Source of the DNA: Serinicoccus profundi
Lineage (GTDB): Bacteria > Actinomycetota > Actinomycetes > Actinomycetales > Dermatophilaceae
DNA length: 64,000 nt
Assembly (NCBI RefSeq): GCF_008001015.1
Contig: NZ_CP042862.1
Span: 1,488,001-1,552,000, forward strand
Direction of reading: 5' to 3'
Positions 1-64,000 of this stretch are shown here, in pieces. A model generated the notes under the pieces. It made no database searches. It saw only the letters and a list, made by a program, of their open reading frames with translations, and had not been told where the DNA came from. The first letter of the stretch is position 1; each line of letters opens with the position of its first letter. The translations under genes and the position numbers were made by a program.

Positions 1-243
1 GAGCAGCGGGACGAGGTGGTGACGGCGCTGCGCGAGGAGCACCGGGTCGGGTGCGGGGTCTACTACCCCACCCCCAACCACGAGCTGGTCTCGCTGTCGC
101 GCTTCGCCCCGGCCTGGGAGCTGCCGGAGACGGCGCGGGCCGCGGCCGAGGTCATCAGCCTGCCGGTGCACCCGTCGTTGACGCACGGTGACCTGGAGCG
201 GATCGCCACCGCGGTGGAGTCGGTCGTGGGGGCAGGGGCGTGA
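1..243 (+). CDS. DegT/DnrJ/EryC1-type sugar aminotransferase, C-terminal end (partial)
   Basis: Only the last 80 codons are in the window; the frame is open from base 1. The tail (GVYYPTPNHEL, then LPETARAAAEVISLPVHPSLT) matches the C-terminal signature of PLP-dependent DegT/DnrJ/EryC1/StrS aminotransferases, where a proline-rich YPxPxH segment is followed by LPxTExxxxExLSLPxxPxLT. Such enzymes aminate keto-sugar nucleotides. The PLP lysine lies upstream and cannot be seen. The stop codon overlaps the GTG start of the next gene (GTGA), so the two are probably co-translated. That neighbour is a sugar dehydrogenase, which fits a two-step oxidation plus amination of a nucleotide sugar for surface glycans. 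Confidence 0.8.
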   Translation, partial: EQRDEVVTALREEHRVGCGVYYPTPNHELVSLSRFAPAWELPETARAAAEVISLPVHPSLTHGDLERIATAVESVVGAGA

Positions 244-1271
244 CCGGGGGCGCGGAGCGGACGGCGGCGCGCTCGGTGCTGCCCGAGGGCCCGATCAGGA
301 TGGGTCTCATCGGGCTGGGCTCGATGGGCCGCCACCACGCGCGGGTGATCCGGGAGGTGGAGGGGATGGAGCTGGTCGCGGTGGCCGACCCCTCGGGTGA
401 CAAGCACGGGGTGGCGGGCTCGTTGCCCGTCCTGGCGGACGTGGCGGGCCTGGTCGCGGAGGGGATCGACGCGGCGATGGTGGCGGTGCCGACCTATCTG
501 CACGAGGAGGTCGCGCTGGCCCTGGCCGAGGCCGGGGTCCACACGATGGTCGAGAAGCCCATCGCCGCGACGGTCGAGTCGGGGCGCCGGGTCGCCCAGG
601 CCTTCGACGCGGCCGGGCTGGTCGGCGCGGTGGGATACGTCGAGCGGTGCAACCCGGCGCTGCTGGAGATGCGGCGGCGGATCGCGGCCGGGGAGCTGGG
701 GGAGGTCTTCCAGATCACCACCTCGCGCCAGGGGCCGTTCCCGGCGCGGATCGCGGACGTCGGCGTGGTGAAGGACCTCGCCACGCACGACATCGACCTC
801 ACGGCCTGGATCGCCCGCTCGCCGTATGCCAGCGTCGCCGGTCAGGTCACCCACCGCTCGGGCCGCGAGCACGAGGACATGGTCGTCGCGACCGGTCGCC
901 TCGCCAACGGCATCATCGTGTCGCACACGGTCAACTGGCTGAGCCCGTTGAAGGTGCGGGAGACGGTCGCGACGGGGGAGAAGGGCGCCCTCGTCGCCGA
1001 CACCCTCCACGGTGACCTCACCTTCGTGGCCAACGGCGACGTGCGCAGCGAGTGGGACCGCGCGGCGACCTTCCGCGGGGTCTCCGAGGGCGACTCGATC
1101 CGGTATGCCATCGCCCGCCGCGAGCCGCTGCGGGTCGAGCAGGAGAACTTCCGCGACGCCCTCTGGGGCCGCGAGGCCGACGTCGTCTCCATGGCCGAGG
1201 GCGTGCATACCCTCGAGGTCGTCGAGGCCATCCTCGAGTCCGCCGCGACGGGCCAGTCCCAGACGCTGTGA
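240..1271 (+). CDS. Gfo/Idh/MocA family NAD(P)-dependent sugar oxidoreductase
   Basis: 343 residues from GTG 240, or 323 from the internal ATG at 300, which sits directly before the Rossmann motif GLIGLGSMGRHHA. The family EKP motif (MVEKPIA, about residue 105) and the catalytic-type histidine segment ATHDIDL (about 182) are present. These enzymes oxidise a sugar or sugar nucleotide with NAD(P). Next to a DegT aminotransferase the likely role is making a 3-keto (or similar) sugar nucleotide for amination, as WbpB/WlbA does. The substrate is inference. The GTG at 240 overlaps the upstream stop. A repeat array follows the gene. Confidence 0.85.
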   Translation: MTGGAERTAARSVLPEGPIRMGLIGLGSMGRHHARVIREVEGMELVAVADPSGDKHGVAGSLPVLADVAGLVAEGIDAAMVAVPTYLHEEVALALAEAGVHTMVEKPIAATVESGRRVAQAFDAAGLVGAVGYVERCNPALLEMRRRIAAGELGEVFQITTSRQGPFPARIADVGVVKDLATHDIDLTAWIARSPYASVAGQVTHRSGREHEDMVVATGRLANGIIVSHTVNWLSPLKVRETVATGEKGALVADTLHGDLTFVANGDVRSEWDRAATFRGVSEGDSIRYAIARREPLRVEQENFRDALWGREADVVSMAEGVHTLEVVEAILESAATGQSQTL

Positions 1272-1288
1272 CCCGACGCTCCCTGCCC

Positions 1289-1384
1289 CACGACCCACCG
1301 AGCGTCGCAGATGGTTGCGCCACGACCCACCGGGCGTCGCAGATGGTCGCGCCACGACGCACCGAGCGCCGCAGATGGCCGCGG
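1289..1384 (+). repeat. 32-bp hairpin repeat array A (3 units)
   Basis: Three contiguous 32-bp units (1289-1320, 1321-1352, 1353-1384) without spacers. Each carries the core ACCGAGCGTCGCAGATGG or a close variant (AGCGCC, GGGCGTC). The array lies between the Gfo/Idh gene and the glycosyltransferase gene and ends one base before the latter's start codon. Members of the same family recur at 1539, 20464, 24671, 25337 and 37612. Confidence 0.9.
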
Positions 1385-1385
1385 T

Positions 1386-2678
1386 ATGACTGACCGGGCG
1401 TCGCTCGTGGTTCTCGCGACCCGGATCTACGCCCCCGAGGCGGCGGCCGCGACCTTCCGTCTGGGTGCCCTCGTGCGTTCCCTGAGCCGCCGGGCGTCCG
1501 TGCGCGTGCTCACGACGACGCCTCCGCCCGCACTCCGACAACCATCTGCGACGCTCGGTGGGTCTGAGGGCGACCATCTGCGGCGCTCGGTCGGGGAGGG
1601 GGAGCGCGATCGGGAAGGTCGCTCGGTCGGGGAGGGGGTCTCGGTCGAGTCGGGATCGCCGGACCATCGGGTCGGGGTGAGTCGCTGGCCGGTGCTGCGG
1701 GACGCCACGGGGTATGTCCGCGGCTACCTGCCCTACCTGTCGTTCGACCTGCCGCTCGCGCTGCGGCTGCTGACCGGCCCGCGCCCCGACGTCGTCGTCG
1801 TCGAGCCACCGCCGACCACCGGCGCCGTGACCCGGGTCGCCCTGGCGGTGCGCTCGCTGGGGCGGGCGCCGATCCCCTACGTCTACTACGCCGCGGACAT
1901 CTGGTCCGACGCCACCGCCTCGATGGGAGCCCCACGGGCGGTGGTCTCCCTCATGCGTTCTGTGGAGCGGTTCGCGCTGCGGGGCTCCCGCGACGTGATC
2001 GCCGTGAGCGACGGCGTGGCGCAGCGGGTCCGCGCGCTCGCCGCCGACGTGCCCGTGACCGTTGTGCCCAACGGCATCGACACCGACGTCTTCACCCCCG
2101 TCGGGGAGCGACACCCGCAGGCGCCGATCACGCCCTACCTCGTGTATGCCGGGACCGCCTCGGAGTGGCAGGGCGCCGAGGTCTTCGCCGAGGCGATGGC
2201 CCAGGTCCTCGCGCAGGTGCCGGGCGCGCGCCTGGTCTTCCTCGGGCAGGGCTCGTCCTGGCCGCGGCTGGAGCAGATCGCGGCCGACCTCCCGGACGGA
2301 GCGGTCCAGCTGCGACCGCTCGTCCCTGCGGAGGAGGCGGCTGCCTGGCTGCGCGGTGCGGCGGGTGCCCTGGTGAGCGTGCGACCGGGCGTCGGCTACG
2401 ACTTCGCCTATCCCACCAAGGTCGTCGCGGCGCTGGCCTGCGGGACCCCGGTGGTCTTCGCCGGGCCCGGCCCGGCCGCCGCCGACGTGGGCGAGCACCG
2501 CCTGGGCGCTGCCGTCGACCACGACCCAGAGGCCGTGGCCGCGGCCATGGTGGAGGTGCTGCGCGCCGAGCGCGACGACGACGAGCAGGCTCGCCGGGTG
2601 GCCTGGGTGCGGGAGCACCGCAGCCTGGCCGCGACCGGGGACGGCGCCGCGGCGGTCGTCCTGCGTGTGCCAGGCTAG
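1386..2678 (+). CDS. Glycosyltransferase family 4 protein with in-frame repeat insertion
   Basis: 430 residues from ATG 1386; the frame runs open further upstream through repeat array A, but that stretch is repeat DNA. N-terminal LATRIYAPEAAAATFRLGALVRSL, VYYAADIWSDA, VIAVSDGVAQRV and VPNGIDTDVF are typical of WbuB-like GT4 (GT-B fold) enzymes that move sugars from nucleotide donors to lipid-linked glycans at the cytoplasmic membrane. About residues 50-97 (nt 1533-1675) form a low-complexity insert built from two reverse-oriented 32-bp repeats plus degenerate copies, read as [18 protein letters not shown] and similar. The normal fold resumes at SRWPVLRDATGYVRGY. The insert lies early in the N-terminal half, probably in a surface loop. 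Acceptor and donor sugars cannot be told. Confidence 0.85.
   Translation: MTDRASLVVLATRIYAPEAAAATFRLGALVRSLSRRASVRVLTTTPPPALRQPSATLGGSEGDHLRRSVGEGERDREGRSVGEGVSVESGSPDHRVGVSRWPVLRDATGYVRGYLPYLSFDLPLALRLLTGPRPDVVVVEPPPTTGAVTRVALAVRSLGRAPIPYVYYAADIWSDATASMGAPRAVVSLMRSVERFALRGSRDVIAVSDGVAQRVRALAADVPVTVVPNGIDTDVFTPVGERHPQAPITPYLVYAGTASEWQGAEVFAEAMAQVLAQVPGARLVFLGQGSSWPRLEQIAADLPDGAVQLRPLVPAEEAAAWLRGAAGALVSVRPGVGYDFAYPTKVVAALACGTPVVFAGPGPAAADVGEHRLGAAVDHDPEAVAAAMVEVLRAERDDDEQARRVAWVREHRSLAATGDGAAAVVLRVPG
1539..1602 (-). repeat. 32-bp hairpin repeat B (2 units inside a glycosyltransferase gene)
   Basis: Two 32-bp units (1539-1570, 1571-1602) in the opposite orientation to array A, recognisable by CCATCTGCGACGCTCGGT and CCATCTGCGGCGCTCGGT. 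A further decayed partial copy (GCTCGGTCGGGGAGGGGG) recurs at 1621-1638. All of it is translated as part of the glycosyltransferase reading frame. Confidence 0.9.
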
Positions 2679-2708
2679 AGGTCCGAGGACGTCCGAGGAG
2701 GCATCGCC

Positions 2709-3290
2709 ATGAATCGCTGGGGAAGGCCCGGGGAGCGCCCGGGGGCACCACGTGCCGAGGACGAGCTCCAGGACCAGATCGAGGAGGCCGGTCGCCGCCG
2801 CGCGGAGGGTCCGGGCGGAGCGCGGGGTCTGGCCGGTGCACGGGGTGCCGGAGCGGAACGTCCGCGGCGCCGGCCCTCGGCCTCGACGACGGCCCGGGCC
2901 GTCCAGAGCTGGGTGGACCAGGCCATCGACCAGGCGCAGCGCCAGGGCGCCTTCGACAACTTGCCCGGTGCTGGCAAGCCACTGCGCGACGTCGACACGC
3001 GGGCCGACCCCGACTGGTGGGTCAAGAACCTCATCCAGCGCGAGCAGCTCGACCTCTCCGGTGCCATGCCGGGCGTCATGCAGCTGCGCCGGGAGAAGGC
3101 GACCTATCCGCAGGCGCTCTTCGCGCTGCCCGACGAGGCGGCCGTCCGCGCCCAGGTGGAGGACCTCAACGAGCGCATCCTCGCCGACCGCCGCCGCCCG
3201 CACGTCGGCCCGACGTCGCCCCCGGTCGTCGGACGGCTCGACGTCGAGGAGATGGTGGCCGCCTGGCGCGCCTCGCGCGGCGGGGCCTGA
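2709..3290 (+). CDS. DUF1992 (DnaJ-homologue subfamily C28-like) protein
   Basis: 193 residues from ATG 2709, with GGAGGC 7-12 nt upstream. After a basic, low-complexity N-terminus (to about residue 60) comes the conserved DUF1992 block: WVDQAIDQAQRQGAFDNLPGAGKPL, then a DPDWWVKNLIQREQL segment and VEDLNERILADRR. The family is widespread in bacteria and also occurs in eukaryotic DNAJC28; its function is unknown. No J domain is present here. It is monocistronic and lies just before the thiamine riboswitch. Confidence 0.85.
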   Translation: MNRWGRPGERPGAPRAEDELQDQIEEAGRRRAEGPGGARGLAGARGAGAERPRRRPSASTTARAVQSWVDQAIDQAQRQGAFDNLPGAGKPLRDVDTRADPDWWVKNLIQREQLDLSGAMPGVMQLRREKATYPQALFALPDEAAVRAQVEDLNERILADRRRPHVGPTSPPVVGRLDVEEMVAAWRASRGGA

Positions 3291-3432
3291 CCAGCCCGCA
3301 CTCGTGCCTCTGCTCGTGCGCGACCTCGCGACGGACGCGTGCCTCTGGGCACCGATCTGTCACACGCAGGCGCACGAGAGTGCTCGCAGGAGGGGTATGC
3401 CTCGAGCCCCCGAGCTGCTGCGCTAGCCTGAT

Positions 3433-3513
3433 CGACGACGCGGGGTGCCGCTGTGCGGCTGAGATCACACCCGTCGAACCTGATCTAGCTCGTACTAGCG
3501 AAGGGAACGTCCT
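3433..3513 (+). promoter_or_regulatory. TPP riboswitch (THI element)
   Basis: Shows the conserved THI-box blocks in order: CGGGGTGCC, GGCTGAGATCACACCC, GAACCTGATCTAGCTCGTACTAGCGAAGGGAA. It lies directly before thiM and ends at its TTG start, so the AAGGGAA of the last block probably doubles as the Shine-Dalgarno sequence. That would allow translational repression when thiamine pyrophosphate is bound (inference from geometry). It controls the thiM-thiE-thiD operon. Confidence 0.95.
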
Positions 3514-4320
3514 TTGTCGTCGACGTCGCTCGAACCCACCCATCTCGCCACCTGCTGGGAGCGGGTGCGCACCGACGCACCCCTGGTCCAGTGCCTCACC
3601 AACGTGGTCGCCGCACCGCTGACGGCCAACGTGCTGCTGGCGGCCGGCGCCTCGCCCGCCATGGTCGACAACCCGCACGAGGCCGGGGACTTCGCGGCGG
3701 TGGCCGGGGCCACCCTGGTCAACCTCGGCACCCTGACCGACTCCACCCTCGCCGGTATGCAGGCCGCCGTCCGGGGTGCGGCCGGCGGGGGGACGCCCTG
3801 GGTGCTGGACCCCGTCGCCGCCGGTGCCCTGGGCTGGCGGACGAGGGTCGCCCACGACCTGCTCGCGATGTCTCCCCCCGCAGCGATCCGCGGCAACCCC
3901 TCGGAGATCCTGGGCCTGGCCGGCGGGGCCGGTGGCCGTGGCGTGGACAGCACGGCGGGGCCGGAGGCGGCCCTGAGCGCGGCGTCAGCCCTCGCGCGAC
4001 AGCACGGCTGCGTCGTCGCCGTGAGCGGACCCGTGGATCACCTCGTCGACGCAGCGCGCGTGGTGCGGGTGCCGCACGGCCACCCCTGGATGACCCAGGT
4101 CACGGGGGTCGGCTGCTCCCTCGGCGCGCTCATGGCGGCCTGCCTCGCCGCGAGCGAGGACGCGATGGTGGCCGCGACGACGGCGACCGTGGCCCTCACC
4201 CTCTGCGGCGAGGACGCCGCCGAGGAGGCTGCTGGGCCCGGCAGCTTCGCGACGCACCTGCTCGACGCGCTGGCTTCGCTCACCCCGGAAGCCCTCGCGG
4301 CACGGGTGGAGCTGCGATGA
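3514..4320 (+). CDS. thiM: Hydroxyethylthiazole kinase
   Basis: 268 residues from TTG 3514, the first start after the riboswitch. Phosphorylates 4-methyl-5-(2-hydroxyethyl)thiazole in thiamine salvage. Family blocks are clear: PLVQCLTNVVAAPLTANVLLAAGASPAMVDNP at the N-terminus, WVLDPVAAGAL (about residue 90), IRGNPSEI (about 128) and the nucleotide-site motif TGVGCSLGALMAA with the conserved Cys (about 197). First gene of a thiamine operon; its stop overlaps the thiE start (ATGA). Length is normal for ThiM. Confidence 0.93.
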   Translation: MSSTSLEPTHLATCWERVRTDAPLVQCLTNVVAAPLTANVLLAAGASPAMVDNPHEAGDFAAVAGATLVNLGTLTDSTLAGMQAAVRGAAGGGTPWVLDPVAAGALGWRTRVAHDLLAMSPPAAIRGNPSEILGLAGGAGGRGVDSTAGPEAALSAASALARQHGCVVAVSGPVDHLVDAARVVRVPHGHPWMTQVTGVGCSLGALMAACLAASEDAMVAATTATVALTLCGEDAAEEAAGPGSFATHLLDALASLTPEALAARVELR

Positions 4321-4961
4321 CCCGGGCGCCGATCGACCTGCGCCTCTACCTCGTGACGGACACCGCGCGGACGGCGCGGCACGGGCTCGGCGCGACCGTC
4401 CGCTCCGCCGTCGACGGAGGTGTCACGGCCGTCCAGCTGCGGGACCCGGACGCCTCCGACGAGGAGTTCGTCGCCCTGGGCCTCCTGCTGCGCCACGCCC
4501 TGCGCGACACCGGCGTGCCGCTGCTGGTCAACGACCGGGTGCACCTCGTCGAGCGCATCGGGGCCGACGGGGCGCACGTGGGTCAGGGCGACCTGCCTCC
4601 GGTCGAGGCGAGGTCGGTCCTGGGGCACGAGGCATACCTCGGTCTGTCCTGCCACACCGCCGAGCACGTCCGCGCCGCCGCCGCGCTTCCCGGCGGCACC
4701 CTCGACTACCTCGGTCTGGGCCCGGTCTGGGCCACGGCCAGCAAGCCCGACCACGCGCCCCCGGTCGGGGTCGACGGGGTGCGCGAGCTGGTCGAGGTGG
4801 CGGCAGGTATGCCGACCGTCGCCATCGGCGGGATCACCGCCGACCGCGTGGTTGAGTTCGGCACCCCCGGCCCCCACGGTGTCGCGGTCGTCAGTGCCAT
4901 CTGCGGCGCCGAGGACCCCCGGGCCGCTGCCGCCGAGCTGCGGGCGGCGGTGTCGGCGTGA
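4317..4961 (+). CDS. thiE: Thiamine phosphate synthase
   Basis: 214 residues from ATG 4317, overlapping the thiM stop by 4 nt. Joins hydroxymethylpyrimidine pyrophosphate and thiazole phosphate to give thiamine phosphate in the cytoplasm. TIM-barrel signatures are visible: VTAVQLRDPDASDEEF, LLVNDRVHLVERIGADGAHVGQGDLP, YLGLGPVWATASKPDHAPPVG and VAIGGITADRV. Its stop overlaps the GTG start of thiD, so the three genes are translationally coupled and share the TPP riboswitch. Confidence 0.93.
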   Translation: MTRAPIDLRLYLVTDTARTARHGLGATVRSAVDGGVTAVQLRDPDASDEEFVALGLLLRHALRDTGVPLLVNDRVHLVERIGADGAHVGQGDLPPVEARSVLGHEAYLGLSCHTAEHVRAAAALPGGTLDYLGLGPVWATASKPDHAPPVGVDGVRELVEVAAGMPTVAIGGITADRVVEFGTPGPHGVAVVSAICGAEDPRAAAAELRAAVSA

Positions 4962-5806
4962 CCGTCGTCGTCGCGTCGATCGCCGGGTCCGACCCCTCCG
5001 GGGGCGCCGGCATCCAGGCGGACCTCAAGACGTTCAGCGCGCTGGGTGCCTACGGCTGCGCCGTCCTCACGGCCCTCACCGCCCAGAGCACCCGCGGCGT
5101 GAGCGGCGTGCACCCGGTGCCCGCGGCCTTCGTGCGGGAGCAGGTGGAGACGCTCGTGGAGGACGTCGACGTCCACGCGACCAAGGTCGGGATGCTCGGC
5201 ACGGCGGAGGTCGCCCGCGAGGTGTCGGCACTGTGCCGAGAAGGCGCGCTGCCGCAGGTGGTGCTGGACCCGGTCATGGTGTCCACCGCCGGCTCCCGTC
5301 TGCTCGACGCCCGGGCCGTGGACGAGGTCCGGTCGATGCTGCCGCACGTGGCTGTCGTCACCCCCAACCTGCCGGAGGCCGCCGTCCTGCTCGGGCTGGA
5401 GGTCGATGAGCAGGCACGCGACACCGCCACCATGCGAGAGCACGCCCTGCGGCTGCAGGATCTGGGGGCGCGGCGGGTGCTGCTCAAGGGCGGCCACCTC
5501 GACCCGCTCGAGCCGGCCGATGAGCCGGAGCGGGCCAGCGCCGGTGACGCCGTGGACTTCTGGGCCGACGAGGACGGCATCACCACGCTCTGCGCTCCCC
5601 GGGTCGACACCGTCCACACGCACGGCACCGGGTGCTCGCTGTCGTCGGCGATCGCCGCGCTCCGGCCGCAGCGCGACGGGTGGCTGCCCGCGGTCGCGGA
5701 CGCCAAGCGCTGGCTGGGCGGGGCCCTGGAGCAGGGGCGTGACCTCGGCATCGGGCACGGTCCCGGCCCGGTGCACCACTTCTGGCAGTGGTGGCCGGCC
5801 GGGTGA
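4958..5806 (+). CDS. thiD: Hydroxymethylpyrimidine/phosphomethylpyrimidine kinase
   Basis: 282 residues from GTG 4958 (GTGA overlap with thiE). Carries out two successive phosphorylations of HMP. Ribokinase-fold motifs: SIAGSDPSGGAGIQADLKTFSALGAYG at the N-terminus, VVLDPVMVSTAGSRLL (about residue 105) and the anion-hole motif THGTGCSLSSAIAAL (about 223). Last gene of the thiM-thiE-thiD operon and convergent with the glycosyltransferase gene at 5827-7047. The operon encodes salvage and coupling steps only; no thiC or thiG is in the window. Confidence 0.93.
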   Translation: MTVVVASIAGSDPSGGAGIQADLKTFSALGAYGCAVLTALTAQSTRGVSGVHPVPAAFVREQVETLVEDVDVHATKVGMLGTAEVAREVSALCREGALPQVVLDPVMVSTAGSRLLDARAVDEVRSMLPHVAVVTPNLPEAAVLLGLEVDEQARDTATMREHALRLQDLGARRVLLKGGHLDPLEPADEPERASAGDAVDFWADEDGITTLCAPRVDTVHTHGTGCSLSSAIAALRPQRDGWLPAVADAKRWLGGALEQGRDLGIGHGPGPVHHFWQWWPAG

Positions 5807-5826
5807 CGACCCTGCCCCACGCGCGG

Positions 5827-7047
5827 TCAGCCTCCTGAGAGCAGCACCCGCTCCAGCACCTGCGCCGCGCGGACGCCGTCGTGGTGGCGTCGGGCCCAGG
5901 AAGGGCCACGGGCGGCGAGCTCGGCGTGCCCGGCCCGGTCGGTGACCACGGCGAGGAGGGCCTCCTCCAGGGTGTCCGGGTCCGCCTCGACCACCGGCAC
6001 GACGCCGTCCCCACCGAGCCCGACGTCGGCGGCCGCCATCCGGTCGCGCACCCCGGGAGCCAGGTGGGCCACCGCGAGCCGCCCCGCGGCCAGGGTCTCG
6101 GCCAGCAGCACACCGGGGTTGCCGAGCACGACCTGGTCGACGACGACGTCCGCGTCGGCGACGAAGGCCGCCATCTGCTCGTGCGGAACCCCGCTCAGCC
6201 GGCGGTACTCCACCAGCCCGGCGGACTGCATACCCTCCAGCACCCGCTCGACCGCCTCGGTGCCCTTGAGCCGCGGGTTGGACGGCGCGTGCAGCACGAC
6301 CGGCCGCGGCCGGTCGAGCGCGGGCCCCGCGGCTGCTCCGGCGAAGGCGTCCACGTCGACGACGAGCGGCAGCCACGTCGCCTCCGGCAGGACGTCGAGC
6401 AGGTCCGGGGTCGAGACGAGCACCGGGCCGGCGTAGCGCCGGAGCTCGGCCGCGTTGCGCTCGACCACCCGCTGCAGGGTGGTGAGGTAGTCGTCCCACC
6501 GTGCGCGGAAGGGGCTGTGCGGGTAGGCCTCGGCGTGCGCGCGCAGGTCGCGGATCTCGCTGCCGTGGTAGAGCACCGCGTGCCCGATGCGGGCCTCCTC
6601 CAGCGCCGGCACGTCGTCGAGCATCGACCCCGCGTGCAGGTCGGCGAGGACCGGTCGGCCGGACTCGAAGAGCACGTGGGTGGCCTCGCGCAGGACGCGC
6701 TCGCCGTGGATCTCGCGGACGTGGCCGCGCTGGGCGAGCACGGACAGCTGGTGGTCGGCGGGGTAACGGAAGGGCGAGGGGGTGCCCGACCGGTGCGCGT
6801 GGAGGTTCTGCGCCGCGACGTCCGGCAGGTGGCGCTCGGCCGCGCGCGCCCAGGCATACGCCTGGCCGGCGGTGTTCCACGGTCCGAGGTAGACGCGACG
6901 CCCGGCGGGAGGCATCGAGGAGAGCGAGCGCAGCTCGGCGTCCGCGCGGCGGCGCACGGGGAGGTTCGCCAGCTCGCGCACCGGCGCGGGCAGCGCGGCG
7001 AGCCCGCGCCAGGCGAGGCGTCGCAGGTGGTTGACGGGTGAGCCCAC
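5827..7047 (-). CDS. Glycosyltransferase-like protein (GT-B fold), surface polysaccharide locus
   Basis: 406 residues from GTG 7047. The C-terminal half has a GT-B donor-domain pattern: VVLHAPSNPRLKGTEAVERVLEGM, VPHEQMAAFVADADVVVDQVVLGNPGVLLAETLAAGRLAVAHL. The N-terminal half (VYLGPWNTAGQAYAWARAAER, VLYHGSEIRDLRAHAEAYP, VLVSTPDLLDVLP) resembles uncharacterised actinobacterial glycosyltransferases. It is divergent from the ABC exporter at 7087, with only 39 bp between the two starts. The location at the head of the polysaccharide cluster supports a role in glycan assembly. Specific sugar and acceptor are unknown. Confidence 0.7.
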   Translation of the reverse strand: MGSPVNHLRRLAWRGLAALPAPVRELANLPVRRRADAELRSLSSMPPAGRRVYLGPWNTAGQAYAWARAAERHLPDVAAQNLHAHRSGTPSPFRYPADHQLSVLAQRGHVREIHGERVLREATHVLFESGRPVLADLHAGSMLDDVPALEEARIGHAVLYHGSEIRDLRAHAEAYPHSPFRARWDDYLTTLQRVVERNAAELRRYAGPVLVSTPDLLDVLPEATWLPLVVDVDAFAGAAAGPALDRPRPVVLHAPSNPRLKGTEAVERVLEGMQSAGLVEYRRLSGVPHEQMAAFVADADVVVDQVVLGNPGVLLAETLAAGRLAVAHLAPGVRDRMAAADVGLGGDGVVPVVEADPDTLEEALLAVVTDRAGHAELAARGPSWARRHHDGVRAAQVLERVLLSGG

Positions 7048-7057
7048 GCCCGCAGCC

Positions 7058-7090
7058 TACGATGGGCGCATGTCGAGGTCGCCCGCGTGA
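7058..7090 (+). promoter_or_regulatory. Leaderless-type promoter and 6-codon upstream ORF before the ABC exporter
   Basis: A -10-like hexamer TACGAT (7058-7063) stands 6 nt before an ATG at 7070. The ATG opens a six-codon frame (MSRSPA) whose TGA (7088-7090) overlaps the exporter's GTG start (7087-7089). The geometry suggests a leaderless transcript with translational coupling through GTGA. The alternative is that the exporter simply starts at an internal codon with no functional small peptide. Confidence 0.4.
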
Positions 7091-8862
7091 TCCGCCTGAT
7101 GCGGGCGCTGCGTCGCCTCCTTCCCCTGCTGCCGCCGAGCACCCGGTGGTTCCTCATCGGGTATGCCGTGGCCACCAGCATCCTCGCCGTCATCGACATC
7201 CTCGCGCTGTCGCTGCTGGCCTTCACGCTCGCCCCGATGATCCAGGGCAACCCCGTGCAGCTGCCGGTCCTCGGCGCGGTCGAGCCGGAGCGGTATGCCT
7301 GGCTCCTGGGGTCCATCTGCGCCCTCGTCGTCGCCAAAGGGCTCGCGACGGTCGCCCTGCAGTGGGCGGTCGCCACCCGGCTCGCGGCCTACGACCTCGT
7401 CATCGGCGACCGGCTCTTCGGCGCCTACATCCGGGCGCCGTGGACCGAGCGGCTCAAGCGCAACACCTCCCAGCTCGTGCGGCTCGCCGACGTCGGCATC
7501 GCCAACACGACGACGGGGCTGCTGCTGCCGGCTGCCTCCCTGCCGGCCGAGGTGGCGACCTTCGCCGCGGTCCTCGTCGTGCTGCTCGTGGCGCAGCCGG
7601 TCACCGCGCTGGTGACCTTCGCCTACCTCGGCGGCCTCGCCGTCCTCATGTATGTCGTCATCTCGCCCCGCGCGGTCGTGGCCGGTCGGGTGGGACGCGA
7701 CTACTCCTTCAAGGTCGCCGGGCTCATGACCGAGATGATGGGCGCGCTCAAGGAGGTGACGCTCCGGGGCAAGGCCCAGGAGGTCGCCGACGAGGTCCAC
7801 GCGCACCGGGTGCACGCCACCCGGGCCCGCTCGCACCTGATGTTCCTCAACACGGTGCCGAAGTTCGTCACCGACACCGGGCTGGTCCTCGGCTTCGCCA
7901 TCGTCGGCGGGGTGGCCTACCTCCTCGGCGGGGCCCAGCAGGCCTTCGAGGCGATCGCCCTCTTCGCGGTGGCGGGGATGCGGATGATCCCGAGCGTCAA
8001 CCGCTTCCAGTCGATCATCACCCAGACCGCCTCGACGTTGCCGCACGCGGAGGCGGTCATCACCGACATCCAGGACGCGCAGGGCTACGTCGACGCGGCG
8101 GAGAACCTCGGGCACGACCCGTTGCCGGACGACCCGCGCCTGCTCGCGCTGCGTGAGGTGTCCTTCTCCTACCCCGGCTCCGCGACGCCCGCGCTCCGCG
8201 ACGTCGACCTCGACCTCCCGTTGGGCTCCTCGGTGGCGCTCGTCGGCGCCTCCGGGGCGGGCAAGTCGACCCTGGTCGACGTGCTCCTCGGGCTGCTCAC
8301 GCCGTCGGCGGGGGAGATCCGGATCGATGACCAGCCGCTGCCGGACGTCCTGGGCGCCTGGCGGGCCCGGGTCGGCTACGTGCCGCAGGAGGTCAACCTC
8401 TTCGACGGCACGATCGCCCAGAACGTCGCCCTGACCTGGGGTGACGACATCGACCACGCGGCCGTGGAGCGGGCGCTGGAGCGGGCCCAGCTCCTCGAGG
8501 TCGTCCTCGAGCGCGGGGGGCTCGACACCCGGGTGGCCGAGCGGGGGCTCGCGCTCTCCGGCGGGCAGCGGCAGCGCCTGGGCATCGCCCGTGCGTTGTA
8601 TGCCGACCCGCTCGTCCTCGTGCTCGACGAGGCGACCTCGGCGCTCGACACCGCCACCGAGGACGCCGTCGCCCGGGCCATCCGCGACCTGCACGGGCAG
8701 GTGACCGTGGTGGCGGTGGCGCACCGGCTCTCGACCGTCCGCCACAGCGACCAGGTGTGCTTCATGAAGGACGGCACCATCGTGGCCCGGGGCAGCTTCG
8801 AGCAGGTCGTGGCCGCGCACCCGGAGTTCGCGACCCAGGCCCGGCTCTCGGGGCTGGCGTGA
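7087..8862 (+). CDS. ABC exporter, fused membrane and ATPase domains (MsbA/lipid-glycan type)
   Basis: 591 residues from GTG 7087. Residues about 15-310 form a six-helix exporter membrane domain (hydrophobic runs near 20-45, 70-90, 140-185 and 255-300). The ATPase domain follows: Walker A GASGAGKST (about 387), Q-loop YVPQEVNLFDGTI, signature LSGGQRQRLGIARAL (about 490), Walker B LVLVLDEATSALD (about 511) and H-loop AHRLST (about 545). Works as a homodimer or heterodimer in the membrane. It is followed with 4-nt overlap by a glycosyltransferase fusion and sits among epimerase/dehydrogenase genes, so a lipid-linked saccharide or glycan export role is likely. The substrate is inference. Confidence 0.88.
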   Translation: MIRLMRALRRLLPLLPPSTRWFLIGYAVATSILAVIDILALSLLAFTLAPMIQGNPVQLPVLGAVEPERYAWLLGSICALVVAKGLATVALQWAVATRLAAYDLVIGDRLFGAYIRAPWTERLKRNTSQLVRLADVGIANTTTGLLLPAASLPAEVATFAAVLVVLLVAQPVTALVTFAYLGGLAVLMYVVISPRAVVAGRVGRDYSFKVAGLMTEMMGALKEVTLRGKAQEVADEVHAHRVHATRARSHLMFLNTVPKFVTDTGLVLGFAIVGGVAYLLGGAQQAFEAIALFAVAGMRMIPSVNRFQSIITQTASTLPHAEAVITDIQDAQGYVDAAENLGHDPLPDDPRLLALREVSFSYPGSATPALRDVDLDLPLGSSVALVGASGAGKSTLVDVLLGLLTPSAGEIRIDDQPLPDVLGAWRARVGYVPQEVNLFDGTIAQNVALTWGDDIDHAAVERALERAQLLEVVLERGGLDTRVAERGLALSGGQRQRLGIARALYADPLVLVLDEATSALDTATEDAVARAIRDLHGQVTVVAVAHRLSTVRHSDQVCFMKDGTIVARGSFEQVVAAHPEFATQARLSGLA

Positions 8863-11252
8863 GCGCCGTCACCGGCGGGCTGCCGGGCGTGGACGTCGAC
8901 GTCGTCGTCGCCGTGCACGACCTGGCGCGCCCGGTGCACCGGGTGGTCCGCTCGGCGCTGGAGGGGGTCGACCTGCGCGGGGTGCTGCCGGGCGGTCATC
9001 GGGTGCGGGTCAGCGTGGTGTGCCACGGCCTCCCCGCGGCGGCCGTGCGCCGACGCGTCGAGGCGGCACTGGCCGACGGCGGCGACGAGACCGAGGAGCT
9101 CGCGGCGCACGTGCGCTACCTCGAGCACGACGACGGGGTGGCCAGCCCGGCGGGCCCGTTCAACGCCGGCCTCCTCGCCGCGGACGGCCGCTACGTCTCG
9201 ATCATCGGCTCCGACGACCGGTATGCCCCCGGCGCGCTCGACGCGTGGGTGCGGCTCGCCGACGAGCTCGGGTCGGCGTGGCTCATGGCCCGGCTGGAGA
9301 CCGAGGACGGTCAGCACATCCCGACGCCACGCACCCGGCCCGGGCGCAGCCGCGACCTTGACCTCGTCGCCGACCGGCTCGCCTACCGCACCGCGCCCCT
9401 CGGCCTGCTGCGGCGGCAGACCCTGGCCGACCTGGGCCTGCTCGAGGGTGACGGCCCGCTCACGCCCGGGCTGGCGACGGGGGAGGACGTCGAGCTCTCG
9501 CTGCGGCTGGTGACCTCCGGCGAACGCATCGACCACGCCAGGGAGGCCCCGGCATACCTCATCGGCACCCGCGGCGAGGACCGCACGACCGCCGTGCGCC
9601 GTCCGGTCGCCGACGAGCTCGCGGCGCACGCCCGGCTCCTCGACCTGCGGTGGGTGCGGGCGTTGCCGGAGCCCGCGCGGCAGGCGATCGTCGTCAAGAC
9701 GTTGCGCATCCACGTGCTCGCGGCGGTCCGGCGACGGCCCGAGCCGTGGGACTGGGCGCCGGGCGAGGCGGCCTTCGTCCGTCAGCTCACCCGTGACCTG
9801 CTGGCGATGGCCCCGGACGCGGCGCGCGGGCTGCACCGCGCCGACACCGACCTGCTCGAGGCTGTGCTCACCGCCGCCGACACCGACGCCCTCGCCGCCG
9901 CCTCGGCCCGGCGGGCCGCTGCGTCCCGCTGGGACATCCTGCTCGCGCCCGGGCTCGCGGCCAACCTCGACCCGGAGGCCACGCTGCGCACCCACGCCGG
10001 GGCCGCGGCCGGCGCCACGCTGGAGCGCGTGCAGACCAGGCTGCGGGAGCGTGCTGGTGCGCCCGGTCGGCAGGCTGCGGGGCCGGGACTGCACGGCGGG
10101 CGCCCCCGCGTGCTCGTGCTCTCCTTCAGCCCGATCGCCCGCGATGCCCGGGTGCTCAAGCAGGTGCGTCACCTGGCCGCCGAGTTCGACATCGTCACCT
10201 GCGGCTACGGCCCCGCGCCGGAGGGCGTGAGCGCGCACGTGCAGGTGCCCGACGCGGCGCAGAACGCGCTCGACGGGCGGCCGATCACGCTGCGCGCCTA
10301 CCGTGCGGCATACCTCGCCCAGGCGGGGGTCCGGTGGGTGCTGGGCCACGTCGCCCGGGGGAGCGCGGACGTCGTCGTCGCCAACGACCTCGACGCGGTG
10401 CCGCTCGCGCTCCGGCTGGCGCCGCGCGCCGGGGTGCACGCGGACCTGCACGAGTTCTTCCCGCTGCTGCACGAGGAGGACGCGGCGTGGATGCGACGGA
10501 TCTCGCCCTACCAGGACTGGTTGGCGCGCACCTTCCTGCCGCGCTGCGCCTCGGTGACGACGGTGAGCGAACGGATCGCGCAGGAGTATGCCGCGCGCTA
10601 CGGGGTGGAGGTCGGCGTCGTCACCAACGCCAGCCCGTATGCCGCCCGCTCGCCGCGGCCCGTCGGCTCGCCGCTGCGGCTCGTCCACTCGGGGGCGTGC
10701 CTGCGCAACCGGCAGCTGCACGTCATGACCGAGGCCGTCGAGGCGGCGGCAGCGGGCGGCCCCCCGGTGACCCTCGACCTCTACCTCACCTCCAACGACC
10801 CCGGCTACCTCGCCGCGCTGCGAGAGCGGGCGCTCGCCGGCGGTGGAGCGGTGCGGGTCCACGACGCGGTGCCCTACGCCGAGCTGGGAGAGGTGCTGGC
10901 CGGGCACGACGTGGGGATGCACGTGCTGCCACCGACGTCCTTCAACAACACCAACGCCCTGCCCAACAAGGTCTTCGACTACGTCCAGGCTCGGCTCGGG
11001 CTGCTCGTGGGGCCGAGCCCGGAGATGGCGCGGCTGGTGCGTGAGCACGGCCTCGGGGTGGTGGCGGACGGCTTCGACGCCGGGTCGGTCGCGGCGGCGG
11101 TGGCCGGACTGGACGCCCGGGCGGTGGAGGGCTTCAAGGACGCGTCGGACCGTGCGGCGCGGGAGCTGTCCGACGCGCGGCAGTCGACGCGCTGGGTCGA
11201 GGCGGTCCGGGCGGTCGTCGCCCAGCATCAGGAGGGTGAGCGCCGTGGTTGA
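8859..11252 (+). CDS. Bifunctional glycosyltransferase, GT2-like domain then GT4-like domain
   Basis: 797 residues from GTG 8859 (GTGA overlap with the exporter). Residues about 8-250 are a GT-A (family 2-like) domain: VDVVVAVHDLARPVHRVVRSAL, SPAGPFNAGL and the metal-site-like IIGSDDRYAPGALDAW. A helical linker follows (about 250-415). Residues about 420-797 form a GT-B domain: VLVLSFSPIARDARVLKQ, VVVANDLDAVPLALRL, VHADLHEFFPL, VTTVSERIAQEYAARYGV and NALPNKVFDYVQARLGLLVGPSPEM. The GT-B half is a clear paralogue of the next gene. The gene at 13591 carries the same two domain types in the opposite order. Cytoplasmic face of the membrane; sugars unknown. Confidence 0.8.
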   Translation: MSAVTGGLPGVDVDVVVAVHDLARPVHRVVRSALEGVDLRGVLPGGHRVRVSVVCHGLPAAAVRRRVEAALADGGDETEELAAHVRYLEHDDGVASPAGPFNAGLLAADGRYVSIIGSDDRYAPGALDAWVRLADELGSAWLMARLETEDGQHIPTPRTRPGRSRDLDLVADRLAYRTAPLGLLRRQTLADLGLLEGDGPLTPGLATGEDVELSLRLVTSGERIDHAREAPAYLIGTRGEDRTTAVRRPVADELAAHARLLDLRWVRALPEPARQAIVVKTLRIHVLAAVRRRPEPWDWAPGEAAFVRQLTRDLLAMAPDAARGLHRADTDLLEAVLTAADTDALAAASARRAAASRWDILLAPGLAANLDPEATLRTHAGAAAGATLERVQTRLRERAGAPGRQAAGPGLHGGRPRVLVLSFSPIARDARVLKQVRHLAAEFDIVTCGYGPAPEGVSAHVQVPDAAQNALDGRPITLRAYRAAYLAQAGVRWVLGHVARGSADVVVANDLDAVPLALRLAPRAGVHADLHEFFPLLHEEDAAWMRRISPYQDWLARTFLPRCASVTTVSERIAQEYAARYGVEVGVVTNASPYAARSPRPVGSPLRLVHSGACLRNRQLHVMTEAVEAAAAGGPPVTLDLYLTSNDPGYLAALRERALAGGGAVRVHDAVPYAELGEVLAGHDVGMHVLPPTSFNNTNALPNKVFDYVQARLGLLVGPSPEMARLVREHGLGVVADGFDAGSVAAAVAGLDARAVEGFKDASDRAARELSDARQSTRWVEAVRAVVAQHQEGERRG

Positions 11253-12411
11253 CGCGCGATCCGCGGGGACCGACCCGCGCCCCCGGCTGCTCATCATGGC
11301 CTGGAGCACGTTGCGCTCGGACGCCCGCGTGCTGCGCCAGATCCGGCTCTTCTCCGGGCGCTACGCCGTGACGACGCTGGGTTACGGCGAGGCCCCGGAC
11401 GGCGTCGTGGAGCACCTGCGCCTGCCCGACGGCGTCGTGCACTGGCACAAGGACCGCCGGCTGCTCATCCAGCGGCGGTTCGAGGCGGCATACCGTGACG
11501 CTCCGGTGACCCACGCGGCGACCGAGCTGCTCGCCGGGCAGCCTCGCTTTGTCGTCGTCATCGCCAACGACATCGACACCCTGCCGCTGGCGCTGGACCT
11601 CGCGCCGACCGGAGGGGTGCACGCCGACCTGCACGAGTACCACCCACGCCAGAGCGAGGAGTCGTGGCGGTGGCGAACCTTCGTCGCGCCGTACTACCGC
11701 TTCCTCGTCCGCCGCTACGGCCCGCTGGCGGACTCGGTGACCACCGTCGGCGAGGGCATCGCGCGAGAGTACCGTCTGCGCTTCGGGCTGCGCGCCGGAG
11801 TCGTCGTCAACGCCCCGCAGCATGTCGACCTCGCGCCTCGCCCTGTCGAGCCGGGTGCCCCGCTGCGGCTCGTGCACTCGGGCAACGCGCAGCGGCACCG
11901 GCTCGACGTCATCCTCGAGGCGATGGACCTCACCACCGGGCCGATGACCCTCGACCTCTACCTCATGCCCAACGACGAGGCCTACCTCGCGCAGCTCACG
12001 GAGCGGTATGCCGGCTCCGAGCAGGTGCGGATCCACCCACCGGTCGCCCCGCACGAGCTGCCCGCGACGCTCAACGCCCACGACGTGGGCGTCTACGTGC
12101 TGCCGCCGGTGTCGTTCAACCACCTCTGGGCGCTGCCCAACAAGATCTTCGACTTCGTGCAGGGGCGGCTCGCGCTGGTCGTCGGGCCGAGCCCGGAGAT
12201 GGCCGCCCTGGTGCGGCGGCACGGCCTGGGGCTGGTGAGCCCTGACTTCACCGCGCAGGGGCTCGCGGACACCCTCGACGCCTTCACCGCCGAGCAGGTG
12301 GCGGGCTTCAAGGCGGCCTCCGACGCGGCTGCGGTCGAGCTGTCCGCCGAGCAGCAGGTGCGGGGCTGGGAGCGGGCGGTCGACACCCTCGCCGCGCGGG
12401 TGGGCGGCTGA
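11245..12411 (+). CDS. GT4-like glycosyltransferase, paralogue of the preceding C-terminal domain
   Basis: 388 residues. GTG 11245 is chosen because AGGAGG (11230-11235) is 9 nt upstream; the in-frame GTG at 11236 would touch it. Shares with the upstream fusion the segments NDIDTLPLALDLAP, GVHADLHEYHP, VTTVGEGIAREY, LVHSGNAQRHRLDVI, VLPPVSFNHLWALPNKIFDFVQGRLALVVGPSPEMAALVRRHGLGLV, so it arose by duplication. It overlaps the fusion gene by 8 nt and is probably translated with it. The two paralogous domains probably add related sugars in series (inference). Confidence 0.8.
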   Translation: MVDARSAGTDPRPRLLIMAWSTLRSDARVLRQIRLFSGRYAVTTLGYGEAPDGVVEHLRLPDGVVHWHKDRRLLIQRRFEAAYRDAPVTHAATELLAGQPRFVVVIANDIDTLPLALDLAPTGGVHADLHEYHPRQSEESWRWRTFVAPYYRFLVRRYGPLADSVTTVGEGIAREYRLRFGLRAGVVVNAPQHVDLAPRPVEPGAPLRLVHSGNAQRHRLDVILEAMDLTTGPMTLDLYLMPNDEAYLAQLTERYAGSEQVRIHPPVAPHELPATLNAHDVGVYVLPPVSFNHLWALPNKIFDFVQGRLALVVGPSPEMAALVRRHGLGLVSPDFTAQGLADTLDAFTAEQVAGFKAASDAAAVELSAEQQVRGWERAVDTLAARVGG

Positions 12412-12433
12412 GGATGCCCCGTATGTCTGGTGC

Positions 12434-13495
12434 TCAGCGCGGGGCGAGCAGGGCGTCCAGCACGGCCGATGCGGCGTGGCCGTCGCCGTAGGGCGCGGCG
12501 TCGGTCGGCTCGGGGGCCGGGCGGGAGGCAGCCTCACGGACCGCGGGGCCCGGCTCGACCAGGACGTTCCAGCCCAGCTCCACGGTCTCGACCCACTCGG
12601 TCTCGGTGCGCACGGTGGTGCACGGGGTGCGCAGCGCGAAGGCCTCCTTCTGGAGGCCGCCGGAGTCGGTGATCACGCCGCGGGCCCGACTCACCGCCCC
12701 GACGAGGCGCGGGTAGGCCAGCGGGTCGCGGGTGGTGAGCGAACCGCCCTGCAGGTCCAGCCCGTGCTCGGCGGCCTTGGCCCGCAGACGCGGGTGGGCG
12801 AGCAGGACCACCGGGTGGTCGACCTCCTGCAGCGCGGTGATGATGGCGCCCAGCCGGGCCGGGTCGTCGGTGTTCTCCGCACGGTGGATCGTGGCGACGG
12901 AGTAGCCGCCCGGCGGCATACCCAGCTCCTCCAGGACCGCGTCGGCATCGACCATCTCGTCGCGGACACGGTAGAGCACGTCGATCATCACGTCTCCGAC
13001 GACGACCGTCCGCGCCCCCAGCCCCTCGGAGGCCAGGTGGTCGCGCGCCACCTCGGTGGGGGCGAGGAGCAGGTCGGCCGCGTGGTCGGTGAGGACCCGG
13101 TTGTGCTCCTCGGGCATCCGCCGGTTGAAGGAGCGCAGGCCGGCCTCCAGGTGCGCGACGGGCACGTGCAGCTTCACCGCGGACAGGGCACCAGCCAGCG
13201 TCGAGTTGGTGTCGCCGTAGACCAGAACCCAGTCCGGCCGGTGCTCGGCGAGCACGTCGTCCATCGCCCCGAGGATCGACCCGGTCTGCACGCCGTGGGT
13301 GCCCGAGCCGACGCCGAGGTGCACGTCCGGGTCGGGGATCCCGAGGTCGGTGAAGAAGACGTCGGAGAGCATCGGGTCGTAGTGCTGGCCCGTGTGCACG
13401 ATGACGTGCTCGACCCCGCGGGCGGCGCACTCGTGCGCGATCGGGGCGAGCTTGACGAACTGCGGGCGGGCCCCGACGACGGAGAGGATCTTCAC
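12434..13495 (-). CDS. wecB: UDP-N-acetylglucosamine 2-epimerase (non-hydrolysing)
   Basis: 353 residues from ATG 13495. Interconverts UDP-GlcNAc and UDP-ManNAc. Family motifs: VVGARPQFVKLAPI, HTGQHYDPMLSDVFF, VYGDTNSTLAGALSA, PVAHLEAGLRSFNRRMPEEHNR, ATIHRAENTDD and ITDSGGLQKEAF. Length is slightly short at the C-terminus but complete. With the dehydrogenase at 17036 it gives the two-step route UDP-GlcNAc to UDP-ManNAc to UDP-ManNAcA, a precursor of teichuronic-acid-like or capsular polymers. Convergent with the glycosyltransferase upstream and divergent from the fusion gene at 13591. Confidence 0.9.
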   Translation of the reverse strand: MKILSVVGARPQFVKLAPIAHECAARGVEHVIVHTGQHYDPMLSDVFFTDLGIPDPDVHLGVGSGTHGVQTGSILGAMDDVLAEHRPDWVLVYGDTNSTLAGALSAVKLHVPVAHLEAGLRSFNRRMPEEHNRVLTDHAADLLLAPTEVARDHLASEGLGARTVVVGDVMIDVLYRVRDEMVDADAVLEELGMPPGGYSVATIHRAENTDDPARLGAIITALQEVDHPVVLLAHPRLRAKAAEHGLDLQGGSLTTRDPLAYPRLVGAVSRARGVITDSGGLQKEAFALRTPCTTVRTETEWVETVELGWNVLVEPGPAVREAASRPAPEPTDAAPYGDGHAASAVLDALLAPR

Positions 13496-13578
13496 CCGGC
13501 CGACTCTAGCCAGCCGCTCGCCCGTCCCGGACAGACGCGGGGTATGCCCGGCGGCGCGGTGGGTCGCTCGGGGCGGGG

Positions 13579-13590
13579 TAGCGTGCGGGT
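13579..13590 (+). promoter_or_regulatory. Leaderless-type promoter of the GT4-GT2 fusion gene
   Basis: TAGCGT (13579-13584) followed by 6 nt and then ATG 13591. The spacing puts the transcription start at the start codon. No Shine-Dalgarno sequence is possible in the gap. Confidence 0.5.
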
Positions 13591-15924
13591 ATGCGCGTCC
13601 TGGTCGTGACCACCTGGCTCCCGACCGCGGTGTCTGCCTCCACGGGTGCCTTCGTGGCGCGGGACATCGCCGCGATCGCCGCCCGCCACGAGGTCGTCGT
13701 CCTCCACCTCGTGGCCCCGCACCTGGCCGACGCCGACCCGGCTGACGCCGACGCCGACGCCGACGCAGACGTGCGGCAGGCTCCGGGAGTGCTGCACGGC
13801 ATACCCGTCCAGCAGCTGGTCATGGACGTGCGTCGTCCCGACCACCTGGCCCGTGCTGCGCGTCGCGTGGTGCAGCTGGAGCGCGGCGCCGACCTCGTCC
13901 ACACCATGGCGATCTCGGCGCTCCTGCCGCTCGCGTCCCGGCGACCCGTCCGGCCCTGGGTGCACACCGAGCACTGGTCGGGCCTGGGGGCGCCCGAGAC
14001 CCTGACCGCACCGCTGCGTCTGGCCAGGCAGGCGGTGCGACCGCTGCTCTCGCGCCCCGACGTGGTGGCTGTCGTCGGCCCCGACCTGGCGCGGGAGGTG
14101 CGCGGGCTGCGCCGTGGCCCGGTGCGGGTCGTGCCCAACATCGTCACCGCTCCCCACCCGGTGAGGCCACGTCACGAGCCGGGGGTCGGTCTGCGGGACC
14201 GCGGTCCGCTGCGGCTGGTCGGGGTCGGCGGACTCATCCCGCGCAAGGATCCGGTCAGCGCCGTGCGGGCGGCCGCCGAGCTGCGTTCCCGTGGCATCGA
14301 CGCGCGGCTGACCTGGGTGGGCGAGGGGGTGCTGCGTGAGGAGGTCGAGCGTGAGGCCCTCGCGCACGGCGTGCCCCTGGAGCTGCTCGGCTCGCTGCCG
14401 CCCGAGCAGGTGCAGGAGGTCGTGGGCACGGCCGACGTGTTCCTCCTGCCGACGCGGGCCGAGACCTTCTGCCTCGCGGCCGCCGAAGCGCTCGCCGCCG
14501 GGCGGCCGGTCGTCGTAAGCGACGTCGCCGGACCCCGCGAGTTCGTCCGTGCCCCCAGCGGTGCCCTGGTGCATCCCGGCGCCCCCGCCGCCGCCTGGGC
14601 CGACGCCGTGGAGACGGTCTGGGCCGACAGCGCGGGGCTGGGCGCGCAGCAGATCGCGGCGCCGATGGTCGAGGGGTTCGGGGAGCGCGCGTATGCCGAC
14701 CGCATCGAGGCGGTCTACGCCGAGGCCCGGGCGGGCGCATCGACCAGAGCCACAGGTGTCGGGCGATCATCGAGCGAGGTGTCCGAGGGGGAGGGGGCGT
14801 CGCCCGGAGGCCAGCCGCAGAGGAGTGGGACCCGGCCGCTCGTCGATGTCGTCATCGCCGTGCACTCGACGCGTCGCCAGGTCGCGCGCGCGGTGCGCTC
14901 GGTGCTCGACGGGTCGGGTGAGGTGCCCGTGCGGGTCAGCGTGGTCGCGCACAACCTGCCCCACGACGCGGTGCGCGACCTGCTGCCGGCCGACCTGCGC
15001 GAGGACCGGCGGGTGCGGGTGCTCGAGGTGAGCGACGGCATACCGAGCCCGAGCGGCCCCTTCAACGCCGGCCTCGAGGCGAGCAGCGCGCCGTGGGTGG
15101 CGATCATGGGCTCCGACGACACCCTCGCCCCCGGTGCGCTCGCCGGGTGGCTGGCCGCCGCGCAGGACCGCGACCCCCGCGACCCCGTCGTCGTGCTGCC
15201 GCCGGTGCGCCTGGCCGGGCGCCCCGTGCCCACCCCGCCGTCCAGACCGGCGCGTCGGCGCGGCGCCACCGATCTCATGCGCGACCGGCTGAGCTACCGG
15301 TCGGCGCCGCTGGGGCTCATCTCCCGCGGCGCGCTGGGTCTGCCCGGCGCCCGGCTGCACCCCGGCGCGCGGGTGGGGGAGGACCTGCCGATGATGACCG
15401 CGCTCTACGCCGGGGCCGAGGTGCTCCTCGCCACGGGAGCCCCGGCATACCTCGTCCACGACGACGCCCCCGACCGCATCACCGCCGACCCGCGGCCGAT
15501 CCGCGAGCAGCTCCTCACCGCCGACGTGCTCTGGGACCTCCCGTGGATGTCGCGGCTCACCGACGCGCAGTGGCGGGCCGTCGCCACCAAGGTGTTGCGG
15601 ATCCAGGTCTTTGGTGCGGTCCTCACCCGCCCCGAGCCCGCCTGGTGGACGACCGCTGAGCGGGCGGAGCTGGCGCGAGTGACCCGCCGGGTGCTGGCAG
15701 AGGCGCCCGGGTGCGAGGCGCCTCTGAGCCTCGCCGACCACGACCTGCTGCGCGCGGCGCTGGACCCGACCTCGCCGGCGCAGGAGCTGCTGCGCCTGGC
15801 CCGGGCCCGTCGGCGCCACGGCGCGCCCCGCACGCTGCTCCCCGGCTCCTGGCGGCACGCGCTGGACCCCGAGGCCCCGCTGCGGTTCATGCCCGCCTCG
15901 CTCTGGGCCTCCTTGCGGCGCTGA
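13591..15924 (+). CDS. Bifunctional glycosyltransferase, GT4-like domain then GT2-like domain
   Basis: 777 residues from ATG 13591. Residues about 1-375 are a GT-B enzyme: VLVVTTWLPTAVSASTGAFVARDI, HTEHWSGLGAP, VRVVPNIVTAP, LVGVGGLIPRKDPVSAVRAA and FLLPTRAETFCLAAAEALAAGRPVVVSDV. A Ser/Gly-rich linker (about 385-410) leads into a GT2-like domain: LVDVVIAVHSTRRQVARAVRSVL, SPSGPFNAGLEASSAPWVAIMGSDDTLAPGAL. This second half is paralogous to the N-terminal half of the protein at 8859. A short Ala-Asp repeat (nt 13727-13770) lies after residue 45. The function is assembly of the locus polysaccharide; specificity is unknown. Confidence 0.8.
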   Translation: MRVLVVTTWLPTAVSASTGAFVARDIAAIAARHEVVVLHLVAPHLADADPADADADADADVRQAPGVLHGIPVQQLVMDVRRPDHLARAARRVVQLERGADLVHTMAISALLPLASRRPVRPWVHTEHWSGLGAPETLTAPLRLARQAVRPLLSRPDVVAVVGPDLAREVRGLRRGPVRVVPNIVTAPHPVRPRHEPGVGLRDRGPLRLVGVGGLIPRKDPVSAVRAAAELRSRGIDARLTWVGEGVLREEVEREALAHGVPLELLGSLPPEQVQEVVGTADVFLLPTRAETFCLAAAEALAAGRPVVVSDVAGPREFVRAPSGALVHPGAPAAAWADAVETVWADSAGLGAQQIAAPMVEGFGERAYADRIEAVYAEARAGASTRATGVGRSSSEVSEGEGASPGGQPQRSGTRPLVDVVIAVHSTRRQVARAVRSVLDGSGEVPVRVSVVAHNLPHDAVRDLLPADLREDRRVRVLEVSDGIPSPSGPFNAGLEASSAPWVAIMGSDDTLAPGALAGWLAAAQDRDPRDPVVVLPPVRLAGRPVPTPPSRPARRRGATDLMRDRLSYRSAPLGLISRGALGLPGARLHPGARVGEDLPMMTALYAGAEVLLATGAPAYLVHDDAPDRITADPRPIREQLLTADVLWDLPWMSRLTDAQWRAVATKVLRIQVFGAVLTRPEPAWWTTAERAELARVTRRVLAEAPGCEAPLSLADHDLLRAALDPTSPAQELLRLARARRRHGAPRTLLPGSWRHALDPEAPLRFMPASLWASLRR

Positions 15925-15931
15925 CGCCTCC

Positions 15932-15981
15932 CCACCGTGGTGGCCCCCTGCTGCTGGGGCGACACCTGCCCACCACGGTGG
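15932..15981. terminator. Bidirectional terminator-like inverted repeat
   Basis: Perfect 12-bp inverted repeat CCACCGTGGTGG (15932-15943) and CCACCACGGTGG (15970-15981), with a second small stem inside the loop (GCCCC...GGGGC). It fills the gap between the convergent fusion glycosyltransferase gene and the lipase gene. There is no clear U-tract on either side. Confidence 0.6.
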
Positions 15982-15987
15982 CGCTGC

Positions 15988-16917
15988 TCAGCGCGGGAAC
16001 CGGGCGTCGAGCCAGGCGACGAACTCGGTCTCGACCTCCTCGCGGTTGGTCTCGTTGAAGACCTCGTGCCGCGCACCGGGCCAGATCCGCACGCTGACGT
16101 CCTGCATCCCGACGTCGCGGAACATCGCCGCGACGTCGTCAGTGCCGACCGCCCCGCCGACCGGGTCCACCTCACCCGCGACGAGGTGCACCGGCAGGTC
16201 CTTGGGCATCTGCGCGGCGACAGCCGGCTCGCTGACCCACCGCAGCCCGGTGAACAGATCGCGGTAGAAGCCGGCCGAGGCGACCGCCCCGGAGAGCTCG
16301 TCCGCCTCGTAGGCGTCGACCTGCTCCGGGTCCCGCGACAGCCAGTCGGAGCGGGTGCGGTTGGGCCGGAACTTCGCGTTGTAGGGCCCCATCGTCAGGG
16401 CCGTCATGAGCCGGCTCGGCGCCTGCGGCCCCCGCACCCGCGCCTCCAGCGAGGCCACCTGCAGCCCCAGCCACGCGAGCGGGCCAGGGCGGCCCGCGGT
16501 GCCGGAGAGCACCAGGGCGGCGAGGCGGTCGCCGTAGCGGGCGGCATAGGCCCGCGCCAGGAACGACCCCATGCTGTGGCCGAGGAGCACCAGCGGGACG
16601 CCGGGCAGCTCGGCCCGGATCTGCTCGCTCAGGGCCAGCAGGTCGTCGACGACCGCTGCGAATCCGCCCTCGTCGCCGAGGTGGCCGAGCATCCCGCTCC
16701 CGCTCGTCACGGTATGCCCGTGCCCCCGGTGGTCGGGTGCGTACACGGCATACCCGTGGCTGGTGAGGAGGCGGGCGAGGTGGTCGTAGCGCGCGGCGTG
16801 CTCGACCATGCCGTGCGCGACGAGGACGACCGCGCGGGGCTCGCCCGTCGGCATCCATCGGCTGACGTGGACCGCGGTGCCGTCCGGAGTGGTCAGGGTG
16901 AAGGTCGAGTCGGCCAT
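15988..16917 (-). CDS. Alpha/beta-hydrolase, monoacylglycerol-lipase-like
   Basis: 309 residues from ATG 16917; an open extension upstream overlaps the promoter of the divergent gene and is not credible. Serine-aminopeptidase/lysophospholipase family: oxyanion-side motif VLVAHGMVEHAARYDHLARLL, DHRGHGHT, nucleophile elbow LGHSMGSFLAR (about residue 122), acid AGEVDPVGG and catalytic His in ARHEVFNE near the C-terminus. It probably hydrolyses monoacylglycerols or similar esters. It has no evident link to the surrounding glycan genes. Confidence 0.85.
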   Translation of the reverse strand: MADSTFTLTTPDGTAVHVSRWMPTGEPRAVVLVAHGMVEHAARYDHLARLLTSHGYAVYAPDHRGHGHTVTSGSGMLGHLGDEGGFAAVVDDLLALSEQIRAELPGVPLVLLGHSMGSFLARAYAARYGDRLAALVLSGTAGRPGPLAWLGLQVASLEARVRGPQAPSRLMTALTMGPYNAKFRPNRTRSDWLSRDPEQVDAYEADELSGAVASAGFYRDLFTGLRWVSEPAVAAQMPKDLPVHLVAGEVDPVGGAVGTDDVAAMFRDVGMQDVSVRIWPGARHEVFNETNREEVETEFVAWLDARFPR

Positions 16918-17035
16918 GCACCGATGATCACCCATGACCCTGGGCGGCGCACGGGGGAGTCGGCCGCCGGTCCCACGACGGCGCCCCACGTATCCTGATC
17001 CCGCACGTCTCCCACCCCGGACGGAAGAGGCACGG

Positions 17036-18370
17036 ATGAAGATCGCGGTCGTCGCGATGGGCAAGATCGGGCTGCCGCTGGCGGTGCAGTTCGCGGATGC
17101 CGACCCCGCTCACGAGGTCGTGGGGGTCGACGTCGACGCCGCGACGGTCGAGGCCATCAACGCCGGCCGTGAGCCCTTCTCCGGGGAGGCGCACCTGGCC
17201 GACAAGCTCGCCGCGCTCGTCCCGGCGGGGCGGCTGCGCGCCACCACCGACTACGCCGACGCGATCCCCGGCGCGGACGCGGTCGTCGTCGTCGTGCCGC
17301 TCTTCGTCGACGAGGCCACCGGTGCCCCCGACTTCGGCTGGATGGACGCCGCGACGGCCAGCCTGGCGCCACACCTCACCCCGGGCACCCTCGTGTCCTA
17401 CGAGACGACGCTGCCGGTCGGGACCACCCGAGAGCGGTGGAAGCCGATGATCGAGGAGCTCTCCGGCCTGCGCGAGTCGGCCGAGGGCGGTTTCCATCTG
17501 GTCTTCTCCCCGGAGCGGGTGCTCACCGGGCGGGTCTTCGCCGACCTGCGCCGCTACCCCAAGCTCGTCGGGGGGTTGAGCGAGGCGGGCACCGCCCGCG
17601 CCGTGGCGTTCTACGAGTCGGTCCTCACCTTCGACGAGCGCGAGGACCTGCCGCGCCCCAACGGCGTCTGGGACCTCGGCAGCGCCGAGGCCGCCGAGAT
17701 GGCCAAGCTCGCCGAGACGACCTACCGCGATGTCAACATCGGCCTGGCCAACCAGTTCGCGCGCTTCGCCGACACCGTCGGCATCGACGTCCACAAGGTC
17801 ATCGAGGCCTGCAACTCCCAGCCCTACAGCCACATCCACCAGCCCGGCATCGCCGTCGGTGGCCACTGCATCCCGGTCTACCCCCGCCTCTACCTCTCGA
17901 CCGACGCCGACGCGACGGTCGTGCGCACCGCCCGGGAGGCCAACGCCGCGATGCCGGAGTATGCCGTCGCCCGCGCGGAGGCGCTGCTCGGCTCGCTGGA
18001 GGGGCTGCGGGTCGTGGTGCTCGGCGCGTCCTATCGCGGCAAGGTCAAGGAGACCGCCTTCTCCGGGATCTTCGCGACCGTCGAGGCGCTGCGCGCCCGC
18101 GGCGCGCACGTGCTCGTCCACGACCCGATGTACTCCGCCACCGAGCTCGCCGCCTTCGGCTGGGAGCCCTACGCCTGGGCCGCCGGGGAGCCGGGCGACC
18201 CCGTCGATGTCGCGATCGTCCAGGCCGACCACCCCGAGTACGCCCAGCTCGCCGCGAGCGACCTGCCCGGCCTGCGCGTCCTGCTCGACGGGCGGCGCGT
18301 CACCGACGCCACCCGCTTCACGGGGGTGCCCCGCCTCACCATCGGCGGGGGCGAGCAGCCGGCCTCATGA
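17036..18370 (+). CDS. wecC: UDP-N-acetyl-D-mannosamine dehydrogenase family (nucleotide-sugar dehydrogenase)
   Basis: 444 residues from ATG 17036, preceded by GGAAGAGG and a TATCCT hexamer at 16991. Four-electron oxidation of UDP-ManNAc to the uronic acid. The start MKIAVVAMGKIGLPLAVQFA is the NAD site, with the usual first Gly of GxGxxG replaced by Ala. SPERVLTGR, AEMAKLAETTYRDVNIGLANQFA and the catalytic cysteine motif GGHCIPVYP (about residue 280) follow, then a C-terminal UDP-binding domain. Co-localised with wecB. Assignment to ManNAc rather than another UDP-hexosamine is inferred from that partner. The stop overlaps the next start (ATGA). Confidence 0.85.
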   Translation: MKIAVVAMGKIGLPLAVQFADADPAHEVVGVDVDAATVEAINAGREPFSGEAHLADKLAALVPAGRLRATTDYADAIPGADAVVVVVPLFVDEATGAPDFGWMDAATASLAPHLTPGTLVSYETTLPVGTTRERWKPMIEELSGLRESAEGGFHLVFSPERVLTGRVFADLRRYPKLVGGLSEAGTARAVAFYESVLTFDEREDLPRPNGVWDLGSAEAAEMAKLAETTYRDVNIGLANQFARFADTVGIDVHKVIEACNSQPYSHIHQPGIAVGGHCIPVYPRLYLSTDADATVVRTAREANAAMPEYAVARAEALLGSLEGLRVVVLGASYRGKVKETAFSGIFATVEALRARGAHVLVHDPMYSATELAAFGWEPYAWAAGEPGDPVDVAIVQADHPEYAQLAASDLPGLRVLLDGRRVTDATRFTGVPRLTIGGGEQPAS

Positions 18371-20442
18371 CCGACGGCGTGGGCTGGGGCTCGGTCGTGC
18401 CCGGGATCCTCGGGCTGGCGATCCTCTGGGTGCTGCCGGGGTATGCCGTGCTCCGCGGCCTGGGTGCGCGGGGTCTCCTCGCGCTCGGCGCGGGTCCGGC
18501 GGTCACCACCGGGCTGGCCGGGGTGCTGGCCATCGCCTACGCCCTCGTGGGGGTGCCGTGGAGCCTGCTGACCTTCGGTCTGGGGGCGCTCCTCGCCGTG
18601 GTGGTGGGCGCGCTGATCGGGGCCGTGCTCGGCACCACCCGGCACCCGTCCGGGGTGACCGTCGCGGGGGAGCGGGCGCTGCGGCATACCGAACGCGGGT
18701 GGTTGTCCCTCACCTGGCTGCTCGGCGGTGGTGTCCTCGCGGCCGCGATGATGACGGGGATGGGGCGGGCCGACCAGCCGCCGCAGGCGTGGGACGCCGT
18801 CTTCCACCTCAACGCGCTGTGGTTCGTGCGGGAGACGGGCGACGCCAGCTCGTTGGGCGGCCTGGCCCCGATGTACGCCGGTAACGCCGAGCCGTTCTAC
18901 CCCGCGGTCTGGCACTCGCTCGTGGCGATCGCCCCGGGTTTCTCCGGCGTCACCGAGGCGGCCAACGCCTCCTCGCTCGTCCTCGGCTCGGTCATCTGGA
19001 TCGCCGGGCTGGTCGCGCTCGCGCGCGTCGTGTGGCCGGCCCGGGCCCTGCCGACGATCCTCGTGCCGGTCCTCGCGGCGACCTACGTCACCTTCCCGGC
19101 GATCGCGGTGTCGATGCTGGCGGTCTGGCCCTTCGCCCTCTCCACCGCCTGTGTGCCGGGCACCATCGCGCTGCTCATCGCGGCCGTCCGCGGCGTGCTG
19201 TCCTGGCGGATGCACCTCGCGCTCGGGATCGGCCTGGCCTGGGCCGTCGCCGGGGTGGTCCTCGCGCACGCCTCGGGCCTGTTCAGCCTCGCCCTGCTCG
19301 CGCTCCCGCTGCTCACCGTGCTGCTCGCCCGCCAGCTGCGTCGGCAGTTCCGCCTCGGTCGTCGGGCGAGCGCCGTGGGCGCCGGGGTGCTCTGGGTGGT
19401 CCTCGTCGCCGGCGCCACCGCCTTCCTGCTCACCTTCCCCCCGGTGCTGGCGATCATGGACTACCGGCGCGGCGGGCAGGACTCCTACCTCCCGGGGATG
19501 GGCTCGCTGGCCATCGACCACCCGCTCATCTACGTCTACAAGATCACCTCGGTCAACCTCGTCACCACCCTGCTCGTCTGGCTCGGGGTCGTCCTCGCGA
19601 TCCGGTGGCGGCACGCGCGCTGGCTCGTGGTGTCGCTGCTGGCCGCCGTGGTTCTCACGCTGCTCGCGGCCGGCCCGCCGGACCAGCCGCTGCGGGTGCT
19701 CGCCGGGTTCTGGTACACCCAGGCCTCCCGGATCAACCAGCTCCTGCTCATCCCGGCCATCCTGCTCGCCGCCGGTGCCGGGGGGTGGCTCGTCGGGCGG
19801 CTCTCGCGCTCCCTGCGGCTGCGGGTGGAGTGGGTCGCCGCCGGGCTCGTCGTCGCCCTCGTCGTCCTGACCTCGGGGCTGCGGTGGACGAGCCAGGTGC
19901 AGGTCATGGCCTCGACCTACACCACCTCTCCCATCGCCTGGGGGACGATCCTGGAGCCCGAGGAGATCGCCATGATCGACCGGGCGGCGCAGACGTTGCC
20001 CGAGGACGCCGTGGTGCTGGGCGAGCCGGTCGCGGGCTCGCCCTACCTGCTCCACCGAGCCGGTATCGACGTCGTCTTCCCCCAGCTCAGCCCGATCCCG
20101 GGCAGCCCGGCACGCGATGTCGTGCTCGACCGCTTCGATGGGTGGGCGAGCGACCCGGAGGTGTGCGAGGCGGTGCGCGAGCTCGGGGTCACGCACGTGT
20201 ATGCCGACTCCCTCACCTTCGAGGACCCCGCCAACGCCAAGTGGGAGGAGACCTCCCCCGGCCTGCGCAACCTCGACCCCGACGGTGGCCACGGCAGCGG
20301 CGCCGACCTCTTGGGCCGTGCCGGCACCGAGGCCACCGAGGAGGCCGAGGAGATCGAGGCGTCCGAGGCGTCGGAAGCTGCGTGGACGCTCCTCGACGAG
20401 GGCGGCCACGCCTCCCTGTGGGAGTTCACCGGCTGCGCCTGA
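18367..20442 (+). CDS. Large multi-spanning membrane protein, DUF6541-like (possible GT-C type enzyme)
   Basis: 691 residues from ATG 18367, overlapping the dehydrogenase stop. About a dozen hydrophobic segments lie between residues 10 and 510. A large first extracytoplasmic-type loop carries QPPQAWDAVFHLNALWFVRETGD and NAEPFYPAVWHSL; an acidic Asp in the first big loop is typical of GT-C enzymes using polyprenyl donors. The C-terminal part (about 515-691) is soluble and contains LEPEEIAMIDRAAQTLPEDAVVLGEPVAGSPYLLHRAG and ends with an Ala/Glu-rich tract. Coupling to the UDP-ManNAc dehydrogenase suggests glycan assembly outside the membrane; this is inference. The stop codon abuts repeat array C. 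Confidence 0.65.
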   Translation: MTDGVGWGSVVPGILGLAILWVLPGYAVLRGLGARGLLALGAGPAVTTGLAGVLAIAYALVGVPWSLLTFGLGALLAVVVGALIGAVLGTTRHPSGVTVAGERALRHTERGWLSLTWLLGGGVLAAAMMTGMGRADQPPQAWDAVFHLNALWFVRETGDASSLGGLAPMYAGNAEPFYPAVWHSLVAIAPGFSGVTEAANASSLVLGSVIWIAGLVALARVVWPARALPTILVPVLAATYVTFPAIAVSMLAVWPFALSTACVPGTIALLIAAVRGVLSWRMHLALGIGLAWAVAGVVLAHASGLFSLALLALPLLTVLLARQLRRQFRLGRRASAVGAGVLWVVLVAGATAFLLTFPPVLAIMDYRRGGQDSYLPGMGSLAIDHPLIYVYKITSVNLVTTLLVWLGVVLAIRWRHARWLVVSLLAAVVLTLLAAGPPDQPLRVLAGFWYTQASRINQLLLIPAILLAAGAGGWLVGRLSRSLRLRVEWVAAGLVVALVVLTSGLRWTSQVQVMASTYTTSPIAWGTILEPEEIAMIDRAAQTLPEDAVVLGEPVAGSPYLLHRAGIDVVFPQLSPIPGSPARDVVLDRFDGWASDPEVCEAVRELGVTHVYADSLTFEDPANAKWEETSPGLRNLDPDGGHGSGADLLGRAGTEATEEAEEIEASEASEAAWTLLDEGGHASLWEFTGCA

Positions 20443-20445
20443 CCC

Positions 20446-20586
20446 ACCGAGCGGACCACCCCGACCGAGCGCCGCAGATGGTCGCTCTCACGCCCACCGA
20501 GCGCCGTAGATGGTCGTACACACCCCCACCGAGCGCCGCAAATGGTCGCCCTCACGCCCACCGAGCGCCGCAGATGGTCGCCCTCA
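20446..20586 (+). repeat. 32-bp hairpin repeat array C (4 units plus a partial)
   Basis: Partial copy at 20446-20463, then units 20464-20495, 20496-20527, 20528-20559 and a truncated unit from 20560. The core is ACCGAGCGCCGCAGATGG with single-base variants (GTAGATGG, GCAAATGG). The array occupies the whole gap between two convergent genes: the TGA of the membrane protein (20440-20442) borders it on one side, and its last CTCA supplies the minus-strand stop codon of nrdB (20584-20586) on the other. Confidence 0.92.
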
Positions 20587-21591
20587 GGAGTCGGCGCGGG
20601 CGTTCACCTCGTAGGAGGTGTTGATCGACTCGAAGAAGTTGACGAGCTGGAGGGTGTCGTTGGCGGTCGCCATCCACTTGGCCGGGTTCGCGACGCCATA
20701 CTCCGGCTCGAACCCGAGCTCCTCGAGCCGCCGGTCGGCGAGGTACTTCACGTAGGTGTTGATGTAGTCGGCGTTGAGCCCGAGGATGCCGGTCGGCAGC
20801 ATCTCGCGGTTGTATGCCTCCTCCAGCTCGACGGCGTGGAGCACCATGCCGCGGATCTCCTCCGCGAACTCCGGGGTCGCGACGTCGGGATTCTCGTCCA
20901 GCACCGTGAGGATGAGGTTGATCCCGAACTTCAGGTGCAGGCTCTCGTCGCGCACGATCCAGTCGATGAGCGAGCCGAAGTTGCGCAGCAGGTTGCGCTG
21001 CCGGAAGCTCAGCGCGACCATGAAGCCGGAGTAGAACCAGATGCCTTCGAGGATGACGTTGTAGGCCACGAGGTTGCGCACGAAGTCCTGCTTGCCCTCC
21101 GTCGTGCCGATGTCGAGCGTCTGCTCGGTCATCCGCCGGATGAAGCGGACCTCGAACTCCTCCTTCGCGGCCATCGAGGGCACCTCGACGTGCGAGTTGT
21201 AGGCGGACTCGCGGTCGATGGGGAAGGTCTCCAGGACATACTCAAAGGCCATGCAGTGGTTGGCCTCTTCCCACATCTGTTTGGCGAGGTAGAGGTGGCA
21301 CTCGGCGGCGTTGACATAGGGGTAGACGCCGAACGCGAGCGCCTTGTTGACGAGCAGCTCGTTGGGGTTGAAGTAGGACATGAGGAAGGTCAGCGCGTGC
21401 CGCTCGTCCTCGCTCATCCGCTCGAAGTCGCCGAGGTCCTCGCCGAGCTGCACCTCGTGGGGGAACCACGTGTTGGCCACGGCCTGGTCGTAGAGCTCCA
21501 TCGCCCAGGGGTAGGTCACCGGCTTGAGCAGCAGGCCTTCCTGGATGCCGGTGCCGAGGATGCTGGTGCGGGTGTCGAGGGTGTCGGTCAT
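20584..21591 (-). CDS. nrdB: Ribonucleoside-diphosphate reductase, beta subunit
   Basis: 335 residues from ATG 21591. Carries the diiron/tyrosyl-radical cofactor for class I ribonucleotide reduction. Iron-ligand helices are visible: EEANHCMAFEYVLE, LEGIWFYSGFMVALSF and VRDESLHLKFGINLIL, with YVKYLADRRLEELG near the C-terminus. It lies 79 bp after nrdA on the same strand and is therefore under the same B12 riboswitch. The TGA stop is part of repeat array C. Partner: NrdA, encoded just upstream. Confidence 0.92.
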   Translation of the reverse strand: MTDTLDTRTSILGTGIQEGLLLKPVTYPWAMELYDQAVANTWFPHEVQLGEDLGDFERMSEDERHALTFLMSYFNPNELLVNKALAFGVYPYVNAAECHLYLAKQMWEEANHCMAFEYVLETFPIDRESAYNSHVEVPSMAAKEEFEVRFIRRMTEQTLDIGTTEGKQDFVRNLVAYNVILEGIWFYSGFMVALSFRQRNLLRNFGSLIDWIVRDESLHLKFGINLILTVLDENPDVATPEFAEEIRGMVLHAVELEEAYNREMLPTGILGLNADYINTYVKYLADRRLEELGFEPEYGVANPAKWMATANDTLQLVNFFESINTSYEVNARADS

Positions 21592-21670
21592 GGGGTCGTC
21601 TCCTTCGGGAGGTCGGGTATGCGGGTCGCTGAGTCGGGGGTCGCCGACAGGATGGTCACTGGCCGGGAGG

Positions 21671-24235
21671 TCACTGGCAGGAGTCGCACTGCAGGCGCTC
21701 CATGGGGTCGATCGGGCACTGCTCGCCGTCGACCTCCTCGACGACCGACAGCGGCATGGGGGTCGACGCAGCCATCGCGGTCGTCGGGGCTGCCGAGGTC
21801 GTCCTCGCGGACGTGGCTCCGAATCCGCGTCGCGGGGCGCCGCCCCCGGTCGGGGTCGACTGGGTCGCCTTGTTGACCTTGACCGTCGACTGCTCGGCGG
21901 TGTGCCGCGGCATCATGTGCAGGTAGTAGGTCGTCTTGACCCCCATCCGCCACGCCGCGGAGTAGAGCTCGGCCATCGAGCCGACATCGCGGCTCGCGAG
22001 GTAGATGTTGCGGCTGATGGCCTGGTCGATCCACTTCTGCGCCCGGGCCGCGACGTGCAAGAAGGCGTAGGGGGAGAGCTGGAAGCTCGTGCGATAGATC
22101 TCCTGCAGCGCGGCCGGCACCCCCTCGACCTTCGACAGGTCGCCCTGGTGACGCAGGAGGTCCTCCCTGACCTGCTCCCACAGGCCGAGCTCTCGGAGGT
22201 CCGCGACGAGGTTGCGGTTGACCTCGAGGAACTTCCCGGCGCTGGTGGCCCGGCTGAAGATCTGGCTGAACTGCGGGTCCAGCCCCGGCGTGGTGCCCGC
22301 GACCAGCCCGATGGAGGCCGTCGGTGCGATCGCCATGAGCGTGGAGTTGCGCAGGCCTTCACGCACCTTCTCCCGCAGGGCGTCCCAGTCCATGCGGGAG
22401 CCGCGGTCGACCTCGACGGTCAGCCCCCGGTCTGCCTCCAGCAGCGCGATCGTGTCGATCGGCACCAGCCCCTGGCTCCAGCGCGACCCCTCGAAGGTCG
22501 GGTATGCGCCCCGCTCACGGGCCAGGTCGGCGCTGGCGTCGATCGCGTGCCAGGAGACGAACTCCACGAGCCTGTCGATGAGGTCGCAGGCCTCGGTCGA
22601 CTCGTAGGACAGGCCCATCCGCTCGACGACGTCGGTGAACCCCATGACGCCCAGGCCCAGGGCGCGGTTCTGCTCGTTGGAGTGCTCCGACTCGGGCACC
22701 GAGCTGATGGTGATGTCGATGAGGTTGTCGAGCTGGCGCACCGCGAGGCGGGTGGAGCGCGCGAGCCGGTCCCAGTCGATGCTCACCTCACCCTGGCTGT
22801 GCCGGCCGTGGACGTGCCGGGAGAGGTTGACCGAGGCGAGGTTGCAGACCGAGACGTTGTCGCGGTCCTGAGGCAGCGTGATCTCGGTGCAGAGGTTGGA
22901 GGAGTGGATCGTCCCGGTGTTGTCGTTGAGGGCACGGGTGTTGATCGAGTCCTTCCACGTCAGCCAGGGGTGGCTCGTCGTCTGGAGCGAGACGAGGATG
23001 GCCTTCCACTGCTCGCGGGCGCGCAGCTTCTTGTGGCGCAGCCCCCCGGCCCGCGCCCGGGCGACGTGGGCGGCATACCGGCGGGAGAAGTCGGCGCCGG
23101 TCGCCTCGACGAGGTCGGGGGTGTCGAGCGGGTCGAAGAGGAACCACTCGTCGTCGGCGGCCACCCGCTTCATGAACTCGTCGCTGAGCCAGACCGCGGT
23201 GTTGGCGGTCCGGGTGCGGCGGTAGGGGTCGCCGGAGTTCTGCCGCAGGTCGAGGAAGCCTGGGAAGTCGAGGTGCCAGTTCTCGAGGTAGAAGCACAGC
23301 GCCCCGAACTTCTTGCCGCCCCGGCTCACGGCGCGCAGCGTCGAGTCGATGGTGTGCATGAAGGGGATGGGCCCGGTGGAGGAGGTGTTGTTGGACCGGA
23401 TGGGGCTTCCCTCGCAGCGCAGCTTGGACACCGACATCCCGATGCCGCCGGTACCCTTGGTCAGCCACATGACGTCGCGCACGCTCTTGGCGATGTGCTC
23501 GATGTCATCCTCCATCTGCATGACGAAGCAGTTCGACAGCTGGCTGTATGCCGTGCCGGCGTTGACCAGGGTCGAGCCGGCGGCGAGGTACTCCAGCCGG
23601 GACATCGCGTCGTAGAACTCGAGCGCGGCGTGGGTCGGGTCGTCCTCGGTGAGCGCCAGGCCCATCGCGACCCGCATCCAGAAGAACTGCGGGGTCTCCA
23701 GGACGGTCCTCGCGGGGTCGGCGTCGGTGAGGGCATACCTCGTGCGCAGGGTCTGGGCGCCGACGTAGCGCAGCAGGTCGTCCCGGCCCGGGTCGAGGGC
23801 CCCGGCGAGGCGCTCGAGGTCGAAGAGCTCGGTGAGCCGCGGGTCGAGGAGCCCGCGCCGCACGCCCTGGGCGACGGCGCCGGGGAAGTACTGCCGGTGC
23901 TTGGCCCGGATGACGTCCGGGTCGTCCTCGCCGAGCAGGTCGCGGGTGTCGCCGAAGACGGCCTTGTACATCGTCTTGACCAGCAGCCGGGAGGCGATGG
24001 TGTCGTAGGCCGGGTCGTCCTTGACGTTCTGCAGCGCGACGCCGATGACGGCCTGGTCGAGCTGCTCGCTGGTGATCCCGTCGAAGAGCGTGATCGCCAG
24101 CTCGGCCTGGAGCTGGGTGCTGCGGAGCACCGCATCCTCCAGCCCCGCGGCCGCTGCCTCGATGGATCGCGCGATCTCGTGCCCGTCGTAGGGCACTGCG
24201 CTGCCGTCGCGCTTGATGACGGTGATGGTGGCCAT
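21671..24235 (-). CDS. nrdA: Ribonucleoside-diphosphate reductase, alpha subunit (class Ia, with ATP cone)
   Basis: 854 residues from ATG 24235. Reduces ribonucleoside diphosphates to deoxy forms. An N-terminal ATP-cone (VIKRDGSAVPYDGHEIARSI) carries the activity site. Active-site residues are seen in LSNCFVMQMEDD (first Cys), SSNLCTEITLP (radical Cys with Asn and Glu) and VCNLASVNL (second Cys). The extreme C-terminus CDSCQ supplies the reducing cysteine pair. The cobalamin riboswitch upstream predicts repression by B12, which is known for Streptomyces class Ia genes when a B12-dependent class II enzyme can take over. No nrdJ is in this window. Confidence 0.93.
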   Translation of the reverse strand: MATITVIKRDGSAVPYDGHEIARSIEAAAAGLEDAVLRSTQLQAELAITLFDGITSEQLDQAVIGVALQNVKDDPAYDTIASRLLVKTMYKAVFGDTRDLLGEDDPDVIRAKHRQYFPGAVAQGVRRGLLDPRLTELFDLERLAGALDPGRDDLLRYVGAQTLRTRYALTDADPARTVLETPQFFWMRVAMGLALTEDDPTHAALEFYDAMSRLEYLAAGSTLVNAGTAYSQLSNCFVMQMEDDIEHIAKSVRDVMWLTKGTGGIGMSVSKLRCEGSPIRSNNTSSTGPIPFMHTIDSTLRAVSRGGKKFGALCFYLENWHLDFPGFLDLRQNSGDPYRRTRTANTAVWLSDEFMKRVAADDEWFLFDPLDTPDLVEATGADFSRRYAAHVARARAGGLRHKKLRAREQWKAILVSLQTTSHPWLTWKDSINTRALNDNTGTIHSSNLCTEITLPQDRDNVSVCNLASVNLSRHVHGRHSQGEVSIDWDRLARSTRLAVRQLDNLIDITISSVPESEHSNEQNRALGLGVMGFTDVVERMGLSYESTEACDLIDRLVEFVSWHAIDASADLARERGAYPTFEGSRWSQGLVPIDTIALLEADRGLTVEVDRGSRMDWDALREKVREGLRNSTLMAIAPTASIGLVAGTTPGLDPQFSQIFSRATSAGKFLEVNRNLVADLRELGLWEQVREDLLRHQGDLSKVEGVPAALQEIYRTSFQLSPYAFLHVAARAQKWIDQAISRNIYLASRDVGSMAELYSAAWRMGVKTTYYLHMMPRHTAEQSTVKVNKATQSTPTGGGAPRRGFGATSARTTSAAPTTAMAASTPMPLSVVEEVDGEQCPIDPMERLQCDSCQ

Positions 24236-24365
24236 GGGTTACCCCTCGTGAACTCGGTCCTGCTGCGGGACGCGCCCGGACCGGCGGGAGGGGGAGGGGT
24301 ATGCCGCGGCCACCGCCTGCGCGGTCGTCGGAGCCAGCCCCAGACCGTCCCTCGCGGTCACGAGC

Positions 24366-24590
24366 CACGGGCACCGTCGGGGCGCCCGTGCACTGGCAGG
24401 TCTTCGGACTCACGGGCGACCGGCTGTCTCGAGGAGACACCCGGGCCTACTGGTCGCGGCTTCCCACACCCGGCAAGGGGCGCAGTGCTGTCGTTGCGAC
24501 GGTCGTTCCCGTTCACCGCTGCGGGGCAGTCCCGGGTTTCCACCGGGTTCCCTCTTGCGACGACCACGGTCACCGGGAGCTCCGAGGACC
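24366..24590 (-). promoter_or_regulatory. Cobalamin (AdoCbl) riboswitch upstream of nrdAB
   Basis: Read on the minus strand the region contains, in order, AGGGAACCCGGTGGAAACCCGGG, ACTGCCCCGCAGCGGTG, a variable middle with GGGTGTGGGAAGCCGCG, and the terminal block GAGTCCGAAGACCTGCCAGTG. These are the hallmark B12-box elements. A stem CACGGGC/GCCCGTG (24366-24390) directly after the B12 box is a candidate expression-platform hairpin. The nrdA start is about 130 nt downstream. Confidence 0.93.
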
Positions 24591-24612
24591 GCAGCCGAAC
24601 CAGCTGCGTGCG

Positions 24613-24644
24613 CCACTATATACAGAAGAATCACACCGATGTAA
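24613..24644 (-). promoter_or_regulatory. nrdA: nrdA promoter with probable NrdR box
   Basis: CACTATATACAG (24614-24625) matches 11 of 12 positions of the NrdR box core CACTATATATAG. On the minus strand TTACAT (24644-24639) and TATAGT or TATATA in the box form a sigma-70-type pair 16-18 bp apart, so a bound NrdR would cover the -10. A second box about 34 bp away (24648-24660) is only weakly similar. Consistent with dual control by NrdR and B12. Confidence 0.55.
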
Positions 24645-24670
24645 CCCCACATCTTGTATCCCGACCCTGA

Positions 24671-24862
24671 CCCCGACCCAGCGCCGCAGATGGTTGCTCT
24701 CACCCCGACCGGGCGTCGCAGATGGTCGTTCTCACCCCGACCGAGCGCCGCAGATGGTTGCTCTCACCCCGACCGAGCGCCGCAGATGGTTGCTCTCACC
24801 CCGACCGAGCGCCGCAGATGGTCGCTCTCACCCCGACCGGGCGTCGCGGATGGTTGCGTCCT
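24671..24862 (+). repeat. 32-bp hairpin repeat array D (6 units)
   Basis: Six exact-period units starting at 24671, 24703, 24735, 24767, 24799 and 24831. The third and fourth are identical. The core is ACCGAGCGCCGCAGATGG; units two and six carry GGGCGTCGC. The array lies between the nrdA promoter region and the nadE promoter, whose -10-like CAGACT starts 3 bp after the array. Pairing of GAGCG with CGCTC or TGCTC (wobble) gives each unit a short hairpin. Confidence 0.92.
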
Positions 24863-24864
24863 GA

Positions 24865-24876
24865 CAGACTGGCCCC
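24865..24876 (+). promoter_or_regulatory. nadE: Leaderless-type promoter of nadE
   Basis: CAGACT (24865-24870), 6 nt, then GTG 24877. The same CAGACT-6-start arrangement is seen before the PPK2 gene at 48865, and CACACT-6-GTG before the ligase gene at 45864. Confidence 0.5.
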
Positions 24877-27021
24877 GTGGACTTCTACAGCGCCTACGAC
24901 CAGGGCTTCGCCCGCATCGCTGCCTGCACGCTGCCGGTCTCGATCGCCGACCCCGCGACCAACGCGACGCGCACCGCCGAGGTGGTCCGCGAGTGCCACG
25001 ACGAGGGGGTCGCGGTCGCGATCTTCCCCGAGCTCGGGCTGTCCGGGTATGCCCTCGAGGACCTGCTGCTGCAGGAGCCGGTGCTCGAGGCGTGCGTCGG
25101 CGCGCTGTGGTCGCTCGCCGAGCAGACGCGCGACCTGCTGCCGGTGGTCGTCGTCGGCGCACCGCTGCGGCACCGCAACCGGCTCTACAACTGCGCCGTC
25201 GTCCTGCACCGCGGCGAGATCCTCGGCGTGGCCCCGAAGTCCTACCTGCCGAACTACCGCGAGTTCTACGAGAAGCGCCACTTCGCCGCCGGCGCCGGCA
25301 CCGACGGACAGACCATCCGGCTCGCGCGGCCGGAGACGACCATCCGCGACGCCCGGTCGGTCCAGGGGCAACCATCTGCGACGCCCGGTGGGGCTGAGGG
25401 CGACCATCTGCGACGCTCGGTGGGGGAGGTGGAGGTGCCGTTCGGGCCCGACCTGCTCTTCCGCGCCGTCGACGTGCCGGGGCTGGTGCTGCACGTCGAG
25501 GTCTGCGAGGACGTCTGGGTGCCCGTGCCGCCCTCGGCCGAGGCGACCCTCGCGGGAGCGACCGTCGTCGCCAACCTCTCCGGCAGCCCGATCACCGTCG
25601 GCAAGTCCGCCCAGCGGCACAACCTCACCGCCGAGGCGAGCTCGCGGATGCTCTGCGCCTACGCCTACGCCGCCGCGGGGGAGGGTGAGTCCACCACCGA
25701 CCTGTCCTGGGACGGCCAGACGATGATCCACGAGCTCGGCGAGCTGCTGGCCGAGTCCGAGCGCTTCGCCGCCGGTGCCCACCGCAGCGTCGCCGATGTC
25801 GACCTCGTCCGCATCCGCGCCGACCGGGCCCGCCAGGGCAGCTTCGACGACAACGCCCTCGCCCTCGGCGAGCGCCTCTCCCGCTTCCGCACCATCGACC
25901 TCGTGCTCGACCCGCCCCGGAGCGACATCGGGCTCCGCCGGGTCGTCGACCGCTTCCCGTTCGTGCCCGACGACCCAGCGCTGCTCGCCCAGGACTGCTA
26001 CGAGACGTTCAGCATCCAGGTCAGCGGCCTCGCGCAGCGGCTCGCCGCGATCGGCGACCCCAAGGTCGTCATCGGTGTCTCGGGCGGCCTCGACTCGACC
26101 CAGGCGCTCATCGTCGCCGCCCGGGCGATGGACCGCGCCGGCCGCCCGCGCAGCGACATCCTCGCCTTCACCATGCCCGGCTTCGCCACGAGCGAGCACA
26201 CCAAGGACAACGCGACCGAGCTCGCGACCTCCCTCGGCGTGACCTTCGAGGAGATCGACATCCGGCCGATGGCCCGGCAGATGCTCGAGGACCTCGGCCA
26301 CCCCTTCGCCGGTGGTGAGCCGGTCTACGACGTCACCTTCGAGAACGTCCAGGCCGGGCTGCGCACGGACTTCCTCTTCCGCGCCGCCAACCAGCGCGGC
26401 GGCATCGTCCTGGGCACCGGCGACCTCTCCGAGCTCGCGCTCGGCTGGTGCACCTACGGCGTGGGTGACCAGATGTCGCACTACACCGTCAACTCCGGTC
26501 TGGCCAAGACCCTCATCCAGCACGTCATCCGCTGGGTGGTCGGCGAGGGGATGTTCGACGCGCGCACCGGCGAGGTGCTCACCTCCATCCTCGACACCGA
26601 GATCACCCCCGAGCTCGTGCCGGCGGGCGAGGACGGCAAGGTCCAGTCCACCCAGGACACGATCGGCCCCTACGAGCTCCAGGACTTCACCCTCCACCAC
26701 GTCATCCGCTTCGGTATGCCGCCCAGCCGGGTGGCCTTCCTCGCCTGGCACGCGTGGCGGGACGCCGGGGAGGGGCCGTGGCCTCCGGGGTTCCCCGAGG
26801 AGGGCCGCAACGCCTACGACCTGGCGACGATCCGGCGCTGGCTCATGCTCTTCGTCGAGCGCTTCTTCGCCTTCAGCCAGTTCAAGCGCTCGGCGCTGCC
26901 CAACGGGCCCAAGGTGTCCTCGGCCGGGGCGCTGTCGCCGCGCGGCGACTGGCGCGCGCCCTCGGACGCCAACGCCCGGGTGTGGCTCGCCGAGCTGGAG
27001 GAGCACGTCCCCCGCGCCTGA
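24877..27021 (+). CDS. nadE: Glutamine-dependent NAD+ synthetase with in-frame repeat insertion
   Basis: 714 residues from GTG 24877. The N-terminal nitrilase-fold glutaminase domain (about 1-300) has the Glu in [10 protein letters not shown], the Lys in [17 protein letters not shown] and the nucleophile in [10 protein letters not shown]. The C-terminal ATP-pyrophosphatase domain has the P-loop [12 protein letters not shown] (about residue 397) and [23 protein letters not shown]. It amidates deamido-NAD in the last NAD step. Residues about 154-185 (nt 25337-25432) are 96 bp of three reverse 32-bp repeats, translated in frame between TIRLARPET and [11 protein letters not shown]. Without it the length and motif spacing would fit the family well. 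It is probably tolerated in a surface loop before the catalytic Cys strand. Confidence 0.92.
25337..25432 (-). repeat. 32-bp hairpin repeat E (3 units inside nadE)
   Basis: Units 25337-25368, 25369-25400 and 25401-25432 in reverse orientation (CCATCTGCGACGCCCGGT and variants). Three units equal 96 bp or exactly 32 codons, so the nadE frame is kept. The translated segment reads [18 protein letters not shown] in its second half, almost the same peptide as in the glycosyltransferase at 1386. Confidence 0.93.
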
Positions 27022-27120
27022 GTGCCGCGCCCGAGGATCCCTCACCGCCATCGGTCCTGTCCGCATACCGTGCGGTCGGCGGGCAGGATGCCCGCAGCCG
27101 CGCCGGTCGGGGGCTCTCGT

Positions 27121-27239
27121 TTGACGCATCGTCCATGCCGTGGAATAAGGTTAGGCATAATTCTTGCTTACCGATGAGCAGGCACACCGACATGGGTGCC
27201 TGCTCGCACTGTGACTGGACGGAACGCTTCACCAGATGA
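27121..27239 (+). promoter_or_regulatory. Promoter and Cys-containing leader ORF of the cys operon
   Basis: TTGACG (27121-27126), 19 bp, TAAGGT (27146-27151) is a candidate promoter; CATAAT (27156-27161) is an alternative -10. A 21-codon ORF begins at ATG 27174 ([15 protein letters not shown]...), contains two Cys codons (Cys-Ser-His-Cys) and stops at TGA 27237-27239. That TGA overlaps the cysI ATG (27236) as ATGA. Cysteine-rich leader ORFs that attenuate sulfur operons are known in mycobacteria. Here only two cysteines are present, so the role is inference. Confidence 0.5.
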
Positions 27240-28956
27240 CGACACACGAGCAGACGGACCTCCCGTTGATCGTCGAGGGCCCGCTGTCCGACAACGAGCG
27301 CCTCAAGCGGGAGAGCAACTTCCTGCGCGGGACGATCGCCGAGGACCTGCAGGACCAGATCACCGGTGGCTTCAGCCCGGACAACTTCCAGCTGATCCGC
27401 TTCCACGGGATGTACCAGCAGGACGACCGCGACATCCGGGCCGAGCGCGCCCAGCAGAAGCTCGAGCCGCTCATCAACGTCATGGTCCGGGCGCGCGTCC
27501 CCGGCGGCGTCATCACGCCCGAGCAGTGGCTGGCCGTCGAGGACTGGGCCGAGAAGCACACGATGTACGGCTCGGTCCGCCTGACCACCCGCCAGACCTT
27601 CCAGTTCCACGGGGTCTTCAAGCCGGAGATCAAGGACACCCACCAGGCGATCAACGCCGTCGGGATCGACTCGATCGCCACGGCCGGCGACGTCAACCGC
27701 AACGTGCTCTGCTCCACCAACCCGATGGAGTCTCAGCTGCACGCCGAGGTCTACGACTGGGTCCACGCGGATCTCCGAGCACCTGCTGCCCCGCACCAAG
27801 GCCTACGTCGAGATCTTCCTCGACCACGAGCTGGCCCGGACCACCGAGGAGCCGGTGCTGGGGGAGACCTACCTGCCCCGCAAGTTCAAGACCACCGTGT
27901 CCCTGCCGCCGGACAACGAGGTCGACGTCAACGCCAACGACCTCAACTTCGTGGGGATCGTCGAGGACGGCGAGCTGGTCGGCTGGAACGTCCTCGTCGG
28001 CGGCGGCCTGGCGATGACCCACGGCGACACGTCCACCTACCCCCGCACCGCGGACGACTTCGGCTTCATCCCGCTGGAGCACACGCTGGCCGTCGCCGAG
28101 CACGTCGTCACCGTGCAGCGCGACTGGGGCAACCGGGTCAACCGCAAGAACGCCAAGACGAAGTACACCCCTCGACCGGGTCGGCCCCGACGTCTTCAAG
28201 GCCGAGGTCGAGCGCCGGGCGGGCGTGACCTTCGAGCCCTCGCGGCCCAATACCTTCACCTCCCGCGGCGACCGGTTCGGCTGGGTCAAGGGCCACGACG
28301 GCGCCTGGCACCTCACGCTCTTCATCCTCAACGGCCGCGTCCGCGACGAGGAGGGCAGCCCGATCAAGACCGGCCTGCGCAAGATCGCCGAGGTCCACCA
28401 GGGCCACTTCCGGCTCACCGCCAACCAGAACCTCATCGTCGCCGACGTCCCGGCCGCAAAGAAGCGCACGATCGAGAAGATCGCCCGCGAGCACGGCCTC
28501 ATCGACGACACCACGACCCCGCAGCTGCGCAACTCCATGGCCTGCGTGTCCTTCCCCACCTGCCCGCTGGCGATGGCCGAGTCCGAGCGCTTCCTGCCCG
28601 GCTTCGTCACCCAGGTCGAGCAGCTGCTCGTCAAGCACGGCATCCCGGACGACCACGTCGTGCTCCGGGTCTCCGGCTGCCCCAACGGCTGCTCCCGCGC
28701 GATGCTCGCCGAGGTGGGTCTCGTGGGCAAGGGCCCGGGCAAGTACAACCTCCACCTCGGTGGTGACCGCATCGGCACCCGCGTGCCGAAGCTCTACCGG
28801 GAGAACGTCAGTCCCGAGGTGATCCTCGAGGAGCTGGACCACCTCATCGGCGCCTGGGTCGCCGGGCGCGAGGAGGCCGAAGGCTTCGGGGACTTCCTCA
28901 TCCGCACCGGGGTCGTGGCCGAGGTCACCGTCTCCCGCACCGACTTCTACGCATGA
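27236..28956 (+). pseudogene. cysI: Sulfite reductase hemoprotein (CysI-like), two +1 frameshifts
   Basis: Reads in three successive frames. Frame one from ATG 27236 ([48 protein letters not shown]) ends near 27769, where one extra G interrupts [21 protein letters not shown]. Frame two runs to about 28170, where one extra C interrupts [16 protein letters not shown]. Frame three ends at 28956. Removing both bases gives 572 residues, the normal CysI length, with siroheme/4Fe-4S cysteines intact in [14 protein letters not shown] and [11 protein letters not shown]. It would reduce sulfite to sulfide with the CysJ flavoprotein encoded at 29725. Both changes are in G or C runs, so sequencing error is as likely as real inactivation. 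Confidence 0.88.
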
Positions 28957-28975
28957 CCAGCCGAGAGGACACACC

Positions 28976-29722
28976 ATGAGCGCTCTCGCTCGCACCGACG
29001 GCGTCTGCACCACCCTCCCGCTCCTGCCGCACGACCTCGAGCAGGCCGCGACCAGGCTGGAGGACAGCAGTGCCCAGGACCGCATCGACTGGGCCCTGCA
29101 GCACCTGCCCGGAGGGTATGCCGTGACGTCGAGCTTCGGCGTCCAGTCGGCCGTCATGCTCCACCTCATGACGCGCTCCGTGCCGGACCTGCCGGTCCTG
29201 CTCTTCGACACCGGCTACCTCTTCCCGGAGACCTACCGTTTCATCGACGAGCTCACCGAGCGGCTCGACCTCAACCTGCACGTCTACCGCTCCGAGCTCT
29301 CCCCGGCCTGGCAGGAGGCGCGCTTCGGCCGGCTCTGGGAGCAGGGCGCCGAGGGCATCACGGAGTACAACCGGATCAACAAGGTCGAGCCGATGCAGCG
29401 CGCGATGAACGAGCTCGGCATCAGCACGTGGTTCAGCGGGCTGCGTCGCGAGCAGTCCTCCGGTCGTGCGGACCGGCAGCCGGTCGAGAAGCAGAACGGC
29501 CGCGTCAAGGTGCACCCCATCGTCGACTGGAGCAACCGCGACGTGCACCGCTACCTCACCGAGCACGACCTGCCCTACCACCCGCTCTTCCACGACGGCT
29601 ACCTCAGCATCGGCGACACCCACACGACCCAGCGTGCGGGCGAGGACCTGGACGCCGAGGGCTCGCGCTTCTTCGGCCTCGTCCGCGAGTGCGGTCTGCA
29701 CGTGGAGCAGGAGGGGGCCTGA
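28976..29722 (+). CDS. cysH: Phosphoadenylyl-sulfate (PAPS) reductase
   Basis: 248 residues from ATG 28976. PP-loop fold: [58 protein letters not shown] and the C-terminal catalytic motif ECGLH. The CC...CxxC iron-sulfur cysteines of APS reductases are absent. This points to the cluster-free, PAPS-using, thioredoxin-dependent type and implies an APS kinase elsewhere. It lies 19 bp after cysI and 2 bp before cysJ, in one operon for sulfate assimilation. Confidence 0.9.
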
Positions 29723-29724
29723 GG

Positions 29725-31527
29725 ATGACGACCACCTCCCAGCTGCTCGAGACCGCCAGCCCGCTCTCGCCCGAGCAGCACCAGCGCTTCGTCGAGCTGG
29801 CCTCCACGCTGACGCCCCTGCAGAAGGTCTGGCTCAGCGGCTACCTCGCCGGGAGCACCGAGGGCGCCCAGGTGACCGGTCCTGCCGCCGCGGCCTCGGC
29901 CGAGCAGGCCACCCTCACGGTGCTCTACGGCTCGCAGACCGGCAACGCCAAGCACGTCGCCGGTGACCTCGCCGAAGCCGCCCGGGCCCGCGGCCTCACC
30001 GTGTCGCTCACCGACATGGCCGACTACAAGCCGACCCAGCTCAAGCACGAGAAGTTCCTCACCGTCGTCGTGTCCACCCACGGCGAGGGCGACCCGCCGG
30101 AGAGCGCGGAGAAGCTGCACGCCTTCCTCGCCTCCAAGAAGGCGCCGGACCTCAGCGGCGCCCAGGTCACCGTGCTCGGGCTGGGCGACTCCAGCTATGA
30201 GTTCTACTGCCAGGCCGCCGTCGACTTCGAGGACCGCCTGCGCGCCCTTGGGGCCGGTGTCGTCGCCGAGCGTCTCCTGCTCGACGTCGACTACGAGGAC
30301 CAGATCGCCGGCTGGGTGGAGAGCACCCTCGACGTCTTCGAGCCCGAGCTCAACGCCGTCGCCCCCGCCGGGGGCACCGTCGTGCAGATGCCGGGTCTCG
30401 CGGCCGCGTCGCCGGCGGCATACTCGCGGCGCAGCCCCTTCCTCGCCGAGATCACCGAGGTCCAGAAGATCACTGGCCGGACCAGCACCAAGGACGTCCG
30501 GCACGTCGAGATCTCGCTCGAGGGCTCGGGGCTGACCTACCAGCCCGGCGACTCCCTCGGCGTCTTCTTCCGCAACGACCCCGAGGCTGTCGAGGCGATG
30601 CTCGCGGTCCTGGAGCTGGACGGTGCGCAGGAGATCACCCTCGGCGAGACCACCAGGCCGCTGCGCGAGGCCCTCCTAGAGGACCTCGAGCTCACCCAGT
30701 CCTACCCCGGCTTCGTGCAGAAGTATGCCGAGGCGGCCGGCCTCGCGACGCTGGCCGAGCTGGCGCAGGACAAGGCGGCGCTGCGCACCTTCCTGGAGGA
30801 TCGCCAGATCTACGACATCGTGCACGAGCACCCGGCGCCGATCGAGGCCCAGCAGCTCGTCGACGCCCTGCGCAAGATGCAGCCGCGGCTCTACTCCATC
30901 GCCTCCAGCCAGCAGGAGGTGGAGGACGAGGTGCACCTCACGGTCGGCGTCGTCGAGTGGGAGGGCTTCGGCCGGGAGCACCTCGGCGGCTGCTCGGGGC
31001 ACGTGCGGCGTTCGCTCGAGGGTGACCAGGTCAAGGTCTACGTCGAGGAGGGCGAGCACTTCCGGCTGCCGCAGGACCCCTCGGTGCCGGTCATCATGGT
31101 CGGCCCGGGCACCGGGATCGCCCCCTTCCGCGCCTTCCTGCAGGAGCGGGAGGCCCACGGCGCGGACGGCGACAACTGGCTGATCTTCGGCAACCCCCAC
31201 TTCACCCAGGACTTCCTCTACCAGGTCGAGATGCAGGGCTACCTCAAGTCGGGTCTCCTGACCCGGATGGACGTCGCCTTCAGCCGCGACCAGGCCGAGA
31301 AGATCTACGTCCAGGACCGGCTGCGCCAGGGCGGTGCCGAGGTCTACGACTGGCTCGAGCGCGGCGCGCACGTCTACGTCTGCGGTGACGCCAACCGGAT
31401 GGCCAAGGACGTGCACGCCGCCCTCGTCGACATCGTCGCCGAGCACCGCCGGGTGGACCAGGAGGGCGCCGAGGACTACCTCGCCGGGCTCCGCGACGCC
31501 CGCCGCTACCAGAAGGACGTCTACTAG
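29725..31527 (+). CDS. cysJ: Sulfite reductase [NADPH] flavoprotein alpha component
   Basis: 600 residues from ATG 29725. Domain order: N-terminal helical segment, flavodoxin-like FMN domain (YGSQTGNAKHVAGDLAEAA, about residue 72; STHGEGDPP), FAD-binding domain (RLYSIASSQ, about 390) and NADPH domain (GPGTGIAPFRAFLQEREAHG, VYVCGDANRMAKDV), ending in RRYQKDVY as CysJ does. It passes NADPH electrons to the CysI hemoprotein. An enterobacterial-style cysI-cysH-cysJ set is less usual in actinobacteria, which mostly use ferredoxin-type SirA/NirA. Confidence 0.92.
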   Translation: MTTTSQLLETASPLSPEQHQRFVELASTLTPLQKVWLSGYLAGSTEGAQVTGPAAAASAEQATLTVLYGSQTGNAKHVAGDLAEAARARGLTVSLTDMADYKPTQLKHEKFLTVVVSTHGEGDPPESAEKLHAFLASKKAPDLSGAQVTVLGLGDSSYEFYCQAAVDFEDRLRALGAGVVAERLLLDVDYEDQIAGWVESTLDVFEPELNAVAPAGGTVVQMPGLAAASPAAYSRRSPFLAEITEVQKITGRTSTKDVRHVEISLEGSGLTYQPGDSLGVFFRNDPEAVEAMLAVLELDGAQEITLGETTRPLREALLEDLELTQSYPGFVQKYAEAAGLATLAELAQDKAALRTFLEDRQIYDIVHEHPAPIEAQQLVDALRKMQPRLYSIASSQQEVEDEVHLTVGVVEWEGFGREHLGGCSGHVRRSLEGDQVKVYVEEGEHFRLPQDPSVPVIMVGPGTGIAPFRAFLQEREAHGADGDNWLIFGNPHFTQDFLYQVEMQGYLKSGLLTRMDVAFSRDQAEKIYVQDRLRQGGAEVYDWLERGAHVYVCGDANRMAKDVHAALVDIVAEHRRVDQEGAEDYLAGLRDARRYQKDVY

Positions 31528-31528
31528 G

Positions 31529-32314
31529 TCAGCCCACCCACTGGCCGCGCTCGGTCAGGACGTCCTTGAGCAGGTCGGCGCGGTCGGTCATGATCCCGTC
31601 GACCCCGAGGTCGAGCAGGCGGTGCATCTCCACCGGGTCGTTGATGGTCCAGACGTGGACGAGCTTGCCGATCTCGTGTGCCGCGGCGAGCGTCGTCGGC
31701 GTGACCACCTCGAGGCCGTGGTGCTGGGGTGGCACCTGCAGCGCATCGACCGAGCGCAGCGCCCGCGCGGCGACGGAGGCCCGGATGAGGTGCGGGAGCT
31801 CGGCCGCGGCGCGGAAGGACGCGGTGCTGCGCTGCCCGGCCGAGGTCGCGACGGGGCGGGTCAGCCTCATGACGGCGGCGTCGCGGCGCTGGTCGGAGAA
31901 GCTGGTGACGCAGACCCGGCCGTGGGCCTTGGTGCGCTCGATGACCTGCACGAGCGGCACGATCGCCCCCGGCGTCTTGATGTCGATGTTGACGCGCACG
32001 TCCGGGAAAGCCCCGAGGAGCTCCTCCAGCTGCGGCACCGGCTCCTGCCCGGCGATGAGGGCCCGCGAGACCTCCCTCCAGGACAGCTCGGGGATGGCTC
32101 CGCGGCGGTCGGTGACGCGGTCGAGGGTCTCGTCGTGGAAGGCGACGACCACCCCGTCCCGCGTGGCGTGCACATCGGTCTCGACGTAGCGGTAGCCCAG
32201 CTCGACGGCGGCAGCGAAGGCGGGCATGGAGTTCTCCAGCCCCGCCCCGGTCGGGTCGAACCCCCGGTGAGCCATGGCGATCGGACCAGGGTGGTCCAGG
32301 TATGGCGTGCGCAC
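31529..32314 (-). CDS. Glycerophosphodiester phosphodiesterase
   Basis: 261 residues from GTG 32314. TIM-barrel GDPD family: AMAHRGFDPTGAGLENSMPAFAAAVELGYRYVETDVHATRDGVVVAFHDETLDRVTD contains the catalytic His-Arg, Glu, Asp and second His. VNIDIKTPG and VHVWTINDPVEMHRLLDLGVDGIMTDRAD complete the fold. Hydrolyses glycerophosphodiesters to an alcohol and glycerol-3-phosphate. There is no signal peptide, so it is probably cytoplasmic. Convergent with cysJ; 1 bp separates the stop codons. Confidence 0.92.
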   Translation of the reverse strand: MRTPYLDHPGPIAMAHRGFDPTGAGLENSMPAFAAAVELGYRYVETDVHATRDGVVVAFHDETLDRVTDRRGAIPELSWREVSRALIAGQEPVPQLEELLGAFPDVRVNIDIKTPGAIVPLVQVIERTKAHGRVCVTSFSDQRRDAAVMRLTRPVATSAGQRSTASFRAAAELPHLIRASVAARALRSVDALQVPPQHHGLEVVTPTTLAAAHEIGKLVHVWTINDPVEMHRLLDLGVDGIMTDRADLLKDVLTERGQWVG

Positions 32315-32340
32315 GATCCGAGCGTACTGGCTCGGGACCG

Positions 32341-33159
32341 CTAGACCTCGGTCGTCGGCGGCTCGCCGACCGACGTGGCGGGGTCCTGGGGCACGAGGGC
32401 GTGGACCCCCTCGAGGATCTCGTCCGGGCGGAACGGGTAGGTCGCCAGGCTGGCCGGGTCGCTGATGCCGGTCATGACCAGCACCGTGTGCAGGCCGGCC
32501 TCCATCCCGGCGACGATGTCGGTGTCCATCCGGTCACCGATCATCCCGGTGGTCTCGCTGTGCGCGCCGATCTTGTTGAGCGCGGAGCGGAACATCATCG
32601 GGTTCGGTTTGCCGACGACGTAGGGCTCGCGGCCGGTGGCCTTGGTGACCAGGGCGCTGATGGCCCCGGTGGCCGGCAGGACACCGTCGGCGCTGGGCCC
32701 GGTCGCGTCCGGGTTGGTGGCGATGAAGCGGGCCCCGTCACGGACCAGCCGGACCGCCGTGGTGATGGCCTCGAAGGAGTACTGCCGGGTCTCGCCGAGG
32801 ACGACGAAGTCCGGGTCGTGCTCGGTCATCGTGAAGCCCGCCTCGTGCAGGGCGGTGATGATCCCGGCCTGACCGACGACGTAGGCCGAGCCGCCCGGCT
32901 TCTGGTCGGCCAGGAAGTCGGCGGTCGCCAGGGCACTGGTCCAGATCCGGTGCTCGGGCACCGGCAGCCCGGAGGCCTGCAGTCGGGCGGCGAGGTCGCG
33001 CGCCGTGAACATCGAGTTGTTCGTCAGCACGAGATAGGGGGTATGCGTCTCGTTCCAGTGGTCGATGAGCTCCCGTGCCCCCGGGAGCGGGTGGTTCTCA
33101 TGGACGAGCACGCCGTCCATGTCGGTCAGCCAGCACTCGATGTCCTCGCGGGTACGCAC
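32341..33159 (-). CDS. HAD-IIA family phosphatase (NagD-like)
   Basis: 272 residues from GTG 33159. HAD motif I WLTDMDGVLVHEN with the nucleophile Asp, motif II VLTNNS, motif III region VGKPNPMMFRSAL, and motif IV MIGDRMDTDIVAGMEAGLHTVLVMTG. The IIA-type cap lies between motifs II and III. A broad-specificity sugar or nucleotide monophosphatase; the exact substrate is unknown. It lies 27 bp upstream of the GDPD gene on the same strand, possibly co-transcribed. Confidence 0.9.
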   Translation of the reverse strand: MRTREDIECWLTDMDGVLVHENHPLPGARELIDHWNETHTPYLVLTNNSMFTARDLAARLQASGLPVPEHRIWTSALATADFLADQKPGGSAYVVGQAGIITALHEAGFTMTEHDPDFVVLGETRQYSFEAITTAVRLVRDGARFIATNPDATGPSADGVLPATGAISALVTKATGREPYVVGKPNPMMFRSALNKIGAHSETTGMIGDRMDTDIVAGMEAGLHTVLVMTGISDPASLATYPFRPDEILEGVHALVPQDPATSVGEPPTTEV

Positions 33160-33237
33160 ACACCCAGCGTAGTGCTGCTCTGTTGCCCCACGTTGCGCCG
33201 AGATGACCGGCCGGTGTCCGGCATACCGGAGCAGCCG

Positions 33238-34038
33238 TCAGCGGAGCCCGAGCCGGCCGACCTCCGGGGGAGCGGGGGAGGGCTCGCCCACCTCGCCGAA
33301 GGGCTGCACGCCGGCCCGCCGGGTGGCGGCGGCGACCTCGGCGGCGGGGCGCCAGCGGGTCGGGAAGGCCGCGCGGGCCGCGGACCGGGTGAGGGTGACG
33401 TCGTCCAGGGGCGCCGAGGAGCAGACCAGCACGACGTTGCCGAAGCGCTTGCCCTTGTCGACCTCGCGCAGGACCAGCTGACCGACGTACGGCAGGTGCG
33501 TCTGCAGGGTCGCGCCGAGCCGTGCGACCCAGTGCAGGCCCGGCCGGTCGGCCGTGTTGACGAGCAGCAGCCCGCCCGGTGCCAGCACCCGGGCGACCTC
33601 CCGCGCCCACCGCTGCCCGGCGAGGGTGCCGGGGACCCGACCGCGGTCGAAGGCGTCGACGACGACGACGTCCGCAGACGCGTCCCGCAGGGCGGCGATG
33701 CCGTCCTCACCCGTCTGCGGCCGCACCCGGATGCGGTGGCCCCGGGGGAGCGGCAGCTCGCGGCGGACGAGCTCGGTGAGGGCGGTGTCCGGCTCGAGGA
33801 CGATCTGAGGTGAACCCGGGTGCACCCGATGGATCCAGCGAGCCAGCGTCATCCCCGCCCCGCCCACGTGCGTCACGCGCAGGGGAGCGGGGTCGGGGCG
33901 CAGCGCCTCGAGCACCAGGGCCAGGTGCTGGACGTACTCGAAGACGAGGAGCAGCGGGTCGTCGGTGTCGACGTAGGACTGGGGGTGGCCGTCGAGGACG
34001 ACGGTCGCGCCGCCGCGCTCGTCCCTGACGACCTCCAC
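33238..34038 (-). CDS. Spermidine-synthase-like methyltransferase-fold protein
   Basis: 266 residues from GTG 34038, which is 1 nt after the stop of the XRE-MurA gene, so the two are probably in one operon. Rossmann-fold class I methyltransferase core: RVTHVGGAGMTLARWIHRVHPGSPQIVLEPDTALTELVRREL, ADVVVVDAFDRGRVPGTL, EVARVLAPGGLLLVNTADRPGL. Actinobacterial members are annotated as fused-MFS/spermidine synthase-like proteins without proven polyamine activity. The substrate is unknown. Confidence 0.75.
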   Translation of the reverse strand: MEVVRDERGGATVVLDGHPQSYVDTDDPLLLVFEYVQHLALVLEALRPDPAPLRVTHVGGAGMTLARWIHRVHPGSPQIVLEPDTALTELVRRELPLPRGHRIRVRPQTGEDGIAALRDASADVVVVDAFDRGRVPGTLAGQRWAREVARVLAPGGLLLVNTADRPGLHWVARLGATLQTHLPYVGQLVLREVDKGKRFGNVVLVCSSAPLDDVTLTRSAARAAFPTRWRPAAEVAAATRRAGVQPFGEVGEPSPAPPEVGRLGLR

Positions 34039-34039
34039 C

Positions 34040-35569
34040 TCAGATGTCGCGGAAGGTCTGGATCCGCGCGCCGAGGGCGTTGAGCCGGGTGGCGAGGTCC
34101 TCGTAGCCGCGGTTGATGACGTAGACGTTGCGCAGCACCGAGGTGCCAGGCGCGGCGAGCATGGCCAGCAGGATCACCACGCCCGGGCGCAGGGCCGGCG
34201 GGCACATGATCTCCCCGGCCCGCCACTTGGTCGGGCCCTCGATCATCACCCGGTGCGGGTCCATGAGGTGCACCTTGGCGCCGAGCGTCGTGAGCTCGGT
34301 GAGGTAGATCGCGCGGTTCTCGTAGACCCAGTCGTGGATGAGCGTCGAGCCCTCCGCGCAGGCCGCGATGATCGCGAAGAACGGCAGGTTGTCGATGTTG
34401 AGCCCGGGGAAGGGCAGCGGGTGGATCTTGTCCAGCGGCGCCTTGAGCGGGCCCGGCACGGTGGTGAGGTCGACGAGCCGGGTATGCCCGTTGGCGCTGG
34501 GGTACTCCTCCGACAGGCTGCACTCGAAGCCCATGGTCCCCAGGACGGCGAGCTCGATCTCCATGAACTCGATCGGCACGCGCCGGATGGTGATCTCGCT
34601 GCCGGTGACGACCGCGGCGGCGAGCAGGCTCATCGCCTCGATGGGGTCCTCGGAGGGGGCGTACTCGATGTCGGTGTCGATCTGGCCGACGCCGGTCACG
34701 GTGAGCGTGGTGGTGCCCAAGCCCTCGATCTGGACGCCCAGCTGCTGCAGGAAGACGCAGAGGTCCTGCACCATGTAGTTGGAGCTGGCGTTGCGGATGA
34801 CCGTCGTGCCGGTGTGGCGGGCGGCGGCGAGCAGGACGTTCTCGGTGACGGTGTCTCCGCGCTCGGTGAGCACGATCGGCTTGCTCGGGGAGGTCGCGCG
34901 GTCCACCGTCGCGTGGTAGCTGCCGGTGGTGGCGGTGACGTCGAGGCCGAAGTGGCGCAGCGCGATGAGGTGCGGCTCCACGGTGCGCGTGCCGAGGTCG
35001 CAGCCGCCGGCATACGGCAGCTCGAAGGTGTCGAACTCGTGCATGAGCGGGCCGAGGAACATGATGATGGTCCGGGTGCGGCGGGCGGCCGCCTCGTCCA
35101 TGGAGCCCAGGTCGATCGTCTCCGGGGGGACGATCTCCAGGTCGGAGGAGTCGGGGAGCCAGCGGATCTTGAAGCCGATGCTCGTGAGCACCTCGGTGAT
35201 CCGGTTGACCTCCTCGATGCGGGCGAGGTTGCGCAGCGTCGTGCGGCCCTTGTTGAGCAGCGAGGCGCACAGCAGCGCGACGGCGGCGTTCTTGGAGGTG
35301 CGCACGTCGATGTCGCCGGACAGCTTGACGCCGCCCTCGATGCGCAGGTTCTGCGGGATCCCGGAGGAGACCTGGACGATCTCGGAGTCGAGCTTCTCGC
35401 CGATGCGGGCGATCATCTCCAGGGAGAGGTTCTGCTTGCCCTGCTCGATGCGGGCCACGGCGCTCTGGCTGGTGCTGAGCAGCTCGGCCAGCTCGGCCTG
35501 GGTGAGGTCCTTGTGGCGGCGGGCATCGCGGATGAGTCCGCCGATGCGGGACAGGTAGCTCTCGGTCAT
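34040..35569 (-). CDS. XRE-type HTH domain fused to UDP-GlcNAc 1-carboxyvinyltransferase (MurA-like)
   Basis: 509 residues from ATG 35569. Residues about 8-65 are a Cro/CI-type helix-turn-helix (RIGGLIRDARRHKDLTQAELAELLSTSQSAVARIEQGKQNLSLEMIARI). From about 75 it is an EPSP-synthase-fold MurA homologue: IEGGVKLSGDIDVRTSKNAAVALLCASLL keeps the Lys-Asn pair, and LPYAGGCDLGTRTVEPHLIAL keeps the catalytic-loop Cys. MurA makes UDP-GlcNAc-enolpyruvate in peptidoglycan synthesis. The fusion suggests a regulator that senses a cell-wall precursor, or an enzyme that controls its own gene. A near-perfect palindrome just upstream (35583-35598) is a plausible binding site. Confidence 0.88.
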   Translation of the reverse strand: MTESYLSRIGGLIRDARRHKDLTQAELAELLSTSQSAVARIEQGKQNLSLEMIARIGEKLDSEIVQVSSGIPQNLRIEGGVKLSGDIDVRTSKNAAVALLCASLLNKGRTTLRNLARIEEVNRITEVLTSIGFKIRWLPDSSDLEIVPPETIDLGSMDEAAARRTRTIIMFLGPLMHEFDTFELPYAGGCDLGTRTVEPHLIALRHFGLDVTATTGSYHATVDRATSPSKPIVLTERGDTVTENVLLAAARHTGTTVIRNASSNYMVQDLCVFLQQLGVQIEGLGTTTLTVTGVGQIDTDIEYAPSEDPIEAMSLLAAAVVTGSEITIRRVPIEFMEIELAVLGTMGFECSLSEEYPSANGHTRLVDLTTVPGPLKAPLDKIHPLPFPGLNIDNLPFFAIIAACAEGSTLIHDWVYENRAIYLTELTTLGAKVHLMDPHRVMIEGPTKWRAGEIMCPPALRPGVVILLAMLAAPGTSVLRNVYVINRGYEDLATRLNALGARIQTFRDI

Positions 35570-35582
35570 CCCACGAGTGTAG

Positions 35583-35598
35583 ATCACATATATGAGAT
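35583..35598. promoter_or_regulatory. Palindromic operator candidate for the XRE-MurA gene
   Basis: ATCACATATATGAGAT is a 16-bp palindrome except for one mismatched pair (A/A at the fourth position from each end), strikingly AT-rich in this GC-rich DNA. It ends 13 bp before the gene's ATG and includes TATATG-like -10 sequence. The downstream gene encodes an XRE domain, so autoregulation is a direct inference. Confidence 0.55.
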
Positions 35599-35681
35599 AT
35601 GCCTGGGAGGACGACACCCGCGGCGTCGGGGTGGCGGGCATCCCCGGCGTTGCGCTCCGGCGGCGGAGCGGACCCGCACCC

Positions 35682-35693
35682 TAGGCTGGAGGG
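35682..35693 (+). promoter_or_regulatory. Leaderless-type promoter of the DUF3000 gene
   Basis: TAGGCT (35682-35687), 6 nt (GGAGGG), then GTG 35694. Confidence 0.45.
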
Positions 35694-36338
35694 GTGGTGA
35701 GCCGGATCTCCGACCAGCGGCCGCGGCGTCGCGCCGCGGCTGACTCCGCTGCGCCGGACGCCGGGGTCTTCCAGCGGGCGCTCGACGGTATCAGGGGTGC
35801 CCAGCTGCGACCGGAGATGGTGCTCGAGGAGGTCCCCGCCCCCACGCGCCTGGCCCCGCACGCCGTCGCCCTCTCCGGCGAGGTCATCCCCTCCCGGTTG
35901 GAGGACGAGGACGACCCCATCGCGACGGGCCGGTTCGTCGTCCTGCACGACCCCGAGGGCCCGGAGCCCTGGGAGGGCACGTGGCGGGCCGTGACCTACG
36001 CCAAGGCCCAGATGGAGCCCGAGGTGGGCCACGACCCCCTGGCCGGACAGGCCGGCTGGTCCTGGCTCACGGATGCGCTCGACCAGGCCGAGCTCGGCTG
36101 GACCGCGGCCGCCGGCACCGTCACCTGCGTGACCTCGGAGAGCTTCGGGGCCCTCTCCGACCGCGAGCCCTCCGTCGAGCTGGAGATCCGCGCCTCGTGG
36201 ACCCCGGTCCTCAGCGAGGGCGAGGAGGCCAGCGAGATGGCCGCCCACCTCGGGGCCTGGGCCGACCTGCTCTGCACGCTGGCGGGCCTGCCACCGCTGC
36301 CCGAGGGTGTGGTCGCTCTGTCCGGGGTCCGTCGCTGA
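35694..36338 (+). CDS. DUF3000 family protein
   Basis: 214 residues from GTG 35694. Contains the actinobacteria-specific DUF3000 pattern: FQRALDGIRGAQLRPEMVLEEVPAPTRLAPHAVALSGEV, ATGRFVVLHDPEGPEPWEGTWRAVTYAKAQMEPEV and PSVELEIRASWTP. Soluble, no catalytic motif evident, function unknown. It stands 1 nt before the RNase D gene, an arrangement common in actinobacteria, so the two are likely co-transcribed. Confidence 0.85.
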   Translation: MVSRISDQRPRRRAAADSAAPDAGVFQRALDGIRGAQLRPEMVLEEVPAPTRLAPHAVALSGEVIPSRLEDEDDPIATGRFVVLHDPEGPEPWEGTWRAVTYAKAQMEPEVGHDPLAGQAGWSWLTDALDQAELGWTAAAGTVTCVTSESFGALSDREPSVELEIRASWTPVLSEGEEASEMAAHLGAWADLLCTLAGLPPLPEGVVALSGVRR

Positions 36339-36339
36339 G

Positions 36340-37605
36340 ATGAGCACCGAGCACACCGACGAGGATCCCGGGGCCGACTTCGAGCGGCTGGAGGCGCCGC
36401 CCGAGGGGGTTCCCGCCGTCGTCGACACCCCCTCCGGGCTGGAGGAGGCGCTCGCCGCCCTGGCCGGTGGCGTGGGGCCGGTCGCCGTGGATGCCGAGCG
36501 GGCCTCCGGCTACCGCTACGGCCAGAAGGCCTACCTCGTGCAGCTGCGGCGCGAGGGCGCGGGCACCTGGCTCATCGACCCCGTGCCCTTCGAGGACCTC
36601 CGTGCCCTCGACGAGGCCCTGGCGAGCACCTCGTGGGTGCTGCACGCGGCCACGCAGGACATCCCCTGCCTGGCCGAGCTCGGCCTGCGGCCCCGCGCGC
36701 TCTTCGACACCGAGCTCGGGGCCCGGCTCGCCGGTCTGCCCCGGGTCGGACTCTCCGCGGTGCTGGAGTACTACCTGGGCGTGACGCTGGCCAAGGAGCA
36801 CTCGGCCGTGGACTGGTCGACCCGGCCGCTGCCCGAGCCGTGGCTGCGCTACGCCGCCCTCGACGTGGAGCTGCTCGTGGAGCTGCGCGACCGCATGGAG
36901 CGCGACCTGCGCGAGCAGGGCAAGCTCGACTGGGCCGAGCAGGAGTTCGCGGCGCTGTGCGAGTTCACCGGCCCGGCCGGGAGCGAGGAGCCCGAGGCGT
37001 GGCGCCGGACCACCGGCGTGCACCGGCTCCGCAAGCGTCGCTCGCTCGCAGCGCTGCGCGAGCTGTGGCAGACCCGCGACACGATCGCCCAGGAGCGGGA
37101 CGTCCCGCCCGGCCGGGTGCTGCCCGACGGCACCCTGCTGGACCTCGCCCAGCGCATGCCCCGGCAGGCGGCCGCGCTGGGCTCGGAGCGCAAGGAGAGC
37201 TCCCGGACCCGTCAGCGACGGGCCGAGCAGGGTCTCCTGCGCCACCAGCGGGCCTGGCTCACCGCCATCCGGACGGCGGCGGAGCTGGACGAGGAGGAGC
37301 TGCCCGAGCCCTCCCGACGCGGCGACACCCCACCCCCGCCGCGGGCGTGGGCCGAGCGCGACCCCGAGGCGGCGGAGCGCCTGACCCTCGTGCGCGCGGC
37401 CCTGGCCGAGCTGTCCGAGCGGCTCGAGATCCCGGTGGAGAACCTCATGACCCCCGACGTCGTCCGCCGGGTGCTGTGGACGCCGCCGGAGGAGCGGACC
37501 GCTCAGGCGGTCGACGAGCGGGTCGCCGAGCTCGGTGCCCGCCCCTGGCAGCGCGAGCTGGTCGTGCCGATCCTCGTGCACGCCCTGACGACCCAACCCT
37601 CCTGA
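36340..37605 (+). CDS. rnd: Ribonuclease D-like 3'-5' exonuclease with HRDC domain
   Basis: 421 residues from ATG 36340. The DEDD exonuclease domain (about 20-200) shows VAVDAERASGYRYGQKAYLVQL (Asp-x-Glu), VLHAATQDIPCLAELGL (Asp) and the last acidic motif YAALDVELLVEL. The C-terminal part (about 215-320) contains an HRDC-like segment (RRSLAALRELWQTRDTIAQERDVPPGRVLPDGTLLDLAQRMP). Trims structured RNA 3' ends. The stop is followed within a few bases by repeat array F. Confidence 0.88.
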   Translation: MSTEHTDEDPGADFERLEAPPEGVPAVVDTPSGLEEALAALAGGVGPVAVDAERASGYRYGQKAYLVQLRREGAGTWLIDPVPFEDLRALDEALASTSWVLHAATQDIPCLAELGLRPRALFDTELGARLAGLPRVGLSAVLEYYLGVTLAKEHSAVDWSTRPLPEPWLRYAALDVELLVELRDRMERDLREQGKLDWAEQEFAALCEFTGPAGSEEPEAWRRTTGVHRLRKRRSLAALRELWQTRDTIAQERDVPPGRVLPDGTLLDLAQRMPRQAAALGSERKESSRTRQRRAEQGLLRHQRAWLTAIRTAAELDEEELPEPSRRGDTPPPPRAWAERDPEAAERLTLVRAALAELSERLEIPVENLMTPDVVRRVLWTPPEERTAQAVDERVAELGARPWQRELVVPILVHALTTQPS

Positions 37606-37611
37606 CACCCC

Positions 37612-37770
37612 ACCGAGCGCCGCAGATGGTCGCTCTCACCTTCACCGGGCGTCGCAGATGGTCGCGCTCACGCTCACCGGGCGTCGCAGATGGTCGCTCT
37701 GGCCCTCACCGAGCGTCGCAGATGGTTGCTCTCACCCTGACCGGGCGCCGCAGATGGTCGCTCTCAGCGG
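37612..37770 (+). repeat. 32-bp hairpin repeat array F (5 units)
   Basis: Units at 37612, 37644, 37676, 37708 and 37740 (the last cut short), cores ACCGAGCGCCGCAGATGG and ACCGGGCGTCGCAGATGG. The array fills the gap between convergent genes: RNase D ends at 37605 and the final CTCA contains the minus-strand stop codon of hemE (37764-37766). Same geometry as array C. Confidence 0.92.
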
Positions 37771-38831
37771 GCCGAGATCTCGTGCACCAGCTCGACGACG
37801 CGGGTGAGCACGGTGGGGTCGGTGTCCGGAAGGACCCCGTGACCGAGGTTGAAGACGTGGCCCGGCGCCTGCCGCCCCTCCTCGACGATCTCGCGCACCC
37901 TGGCCTCCAACGCCTCCCACTGGGCGAAGAGGAGGGCGGGGTCGAGGTTGCCCTGCACGGCATACCGTCCGCCGGTGCGCTCGATCGCGTCGGTGAGGCT
38001 GACGCGGTAGTCGACGCCGATGACGTCGGCGCCGGCCTCCGCCATGGCGGGCAGCAGCTCCCCGGTGCCGACGCCGAAGTGGATGCGCGGCACCCCGAGG
38101 TCGGCGACACCCTCGAGGACCCGGCGGCTGTGCGGCTCGACGTGGCGCAGGTAGTCCGCCCGCGACAGGTGCCCCGCCCAGGAGTCGAAGAGCTGCACCG
38201 CGCTGGCGCCGGCCTCGGCCTGGACCCGCAGGAAGGCGCCGGAGATCTGCGCCAGACGCGCGCACAGGTCGCTCCACAGCTGCGGGTCGCCGTGCATGAG
38301 CGCCTTGGTGCGCTCGTGGTTCTTGCTCGGCCCGCCCTCGACGAGGTATGACGCGAGGGTGAACGGCGCGCCCGCGAAGCCGATGAGCGGGGTGGCCCCG
38401 AGCTCGGCGACGAGCAGCCGGACGGACTCGGTGATGTCGGGCACGTGCTCGGGGGTGAGGGCGGGCAGGCGGTCGAGGTCGGCGCGGGTACGGATGGGCT
38501 CGGCGATGACCGGCCCGGTGCCCGCCACGATGTCCACGTCGACGCCGACCGCCTGGAGCGGCACGACGATGTCGCTGAAGAAGATCGCGGCGTCCACGCC
38601 GTGGCGGCGGACCGGCTGCAGGGTGATCTCGGTGACGAGCTCAGGGGTCCGGCACGACTGGAGCATCGGCACGTCCTTGCGCACCTCGCGGTACTCCGGC
38701 AGCGAGCGACCGGCCTGCCGCATGAACCACACCGGGGTATGCGGCACCTCCTGCTGGCGCGCGGCGCGCAGGAGGGGGCTCGCGGCGAGGTCGGCGGCGT
38801 GGTCGAGCGTCGGGGAGGCGGGGGAGGTCAC
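37764..38831 (-). CDS. hemE: Uroporphyrinogen decarboxylase
   Basis: 355 residues from GTG 38831, overlapping the stop of the DUF4349 gene (GTGA). Converts uroporphyrinogen III to coproporphyrinogen III. Family signatures: [19 protein letters not shown] (substrate-binding arginines), [40 protein letters not shown] and [27 protein letters not shown]. With hemY-type oxidase and hemQ nearby it indicates the coproporphyrin-dependent heme pathway of Gram-positive bacteria. Its stop codon lies within repeat array F. Confidence 0.94.
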
Positions 38832-39757
38832 TCCTCAAGTGTGTCACGCTGCGGCGCGCTCACCCGGCGCCGGCGGCGACGGGCCCACCACAGGGCGGGG
38901 ACGGCGAGCGCGGCCGCGAGGAGGAGGAAGGGCAGCAGTGCGCCGGCGAGCGTGAGCACCACCGTCACCGAGGAGGTGAAGGCGTCCCAGCCCTGCTGGA
39001 GCCCCGCGACGAAGCCGGTCTGTGGGCCGGTGTCGGCCAGCGCGTCGGACTCCTCGGCGAGGTGCAGCGTGATGGTCGAGCGGGCCACGTCGTCGGAGAG
39101 CACCTGCATCCGGGCCTTCAGCGCGTCCAGCTCGGACTCGCGGGTGGACAGCTCGCGCTCCAGGCTGGCGATCGAGGCGACGTCCGGCGCCTCCTCGATG
39201 AGGTCCCGGAGACGGTCTGCGCCGGCCTCGAGGGTGGCGATGCGCGCCTCGACGTCGCGGTACTCCGTGGTCACGTCATCGGCGCTGCTCCGGCTGCCCT
39301 GCACCTGGCCGAGCTCGCCGAGGCTGGTCATGACCGGGTCCAGCTCGGCGGCCGGGACCCGGATGACCAGGGAGCCGTAGCCCGCCTGCTCCGGCGTACC
39401 GGGTCGGACGTCCTCGGAGGAGAGGTAGCCCCCGGCGCCGGTGGCGACCGCCCGGGCCCGGGTCACCGCGGCGGGGACGTCCTCCACGAGCACGTCCAGC
39501 TCCACCCGGTGCACCATGAGCGGCGCCTCGCCGTCCGCCGAGACCGACCCCTCGTCGATCGCCGCGGCCGCATCGGCCGCCTCGCTGCCTCCGGCCTCCT
39601 CGGGGGCCGCGTCCTCGCCGCCACCGGCGGAGTCGTCCTGGGCGTAGTCCGCAGCAGCCTCGCTCCCGGCATCCTCGCCGCTGGTGCTGGTGTCGGCCGA
39701 CGAGCACCCGGCCAGCAGGAGCAGAACCGCCAGGGCCACCGCGATGATCCGCGTCAT
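38828..39757 (-). CDS. DUF4349 lipoprotein
   Basis: 309 residues from ATG 39757; the open frame extends further up, but this ATG opens a lipoprotein signal ([20 protein letters not shown], lipobox LAGC). A low-complexity Ala/Glu/Asp linker follows, then the DUF4349 domain: [52 protein letters not shown] and a coiled-coil-like stretch ([38 protein letters not shown]). A C-terminal membrane helix (about 275-297) and a basic RRRRRR tail complete it. Function unknown; probably anchored at the outer face of the membrane. Overlaps hemE by 4 nt. Confidence 0.85.
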
Positions 39758-39911
39758 GAGACCTCTCCCTCTCGTGTCGCCGCAGGCCGAGCGCCTGCCG
39801 GTCGATACGGGTGTGACGGAGCTGCCGACCGAGGTCGTTCCCGCTGTCGCGGTCACGATCGGGTCACGATCCCCCTGGGTCCTCGTCCGACGGGGGTGAG
39901 ACGCTGGACGT

Positions 39912-41342
39912 ATGACGTCCACCCTGGTCATCGGCGGCGGGATCAGCGGTCTCGCAGCGGCGCTCGCGCTGTTCGACGCGGGCGGGGGACGGGCGGCGGG
40001 CGAGGAGGTCGTGCTCCTGGAAGGGAGCGACCGCGTCGGGGGCAAGCTGCGCGGGGAAGAGATCGCCGGCCTCCGGGTCGACGTCGGGGCCGAGGCCATG
40101 CTCGCCCGCCGGCCCGAGGGCATCGATCTCGTCGGACGCGCCGGGCTCGCGGACGACCTCGCCCACCCCACGGCGGCCCGGGCCCAGGTGTGGAGCCGTG
40201 GCGCGGTACACCTGCTCCCGCCCCGCACCCTCATGGGCGTGCCCGCGGACCCCTCGGCGCTGGGTGGGCTCCTCACCGACGGTGAGGTCGCGCGCGCCCT
40301 CGCGGAGGTCCCGGTGCCGCTGGACGGCGAGGACGTCTCCGTCGGTGACCTGGTGGGTGACCGGCTCGGACCGGCCGTGGTCGAGCGACTCGTGGAGCCG
40401 CTTCTCGGTGGGGTCTATGCCGGGCACGCCGGCTTGCTGTCGGCGCGCGCTGCGCTCCCCGCGCTGCTGCGGGCGGCGGCGGACGGCGAGCGTCTGCAGG
40501 ACGCCGCGGGGCGCCTGCTCCCTGCCCCCACCGACGGCACGCAGTCGGCTGGTGCGTCCCCCGTCTTCGCCGGGGTCAGCGGCGGTCTGCACCGACTGCC
40601 CGAGGCGCTGGCGCAGACCCTCCTGTTGGCCGGGGTCCGCATCGAGACAGGGGTGGTCGCGCGTGAGCTGCGTGCGCTCCCCGGGGGAGGCTTCGAGGTG
40701 GTGACAGGGCCGCGGCCGAGCCCCACGGCATACCTCGCCGACCGGGTCGTGCTCGCGCTGCCGCCGGCGCCGACCGCGCGCCTGTTCGGCACCCTCGCGC
40801 CCGGCGCGGCACGCCTGCTCGCGCAGGTCGAGACGGCGTCGATGGCCGTGCTCACCTGGGCGTTCGACACGGCCGCGCTGGGCGAGCTGAGCGGGTCCGG
40901 GATCCTCGTGCCGCCCGCCGACGGGCGCACCATCAAGGCCGCGACCTTCAGCGCCACCAAGTGGGAGTGGGTGCGCGAGCTGGGCCGGGGTGCGGGGCCG
41001 GACGGACGGGACCTCACCCTGCTGCGTGCCTCGATCGGGCGGCACCGCGAGGAATCGACGCTGCAGCGGCCGGATCAGGAGCTACTCGCCGCGGCCGCCG
41101 CCGACCTCGGCGAGGCTCTCGGTCGGCCGCTGCCAGAGCCCGTGGACGCCCACGTCCAGCGCTGGGGAGGGGCGTTGCCGCAGTATGCCGTCGGCCACCT
41201 CGACCTCGTCGACGCCGTGCGCGCCCAGGTCGAGGGCGTGCCTGGTCTCGCCGTCTGCGGGGCGGCCTACGACGGGGTGGGCATCCCGGCGTGCATCGCC
41301 TCGGCCCGCCGTGCCGTCGCCCAGGTCCGCCAGGGACAATGA
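39912..41342 (+). CDS. hemY: Coproporphyrinogen/protoporphyrinogen oxidase (HemY/CgoX type)
   Basis: 476 residues from ATG 39912. FAD-binding GxGxxG region VIGGGISGLAAALALF and EGSDRVGGKLRGEEIAGLRVDVGAEAML at the N-terminus; LVEPLLGGVYAGHAGLLSARAALPAL in the middle; C-terminal FAD contact VPGLAVCGAAYDGVGIPACIASARRA. In HemQ-containing bacteria this enzyme oxidises coproporphyrinogen III. It is followed by hemQ after 4 nt, which supports that role. No ferrochelatase gene is in the window. Confidence 0.92.
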   Translation: MTSTLVIGGGISGLAAALALFDAGGGRAAGEEVVLLEGSDRVGGKLRGEEIAGLRVDVGAEAMLARRPEGIDLVGRAGLADDLAHPTAARAQVWSRGAVHLLPPRTLMGVPADPSALGGLLTDGEVARALAEVPVPLDGEDVSVGDLVGDRLGPAVVERLVEPLLGGVYAGHAGLLSARAALPALLRAAADGERLQDAAGRLLPAPTDGTQSAGASPVFAGVSGGLHRLPEALAQTLLLAGVRIETGVVARELRALPGGGFEVVTGPRPSPTAYLADRVVLALPPAPTARLFGTLAPGAARLLAQVETASMAVLTWAFDTAALGELSGSGILVPPADGRTIKAATFSATKWEWVRELGRGAGPDGRDLTLLRASIGRHREESTLQRPDQELLAAAAADLGEALGRPLPEPVDAHVQRWGGALPQYAVGHLDLVDAVRAQVEGVPGLAVCGAAYDGVGIPACIASARRAVAQVRQGQ

Positions 41343-41346
41343 GGGC
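41335..41346 (+). promoter_or_regulatory. hemQ: Leaderless-type promoter candidate for hemQ
   Basis: GACAAT (41335-41340), 6 nt, ATG 41347, overlapping the end of the upstream hemY gene. It could give hemQ its own transcript in addition to readthrough. Confidence 0.35.
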
Positions 41347-42060
41347 ATGGCCGACTACTCCCACCCGAGTTCCGAGCAGGCCGAGGAGATCAACGCCTCG
41401 ATCCGCTACGCCGCCTACTCCGTCTTCCGCGCCACCACGCCGCTGCCCCGCGGCGAGGAGCGGGCCGCGCTGGCGACCGAGGTCGAGGACCTCTTCGCCG
41501 CGCTGGAGACGGAAGGGCTCATCGTGCGCGGCGTCTACGACGTCTCCGCCCTGCGCGCCGACGCCGACCTGCTGATCTGGTGGCACGCGGAGCGGGTGGA
41601 GACCGTGCAGCGCGCCTACCAGCGGCTGCGGCAGACCCGCCTCGGCCAGCACCTCGACCCGGTCTGGAGCAATGTCGCCATCCACCGGCCCGCCGAGTTC
41701 AACCGCGGCCACGTCCCGGCCTTCCTCTCCGGGTCCGGCCCCAAGGGCTACCTCTGCGTCTACCCCTTCGTCCGGTCCTACGACTGGTACGTCATGGATG
41801 CCGCGGACCGCTCCCGCATGCTGCGCGAGCACGGGGAGGCCGCCCGGGACTACAAGGACGTCCTGGCCAACACCCTCGCGAGCTTCGCCCTCGGCGACTA
41901 CGAGTTCCTGCTCGCCTTCGAGGCCGACGAGCTGCACCGGATCGTCGACCTCATGCGCGAGCTGCGCAACACCGAGGCGCGGCTGCACGTGCGTGAGGAG
42001 ATCCCCTTCTTCACCGGCCCCCGCGTCGAGGTGGCCGACCTCGTGGCCTCCCTGCCCTGA
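41347..42060 (+). CDS. hemQ: Coproheme decarboxylase (chlorite dismutase-like)
   Basis: 237 residues from ATG 41347. HemQ family: INASIRYAAYSVFRA, LRADADLLIWWHAERVETVQRAYQRLRQT, CVYPFVRSYDWYVMDAADRSRMLREHGEAARDY (contains the catalytic-type Tyr and the heme-side His) and LHVREEIPFFTGPRVEV. Performs two oxidative decarboxylations of coproheme to heme b with peroxide. The arrangement hemY-hemQ next to hemE defines the terminal part of the coproporphyrin pathway. Confidence 0.94.
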   Translation: MADYSHPSSEQAEEINASIRYAAYSVFRATTPLPRGEERAALATEVEDLFAALETEGLIVRGVYDVSALRADADLLIWWHAERVETVQRAYQRLRQTRLGQHLDPVWSNVAIHRPAEFNRGHVPAFLSGSGPKGYLCVYPFVRSYDWYVMDAADRSRMLREHGEAARDYKDVLANTLASFALGDYEFLLAFEADELHRIVDLMRELRNTEARLHVREEIPFFTGPRVEVADLVASLP

Positions 42061-42104
42061 CCTGTCCCCGGGGTGCCCGCTGCGCGGCGTGCGAGGGTGA
42101 GGGT

Positions 42105-42914
42105 ATGACGTCTGCGCGTATCGGCATCCTCGGCACCGGTTCACTGGCGGCGGCGATCGTCACCGGACTCTCCCGCGACGTCACCGACCCGCCGGAGATC
42201 GTCCTCTCGCCCCGCGGGGCGAGCACGAGCGCCCGGCTCGCGGCGGAGTTCGCCCAGGTGCGGGTGGCCGCCGACAACCAGGAGGTCGTGGACGAGAGCG
42301 GGACGGTGCTGCTGTGCCTGCGCCAGGGTGACCTGGGGGTGCTGGACGGGCTGACCTGGCGCGCGGAGCAGACGGTGGTCAGCGCCGTCGCGGGGCTGGG
42401 GCACGAGGAGCTGGCCCGGGTGGTCGCGCCCGCGGCGCAGGTGGCCCGTGCGGTCCCGATCATGGCGGTCGCGACGCGGACGTGGGCGACGCCGCTGCGG
42501 CCCGCGCTGCCCGGTGCGGCGGCCGTCTTCGAGCGCACGGGAGGAGTACTTCCGGTCGAGACCGACAAGCAGTTCGACGCCATCTACACCGGGCTGGGCA
42601 CCATCGCGCCGCTCTTCGACTACCTCGCGACGATCGAGGCCTTCCTCGTCGACCACGGCCTGCCGTCGGACGGTGCCAGAACCCTTGTCGCGCAGAACAT
42701 CTCGGCGGCCCTGGGGCCGCTGGGCGAGGCGTCGGCGCCCGACTTCGCCGAGCTGGTGCGCGAGCACGCGCCGGTGGGAGGCGGCAACGACCAGCTCGCC
42801 ACCCTCCTGCGCCAGTCAGCGGTGCCGGGGCAGACCCGCGCCGCCCTCGACGAGGTCTTCCGGCGCCAGACCTCCGGCCGGTGGGCCGAGGCGGGCGGCA
42901 ACGGCTCGCCGTGA
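42105..42914 (+). CDS. Pyrroline-5-carboxylate reductase-like NAD(P)-binding protein
   Basis: 269 residues from ATG 42105. N-terminal Rossmann motif RIGILGTGSLAAAIVTGL and P5CR-like middle part (VVSAVAGLGHEELARVV, ARAVPIMAVATRTWATPL). The C-terminal dimerisation region is atypical: the usual SPGGTT loop that binds proline is replaced by HAPVGGGNDQLATLL. It may not be a proline biosynthetic enzyme. It lies downstream of hemQ, 44 bp apart, same strand. Confidence 0.7.
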   Translation: MTSARIGILGTGSLAAAIVTGLSRDVTDPPEIVLSPRGASTSARLAAEFAQVRVAADNQEVVDESGTVLLCLRQGDLGVLDGLTWRAEQTVVSAVAGLGHEELARVVAPAAQVARAVPIMAVATRTWATPLRPALPGAAAVFERTGGVLPVETDKQFDAIYTGLGTIAPLFDYLATIEAFLVDHGLPSDGARTLVAQNISAALGPLGEASAPDFAELVREHAPVGGGNDQLATLLRQSAVPGQTRAALDEVFRRQTSGRWAEAGGNGSP

Positions 42915-42927
42915 GCGGCGGGCAGGC

Positions 42928-43386
42928 TCAGCCCTGCTTGGGCTCCAGCGTCATCGCGATGCTGTTCATGCAGAAACGCTGGTCGGTCGGGGTGTCGTAG
43001 CCCTCGCCCTCGAAGACGTGACCGAGGTGGGAGCCGCAGGAGGCGCAGCGGACCTCGGTCCGGGTCCGGCCGAGCGAGTCGTCCTGGAGGTACTCCACAC
43101 GGTCCTCGGCCAGCGGGGCGTAGAAGCTGGGCCAGCCGCAGTGGCTCTCGAACTTCGTCTCGCTGCGGAAGAGCTCGACCCCGCAGGCGCGACAGGCGTA
43201 GACGCCCTCGGTGGTGGTGTTGGTGTACTCCCCGACGAACGGGCGCTCGGTGCCCGCCTCGCGAAGCACGGCATACTCCGCCGGGCTGAGCTGCTCGCGC
43301 CACTCCTGCTCGGACTTCGCCGCCTGGTAGGACTTGGCGTCGTTCTGGGTCGCGTCGGTCGCGGGGGTGCTGTGGTGATGGGCCAT
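42928..43386 (-). CDS. msrB: Peptide-methionine (R)-S-oxide reductase
   Basis: 152 residues from ATG 43386. Two zinc-binding CxxC pairs (ACRACG, CASCG), SHCGWPSFYAPL, GSHLGHVFEG and the catalytic Cys in RFCMNSIAMTLEP. Reduces methionine-R-sulfoxide in oxidised proteins with thioredoxin. The N-terminal 30 residues are a variable extension. Convergent with the ProC-like gene. Confidence 0.95.
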   Translation of the reverse strand: MAHHHSTPATDATQNDAKSYQAAKSEQEWREQLSPAEYAVLREAGTERPFVGEYTNTTTEGVYACRACGVELFRSETKFESHCGWPSFYAPLAEDRVEYLQDDSLGRTRTEVRCASCGSHLGHVFEGEGYDTPTDQRFCMNSIAMTLEPKQG

Positions 43387-43495
43387 GTCTGCGTCAACGA
43401 ACGAGTCGCCGGATTGCTTCCGTCCGAGACGGAGGTTTCTCGACCCTCGCCCACGAACGTCTGTCCAGAACGCCAGGTCGGGGCGGGGCGGGCGC

Positions 43496-43508
43496 TAGAT
43501 TGCACGGT
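43496..43508 (+). promoter_or_regulatory. Leaderless-type promoter of the LigD-type polymerase gene
   Basis: TAGATT (43496-43501), 7 nt, ATG 43509. Confidence 0.45.
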
Positions 43509-44582
43509 ATGCCTGCCGCAGCGACGATGGTGACCGCCCCCGGCCCGGACGGGAAGGAGCGGGAGGTCCGGCTCTCCAGCCCCGACAAGGTGGTCTGGCC
43601 GGCCACCGACCACGGTGCGGCGATCACCAAGGCCGACCTCGCGGCATACCTGGAGGCCGTCGCCGAGCCGATGCTGCGCGCGCTGGGCGATCGTCCGGTG
43701 ACGCTGCAGCGGGTGCGTGGCGGGATCGAGGGGGAGGAGTTCTACTCCAAGAACCCGCCCAAGGGGGTCCCCGAGTGGTCGCGGACGACGATCTGCACCT
43801 ACCCCTCCGGGCGCAGCCACCCGCAGCTGGTCATCGACGACGGCGACCTCGCGACCCTGCTCTGGACGGCCCAGATGGGCACCGTGACCTGGCACCCGTG
43901 GCCGGTGCGCTCCGGTGACAACGACCACCCGGACGAGCTGCGCATCGACCTCGACCCCCAACCCGGCCGGGCGTTCGGCGACGTCGTCGAGGCGGCCCGC
44001 GGTCTGCGTGAGGTGATGACCCAGGCGGGCCTCACGCCGTTCGTCAAGACGACGGGCAACCGGGGGGTGCACGTCTTCGCGGCGATCGAGCCGCGGCTGG
44101 AGTTCCTCGAGGTAAGGCACGCGGTCATCGGGCTGGCCCGTGAGCTCGAGCGGCGCAGCCCCGACCTGGTCACGACGGCGTGGTGGAAGGAGGAGCGGGG
44201 CAGCCGGATCTTCGTCGACTTCAACCAGGCGACCCGTGACCGCACCCTCGCCGCCGCGTGGAGCACCCGGATCCTGCCCGGCGCACCGGTCTCCGTGCCG
44301 GTCACCTGGGAGCAGCTGGGGGAGGTGGACCCGACCGCCCTCACGCTGCACACGGTCCCCGACTTCCTCGCCGAGCACGGAGACGCCTGGGCGGGGATGC
44401 ACGAGGAGCCCGGGACGATCGACGGGGCCTACGCCCTGTGGGAGGCCGACCTCGAGCGGGGGCTCGGGGAGCTGAACTTCCCACCCGACCACCCCAAGAT
44501 GCCCGGCGAGCCGCCGCGGGTGCAGCCATCCAAGAAGGTGGCCGGGCACTGGGACGAGCACGGCAACCGCATCGAGGGCTGA
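43509..44582 (+). CDS. Stand-alone LigD-type primase/polymerase domain (NHEJ polymerase)
   Basis: 357 residues from ATG 43509; a TTG three codons upstream overlaps the -10. Archaeo-eukaryotic primase fold as in LigD PolDom: LSSPDKVVWPATD, VTLQRVRGGIEGEEFYSKNPPKGVPEW, catalytic Asp pair in LRIDLDPQPG, and VKTTGNRGVHVFAAIEP with the active His. It fills gaps at DNA double-strand breaks with nucleotides or ribonucleotides. Ligase and nuclease domains are absent; an ATP-dependent ligase is encoded separately at 45876. No Ku gene is seen in the window. Confidence 0.9.
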   Translation: MPAAATMVTAPGPDGKEREVRLSSPDKVVWPATDHGAAITKADLAAYLEAVAEPMLRALGDRPVTLQRVRGGIEGEEFYSKNPPKGVPEWSRTTICTYPSGRSHPQLVIDDGDLATLLWTAQMGTVTWHPWPVRSGDNDHPDELRIDLDPQPGRAFGDVVEAARGLREVMTQAGLTPFVKTTGNRGVHVFAAIEPRLEFLEVRHAVIGLARELERRSPDLVTTAWWKEERGSRIFVDFNQATRDRTLAAAWSTRILPGAPVSVPVTWEQLGEVDPTALTLHTVPDFLAEHGDAWAGMHEEPGTIDGAYALWEADLERGLGELNFPPDHPKMPGEPPRVQPSKKVAGHWDEHGNRIEG

Positions 44583-44614
44583 CCCACGGTCACACCCAGC
44601 CGCGGGGACGGCCG

Positions 44615-45787
44615 CTAGGCGGAGGTCGTCGCGAGGTAGAGCACGCCGTCGCCCTCCACGGTGAGCGTGCGCGCGCCGTCGGTGAAGCAGGCCTCGCCGC
44701 GGAGCAGGGTCAGGTCGAGGCCCTCGCTCCGCAGCCGTACCTCAGCGTCTAGGGCGAGCCCGACGGAGGGGCCGGCGGTGCTCACGGTGGCGGGGGCCGC
44801 GGCCCGCAGCACCTGGAAGGCGACGTCGTCGCCGCCGGGTCGGTGCGGCGGACGGTATGCCGTGACGCCCGGTCCGACCGGCGTAGGGGCCAGGCGCGGG
44901 GTAGGGCCCGGGGTGGTGTCGAGGATGCCCAGCAGCTCGACGGTGTCGACGTGCTTGCCGGTGAGCCCGCCCCGGAGCACGTTGTCGCTGGGGCCCATGA
45001 CCTCGACCCCGAGGCCGGAGAGGTAGGCGTGGATCGTGCCTGCGGCCAGCCACACGGCCTCACCACCCGCCAACGTGACGCGGTTGAGCATGAGCGCCAC
45101 GAGGATCCCGGGGTCTCCCGGGTGGTGGGTCGCGAGCAGCTGCACCAGCTCGCCCTCGGCCGTCCCCATGCCCGTCGGCGCGGCGGCCGTGACCTCCGCC
45201 ACCAGCTCATCGACGAGCTCCTCGCCCGAGAGCAGCCACGCGAGGGCGTCCCGGCACGCGGCCGCGGGGTCCGGGGCGCCGACCAGGAGCGAGCGCCAGT
45301 GGGCCAGCCCGGCGGAGGGCCGCCCTGCGTCGAGCCGATCAAGGAGGTCGACGGTCTCCTGGAGGGGGCGGAAGCCGCACAGCGCGTTGAAGCCGTCCTC
45401 GACCGCCAGCAGGACCTCCGGCTTGGCGTGCGGGTCGCGATAGTTCCGCTCGGGCGCGTCCCGGGCCACGCCGTCCGCCTCCTCGCGGGCGAACCCGGCC
45501 CTGGCCTGCTCGGGGTCGGGGTGCGCCTGCAGCGACAGCGGGGCCCCGGCGGCGAGGAGCTTCATGAGGAAGGGCAGCGAGGTGCCGGTGGCGGTCTCCC
45601 AGGCAGACAGGTCCGCCCACGGCATGTCCGCCGAGGTCACCGCGCTGGGGGAGGAGGGGTGTGCGCCCAACCACAGCTCCGCCTCGGGGCCGGTGCCGGG
45701 GACCTGCCCGCGGGCCGTGGTGATCCCGCCCGTCCGCCCCCAGGCGTAGTCCATGACGGCGCCGTCGATCCGGACCGTGCTGCTCAT
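44615..45787 (-). CDS. manA: Mannose-6-phosphate isomerase, class I
   Basis: 390 residues from ATG 45787. Cupin-type zinc enzyme: ELWLGAHPSSPSAV, the zinc-ligand motif APLSLQAHPDPEQA, NYRDPHAKPEVLLAVEDGFNALCGFRP and the C-terminal VWLAAGTIHAYLSGLGVEVMGPSDNVLRGGLTGKHVD. Interconverts fructose-6-P and mannose-6-P and so links glycolysis to GDP-mannose. It interrupts the polymerase-ligase pair on the opposite strand. Confidence 0.93.
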   Translation of the reverse strand: MSSTVRIDGAVMDYAWGRTGGITTARGQVPGTGPEAELWLGAHPSSPSAVTSADMPWADLSAWETATGTSLPFLMKLLAAGAPLSLQAHPDPEQARAGFAREEADGVARDAPERNYRDPHAKPEVLLAVEDGFNALCGFRPLQETVDLLDRLDAGRPSAGLAHWRSLLVGAPDPAAACRDALAWLLSGEELVDELVAEVTAAAPTGMGTAEGELVQLLATHHPGDPGILVALMLNRVTLAGGEAVWLAAGTIHAYLSGLGVEVMGPSDNVLRGGLTGKHVDTVELLGILDTTPGPTPRLAPTPVGPGVTAYRPPHRPGGDDVAFQVLRAAAPATVSTAGPSVGLALDAEVRLRSEGLDLTLLRGEACFTDGARTLTVEGDGVLYLATTSA

Positions 45788-45863
45788 CGCTCCACCCTAC
45801 TGAGGCGCACCGACACCGTGCGCGGGGACGACGGCATACCCGACGTCTGTCGGCACCATCGGG

Positions 45864-45875
45864 CACACTGGCCCC
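45864..45875 (+). promoter_or_regulatory. Leaderless-type promoter of the DNA ligase gene
   Basis: CACACT (45864-45869), 6 nt, GTG 45876. Confidence 0.45.
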
Positions 45876-46979
45876 GTGGACCTGCCCGTCATGCCCCCGG
45901 TCAAGCCGATGCTCGCCAAGCCCGCGGCGGCGCTGCCGCAGGGCTGGCTCTACGACCCGAAGTGGGACGGCTTCCGCTCGATCGTCTTCCGCGACGGTGA
46001 GGAGGTCGAGCTGGGGTCGCGCAACGAGAAGCCCATGACCCGCTACTTCCCCGAGCTCGTCGAGGCGATCCGGGCCGAAGTGCCGCAGCGGTGCGTCCTC
46101 GACGGGGAGATCGTCGTGTCCTCACCCGGCGGGGACCGCCTCGACTTCGAGGCCCTCGGTCAGCGCATCCACCCGGCCGACTCGCGCGTGCGGATGCTCA
46201 GCGAGGCGACGCCGGCGGCCTTCGTGGCCTTCGACCTGCTCGCCCTGGGCGAGGAGGACCTCACCGGTATGCCGTTCCGCGAGCGCCGCGCCCGGCTCGA
46301 GTCGATCCTGCCCGCGGTCAGCGCGGGCTCGGTGCACCTGTCGCCGCTCACCGACGACCTCGACCTCGCGATGCGGTGGTTCGTCGACTTCGAGGGGGCC
46401 GGGCTCGACGGCATCATCGGCAAGGACCCCGAGGAGACCTACCAGCCCAACAAGCGCGTCCTCACCAAGCTCAAGCACACCCGGACGGCCGACTGCGTGG
46501 TCGCCGGCTACCGCACCCACAAGTCCAGTGAGGAGGCGATCGGCTCGCTGCTGCTCGGCATCTTCACCCCGCAGGGGCGGCTGGCCCACGTCGGGGTGTC
46601 GTCCTCGTTCACGATGGCGCGCCGCCGCGAGCTCTTCACCGAGCTGCAGCCCCTGGTCACCGGGTTCGAGGGCCACCCGTGGGACTGGGCCGCGCACGCG
46701 CAGGCCGACACCCCCCGCAAGAGCGAGGGGTCGCGCTGGGCCGCGGGCAAGGACCTCTCCTTCACCCCGCTGCGCCCGGAGCGGGTGGTGGAGGTGAAGT
46801 ACGACTACCTCGAGGGTGACCGGTTCCGGCACACCGCGCACTTCCTGCGCTGGCGCGAGGACCGCGAGCCCGAGAGCTGCACCTACGACCAGCTCGACCA
46901 GCCGGTCGACTTCCCGCTGACCGACGTGCTCGGTGCGCCGGTGACCGCAGCTGCCGACCTGGGCGAGGGGCCGCGGTGA
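45876..46979 (+). CDS. ligC: ATP-dependent DNA ligase (LigC-like)
   Basis: 367 residues from GTG 45876. Adenylation domain with nucleophile Lys in YDPKWDGFRSIV (about residue 29), motif III VAFDLLAL, motif IV GLDGIIGKDP and motif V LTKLKHTRTADCVV; an OB-fold domain follows from about residue 230. Seals nicks using ATP. Length fits mycobacterial LigC. With the separate polymerase domain at 43509 it may replace a fused LigD. The stop overlaps the next start (GTGA). Confidence 0.92.
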   Translation: MDLPVMPPVKPMLAKPAAALPQGWLYDPKWDGFRSIVFRDGEEVELGSRNEKPMTRYFPELVEAIRAEVPQRCVLDGEIVVSSPGGDRLDFEALGQRIHPADSRVRMLSEATPAAFVAFDLLALGEEDLTGMPFRERRARLESILPAVSAGSVHLSPLTDDLDLAMRWFVDFEGAGLDGIIGKDPEETYQPNKRVLTKLKHTRTADCVVAGYRTHKSSEEAIGSLLLGIFTPQGRLAHVGVSSSFTMARRRELFTELQPLVTGFEGHPWDWAAHAQADTPRKSEGSRWAAGKDLSFTPLRPERVVEVKYDYLEGDRFRHTAHFLRWREDREPESCTYDQLDQPVDFPLTDVLGAPVTAAADLGEGPR

Positions 46980-48187
46980 CGGGGCGGATGACGACGACCG
47001 CCGGTCGGGCCGCCGCGGTCGGCACCGCGGTGGCCGGCGGGGCCGCGCTCGGAGGTGCGGTCTCGATGGGCACGGCGACCTACTTCGCCCACCGCGTCAT
47101 CACCCCCGAGCACGAGAAGAAGGACGACGTCACCGTCGTCTCGACCGACCGGCAGGCCGGGACCATCACCCTGCGTGCCGACCCCCAGACCACCTCGCAG
47201 GGCCGCTACGGTCTCTGGCTGGACGGCGGGGTCGGGCACGCCCGGATCGGGGAGGTCCTCGAGCCCGCCCACGAGGAGGAGGGCGGCAGGTCGGGCCGTC
47301 GCCACACCGTGGTCACCCGCGAGCTGCTGGGGGTCGACCTCGGGGAGCCTGCCCCCGGCCCGGCCCGGTGGAACAAGTACTTCTACTGCGGCGACCCCGG
47401 CTCGGCCCTCGGGCTGGAGCACGAGGACGTCGTCGTCACCTCCGACGTCGGGGACCTGCCGACGTGGAGGGTGCCGGGGGCCCGGACGGCCGGGGTGCAC
47501 CAGGACGACTGGGCGATCCTCGTCCACGGGCGCAGCGCCCAGCGCGGGGAGACCCTGCGGGCCGTGCCGGTGCTGCACCGGCTGGGCTACACCTGTCTGA
47601 TCCCGATGTACCGCAACGACATCGGGGCCCCGCCGTCCTCTGACGGTCGCTACAGCCTCGGCCTCTCGGAGTGGCGCGACATCGACGCGGCGATGAGGTA
47701 TGCCCTCGCCCACGGCGCCCGACGGATCGTCCTCATCGGCTGGTCGATGGGCGGCGCGATCGTGCTCCAGGCGCTCAACCGCTCCGACGTGGCCCACCGC
47801 GTGCAGCGGGTGCTGCTCAACGGCCCGGTCATCGACTGGGGATCGGTGCTGGCGCACCAGGCCGACCTGCACTTCATCCCGCGGCCGGTCGAGCAGCTGG
47901 CCCGAGGTCTGCTGCGCAGCAAGGCCTCCCGGCACCTGCTGCGCGTGGCTGAGCCGGTGGACGTGGCGGCCACCAACTGGGTCGACCGGGCCGAGGAGGT
48001 CACGCACCGGATGTTCATCATCCACTCGGCGACCGATGAGACGGTGCCCTTCGGCCCGTCGCAGGACCTCGCTCGTCGTCGTCCCGGCCTCGTGCAGACC
48101 TTCGTCTGGCCGCAGGCGCGGCACTGCCAGGAGTGGAACACCAACCCCTCGTTGTGGGAGGACCTCGTGGCCTCCTTCGTGCGATGA
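46976..48187 (+). CDS. Alpha/beta-hydrolase with N-terminal signal or anchor segment
   Basis: 403 residues from GTG 46976. The N-terminal region (about 8-40) is a small-residue hydrophobic stretch typical of a membrane anchor or non-cleaved signal. The catalytic domain (about 175-403) has DDWAILVHGRSAQRGETLRA, nucleophile elbow IVLIGWSMGGAIVLQAL, acid in HSATDETVPFGPS and catalytic His in ARHCQEWNTNP. Substrate unknown. Overlaps the ligase gene by 4 nt. Confidence 0.82.
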   Translation: MTGRMTTTAGRAAAVGTAVAGGAALGGAVSMGTATYFAHRVITPEHEKKDDVTVVSTDRQAGTITLRADPQTTSQGRYGLWLDGGVGHARIGEVLEPAHEEEGGRSGRRHTVVTRELLGVDLGEPAPGPARWNKYFYCGDPGSALGLEHEDVVVTSDVGDLPTWRVPGARTAGVHQDDWAILVHGRSAQRGETLRAVPVLHRLGYTCLIPMYRNDIGAPPSSDGRYSLGLSEWRDIDAAMRYALAHGARRIVLIGWSMGGAIVLQALNRSDVAHRVQRVLLNGPVIDWGSVLAHQADLHFIPRPVEQLARGLLRSKASRHLLRVAEPVDVAATNWVDRAEEVTHRMFIIHSATDETVPFGPSQDLARRRPGLVQTFVWPQARHCQEWNTNPSLWEDLVASFVR

Positions 48188-48209
48188 CGGCCGGGCGGGG
48201 AGGCTGCGG

Positions 48210-48845
48210 ATGAGCGGCGCGCAGGTGCGCTCGGGCCGCGGGCCGCTGAGCGAGGAGCAGCTCGACGAGTGGTATGCCGTGCCACCCATGCGCGAGGGCG
48301 ACGTGTGGGTGCGCGGCGGCTTCATCACGACCCTCGACGGCCGGGCGACCGGTCCCGACGGCAGCAGCGGCAGCCTCAACGAGGGGTCGGAGGGCGACCA
48401 TGCGGCCTTCGGGACGCTGCGGCGCTGGGCGCAGGTCGTGGTGGTCGGGGCCGGGACCGCGCGCACGGAGGGCTACGGCCCCCTCGAGGGCCCCACCCTT
48501 CTCGTGGTGACCCGCGGTGGTGACGTGCCCGAGTCGCTCTCCGATCACCCGGAGGTCCTCGTCCTCTCGGGCGAGGGCCAGCATGTCACCCCCGACCGGG
48601 TGCGGGAGGTCTGCCTCGAGCACGGCTGGAGCCGGGTCGTGCTGGAGGGCGGTCCTGAGCTCTTCGGTGCGTGGGTGACCGACGGCGCGGTCGACGAGCT
48701 GTGCGTGACGGTGCGCCCCGTCCTGGCAGGTGGTGACGGGCCGCTGCTGACCCCGCCCAGCACCTCGTTGGAGGCTCCAGCCGGTGAGCTGACGCACCTG
48801 CTCGAGTGGGATGGCGACCTGCTGCTGAGGACGCGTCTGCGCTGA
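48210..48845 (+). CDS. RibD C-terminal-like (dihydrofolate-reductase-fold) reductase
   Basis: 211 residues from ATG 48210 with GGGGAGG upstream. WVRGGFITTLDGRATGPDGSSGSLN, RRWAQVVVVGAGTARTEGYGPL, VVLEGGPELFGAWVTDGAVDELCVTVRPVLAGG match the NADPH-binding reductase domain of RibD and stand-alone homologues. A pyrimidine-type reductase in riboflavin or deazaflavin-like metabolism is possible, but no other rib gene is nearby. The deaminase domain is absent. Confidence 0.82.
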   Translation: MSGAQVRSGRGPLSEEQLDEWYAVPPMREGDVWVRGGFITTLDGRATGPDGSSGSLNEGSEGDHAAFGTLRRWAQVVVVGAGTARTEGYGPLEGPTLLVVTRGGDVPESLSDHPEVLVLSGEGQHVTPDRVREVCLEHGWSRVVLEGGPELFGAWVTDGAVDELCVTVRPVLAGGDGPLLTPPSTSLEAPAGELTHLLEWDGDLLLRTRLR

Positions 48846-48864
48846 CGGGCGCCCTGGCTTCTGC

Positions 48865-48876
48865 CAGACTGCGCTG
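48865..48876 (+). promoter_or_regulatory. Leaderless-type promoter of the PPK2 gene
   Basis: CAGACT (48865-48870), 6 nt, ATG 48877. Confidence 0.45.
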
Positions 48877-49932
48877 ATGGCCAAGAAGTCGAAGAAGTCG
48901 AAGGCGAAGACCACGTCGAAGGGCGTCAAGGGCACCGTCGAGGCGCCCGCCCCCGTCACGGGCAAGGCGCCGAAGGGCAAGGGCAGTGGCAAGGCCCAGG
49001 GGAAGGCGTCGAAGAGCACGGAGTCGAAGAACGCGACGCCGAAGAACGCGACGCCGAAGAACGAGGTGGCAGCGAAGGCCGCGCCGGCAGGCGGGACGTC
49101 ATACACCGAGGCGCTGCGGGTGGGGGATGGGGTCGTCCTGGCGGACCTCGACCCGCGCTCCACTCCCGCCTTCGACGGCGACAAGCAGGCGGGCAAGGAG
49201 GCGTTGGCCGCCGCCGACGCCGAGCTCGACACCCTCCAGGAGCAGCTCTACGCCGAGTCCAGGGCCGGTGGCCGCAAGCGGGTGCTGCTCGTCGTCCAGG
49301 GGATGGACACCTCCGGCAAGGGCGGCATCATGCGCCACGTCGTCGGTGCCGTCGACCCGCAGGGGGTGGAGCTCACGGCCTTCAAGGCACCGACCGCGCA
49401 GGAGAAGAAGCATCCCTTCCTCTGGCGGATCCGGCAGGCGCTGCCGGGCCCGGGGATGATCGGGGTCTTCGACCGCTCCCACTACGAGGACGTCCTCATC
49501 GTGCGGGTCCACGACCTCGTGCCGCCCGGCCAGTGGCGGCGTCGCTACGCCACGATCAACGCCTTCGAGGAGAAGCTCGCGGCCGACGGCGTGACGATCA
49601 TCAAGGTCATGCTGCACATCAGCCCGCAGGAGCAGAAGGCGCGCCTCGCCGAGCGGCTGGAGCGGCCCGACAAGCACTGGAAGTTCAACCCCGGTGACCT
49701 CGACGAGCGCGAGTTCTGGCCCGACTACCAGGAGGCATACCAGGCGCTGCTCGAACGGTGCAGCACCGAGCACGCCCCGTGGTTCGTCGTGCCCGCCGAC
49801 CGCAAGTGGTATGCCCGGCTCGCCGTCCAGCAGCTGCTCCTGGAGCACCTGCGCGGGCTGGACCTCGCGTGGCCGGAGGCCGACTTCGACGTCGCCGAGC
49901 AGACCGAGAGGCTCGCCGCCTCCGAGGTGTGA
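48877..49932 (+). CDS. ppk2: Polyphosphate kinase 2 family protein with Lys-rich N-terminal tail
   Basis: 351 residues from ATG 48877. Residues 1-70 are a Lys/Ser/Thr/Ala tail starting KKSKKSKAKTTSKG, with the small tandem repeat KNATPKNATPKNE. The PPK2 kinase domain follows: VLLVVQGMDTSGKGGIMRHVVGAV (Walker A), FKAPTAQEKKHPFLWRI, GVFDRSHYEDVLIVRVH (Walker B) and FNPGDLDEREFWPDYQEAY. Transfers phosphate between polyphosphate and nucleoside mono- or diphosphates. The basic tail could bind polyphosphate or DNA (inference). Confidence 0.92.
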   Translation: MAKKSKKSKAKTTSKGVKGTVEAPAPVTGKAPKGKGSGKAQGKASKSTESKNATPKNATPKNEVAAKAAPAGGTSYTEALRVGDGVVLADLDPRSTPAFDGDKQAGKEALAAADAELDTLQEQLYAESRAGGRKRVLLVVQGMDTSGKGGIMRHVVGAVDPQGVELTAFKAPTAQEKKHPFLWRIRQALPGPGMIGVFDRSHYEDVLIVRVHDLVPPGQWRRRYATINAFEEKLAADGVTIIKVMLHISPQEQKARLAERLERPDKHWKFNPGDLDEREFWPDYQEAYQALLERCSTEHAPWFVVPADRKWYARLAVQQLLLEHLRGLDLAWPEADFDVAEQTERLAASEV

Positions 49933-49935
49933 GCC

Positions 49936-52098
49936 TCAGTCGGCGTTGAGCTCGGGCTGCGGCGTCGCCTGGAGCACGACGACCGCGCGGGCCGGGACCT
50001 CGTGGGTGCCGCCGGTCTCCCAGGGGATGTCGTCGTCGAGGTCGTCACCACTGGTGTCGACGACCACCTGCCAGGTCGGGGTGTTCATCCCGTCGGGCAC
50101 GGTGAAGTCGACGGCCTCGTGGTGGCCGTTGAAGAGCAGCAGGAAGTGGTCGTCGGTGACCGGGCGGCCACGGTCGTCGCGCTCGCTGATGGCCTCGCCG
50201 TTGAGGAAGACCATGACGGCCTGCTCGTGGCTGTGCCAGCGCTCCTCGGTCATCACCGCGCCGGCGGGGGAGTACCACTGGATGTCGCCGAGGTCGCTCT
50301 GCCCGCCGTGCTCGGCGTCGCCGAGGTAGAAGCGGCGCCGCCGGAAGGCCGGGTGCTCGCGGCGCAGCTCGATGAGCCGGGAGGTGAAGTCGAGCAGCTC
50401 GGTCTGGTCGGGGTCGAGCTCCCAGTCCATCCAGGCCAGCTCGTTGTCCTGGGCGTAGACGTTGTTGTTGCCGTGCTGGGTGCGGCCCATCTCATCGCCG
50501 TGGGCCAGCATGGGGACGCCCTGGCTGAGCATGAGGGTGGCCAGGAAGTTCTTCTGCTGCCGCAGCCGCAGCGCGCGCACCTGCGGGTCGTCGGTCGGGC
50601 CCTCGACGCCGCAGTTCCACGACCGGTTGTGGCTCTCGCCGTCGGCGCCACCCTCGCCGTTGGCGTCGTTGTGCTTGTCGTTGTAGGACACGAGATCGGC
50701 GAGGGTGAACCCGTCGTGCGCGACGACGAAGTTGATCGAGGCATACGGGCGTCGTCCGCTGTGCTCGTAGAGGTCGCTGGAGCCGGTGATCCGGGAGGCG
50801 AACTCGCCCATCGTGGCCGGCGCGCCGCGCCAGTAGTCGCGGACCGTGTCGCGGTACTGGCCGTTCCACTCGGTCCACAGCGGGGGGAAGTTGCCGACCT
50901 GGTAGCCGCCGTCGCCGAGGTCCCACGGCTCGGCGATGAGCTTGACCTGGGAGATCACCGGGTCCTGCTGCACGATGTCGAAGAACGCGGACAGCTTGTC
51001 GACCTCGTGGAACTGCCGGGCCAGGGTGGCGGCCAGGTCGAAGCGGAAGCCGTCGACGTGCATCTCGGTCACCCAGTAGCGCAGGCTGTCCATGATGAGC
51101 TGCAGCACGTGCGGCGAGCGCATGAGCAGGCTGTTGCCGGTGCCCGTGGTGTCGTAGTAGTGCGCCTTGTCGAAGTCGACGAGCCGGTAGTAGCTGGCGT
51201 TGTCGATGCCGCGGAAGGACAGCGTGGGGCCGAGGTGGTTGCCCTCGGCGGTGTGGTTGTAGACGACGTCGAGGATGACCTCGATGCCCGCCTCGTGCAG
51301 CGTCTTGACCATCGACTTGAACTCGGTGACCTGCTGGCCGCGGTGGCCGTAGGCGGAGTAGGCGTTGTGCGGGGCGAGGAAGCCGATGGTGTTGTAGCCC
51401 CAGTAGTTGCTCAGGCCCTTGTCCTGCAGGTGCGGGTCGTTGACGAACTGGTGCACGGGCAGCAGCTCCAGCGCGGTCACGCCGAGGCTGGTGAGGTGCT
51501 CGATGACGGCCGGGTGTGCCACGCCGGCGTAGGTGCCGCGGATCTCCTCCGGCACCTCGGGGTGGTTCATCGTCAGGCCCTTGACGTGCGCCTCGTAGAT
51601 GACGCTGTCGTGGTAGGCGTGCTTGGGCGGTCGGTCATGACCCCAGTCGAAGAACGGGTTGATGACGACCGAGGTCATCGTGTGCAGCGCCGAGTCGTCG
51701 GTGTTGTAGGAGGAGGGGTCGCCGAAGTCGTAGGCGAACAGGCCCTGGTGGCCGCGGATCTGCCCCGCGATCGCCTTGGCGTAGGGGTCGAGCAGCAGCT
51801 TGTGCGGGTTGAACCGGTGACCCGCAGAGGGCTCGTAGGGGCCGTGCACGCGGTAGCCGTAGCGCTGCCCGGGCTGGCAGTTGGGGACGTAGCCGTGCCA
51901 GACGTGCGCGTCGACCTCGGTCAGGGGGATCGTGGTCTCGATCGCGCGGTCGTTGACGAGGCAGAGGTCGACGCCGGTCGCGTGCTCGGAGAAGAGGGCG
52001 AAGTTGGTGCCGCGGCCGTCGAAGGTCGCGCCCAGCGGGTATGCCGAGCCGGGCCAGAGTTCCATCGGGTGGTCGGGCCTTTCTGTTGCAGGTGTCAC
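49936..52098 (-). CDS. glgX: Glycogen debranching enzyme
   Basis: 720 residues from ATG 52098. N-terminal CBM48-like domain (PLGATFDGRGTNFALFSEHATGVDLCL), then a GH13 barrel: VTALELLPVHQFVND, VILDVVYNHTAEGN, the nucleophile motif VDGFRFDLAATLA, the acid AEPWD and NFVVAHDGFTLADLVSYN with the conserved His-Asp. Hydrolyses alpha-1,6 branch points of limit dextrins in glycogen breakdown. Full length for GlgX. Convergent with the PPK2 gene, with almost no gap. Confidence 0.95.
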   Translation of the reverse strand: MTPATERPDHPMELWPGSAYPLGATFDGRGTNFALFSEHATGVDLCLVNDRAIETTIPLTEVDAHVWHGYVPNCQPGQRYGYRVHGPYEPSAGHRFNPHKLLLDPYAKAIAGQIRGHQGLFAYDFGDPSSYNTDDSALHTMTSVVINPFFDWGHDRPPKHAYHDSVIYEAHVKGLTMNHPEVPEEIRGTYAGVAHPAVIEHLTSLGVTALELLPVHQFVNDPHLQDKGLSNYWGYNTIGFLAPHNAYSAYGHRGQQVTEFKSMVKTLHEAGIEVILDVVYNHTAEGNHLGPTLSFRGIDNASYYRLVDFDKAHYYDTTGTGNSLLMRSPHVLQLIMDSLRYWVTEMHVDGFRFDLAATLARQFHEVDKLSAFFDIVQQDPVISQVKLIAEPWDLGDGGYQVGNFPPLWTEWNGQYRDTVRDYWRGAPATMGEFASRITGSSDLYEHSGRRPYASINFVVAHDGFTLADLVSYNDKHNDANGEGGADGESHNRSWNCGVEGPTDDPQVRALRLRQQKNFLATLMLSQGVPMLAHGDEMGRTQHGNNNVYAQDNELAWMDWELDPDQTELLDFTSRLIELRREHPAFRRRRFYLGDAEHGGQSDLGDIQWYSPAGAVMTEERWHSHEQAVMVFLNGEAISERDDRGRPVTDDHFLLLFNGHHEAVDFTVPDGMNTPTWQVVVDTSGDDLDDDIPWETGGTHEVPARAVVVLQATPQPELNAD

Positions 52099-52206
52099 GG
52101 GGGAGGGCTGACCGCGTTGTCACCAGCACTCCAGTGTAGGGCTCGGCCCCGTCCCGGCGGGGAGGCCGGCCCGGCACGCCTCCCGGAGTTCTGCGCAGCC
52201 TGGGGC

Positions 52207-52219
52207 TAGCGTGATCGCT
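52207..52219 (+). promoter_or_regulatory. Leaderless-type promoter of the YihY/BrkB gene
   Basis: TAGCGT (52207-52212), 7 nt, then GTG 52220. This decides the start: the in-frame GTG at 52211 would fall inside the -10. Confidence 0.5.
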
Positions 52220-53281
52220 GTGACTGTGGTGGACGCGACGTTCCGGCGGCGTCTGCGCCGGGTGATCGCCCCCGTCCCCGGCGCGGTGCCCTTCGTGCGG
52301 CTCTCGGCGGAGACCGCGGTCGTCGCCTTCCGTTACCGCGCCACCGGGCTCGCCGCCGAGGCGGCCTTCTTCACCCTCCTGTCGCTCCCACCGCTGCTCG
52401 TGGCTCTCGTGGCGGGCGCCGGCTTCGCCTCGGAGTGGCTCGGCCCGCAGACGCTGCTGCGGATGAGCAGCGCCCTGGAGCAGTGGTCGCTGACCTTCCT
52501 CACTCCCGAGGCGGTCGAGCAGGTCATCATGCCGACCTTCGAGCAGACTCTCACTGCGCGCCGCGGTGACTACCTCTCCGTCGGCTTCCTCATCGCCCTG
52601 TGGTCGGGGTCCCGGGCGCTGCACATCTTCCTCGACGCGATCTCGATCATGTATGGACAAGGGGGCGCCCGCGGACCGGTGGGGGCCCGCGTGCTCTCGC
52701 TCACGGCATACCTCGCCTCGATCGTGGTCATGGGCCTCACGCTGCCGCTGCTGCTCATCGGACCGGGCTACCTGCTGCGCTGGCTGCCGACCGAGCTCGA
52801 CCTGCTCGTCGAGCTCTACTGGCCCCTCGTGGGCGTGCTCGGCATCGTCAGCCTCACGGGGCTCTTCCACGTCTCGACCCCGGTGCGCTCGCCGTTCTGG
52901 CGTGACCTGCCCGGAGCGCTGCTGACGATCGTCTTCTGGGTCATCAGCTCGATCCTCATCCGGCGGTGGGCCGAGATGGCGGCCGGCGGCTTCTCCGTCT
53001 TCGGGCCGCTCACCGCCCCGATCATCCTCATGGTCTACCTCTACTTCCTCTCCTTCGCGGTGCTCGTCGGCGCCTCGCTCAACGCGGCGATCCGCCGCCT
53101 CTGGCCGCCGCCGGAGTACCGCGGGCCCAAGGCGCGGGTCAACGAGTGGTGGGAGGAGCGGCGGGCGACGCGGGACGCCCGACGGGCCTCGCGGCGGGCG
53201 GAGCTCGCGGCTGACGCCCCGACGGATGAGGAGGAGGAGCGTCGGATCGCGGCCATGGACGGCATCCCGGGCCCGCGATGA
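52220..53281 (+). CDS. YihY/virulence factor BrkB family membrane protein
   Basis: 353 residues from GTG 52220. Six or so membrane segments: after an amphipathic N-terminus, AAEAAFFTLLSLPPLLVALVAGAGF, then YLSVGFLIALWSGSRALHIFLDAISIMYG, LTAYLASIVVMGLTLPLLLIG, YWPLVGVLGIVSLTGLFHV, FWVISSILIRRW and APIILMVYLYFLSFAVLVGASLNAAI, all family-typical. The C-terminal tail is highly charged and cytoplasmic. Function unknown; the old annotation as ribonuclease BN is discredited. The gene ends just before the tRNA promoter. Confidence 0.88.
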   Translation: MTVVDATFRRRLRRVIAPVPGAVPFVRLSAETAVVAFRYRATGLAAEAAFFTLLSLPPLLVALVAGAGFASEWLGPQTLLRMSSALEQWSLTFLTPEAVEQVIMPTFEQTLTARRGDYLSVGFLIALWSGSRALHIFLDAISIMYGQGGARGPVGARVLSLTAYLASIVVMGLTLPLLLIGPGYLLRWLPTELDLLVELYWPLVGVLGIVSLTGLFHVSTPVRSPFWRDLPGALLTIVFWVISSILIRRWAEMAAGGFSVFGPLTAPIILMVYLYFLSFAVLVGASLNAAIRRLWPPPEYRGPKARVNEWWEERRATRDARRASRRAELAADAPTDEEEERRIAAMDGIPGPR

Positions 53282-53300
53282 CACGGACGGCGGGGGAGAT

Positions 53301-53329
53301 TTGGAACCGCGCGAGACGTCGGCTAATGT
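53301..53329 (+). promoter_or_regulatory. Promoter of the tRNA cluster
   Basis: TTGGAA (53301-53306), 17 bp, TAATGT (53324-53329): a good sigma-70-type pair about 33 bp before tRNA-Gly. Confidence 0.6.
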
Positions 53330-53361
53330 TTCTTCTCGCGCCGCTGGTGACAGCGGAGCAG

Positions 53362-53434
53362 GCGGATGTAGCTCAGTTGGTAGAGCGCAACCTTGCCAAG
53401 GTTGAGGTCGCCGGTTCGAGCCCGGTCATCCGCT
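53362..53434 (+). tRNA. tRNA-Gly (GCC)
   Basis: 73 nt. Acceptor stem GCGGATG/CATCCGC, D-loop GCTCAGTTGGTAGAGC, anticodon stem-loop CAACC-TTGCCAA-GGTTG with anticodon GCC, T-arm GGTTCGAGCC. CCA is not encoded. Confidence 0.97.
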
Positions 53435-53461
53435 CTGAGGCAGCACCACCATATGCCTCAC

Positions 53462-53532
53462 GGTGGAGTGGCCGAGTGGCGAGGCAGCGGCCTGCAAAGC
53501 CGTATACACGGGTTCGAATCCCGTCTCCACCT
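53462..53532 (+). tRNA. tRNA-Cys (GCA)
   Basis: 71 nt. Acceptor stem GGTGGAG/CTCCACC, anticodon loop CTGCAAA with anticodon GCA, T-arm GGGTTCGAATCCC. CCA is not encoded. Confidence 0.96.
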
Positions 53533-53557
53533 CGCACACGCGGTCCCCACCGCGTAG

Positions 53558-53632
53558 GGACGATTGGCGCAGCGGTAGCGCGCTTCCTTGACACGGAAGA
53601 GGTCACTGGTTCGATCCCAGTATCGTCCACCA
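53558..53632 (+). tRNA. tRNA-Val (GAC)
   Basis: 75 nt including an encoded CCA. Acceptor stem GGACGAT/ATCGTCC, anticodon stem-loop CTTCC-TTGACAC-GGAAG with anticodon GAC, T-arm CTGGTTCGATCCCAG. Last gene of the cluster and next to the accessory region. Confidence 0.97.
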
Positions 53633-53639
53633 GTACAAC

Positions 53640-53677
53640 AAGCCCCTGACCAGCACATATGCCGGTCAGGGGCTTTG
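53640..53677 (+). terminator. Rho-independent-type terminator after the tRNA cluster
   Basis: AAGCCCCTGACC (53640-53651) pairs with GGTCAGGGGCTT (53664-53675) across a 12-nt loop; a short T run follows. Strong stem directly after tRNA-Val. Confidence 0.88.
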
Positions 53678-53692
53678 TCGTGGGCGAACGCC

Positions 53693-54124
53693 TCAGTCCC
53701 GTTCGTCTCTGACGTCTGCGAAGCTCGAGACCTCCCACCGCAGGATGGCGATGGCCTGGTCGGTATTCGCGAGCCAGCGGTCACGACTGTCCGGCGCGTC
53801 CCATTGACCCTCGAGGTCGCAGTGAGCCTCCCAGTACTCGTAACAGGACTGCAGTCGCTCCGTGAGGTCTGGCGACAACTCGTAGTCGCTGGGTTCCATG
53901 GCGTACTTGTCGGTTCCGTTCTCCCACAGCGGCCACGCGTGCCCGTAGTCGAACATGAACCGCACCACCCGCGCCATGCCGCATTCTGGCACAGCGGCAG
54001 AAGCGAGCTCCTCGGCGGAACTTTCGTCCGAATCCGCGCGTACCGCCCATGGTGAGGGCGTTGCGAGCCAGTCGATCGAAGTGAGCCATCTGCGGATGTC
54101 CGCGGCCGGGTAAGTGTTCGTCAA
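53693..54124 (-). CDS. Hypothetical protein, accessory region
   Basis: 143 residues from ATG 54124. Acidic and Trp-rich (IRRWLTSIDWLATPSPWAVRADSD, FMFDYGHAWPLWENGTDKYAMEPSDYELSPDLTERLQSCYEYWEAHCD). No signal peptide, no membrane segment, no family I can name. It is the first gene after the tRNA terminator, convergent with the cluster, with lower GC than the region before the tRNAs. Confidence 0.6.
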   Translation of the reverse strand: MTNTYPAADIRRWLTSIDWLATPSPWAVRADSDESSAEELASAAVPECGMARVVRFMFDYGHAWPLWENGTDKYAMEPSDYELSPDLTERLQSCYEYWEAHCDLEGQWDAPDSRDRWLANTDQAIAILRWEVSSFADVRDERD

Positions 54125-54154
54125 AGGAGCGGCCTGCGGTGAGTGGCCCGAGGC

Positions 54155-54451
54155 TTATGCGACGGCGTGGAAGGTGAGCTTGAGGCCTAGTGCCTCTGAG
54201 ACCCTCAGCACGGTGGACCAGGTGGGATTGCCCTGGTCAGACAGGGCCTTGTAGAGCCCGTCGCGGCTCATCCCGACTCGGCGGGCCAGTTCGCTCATGT
54301 TGCCCGAGCGGGCGATGACTCCGAGGGCGCGGGGCACTGCACTGGGGTCCTCAGCCGAATCTTCCAGAGCGATCTGCAGGTAGGCCGCGACGTCGTCGAT
54401 GTCGGCGAGGTAGTCGGCGGGCTCGAAGCGGGTGTATTTCTCAGTGGTCAT
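54155..54451 (-). CDS. HTH antitoxin of a HigBA/RelBE-like module
   Basis: 98 residues from ATG 54451. N-terminal FEPADYLADIDDVAAYLQIALEDS is typical of the addiction-module antidote family. The C-terminal helix-turn-helix is NMSELARRVGMSRDGLYKALSDQGNPTWSTVLRVSEALGLKLTF. It would neutralise the toxin encoded just upstream and repress the operon. The start overlaps the toxin's natural end by 11 nt. This gene is intact, whereas the toxin is interrupted. Confidence 0.88.
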   Translation of the reverse strand: MTTEKYTRFEPADYLADIDDVAAYLQIALEDSAEDPSAVPRALGVIARSGNMSELARRVGMSRDGLYKALSDQGNPTWSTVLRVSEALGLKLTFHAVA

Positions 54452-54779
54452 GATCGTCCTCCGTCGCGTGCCACTCGGCAGCGAGCTGGTGCGCCTTGGT
54501 GATGTCGCTCTGCTGCGTCGACTTGTCGCCTCCGCAGAGCAGGAGCAGCACACGGTTGCCGCGTTGTGCGTAGTAGACCCTGGAACCGGGTCCCTAGGTC
54601 AGCCGAAGTTCCAGGACGCCCTGACCGACCGTCTTGACGTCGCCGCCGCTGCCGTGGGCGAGGCGGTCGATCCTGGTCAGGATCCGCAGGCGTCCCTGTC
54701 TGTCCTTCAGCTTGCGCAACCACCGGTCGAAGTCGTCGGGTAGTGAAGACGTCGACCATGTGTCGACTATAGTCGACAC
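54441..54779 (-). pseudogene. HigB/RelE-like toxin with in-frame amber stop
   Basis: From GTG 54779 the frame encodes FDRWLRKLKDRQGRLRILTRIDRLAHG, then GDVKTVGQGVLELRLT, and meets TAG at 54594-54596. The same frame continues with GPGSRVYYAQRGNRVLLLLCGGDKSTQQSDITKAHQLAAEWH to TGA 54441-54443, total 112 codons plus stop. Both halves match phage-derived Gp49-like HigB toxins, which usually read ELR..YGPGYRVYYAQ here, so the amber replaces one residue (probably Tyr or Asp). One base substitution disarms the toxin while the antitoxin is kept. Translation readthrough or sequencing error are the alternatives. Confidence 0.8.
54760..54779. promoter_or_regulatory. 20-bp perfect palindrome, toxin-antitoxin operator
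   Basis: GTGTCGACTATAGTCGACAC is a perfect palindrome that overlaps the toxin start codon and contains a TATAGT -10-like hexamer. Antitoxin autorepression through such sites is standard for these modules; binding here is inference. Confidence 0.6.
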
Positions 54780-54834
54780 CGCTATGGCCCTCCAGGTCTC
54801 GATCTGGGGCGCCCTCGACACGCTGCGCGGCATG

Positions 54835-55209
54835 TCAGATTGTTGCCGGTTTGATCTCGAAGAGCTCGCAGTCGGTGTCCATGTATCTCGTGGTCTGGCC
54901 GAGGTGGCGCATGCCGACCCGGCGGCAAACGGCCCGTGAGGCGGCATTGTCGGGGTGAGTGACGGCGATGATGCGGCGCTGCCCCCGGGCAAGTGTGTCA
55001 GTGATGATCCAGATGCCGTGGATCGGGTGATCGCTGATGCGTCGTCGGCGACCGATAGATGCCAGCGCGTCGTCTCGTGAGTCGAGCGTGGACGGGTCAG
55101 CCCCCAGGTAACGCACGACGTCCCAACGCCCTTCGAGGTTGAGCAGGAAGTCGACATCATCGGGCTCCCACGGTCGCAGGATCAGCCGGGCGGTGGTGAT
55201 GGTCCTCAT
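54835..55209 (-). pseudogene. GNAT acetyltransferase with internal deletion
   Basis: 124 residues from ATG 55209. The N-terminus (MRTITTARLILRPWEPDDVDFLLNL) and C-terminus (IIAVTHPDNAASRAVCRRVGMRHLGQTTRYMDTDCELFEI) match RimJ/RimL-like GNAT enzymes, which are about 170-180 residues. The roughly 50 residues between IWIITD and RGQRRI, including the acetyl-CoA pyrophosphate-binding loop, are missing. The frame stays open, so a small protein may be made, but it cannot be a normal acetyltransferase. Confidence 0.7.
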
Positions 55210-55278
55210 GGGCGCAACGTACGCGGAACAAGTTCAGCCGTCACTCGATTTCCGGGGGGCGGTCTGAAAGAATCGAGC

Positions 55279-55579
55279 ATGCCTTGGAAGCCACCGCCCG
55301 CAGAGGCATGTGATGCGCGTCTTGACCCGTTCCGTGATCGCGCAGGGCTCGTGCTCGAAGATGGCGGAGTGGAGTACGCACGTGTCTACCTGGAGGCGGA
55401 GACGTTCTTCGGCCTGAACTAGAGCAGGACATCGCTGAGTTCAAGGCTACATGTTGTTCGCCGATGACTGGCTCAGCGGATGTTTCCAGTACGTAGGCGT
55501 CGAGTACCACGTCGTATGGCTGAGCAGGGAGGAGTCTCGACGGGTCCGGGATGAAACCTTCGACCCCTCGCCGGACTGA
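55279..55579 (+). pseudogene. Degraded small coding region
   Basis: ORF 55279-55422 (47 codons, MPWKPPPAEACDARLDPFRDRAGLV...) is followed in other frames by LEQDIAEFKA and by 55451-55579 (ADDWLSGCFQYVGVEYHVVWLSREE). Together they look like one former gene broken by frameshifts. No family recognised. Low confidence in both boundaries and origin. Confidence 0.3.
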
Positions 55580-55709
55580 TGGGCCACACTCGCAGCGGCA
55601 GATGGCGCGTTTATCCTCGGTGGAGGTGGCATGGGGCTGCCGAGAGCCGGACTATGCGAGCGAGGCCCACCCCCCAGGCGGTCTGCTGGGCGGGTGTCAT
55701 ACTGGGGCG

Positions 55710-56291
55710 ATGCTTGTGCTGCTGTTCGGGCCTCCCGCTGTCGGAAAGATGACGGTAGGCCGTTCAGTCGCTGCGAACAGTTAGTTCCGCTTGTTCCACA
55801 ACCACATGACGATCGAACCGCTCCTCGAGACCTTCGGCTACGGGACCCCGCCCTTCAACATTCTCAATACCGAGTTCCGACGCCGCGTGTTAGAGGAAGC
55901 CGCCCAGCATGACATCGATCTGATCTTCTCCATCGTCTGGGCGCCCGACTCCCAGGACGATCTAGCGGAGATCGCCTCGTACATCAGCATCTTCGAGAAC
56001 GTTGCCTTCGTAGAGCTGCGGGCAGATCTGAACACGCGGTTGCGGCGTAACTGTACGGACGAGCGACTCCTGCACAAGGCATCGAAAAGAGATGTCGAAT
56101 GGTCGGACGACAACGTGAGGCAGATGGAGACCGACTGGCAGATGACCTCTGTCGATGGTCACGGCGTGGCCAGCGAGCTCCTCGCTCAGCACCCACACTT
56201 AGTTCTGGACACGGTTGGCGTATCGCCGGCGGAGTCCGCCGCAAGAGTCATCGAGTGGGTCAACGCCACACGCGAGACGCCCATCAGCTGA
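55710..56291 (+). pseudogene. P-loop kinase (shikimate/zeta-kinase-like AAA protein) with in-frame amber stop
   Basis: ATG 55710 follows CATACT by 6 nt. The frame begins MLVLLFGPPAVGKMTVGRSV (Walker A) and meets TAG at 55782-55784. It continues in the same frame with FRLFHNHMTIEPLLETFGYGTPPFNILNTEFRRRVLEEAA and IFSIVWAPDSQDDLAEIASYISIFENVAFVELRADLNTRLRRN to 56291 (193 codons plus stop in all). Homologous small kinases have an unbroken GKMTVGR...GFRLFHNHMT. A single base change separates the P-loop from the rest. Second in-frame TAG in this island. Confidence 0.75.
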
Positions 56292-56301
56292 ACTCGGACG
56301 C

Positions 56302-56538
56302 GTGGAGATCCGAGATTCGGCGCGTAAGCGCGGGATCGTGGACGAGGAGATCGAGCACGCGTGGCTGAACGCGATGAGAGTGGTCGAATACGAGTACGCC
56401 GGTGAGGACCGGCTGCTGGTGATCGGAGCAGACCAGCATGGCCACCTGCTTGAGCTCGTGGCAGTGCCCGCAGGTGAGCCGACCCGGATCATCCACGCAG
56501 ATCGGCTGAGACCGAAGTTCTATGACTACCTGAGGTGA
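56302..56538 (+). CDS. Small toxin-like protein of a two-gene module
   Basis: 78 residues from GTG 56302. [53 protein letters not shown]...[15 protein letters not shown] resembles BrnT-like/DUF4258-like small proteins that pair with a short partner encoded directly downstream. The pairing with the gene at 56548 (9 bp gap, GGAGAAG as ribosome site) supports a toxin-antitoxin-type module. The biochemical activity is not proven for this subfamily. Confidence 0.6.
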
Positions 56539-56547
56539 GGAGAAGCG

Positions 56548-56789
56548 ATGACTGTCACGAAGCACGATGACTCGACCGGGCTGGGCCAGGTTGAGGTTGA
56601 CACGCACCCGGCTCGCGACGCGGTGCACTTCCGCCGGATCCTTGCTGCCCGCAAGTCCATGGCGGATGCGGAGCAGGAGTTGCGAGACGCGGTCAAGGAC
56701 GCACGCGAGGCGGGTGACTCCTGGACCATGATCGGCGCCGCGCTCGACACCACCGCCAGGCCGCTTACCAGCGCTTCGGCCGAGACTGA
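56548..56789 (+). pseudogene. Partner (antitoxin-like) gene with frameshift in its HTH-like end
   Basis: From ATG 56548 the frame encodes RDAVHFRRILAARKSMADAEQELRDAVKDAREAGDSWTMIGAALDTT. Near 56753 one C appears to be missing. After the shift the frame reads RQAAYQRFGRD and stops at TGA 56787-56789, which is the usual end of this SWxxIGxALGxTRQAAYQRFG family. Without the shift an aberrant tail runs on. Real mutation or a sequencing error in a C run are both possible. Confidence 0.6.
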
Positions 56790-56834
56790 CCACACGAAGA
56801 GCGGCATTATGCACGTGATGGGGGTGGGGGTGGT

Positions 56835-58130
56835 TCATGATGCTTCGCCGTTCTCGAGGTTGTTCAGGAGCTGGGTGAAGAGCTGGGCTCGGTGGGTCTG
56901 GCCCTTGGCGTGGGCGTCGTCCTGCTGGGCCTGGAGAGTGGGGCGAAAGGCGATGGTGGTCTGGAAGAAGGTGCAGGTCTCGCAGATCGACTCGAAGGCG
57001 CAGTCGAGCTCGGGGGGCCTGGTGCAGTAGCCGTTGCCGAGCATTCGGGAGTGCTCGCGACGGAGGCGGGCCATGTTGGGTCCGAGGGCGTCGGCGGGCA
57101 GCTGGGCGGGGTCGTTGTAGAGGGCGTCGACCTTGTCGGTGACGGCGAAGTACTCCTCCGCGACGGTGCGGTTGGCGATGCGGGCGTAGCGCAGGGTCAT
57201 GTCCATCGAGGAGTGGCCTAGCATCGCGGCGATGGCTTCCAGGGACATGCCGCGGTTGATGGCCTGGGTGGCCAGGGTGTGGCGCAGCTGGTGGGGGTGG
57301 ATGTGGCCCAGCCCGGCGGCGGCGCCGGCCTTGTTGATCATCCGGGTGACGGTGTGCCGGTCCAGCGCCCGGCCGTTCTCCCTGGGCAGCAGCAGCGGGT
57401 GGGTGGGGTCGACGTGGGTGGCCCGGTAGTCCTGGATCAGAGTCACCACGTGCGGGTGCAGGGGCAGGTAGCGGTCCTGGTGCAGCTTGCCGACCGGGAC
57501 GTGCAGCCAGGGTCCGGCGCCGATGTGCACGAGCGCGTCGGCGGGCAGCGCGGTGTACTCGCTGACCCGCAGACCGGTGCGCAGCAGCACCTCCACGGTC
57601 ACGCGCAGCAGCATCCGGGGCTGGGCCTGGGCGGCGCGCAGCAGCCGGGCGGCGCTCGGGTCGTCCAGTGCTTTGGGCAGGGGCCGGTCCTGGCGGGGCA
57701 GGTCCCCGGAGAACATCGGCACCCGGGCCGGGGCGTCGTCCCAGTCCCACTCGGCGATCCGGATGAAGAACATCCGCAGCGTGCCGAGCCGGCCGGCGAT
57801 GGTGGCCAGGCCCAGCGGGGCGCCGCCGCGGCCGGGGCGTGCGGCCAGCCACGGCTTGTAGGCCTCGATGGTGGACCGGTCGATGTCGGCCACGCAGGCC
57901 AGGGCCGGGGTGTGGGTGAGCAGGTAGGTGGCGAAGCAGCGCAGCGACTGGTCGGCGCCGTTGACGCTGCCCGGGCGCAGCACGCAGGCGATCTGGGTCA
58001 GGTAGGCCTGCATGGTGGCCGCGACCATGGGCAGCTCGGCGGCGATCTGGTCCCAGGTCGCGACCGGTGCGGCGCCGCCGCGCTGGTCCTGCCCGGGGTC
58101 GAACCGGACCGGCAGAGCGGTGGTGCTCAT
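56835..58130 (-). CDS. Tyrosine recombinase (second gene of pair) with C-terminal Cys cluster
   Basis: 431 residues from ATG 58130. N-terminal SAM-like core-binding domain (about 35-140), then a catalytic domain with Arg in RTGLRVSEYTAL, Lys in VPVGKLHQDRYLPL, His-x-x-Arg in HPHQLRHTLATQAI, LGHSSMDMTLRYARI and the tyrosine in a following YF or RYA position. A C-terminal tail has four cysteines in GYCTRPPELDCAFESICETCTFF, suggesting a small zinc or DNA-binding knuckle. It overlaps the upstream recombinase by 4 nt (ATGA). Strand exchange at the flanking 13-bp repeats is likely but unproven. Confidence 0.88.
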   Translation of the reverse strand: MSTTALPVRFDPGQDQRGGAAPVATWDQIAAELPMVAATMQAYLTQIACVLRPGSVNGADQSLRCFATYLLTHTPALACVADIDRSTIEAYKPWLAARPGRGGAPLGLATIAGRLGTLRMFFIRIAEWDWDDAPARVPMFSGDLPRQDRPLPKALDDPSAARLLRAAQAQPRMLLRVTVEVLLRTGLRVSEYTALPADALVHIGAGPWLHVPVGKLHQDRYLPLHPHVVTLIQDYRATHVDPTHPLLLPRENGRALDRHTVTRMINKAGAAAGLGHIHPHQLRHTLATQAINRGMSLEAIAAMLGHSSMDMTLRYARIANRTVAEEYFAVTDKVDALYNDPAQLPADALGPNMARLRREHSRMLGNGYCTRPPELDCAFESICETCTFFQTTIAFRPTLQAQQDDAHAKGQTHRAQLFTQLLNNLENGEAS

Positions 58131-59233
58131 CGCAGCCTCCGGAACCCCGGCAGCGCCGGTCGCTCACCGGCGGGCGGTGTGAGGGTCGGGAGGGCGCCGG
58201 GGGTGCCGGCGAAGACCTGGGCGTCGATGACCTCGGCGGCCCTGCGGTACTGGGAGGCCAACCAGTCGTCGGCCAGGTGCAGGTAGATCCGGGTGGACTC
58301 GATCGAGGCGTGCCCGGCCTGTGCCTGGACGGCCTCCAGGGCCATCCCGGCCTCCCGCAGCCGGGTCAGGCAGGTGTGCCGCAGCTCGTGGCAGGTGCCG
58401 TGGGACAGGCCCGCGCGGGCCCGGGCACCGGTCAGGACCTGGTCGATGCCGCGCACGGTCAGCGGTTGCCCGCGGGTGGGACCCTTGAGCACGACGAACA
58501 ACCGGTCGGTCGCGGCGTCGGCGGGACGTTCGGTGGTCAGGTAGTCGGCGACCGCGGTGAAGAACCTGGCCGAGACGGGCACGATGCGTTGCCGTCCGCC
58601 CTTGCCCTCGGCGATGAACACCCGCCGTTCGGCGAGGCGCAGGTCTTCCAGGCGCAGGCCCAGGACCTCGCAGCGGCGCAGCCCGCCGAGCACCATCGCC
58701 GCGACCATGGCCCGGTCCCGGTGGGTGCGCAGGGCGCCGGTGAGGGCGTCGACCTCGGCTGGGGCCAGGATCTGCGGCAGGGACCGGACCCGCCTGGTCA
58801 ACGGCACGCCCTGGGAGGGCCGGGATCTCTCCCGGCGGGTCGGCAGCCCCCGGGGAACCGGGTTGGTGACCACGTCCCCGCGGACCTGCAAGAAGGCGTA
58901 GAACCCGGAGATCGTGGAGACCCGCCGGGCGATCGTGGCCGGCCCGACCCCGCCACCACCGTGCCGGGGCAGGCCCTGGACGACGCCGGCGGGCCGGCCG
59001 GTGCGCTGGGCGGTGATGAAGGCGAGCACGTCGGCCGGGACCGCCTCGGTCGGGTCCTTGCCGAGCACGCCCAGGAAGATCCTCAGGTCGTACGCCGCGG
59101 CCAGGACCGTGTTCGGCCGGCACCGCCCGGACAGGAAGTCCAGGTAGTCGTCCGCGCAGGCGACCCCGACCCGCAGCAGCACCTCACCCGAGGGCCCTCG
59201 CGACCTGACCAGACACGGATCCAGACCCGACAT
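58127..59233 (-). CDS. Tyrosine recombinase (first gene of pair)
   Basis: 368 residues from ATG 59233, chosen for GGGAGG 7 nt upstream; an in-frame ATG exists at 59260 and the open frame goes further. Core-binding domain with DDYLDFLSGRCRPNTVLAAAYDLRIFL. Catalytic domain: Arg in LGGLRRCEVLGLRLEDL, Lys in EGKGGRQRIVPV, His-x-x-Arg in CHELRHTCLTRL, QAGHASIESTRIYLHL with the nucleophile Tyr in the last segment. Very high GC unlike the surrounding island genes. The protein partner is encoded directly downstream. Confidence 0.88.
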   Translation of the reverse strand: MSGLDPCLVRSRGPSGEVLLRVGVACADDYLDFLSGRCRPNTVLAAAYDLRIFLGVLGKDPTEAVPADVLAFITAQRTGRPAGVVQGLPRHGGGGVGPATIARRVSTISGFYAFLQVRGDVVTNPVPRGLPTRRERSRPSQGVPLTRRVRSLPQILAPAEVDALTGALRTHRDRAMVAAMVLGGLRRCEVLGLRLEDLRLAERRVFIAEGKGGRQRIVPVSARFFTAVADYLTTERPADAATDRLFVVLKGPTRGQPLTVRGIDQVLTGARARAGLSHGTCHELRHTCLTRLREAGMALEAVQAQAGHASIESTRIYLHLADDWLASQYRRAAEVIDAQVFAGTPGALPTLTPPAGERPALPGFRRLR

Positions 59234-59536
59234 GTCACGACCTCCCGGTCCCTCGACCATCAGCCACACCGGCTGGTCGAAATCTCCCGGAAGATCACGT
59301 GCATAACAAGCAGATGCGTGCGTTCGTGTGGATCTCATTGAGCGCCTCGATGCTCCTAGGGTCGAGCCCACACCTCGGCAGGTGGGGCCCATCGGAGCCA
59401 AAGAAGACGGTTCGAGCACCCGCAGCGCGACCCGCGGCGTCCCCAACCTCACCCGAGCACTCATCAAGACCTGGGGATCCCAGATCCGAATGAACCCTGG
59501 ATCGTGAAGAGCCCTACTAGCTAGTCGGCCTTGCCA
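59234..59536. other. Gap between recombinase pair and IS256 element
   Basis: Holds the right 13-bp inverted repeat (59294-59306) of the recombinase element. Beyond it I see no credible gene, RNA or clear promoter up to the IS256 target duplication. Confidence 0.5.
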
Positions 59537-59545
59537 GATCCCCCA

Positions 59546-60995
59546 GAGTAATTGTCAAGACCTGTGGATCGGCGTGTCATGCGACGTTTTGCTGGCGTCC
59601 TGATTCCTCGGGTCGTTCGACGAGCTTGCCGCGCTCGAAGGTGGCGCCGGCGCGGACGAGGGCCACGAGGTGCGGGGCGTTGACCGCGCGCCAGCGTCGT
59701 TGCGCGGACTCGATGAGCTTGAACGCCATCGCGATGCCCGCGGCGCGCGAGCCAGGACCCTTGGTGACGCGCTGACGGAGGCGGACAGTGGCGAAGGTCG
59801 ACTCGATCGGGTTGGTCGTACGCAGATGCACCCAGTGCTCGGCCGGGTAGTCGTAGAACTCCAGCAGCACGTCCAGGTCGTCGGTGATCTTCGCGGCCGC
59901 CTTGGGCCACTTCGTGCCGTAGTCGGCGGCGAACGCCCTGGCGGCGGCCTCGGCGTGCTCGCGGTCCTCGGCGTTCCAGATCTCGGCCAGCGCGGCCTTG
60001 GCGCCGGGCTGGGCGGACTTGGGCAGGGCGTTGAGCACGTTTGCGATCCGGTGGAACCAGCACCGTTGCTCGCGGGTGGTGGGGAAGACTTCGCGCAGCG
60101 CGGCCCAGAACCCTAGGGCGCCGTCGCCGACGGCCAGGACCGGAGCGGCCATGCCCCGGCGCTTGCACGAGCGCAGCAGGTCGGCCCAGGACTCGGTGGA
60201 CTCCCGGTGCCCGTCGTCCAGGGCGATCAGTTCCTTGGTGCCGTCGGCGCGGACCCCGACCATGACGAGCAGGCAGACCTTGTCCTGGGTGAGGCGGACC
60301 TTGAGGTGGATCCCGTCGACCCACACGTAGACGTAGTCGGTCCCGGCCAGGGAGCGCTGGTTGAAGGCGAGGGCCTCGGCCTGCCACTGCTCGGTGAGCC
60401 GGGTGATCGTCTTGGCCGACAGTCCGGCCGAGGTGCCGAGGAACTGGGTCAGCGCCGGTCCGAAGTCGCTGGAGGACAGACCGTGCAGGTAGAGCAGCGG
60501 CAGCACCTCGGCCATCTGCGTGACTTACGGCCCACGCCGGCAGGATCGCCGAGCCGAACCGCTTCCGCTCACCGGTGGCCTCATCGATCCGGCGGTCGTC
60601 GACCCGCGGTTGGCGCACCGGGACCGCGCCGGCGGCCGTGGTCACCTCTCGGGGTGCGTGGTACCCGTTGCGGACCACCAGCCGGTGACCGTGCTCGTCG
60701 ACCTCCCCGGCGAACCGCTCGACGTAAGCCGCGACCTCGGCCTGCAGCGCGGCCGCGAGCATCTGCCGGGCGCCGTCACGCACGATCTCATCGAGCAACG
60801 ACCCACCGTGCACGGTCGCGTCGACGTTGGACTCGGTGTTCTCCTGGACTACCTTGAGCATGGGCGTACCTTCCCGAGCCGGCGCTCCAACGCCGACCCT
60901 GATCAGAACTTGTATGGGCTTCAGATCTTGCTCGGGAGGTACGCCACTTTCACGTCACCCCGCCGAGAGCCATCCACAGGTTCTGATCATTGCTC
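59546..60995 (-). mobile_element. IS256-family insertion sequence with inverted repeats and 9-bp target duplication
   Basis: About 1450 bp. The ends are imperfect inverted repeats (59546-59569 and 60972-60995; shared parts GAG.AAT..TCA and ACCTGTGGAT). GATCCCCCA directly repeats at 59537-59545 and 60996-61004, the target duplication of one insertion event. The single gene inside is a frameshifted IS256-type transposase. Confidence 0.9.
59577..60861 (-). pseudogene. IS256-family transposase, frameshifted
   Basis: ATG 60861. The N-terminal part (GSLLDEIVRDGARQMLAAALQAEVAAYVERF, VVRNGYHAPREVTTAAGAVPVRQPRVDDRR) runs to WA near 60532. The frame then changes and resumes at MAEVLPLLYLHGLSSSDFGPAL (60515). 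The junction looks like two missing C bases in what should read WARKSPQMAEV. Catalytic DDE residues lie in YVWVDGIHLKVRL, VGDGALGFWAAL and NPIESTFATVRLRQRVTKG. Restored length would be about 428 residues, normal for IS256. It is inactive as written unless the two gaps are sequencing errors. Confidence 0.88.
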
Positions 60996-61060
60996 GATCC
61001 CCCACCGCGGCAGCAACTGTGTAGCAGGCGTACAGGACAATCTACTGGTGCGGGGCTCCT

Positions 61061-61195
61061 TTAGGCGCGCTCGTCTGTCCGAGCCGACGGCGGGCCAGGG
61101 AGAGTCGGCGTCTTCAGATCCACGCATCGGCGGCACTCGAGAAGTCGGTCAGCGTCGGCGTGGTCCAGAACTCTCCAGGAGTGTCCGAGTCGCAC
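61061..61195 (-). CDS. Possible small Cys-pair protein
   Basis: 44 residues from GTG 61195 (MRLGHSWRVLDHADADRLLECRRC...). The pattern LGHxW...D....ECRRC resembles short actinobacterial proteins with one CxxC pair and no known function. No ribosome site is evident, and it lies just outside the IS element. Tentative. Confidence 0.3.
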   Translation of the reverse strand: MRLGHSWRVLDHADADRLLECRRCVDLKTPTLPGPPSARTDERA

Positions 61196-61409
61196 CCAGC
61201 ATCCGAGTTTCTTTCGATTTATGATCGGCAGCGTGACATCAGTCGGGCGCCTGCACAATGACCATCGCCACGGCGGCAGGAGCGCGCGTTCTGCGAGTCT
61301 GCTCCTCCATCGGTGCGTGGTCTGGCCGCGATGAGACGCGACCGCTCGTGCAGTCTTCATTCTGGAAGTCGTGACGGACAGCCGTCGCATATTGGTGAAG
61401 GAGAGTTGC

Positions 61410-62042
61410 GTGAGTGATCGATCCGCTATCTGGCAGGCCGTGCATGAGGAGCGACGCCGACTGGTCTCAGATCTGGAGGGCCTGACTCTGGAGCAGTGGC
61501 AGACACCGTCGTTGTGCCCCGGATGGTCGGTGCACGACGTCGTAGCCCATCTCATCGACTCAGCGGTCACGACCCGACTCGGATTCGTGCGCCAGATGGT
61601 CACCGCTCGCTTCGACTTCGACCGCGCGAACGACCATGGTGTGGAGAAGCACAAGGCCATCGACCCCTACGAGACGTTGAACGCGTTCCGTGCGGTGACA
61701 GACCGTACGGACACCCCGCCTGGACCGTTGGCGACCCGTCTGGTGGAGGCGTATGTGCACGGTGAGGACATTCGTCGTCCGCTGGGCATCCACAGCGACT
61801 ATCCGAGCGAACACGTGATGACGGCACTGGAGTACATGGTGCGTACCGGTGCTGGGTTCGGCGGAGGCAAGGAGCGTGTCCGCGGCATCCGACTCACCCC
61901 GCTACCCCACGGCCGAGCCATCGGTGAAGGCCCCGAGGTGTGTGGCCACGCGATCGTGTTGCTACTGGCCGTGTCCGGTCGACCGACCGGTTCTGACGAG
62001 CTCACGGGGGAAGGCGCGCAACTGCTCGCCACTCGTGCCTGA
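61410..62042 (+). CDS. Maleylpyruvate isomerase-type (mycothiol-dependent/DinB-like) protein
   Basis: 210 residues from GTG 61410 with GAAGGAGAG 5-12 nt upstream. The N-terminal four-helix bundle has the metal-site-like SLCPGWSVHDVVAHLIDSAV. The later segment RLVEAYVHGEDIRRPLGI is the signature of TIGR03083-type actinobacterial proteins. They bind a divalent metal through three His and use mycothiol; the substrate is unknown. Confidence 0.82.
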   Translation: MSDRSAIWQAVHEERRRLVSDLEGLTLEQWQTPSLCPGWSVHDVVAHLIDSAVTTRLGFVRQMVTARFDFDRANDHGVEKHKAIDPYETLNAFRAVTDRTDTPPGPLATRLVEAYVHGEDIRRPLGIHSDYPSEHVMTALEYMVRTGAGFGGGKERVRGIRLTPLPHGRAIGEGPEVCGHAIVLLLAVSGRPTGSDELTGEGAQLLATRA

Positions 62043-62209
62043 GGGCCGCTCCCGCAGGCAACGACCAGGCGGCGACGTAACGATGTGCGCCGGAGTGAGC
62101 GCGCGGAACACTTCCGGCTCCCGCGCGGTCACCCGCCTTGCGGCATGAGCGGTCTTGCGCGCCTTGCCGTCAGGGCGGCGAAATGAGTGCCAGGAGACGG
62201 GTCGCTCGA

Positions 62210-62222
62210 TAGCGTTGCTCTC
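62210..62222 (+). promoter_or_regulatory. Leaderless-type promoter of the VOC gene
   Basis: TAGCGT (62210-62215), 7 nt, ATG 62223. Confidence 0.45.
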
Positions 62223-62555
62223 ATGACCACCGTCGTACCGATATTGCCTGTAGCTGACGCGGACAACGCTTTGTCGTGGTGGCGGCGCCTGGGGTTCGTC
62301 GAGAGCTTCCGGCACCAGTTTGAGACTGACTTCCCCCGATTCGTCGGGATCGAGCGGGACGGGTGCCAGATCTACCTCTCGGAGCACCAAGGTGATGCGT
62401 CGGGGCCAGGCCTGATCTATCTGTGGGTCAGCGATGTCGACGCAGTTGCAGCCGAGTTCGGCGCAGCCGTCGAGGACATGCCATGGGCGCGGGACTGCGA
62501 AATTAGTGACCCCGATGGCAACCGCGTGCGTGTCGCGACAACTGTTCCGGGCTAG
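62223..62555 (+). CDS. VOC-family (glyoxalase/bleomycin-resistance-like) protein
   Basis: 110 residues from ATG 62223. Two beta-alpha-beta-beta-beta modules: VVPILPVADADNALSWWRRLGFVESFRHQF and GLIYLWVSDVDAVAAEFGAAVEDMPWARDCEISDPDGNRVRVA. This matches bleomycin-resistance proteins, which bind drug as dimers; other members are dioxygenases or isomerases, so drug resistance is only one possibility. Confidence 0.85.
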   Translation: MTTVVPILPVADADNALSWWRRLGFVESFRHQFETDFPRFVGIERDGCQIYLSEHQGDASGPGLIYLWVSDVDAVAAEFGAAVEDMPWARDCEISDPDGNRVRVATTVPG

Positions 62556-62896
62556 GTGCGCGCTCATCGGCGGATCCGGTCTGTCACCACCGCTGAGGCG
62601 AACCCACCCACCGAGGGCCGGACGTGCAGCGTGGAGCTGCAAAGGCGGTTCGAGTCTATGGTGAGCCGGTCGGCTCGGTGACTGCCGATGCTTCCGCAGC
62701 GGGCACCCCAACCTCGACACGCCGGCCGCGATGATGAGGTCGCCTCGTGTCTGGCTGCCGTGCCCTCGGGCGGGAGGTCCGGGGGCAGCAGCGCTTCCTT
62801 CTGGCGCCAGGGCGGACAGGTCGGGTCCGCTACGGTGGACGCGGAAGCTCGAGACGGATGAGGTCGCGCGGTTGACTCAGGGGCGGACGGAGTGAC
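62556..62896. other. Intergenic region without recognisable feature
   Basis: 341 bp between the VOC gene and the membrane protein. Open frames here are short or antisense to the next gene. No tRNA, repeat or clear hairpin terminator seen. Confidence 0.5.
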
Positions 62897-63976
62897 GTGG
62901 TGGGCCACGGTCGTCTGTTGACGCGGCTGCAGGACATCGTGGTCCCGGCGATCAAAGCTGGGGTAGCCACGGGGTTGGCCTACTTCCTCGGCTCGCTCCT
63001 CCCGCTCCCGCTGGGCGACTACAGCTACTACGCCGCCCTCGGCGCGTTCACCGTCGTCGGGCTCTTCGTCGTCCAGTCTGCGACAGAGTCGCTCCAGGTG
63101 CTCGGGTCGGTGGCGATCGGCGTCAGCGTCGCGGTAGCGGTGCAGGCCGCATCCTGGTCCAGTGCGTGGAGCGTCGGCCTGACGGTCCTCGTCTGCATCC
63201 TCCTGAGCGCTCTGCCCCTCCTGGGCCGACAACGGACGTGGGCTCCCGTGGCGGCGCTGTTCGTCCTCGCCGCCGGAGGACCCCAGCCCGAACCGATGGC
63301 GCTGGCCTATGTCGTGCAGGTGCCACTGGGAGCCGGCGTCGGGATCCTGGTCAACATCCTGCTCCTGGCCCCGTTGGGCCTCCATGAGCTGGACCGCGCG
63401 ACCAACCACGTCCTGACGATCCTGCCCGAGGAGATGCGGCGCGAGGCCGGGCGACTGGTCGCAGCCTCGGAGGGGGAGGCGCTGCTGCCCTCCAGCACCG
63501 GGCCCTCACCGGCCCTCGCGGAGTCCCGGGGCCGGCTGCGCCTCGCGGTGGAGCAGGCGCGGCGGGCACGGCGCGGCAATCTGCGGACGCGGCTTCCTCC
63601 TCACCCGGGTGCGCGTTCGCTGGCCCGCGCAGGGGCGGTGAGCCGGTGCGCTGCGGCGCTCGAAGCGGTCTCGGTCGTCGTGGCCGAGTCAGCTGCTGCG
63701 CGTGGACAGTCAGGCGCGCGCCTGCGGCGGCAGGCGGCAGCGGTGCTCGAGCAGGCGGCCGAGACGTTCGAGGGCGCGCTCCGACCCGGCCAGCACCACG
63801 ACAGCATGGACCGCTCGGTCAGGGAGATCGATCACTTGCTGGAGCAAGTGCGCTCCACGCCCGGGGACGCGGGTCTCGACCACGTCCTCTTCGGCGCCCT
63901 GGCCGTGACGATCCGCGAGTGCCTCATGGTCCTCCAGCAGAGCGATCTTCTCGGCGGGGAGCGCCCCGGCGGCTGA
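62897..63976 (+). CDS. FUSC-like (aromatic acid exporter-type) membrane protein
   Basis: 359 residues from GTG 62897. About six closely packed membrane segments between residues 12 and 165 (AIKAGVATGLAYFLGSLLPL, YYAALGAFTVVGLFVV, VAIGVSVAVAVQAASW, VGLTVLVCILLSALPLLG, WAPVAALFVLAAGG, VQVPLGAGVGILVNILLLAPLGL). A long Ala/Arg-rich cytoplasmic helical region follows, with probable coiled coil (RLRRQAAAVLEQAAETF, SVREIDHLLEQV). This is the half-size FUSC/ArAE organisation. The transported substrate is unknown. Confidence 0.78.
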   Translation: MVGHGRLLTRLQDIVVPAIKAGVATGLAYFLGSLLPLPLGDYSYYAALGAFTVVGLFVVQSATESLQVLGSVAIGVSVAVAVQAASWSSAWSVGLTVLVCILLSALPLLGRQRTWAPVAALFVLAAGGPQPEPMALAYVVQVPLGAGVGILVNILLLAPLGLHELDRATNHVLTILPEEMRREAGRLVAASEGEALLPSSTGPSPALAESRGRLRLAVEQARRARRGNLRTRLPPHPGARSLARAGAVSRCAAALEAVSVVVAESAAARGQSGARLRRQAAAVLEQAAETFEGALRPGQHHDSMDRSVREIDHLLEQVRSTPGDAGLDHVLFGALAVTIRECLMVLQQSDLLGGERPGG

Positions 63977-64000
63977 GGCCGATGCGGGGACCGGGCGACG

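Follow-up and report, generated by a model that had tools for sequence, protein, structure and literature searches.

Repeat arrays in the window

The stretch of Serinicoccus profundi DNA analysed here, 64 kb long and called the window throughout, carries tandem arrays of a short repeat at six places between and inside genes:

A1, 1291..1410, plus strand: three full units (1297, 1329, 1361) and a degenerate fourth (1393-1410)
A2, 1539..1595, minus strand: two units within a glycosyltransferase reading frame (1407-2678), facing A1
A3, 20457..20586, plus strand: four units, occupying the whole gap between convergent genes
A4, 24670..24857, plus strand: six units, with a cobalamin riboswitch (minus strand) on one side and the NAD synthase gene on the other
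A5, 25336..25425, minus strand: three units in the NAD synthase gene (24877-27021), within its CN_hydrolase part; facing A4
A6, 37606..37766, plus strand: five units between convergent genes

A1 sits between a Gfo/Idh/MocA oxidoreductase gene and the glycosyltransferase gene, and its degenerate fourth unit, which extends the array, includes the GTG at which the next gene probably starts. The neighbours of A3 are the genes for a DUF6541 protein and the ribonucleotide reductase small chain, those of A6 the genes for an RNase D-like exonuclease and uroporphyrinogen decarboxylase. A2 and A5 are intragenic, the former in the open glycosyltransferase frame and the latter in frame with the NAD synthase gene, which bears out an earlier note on this DNA that placed copies both between and inside genes. 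The minus-strand arrays of the window (1539 and 25337) give the facing pairs 1289/1539 and 24671/25337. Degenerate tandem-like places (31529-31594 here; others in G004, G016, G012 and G013) were not counted as window arrays.

The unit is directional and reads CCCACCGRGCGYCG-NNNN-TGGTTGC, followed by a spacer; the conserved blocks flank a central tetramer (unit positions 12-15), and single units are not palindromic. The spacers are 8-10 bp long and alike within one array, not unique as in CRISPR. With up to three mismatches allowed, 23 cores were found at the six places of the window, against 0.33 expected in shuffles (shuffle maximum 2), so that the 23 units of the earlier note were recovered. 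Its six loci describe the window correctly but not the size of the family: the genome search that it had asked for yielded 240 exact cores in 3.48 Mb and none for the reversed control, and the repeat is thus dispersed beyond the window.

Spacing, gene context and distribution

Tandem-repeat analysis gave a period of 32 at the window places, the two-unit array at 1539 being too short for a row of its own, and every within-array distance in the window is 32 bp. Among 506 same-strand neighbour distances between units with ≤2 mismatches in ten genomes, 459 are 32 bp, 37 are 33 bp, 5 are 31 bp and 5 take other values, so that the period described earlier as unvarying is so inside the window but not across genomes. 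With 501 of 506 distances at 31-33 bp the arrays are helically phased, at about three turns per unit. Arrays of 32 or 33 bp with a diverged core also occur in G007, G023 (a 32-bp array at locus L212) and G030. The 32-bp spacing is kept although same-site spacers are only about 54% alike between species; it could partly be inherited through tandem duplication.

Opposite arrays meet almost only in the order plus-then-minus. We found 27 plus-minus junctions with a gap of ≤24 bp, some of which involve weak units while two (21 bp, in G020 and G027) are apparently the same place seen in two genomes; they are far fewer than the 506 same-strand neighbour distances. Twelve gaps measure 11-14 bp and fifteen 20-24 bp, with none at 15-19 bp, and the vector strength is 0.82-0.83 at periods of 10-11 bp. 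Minus-plus junctions number only two, both in G003. Plus-minus order was likewise seen at 23 of 28 neighbouring array pairs ≤1.3 kb apart, and for 46 of 88 arrays a facing partner lies no farther away than this.

Outside called genes lie 82 of the 88 arrays, according to our own gene caller, which misfiled at least A2. Arrays are enriched between convergent genes (29 of the 82 intergenic arrays, compared with 89 of 494 gene pairs in the same stretches), and in tandem gene contexts they run along the upstream gene 22 times and opposite to it 21 times. By the same caller, 34 of the 82 begin ≤30 bp past the stop codon of a same-strand gene. No gene family recurs beside several arrays: the 541 called proteins include only four paralogue pairs. 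One of these pairs consists of the two neighbours of a single array in L056. GGTATGCC was considered as part of the element and set aside, as it is not clearly enriched at array ends; GGTATG or CATACC occurs in 20 of 200 array-end 60-mers and in 140 of 1870 control 60-mers.

The model search matched arrays in 13 of 31 genus genomes, the named matches being Serinicoccus. No match was obtained in the other 18 with filters that lose weak matches, so that not every member of the genus needs the arrays. Outside the genus, a three-unit pattern matched four of 394 order genomes besides G000 (this genome) and G013; since these sequences are unrelated and the reversed control matched one genome, we take them as chance. 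Model R1 gave one weak match each in three of 155 family genomes from other genera. Viral contigs held no match to a two-unit pattern, and phages and plasmids none to array A4. The family was found only in Serinicoccus, and a literature search with little coverage of subscription papers returned no relevant published description of the repeat.

Inheritance of sites and turnover of the central tetramer

Many arrays have long been in place at orthologous sites, and the number of units at one site varies. The A1 place carries an array also in G013, G020, G027 and G028, less clearly in G003, and in G030 (L210, read by eye); the A2 place does so in G013, G020, G027 and G028. Arrays lie at the A4 place in G004, G016 and G020, in G027 as judged by one flank, and at the A6 place in seven of eight relatives compared, with decay in G012. 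The A3 site has no units in seven relatives, while in G027 the array is present and interrupted by a contig end; A5 is common to G027 and missing from seven other relatives. Among the nine genomes compared, A3 and A5 are limited to this one and G027. At dispersed loci of G000 we counted 115 pairs of identical 14-nt tails, against a Markov null with a mean of 14 and a largest value of 29, and one 32-mer occurs at six of its loci. These tails show some copying of whole units. The spread in trans suggested earlier is therefore supported by shared units and by A3 and A5, but not as the whole story, in view of the many arrays long resident at orthologous sites. A retrotransposed or reverse-transcriptase-copied repeat was considered and rejected, as the domain PF00078 was found in seven of 31 genus genomes, G000 not among them, and in only G003 and G008 of the 13 array genomes.

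Where arrays occupy orthologous sites, the central tetramer tracks the genome and the spacer tracks the site. Tetramer identity is 0.731 within the same genome at other sites, 0.446 at the same site in other genomes and 0.418 with neither in common (genome p 0.0005, site p 0.12), whereas for spacer positions 23-30 the values are 0.466, 0.538 and 0.459 (genome p 0.28, site p 0.0005); in this all-site comparison one site cluster (number 3) chains several places, which the per-position and strict-orthology reruns check. Units at array ends were omitted, since the 'spacer' of such a unit belongs to the flanking sequence. The contrast is also present in the window's orthologous stretches alone, and without G000. 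The native tetramer is CAGA, whereas S. sediminis has CGAA and TGAA types. Under strict orthology a small site effect on the tetramer appears in three of four sets (0.07-0.13, p 0.008-0.015). By position, and with two suspect site clusters dropped before counting, the genome share is 0.72, 0.57 and 0.79 at positions 13-15; positions 9 and 5, also variable and separated from the tetramer by two and six bases, are hardly synchronised in the full set (0.06 and 0.18). As the spacer follows the site and the tetramer follows the genome, the arrays are largely inherited in place, with their central sequence turning over in step.

Most G000 stretches and loci L060-L073 were selected by a core with CAG, which biases them towards CAGA; for many other loci of relatives the selection pattern had A fixed at position 15. 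The test was therefore repeated on two restricted sets. The genome effect at positions 13-14 held for the window and orthologous stretches only (25 arrays, 5 sites; p 0.0003) and without L060-L073 and G000 (46 arrays, 16 sites; p 0.0033).

Proposed phased binding arrays, alternatives and known systems

We favour, at roughly even chances, the reading that these are helically phased DNA-binding arrays for a putative trans-acting factor with a species-specific tetramer 'dialect'. Units would be candidate binding sites on double-stranded DNA, repeated in tandem at intervals of three helical turns, to which a sequence-specific protein or other trans-acting factor would bind. This putative factor would read the central tetramer as the dialect of its species, leaving the 8-10 bp spacer unread, and probably co-evolves with the tetramer. 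Arrays would win and lose units in place, we infer by tandem duplication or slippage, and at times appear at new sites; the two classes of gap between facing arrays differ by about one helical turn. Judging from enterobacterial interspersed repeats, we would guess that they organise DNA or absorb supercoils near convergent genes. An extended version is offered only tentatively: a chromosome-wide code, in which hundreds of phased arrays would have their tetramer rewritten in step, species by species, because a fast-evolving putative specificity factor (protein or guide RNA) reads it. If true, this would give bacteria an equivalent of site/reader pairs that co-evolve, uptake-sequence dialects being one example, but located in arrays that organise DNA.

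The main rival, possible though rather on the unlikely side, is a selfish or neutral satellite whose units slippage multiplies and ectopic recombination moves, and which gene conversion homogenises genome-wide. If conversion reached no further than the homologous core of 22-24 bp, the tetramer would drift as one population while the non-homologous spacers stay, and the 32-bp register would be kept because only in-register arrays can pair. The identical tails and the 32-mer at six loci speak for it, as do the varying copy number at one site, the 18 genus genomes lacking a match and the edge unit of A1, which retains CTCG against CAGA in the inner units, likewise in G027. Once G000 and the CAG-selected loci are removed, the contrast is weaker, with synchrony at positions 5 and 9 too (genome excess 0.28 at positions 12-15 versus 0.19 at 5 and 9), which leaves room for core-limited gene conversion. 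The full set, in which these near positions hardly follow the genome, argues against it, and a satellite alone does not account for the 11-14 and 20-24 bp junction classes or the scarce minus-plus junctions.

Dispersal, the mostly extragenic location, the enrichment between convergent genes and the facing pairs, which make strong palindromes (z -5.1, n=15), would also suit a REP/BIME-like non-autonomous element mobilised by a RAYT or other IS200/IS605-type transposase. This very unlikely explanation is largely refuted. Head-to-tail order dominates here but is absent, under-represented or negligible in the REP families described in PMC3733652. The RAYT-like partner enzyme for which the earlier note had suggested a search did not turn up: Y1_Tnp (PF01797) matched none of the 31 genus genomes, with the control matched in 5 of 14. 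Single units are not palindromes, and the few paralogues among the called proteins include no family recurring beside more than one or two arrays. Ends of a transposon family, that is, inward-facing rows of transposase-binding sites as known from Tn7-like ends, with a tetramer co-evolving with the transposase, would fit the prevailing plus-minus order and the facing partners. They are scarcely probable: 42 of 88 arrays lack a facing partner at ≤1.3 kb, the genes next to arrays include no recurrent family, and the DNA between A1 and A2 and between A4 and A5 is ordinary gene sequence, present in the relatives compared with or without arrays.

Least probable of all is a small hairpin, conserved as RNA or DNA, that would serve transcripts as terminator or stabiliser: individual sequences can fold and many arrays start shortly after a same-strand stop codon, but pairing of the GAGCG/CGCTC stem proposed earlier is seen in 79.4% of cells, compared with 80.0% in shuffled data (covariation scores 0.175 and 0.182), position 5 varies independently of position 23 (A with T 129/487, G with T 90/299), and Rfam gave no match within the arrays. 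There is no conserved single-unit hairpin, nor secondary structure with covariation; folding as a side effect of facing pairs is unaffected. A single-unit fold z of about 0, obtained for both strands and in five genomes, together with the lack of orientation preference in tandem gene contexts, suggests that the phased arrays act as DNA rather than RNA.

Mycobacterial interspersed repetitive units are likewise dispersed intergenic tandem rows of variable copy number, but their unit measures roughly 50-100 bp and we know of no genome-wide tetramer turnover in them. DNA uptake sequences are short motifs that stand singly and at a higher density, with a trans-acting reader underlying the Neisseriaceae dialects, whereas the Serinicoccus family forms phased tandem arrays. 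With these dialects, as described in PMC3630211, it shares a dispersed motif population that differs between species. The intergenic TAACTGA direct repeats of Beggiatoaceae resemble it in their many sets of two to six without evident transfer mechanism, but have a 7-bp unit of one sequence across several phyla, and the sets in the first genome are reported mostly to point to a start codon (PMC4679880). REP/BIME repeats with their RAYT (TnpAREP) share hundreds of dispersed short copies, extragenic bias, convergent-gene enrichment and facing pairs, and are described as binding sites for several host factors (PMC2817692); Serinicoccus units differ in being directional and non-palindromic and in their mostly head-to-tail order with a 32-bp step, and the genus genomes yielded no Y1 transposase. 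CGTC-tagged REPs, including neisserial dRS3, are similarly dispersed, some in genes, without dedicated transposase, but as characterised in PMC3733652 they are palindromes with 8-9 bp stems in which head-head dimers predominate and head-tail ones are negligible, while Serinicoccus units have no stem and stand in head-to-tail rows.

REP-type repeats are explained by a palindrome and a RAYT-type enzyme, and the Serinicoccus family shows neither; its arrays persist at orthologous sites while the central sequence is exchanged. Because positions and spacers are inherited locally and the tetramer is set genome-wide, co-evolution of reader and site is directly testable, and the tetramer differences among related species provide a ready specificity assay for finding the putative reader.

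Distribution and unit structure of the arrays

All six arrays of a 32-bp unit claimed in the earlier note (A1 to A6) are real: a core scan allowing ≤3 mismatches gave 23 matches in the window versus 0.33 expected from shuffles, and the claimed period holds, with 32 bp at every distance within these arrays. The features of the window are:

A1: plus strand; array facing A2
A2: minus strand; array within an open glycosyltransferase frame
A3: plus strand; array between convergent genes
A4: plus strand; array facing A5, starting about 100 bp from the cobalamin riboswitch
A5: minus strand; array within the CN_hydrolase portion of the NAD synthase gene, in frame
A6: plus strand; array between convergent genes
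24395-24574, minus strand: cobalamin riboswitch (Rfam), upstream of the next feature
21671-24235, minus strand: ribonucleotide reductase large-chain gene

The genome (G000) is one contig of 3,475,711 bases, with the window at positions 1,488,001 to 1,552,000. When the unit was searched across the whole genome, as the note had proposed, the exact core ACCGRGCGYCGCAGATGG was found 132 times forward and 108 times reverse, far beyond the six loci (reversed control 0), and a less strict core pattern 155 and 136 times. A total of 88 arrays with 312 units, 1 to 8 units each, was counted in 47 stretches of G000 (581,744 bases), which were picked around known arrays, plus the window. The unit consensus over ten genomes is CCCACCGRGCGYCG, its last bases running into four variable positions (12–15, the tetramer), which are followed by TGGTTGC and a C-rich spacer. 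A composite repeat at about 621,260-621,680 of the genome differs from the plain arrays: three single units lie there (stretch L083) amid longer repeated sequence with GGTATGCCG and GGATCCGTAC.

Named records with two tandem units were all from Serinicoccus (3 stretches, 2 genomes; records near the window's own may be omitted). A sequence-only model (R1) matched at least 13 of 31 genus genomes at E≤0.001, a lower bound since its filters drop some weak matches, and 3 of 155 other family genomes with one weak match each. The two-unit pattern was not found in viral contigs, nor did array A4 match phages or plasmids. Genomes G007, G023 and G030 carry arrays of 32- or 33-bp period with a shifted core of ACCGAGCGCGYNNNGTGG types. 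A second 32-bp array in G007 (L211, 360-435) retains ACCGAGCGCG without the TGG block, which suggests a further subtype of the same period. Two 32-bp tandem arrays in G487, from another family of the order, start with ACCGAGCG and ACCGGGCG/ACCAGGCG (L235 and L240); they are otherwise unrelated to the Serinicoccus unit, and the search match is at chance level.

Spacing, orientation and folding

Same-strand neighbours ≤62 bp apart (ten genomes, units with ≤2 mismatches) were spaced by 32 bp in 459 of 506 cases, by 33 bp in 37, by 31 bp in 5 and by other distances in 5 (22, 26, 37, and 48 twice). Of the six arrays called within genes, four show distances of 33 or 48 bp, both divisible by three; the remaining two are a lone unit and A5, which is spaced at 32 bp. 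Distances of 33 bp also occur in five arrays outside called genes. Opposite arrays in G000 were oriented plus-then-minus in 12 of 12 pairs ≤30 bp apart and in 23 of 28 pairs ≤1300 bp apart. Over ten genomes, plus-minus junction gaps form two classes about one helical turn apart, 11–14 bp (n=12) and 20–24 bp (n=15) with none at 15–19 bp; two of the 21-bp junctions look like a single locus shared by two genomes, and weak units underlie a few of the junctions. Three longer gaps are listed (44, 55 and 58 bp), and the two minus-plus junctions are both in G003.

According to our own gene caller, which is not curated annotation and misfiled at least A2, the 88 arrays occupy 29 convergent, 43 tandem and 10 divergent intergenic places and 6 within genes, against a background, for those stretches, of 89, 319 and 86 gene pairs. 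Among arrays between tandem genes, 22 are co-oriented with the upstream gene and 21 opposed to it. Of the 82 intergenic arrays, 34 begin no more than 30 bp past the stop codon of a gene on their own strand.

The hairpin that the earlier note had proposed for the single unit is rejected, as covariation is lacking and folding stays at shuffle level. The proposed stem pairs in 79.4% of cells versus 80.0% in shuffles, the covariation score is 0.175 versus 0.182 (62 tandem pairs, ten genomes), and position 5 varies independently of position 23. No change on both sides was seen in the four-pair ACCG/TGGT stem, RNAalifold gave no pair with compensatory change, 40-base units folded like shuffles on either strand (five genomes, 40 units each), and no Rfam family matched the arrays at gathering score. 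Strong folding was confined to facing pairs (z -5.1, n=15), which must fold because they are inverted repeats.

Tetramers and spacers at orthologous places

Eight relatives were compared, the longest matching piece being 84–88% identical to 20000-27100 of the query. Arrays are present at orthologous places with differing tetramers, as at A6.

Table. Tetramers at the A6 place
G000: CAGA x5
G027: CGAA x3, CACC x1
G020: TGAA x3, CGGA x1
G004: CGGA, CGAA
G028: CGAA, CGCA, TGAA
G016: CCCA
G013: CTCG, CCTG
G012: decayed forms
G003: none

At four window sites (internal units only, 22 arrays, 50 units) tetramer identity was 0.727 for the same genome at another site, 0.430 for the same site in another genome and 0.449 for neither (genome p 0.0012, site p 0.40). 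For spacer positions 23–30 the values were 0.467, 0.568 and 0.446 (genome p 0.15, site p 0.0012). An enlarged set of 76 arrays in 24 site clusters gave the same outcome. When two suspect clusters were removed, leaving 66 arrays at 22 sites with 181 units, the per-position genome share was 0.31 at 12 and 0.72, 0.57 and 0.79 at 13–15. Positions 5 and 9 vary as well but had shares of 0.18 (p 0.03) and 0.06 (p 0.06), respectively. Synchrony extends to positions 6, 10 and 11, which seldom vary, and is not significant at position 20 (p 0.13). Both the genome effect on the tetramer and the site effect on the spacer persist under strict two-flank orthology in all four sets.

Table. Strict-orthology sets
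All loci: 98 arrays, 33 sites
Without the CAG-selected loci L060-L073: 87 arrays, 30 sites
Without L060-L073 and G000: 46 arrays, 16 sites
Window and its orthologous stretches only: 25 arrays, 5 sites

The syntenic comparison suggested in the earlier note revealed both presence and absence of arrays among relatives at A3, A5 and A6. The A5 units are common to G000 and G027 and absent in seven relatives; seven relatives are also without units at the A3 place, where other sequence or almost nothing is found (16 bp in G020), and in G027 this place is occupied by an array that a contig end truncates. Since G027 shares A3 and A5 and seven relatives are without them, both were either gained in the lineage of G000 and G027 or lost in the other relatives. 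A different short repeat family of CCTGTGCAC / GTGCACAGG types fills the convergent gap at the A3 place in G003, G004 and G028 (within L154-L155, L158-L159 and L162-L163). At the A1 place of G030 an array in that genome's unit form, seen by eye, precedes the same glycosyltransferase start (L210).

Candidate mechanisms and a separate 8-mer motif

Some whole units are common to different places in G000: 115 pairs of identical 14-nt tails occur at separate loci versus a Markov-null mean of 14 (largest 29), the pairs not being independent since arrays repeat their own tails. Two processes are at work, whole-unit sharing between some places and a genome-wide tetramer change with spacers staying local; wholesale unit replacement would not produce both of the latter. 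A putative trans-acting reader would select the tetramer across the arrays of a genome, an explanation that we hold with even confidence and favour over gene conversion confined to the core. Such conversion would likewise spread the tetramer and is a possible but less likely source of it. Four features tip the balance towards a reader: units are spaced by helical turns, junctions fall into two classes, their order is one-sided, and positions 5 and 9 are less synchronised. Without G000, the genome excess was 0.28 at positions 12–15 and 0.19 at 5 and 9, which counts against a sharp contrast; so does the tetramer's slight dependence on site, seen in three strict-orthology sets out of four. As to candidate enzymes, a RAYT, which the earlier note had suggested looking for, was found in none of 31 genus genomes, a reverse transcriptase is absent from G000, and among 541 proteins no gene family recurs next to arrays.

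A separate 8-mer, GGTATGCC, occurs 858 and 837 times on the two strands of G000 versus 13 and 11 for the reversed control. Its density is 42–77 per 100 kb in the ten sampled genomes of the genus; among 119 genomes of the family, many but not all greatly exceed the control. GGTATG[AC]C is present in all 47 G000 stretches, in which 418 of 573 GGTATG sites lie inside called genes. In this actinobacterium, GGTATGCC resembles a DNA uptake sequence or a Chi-like motif.
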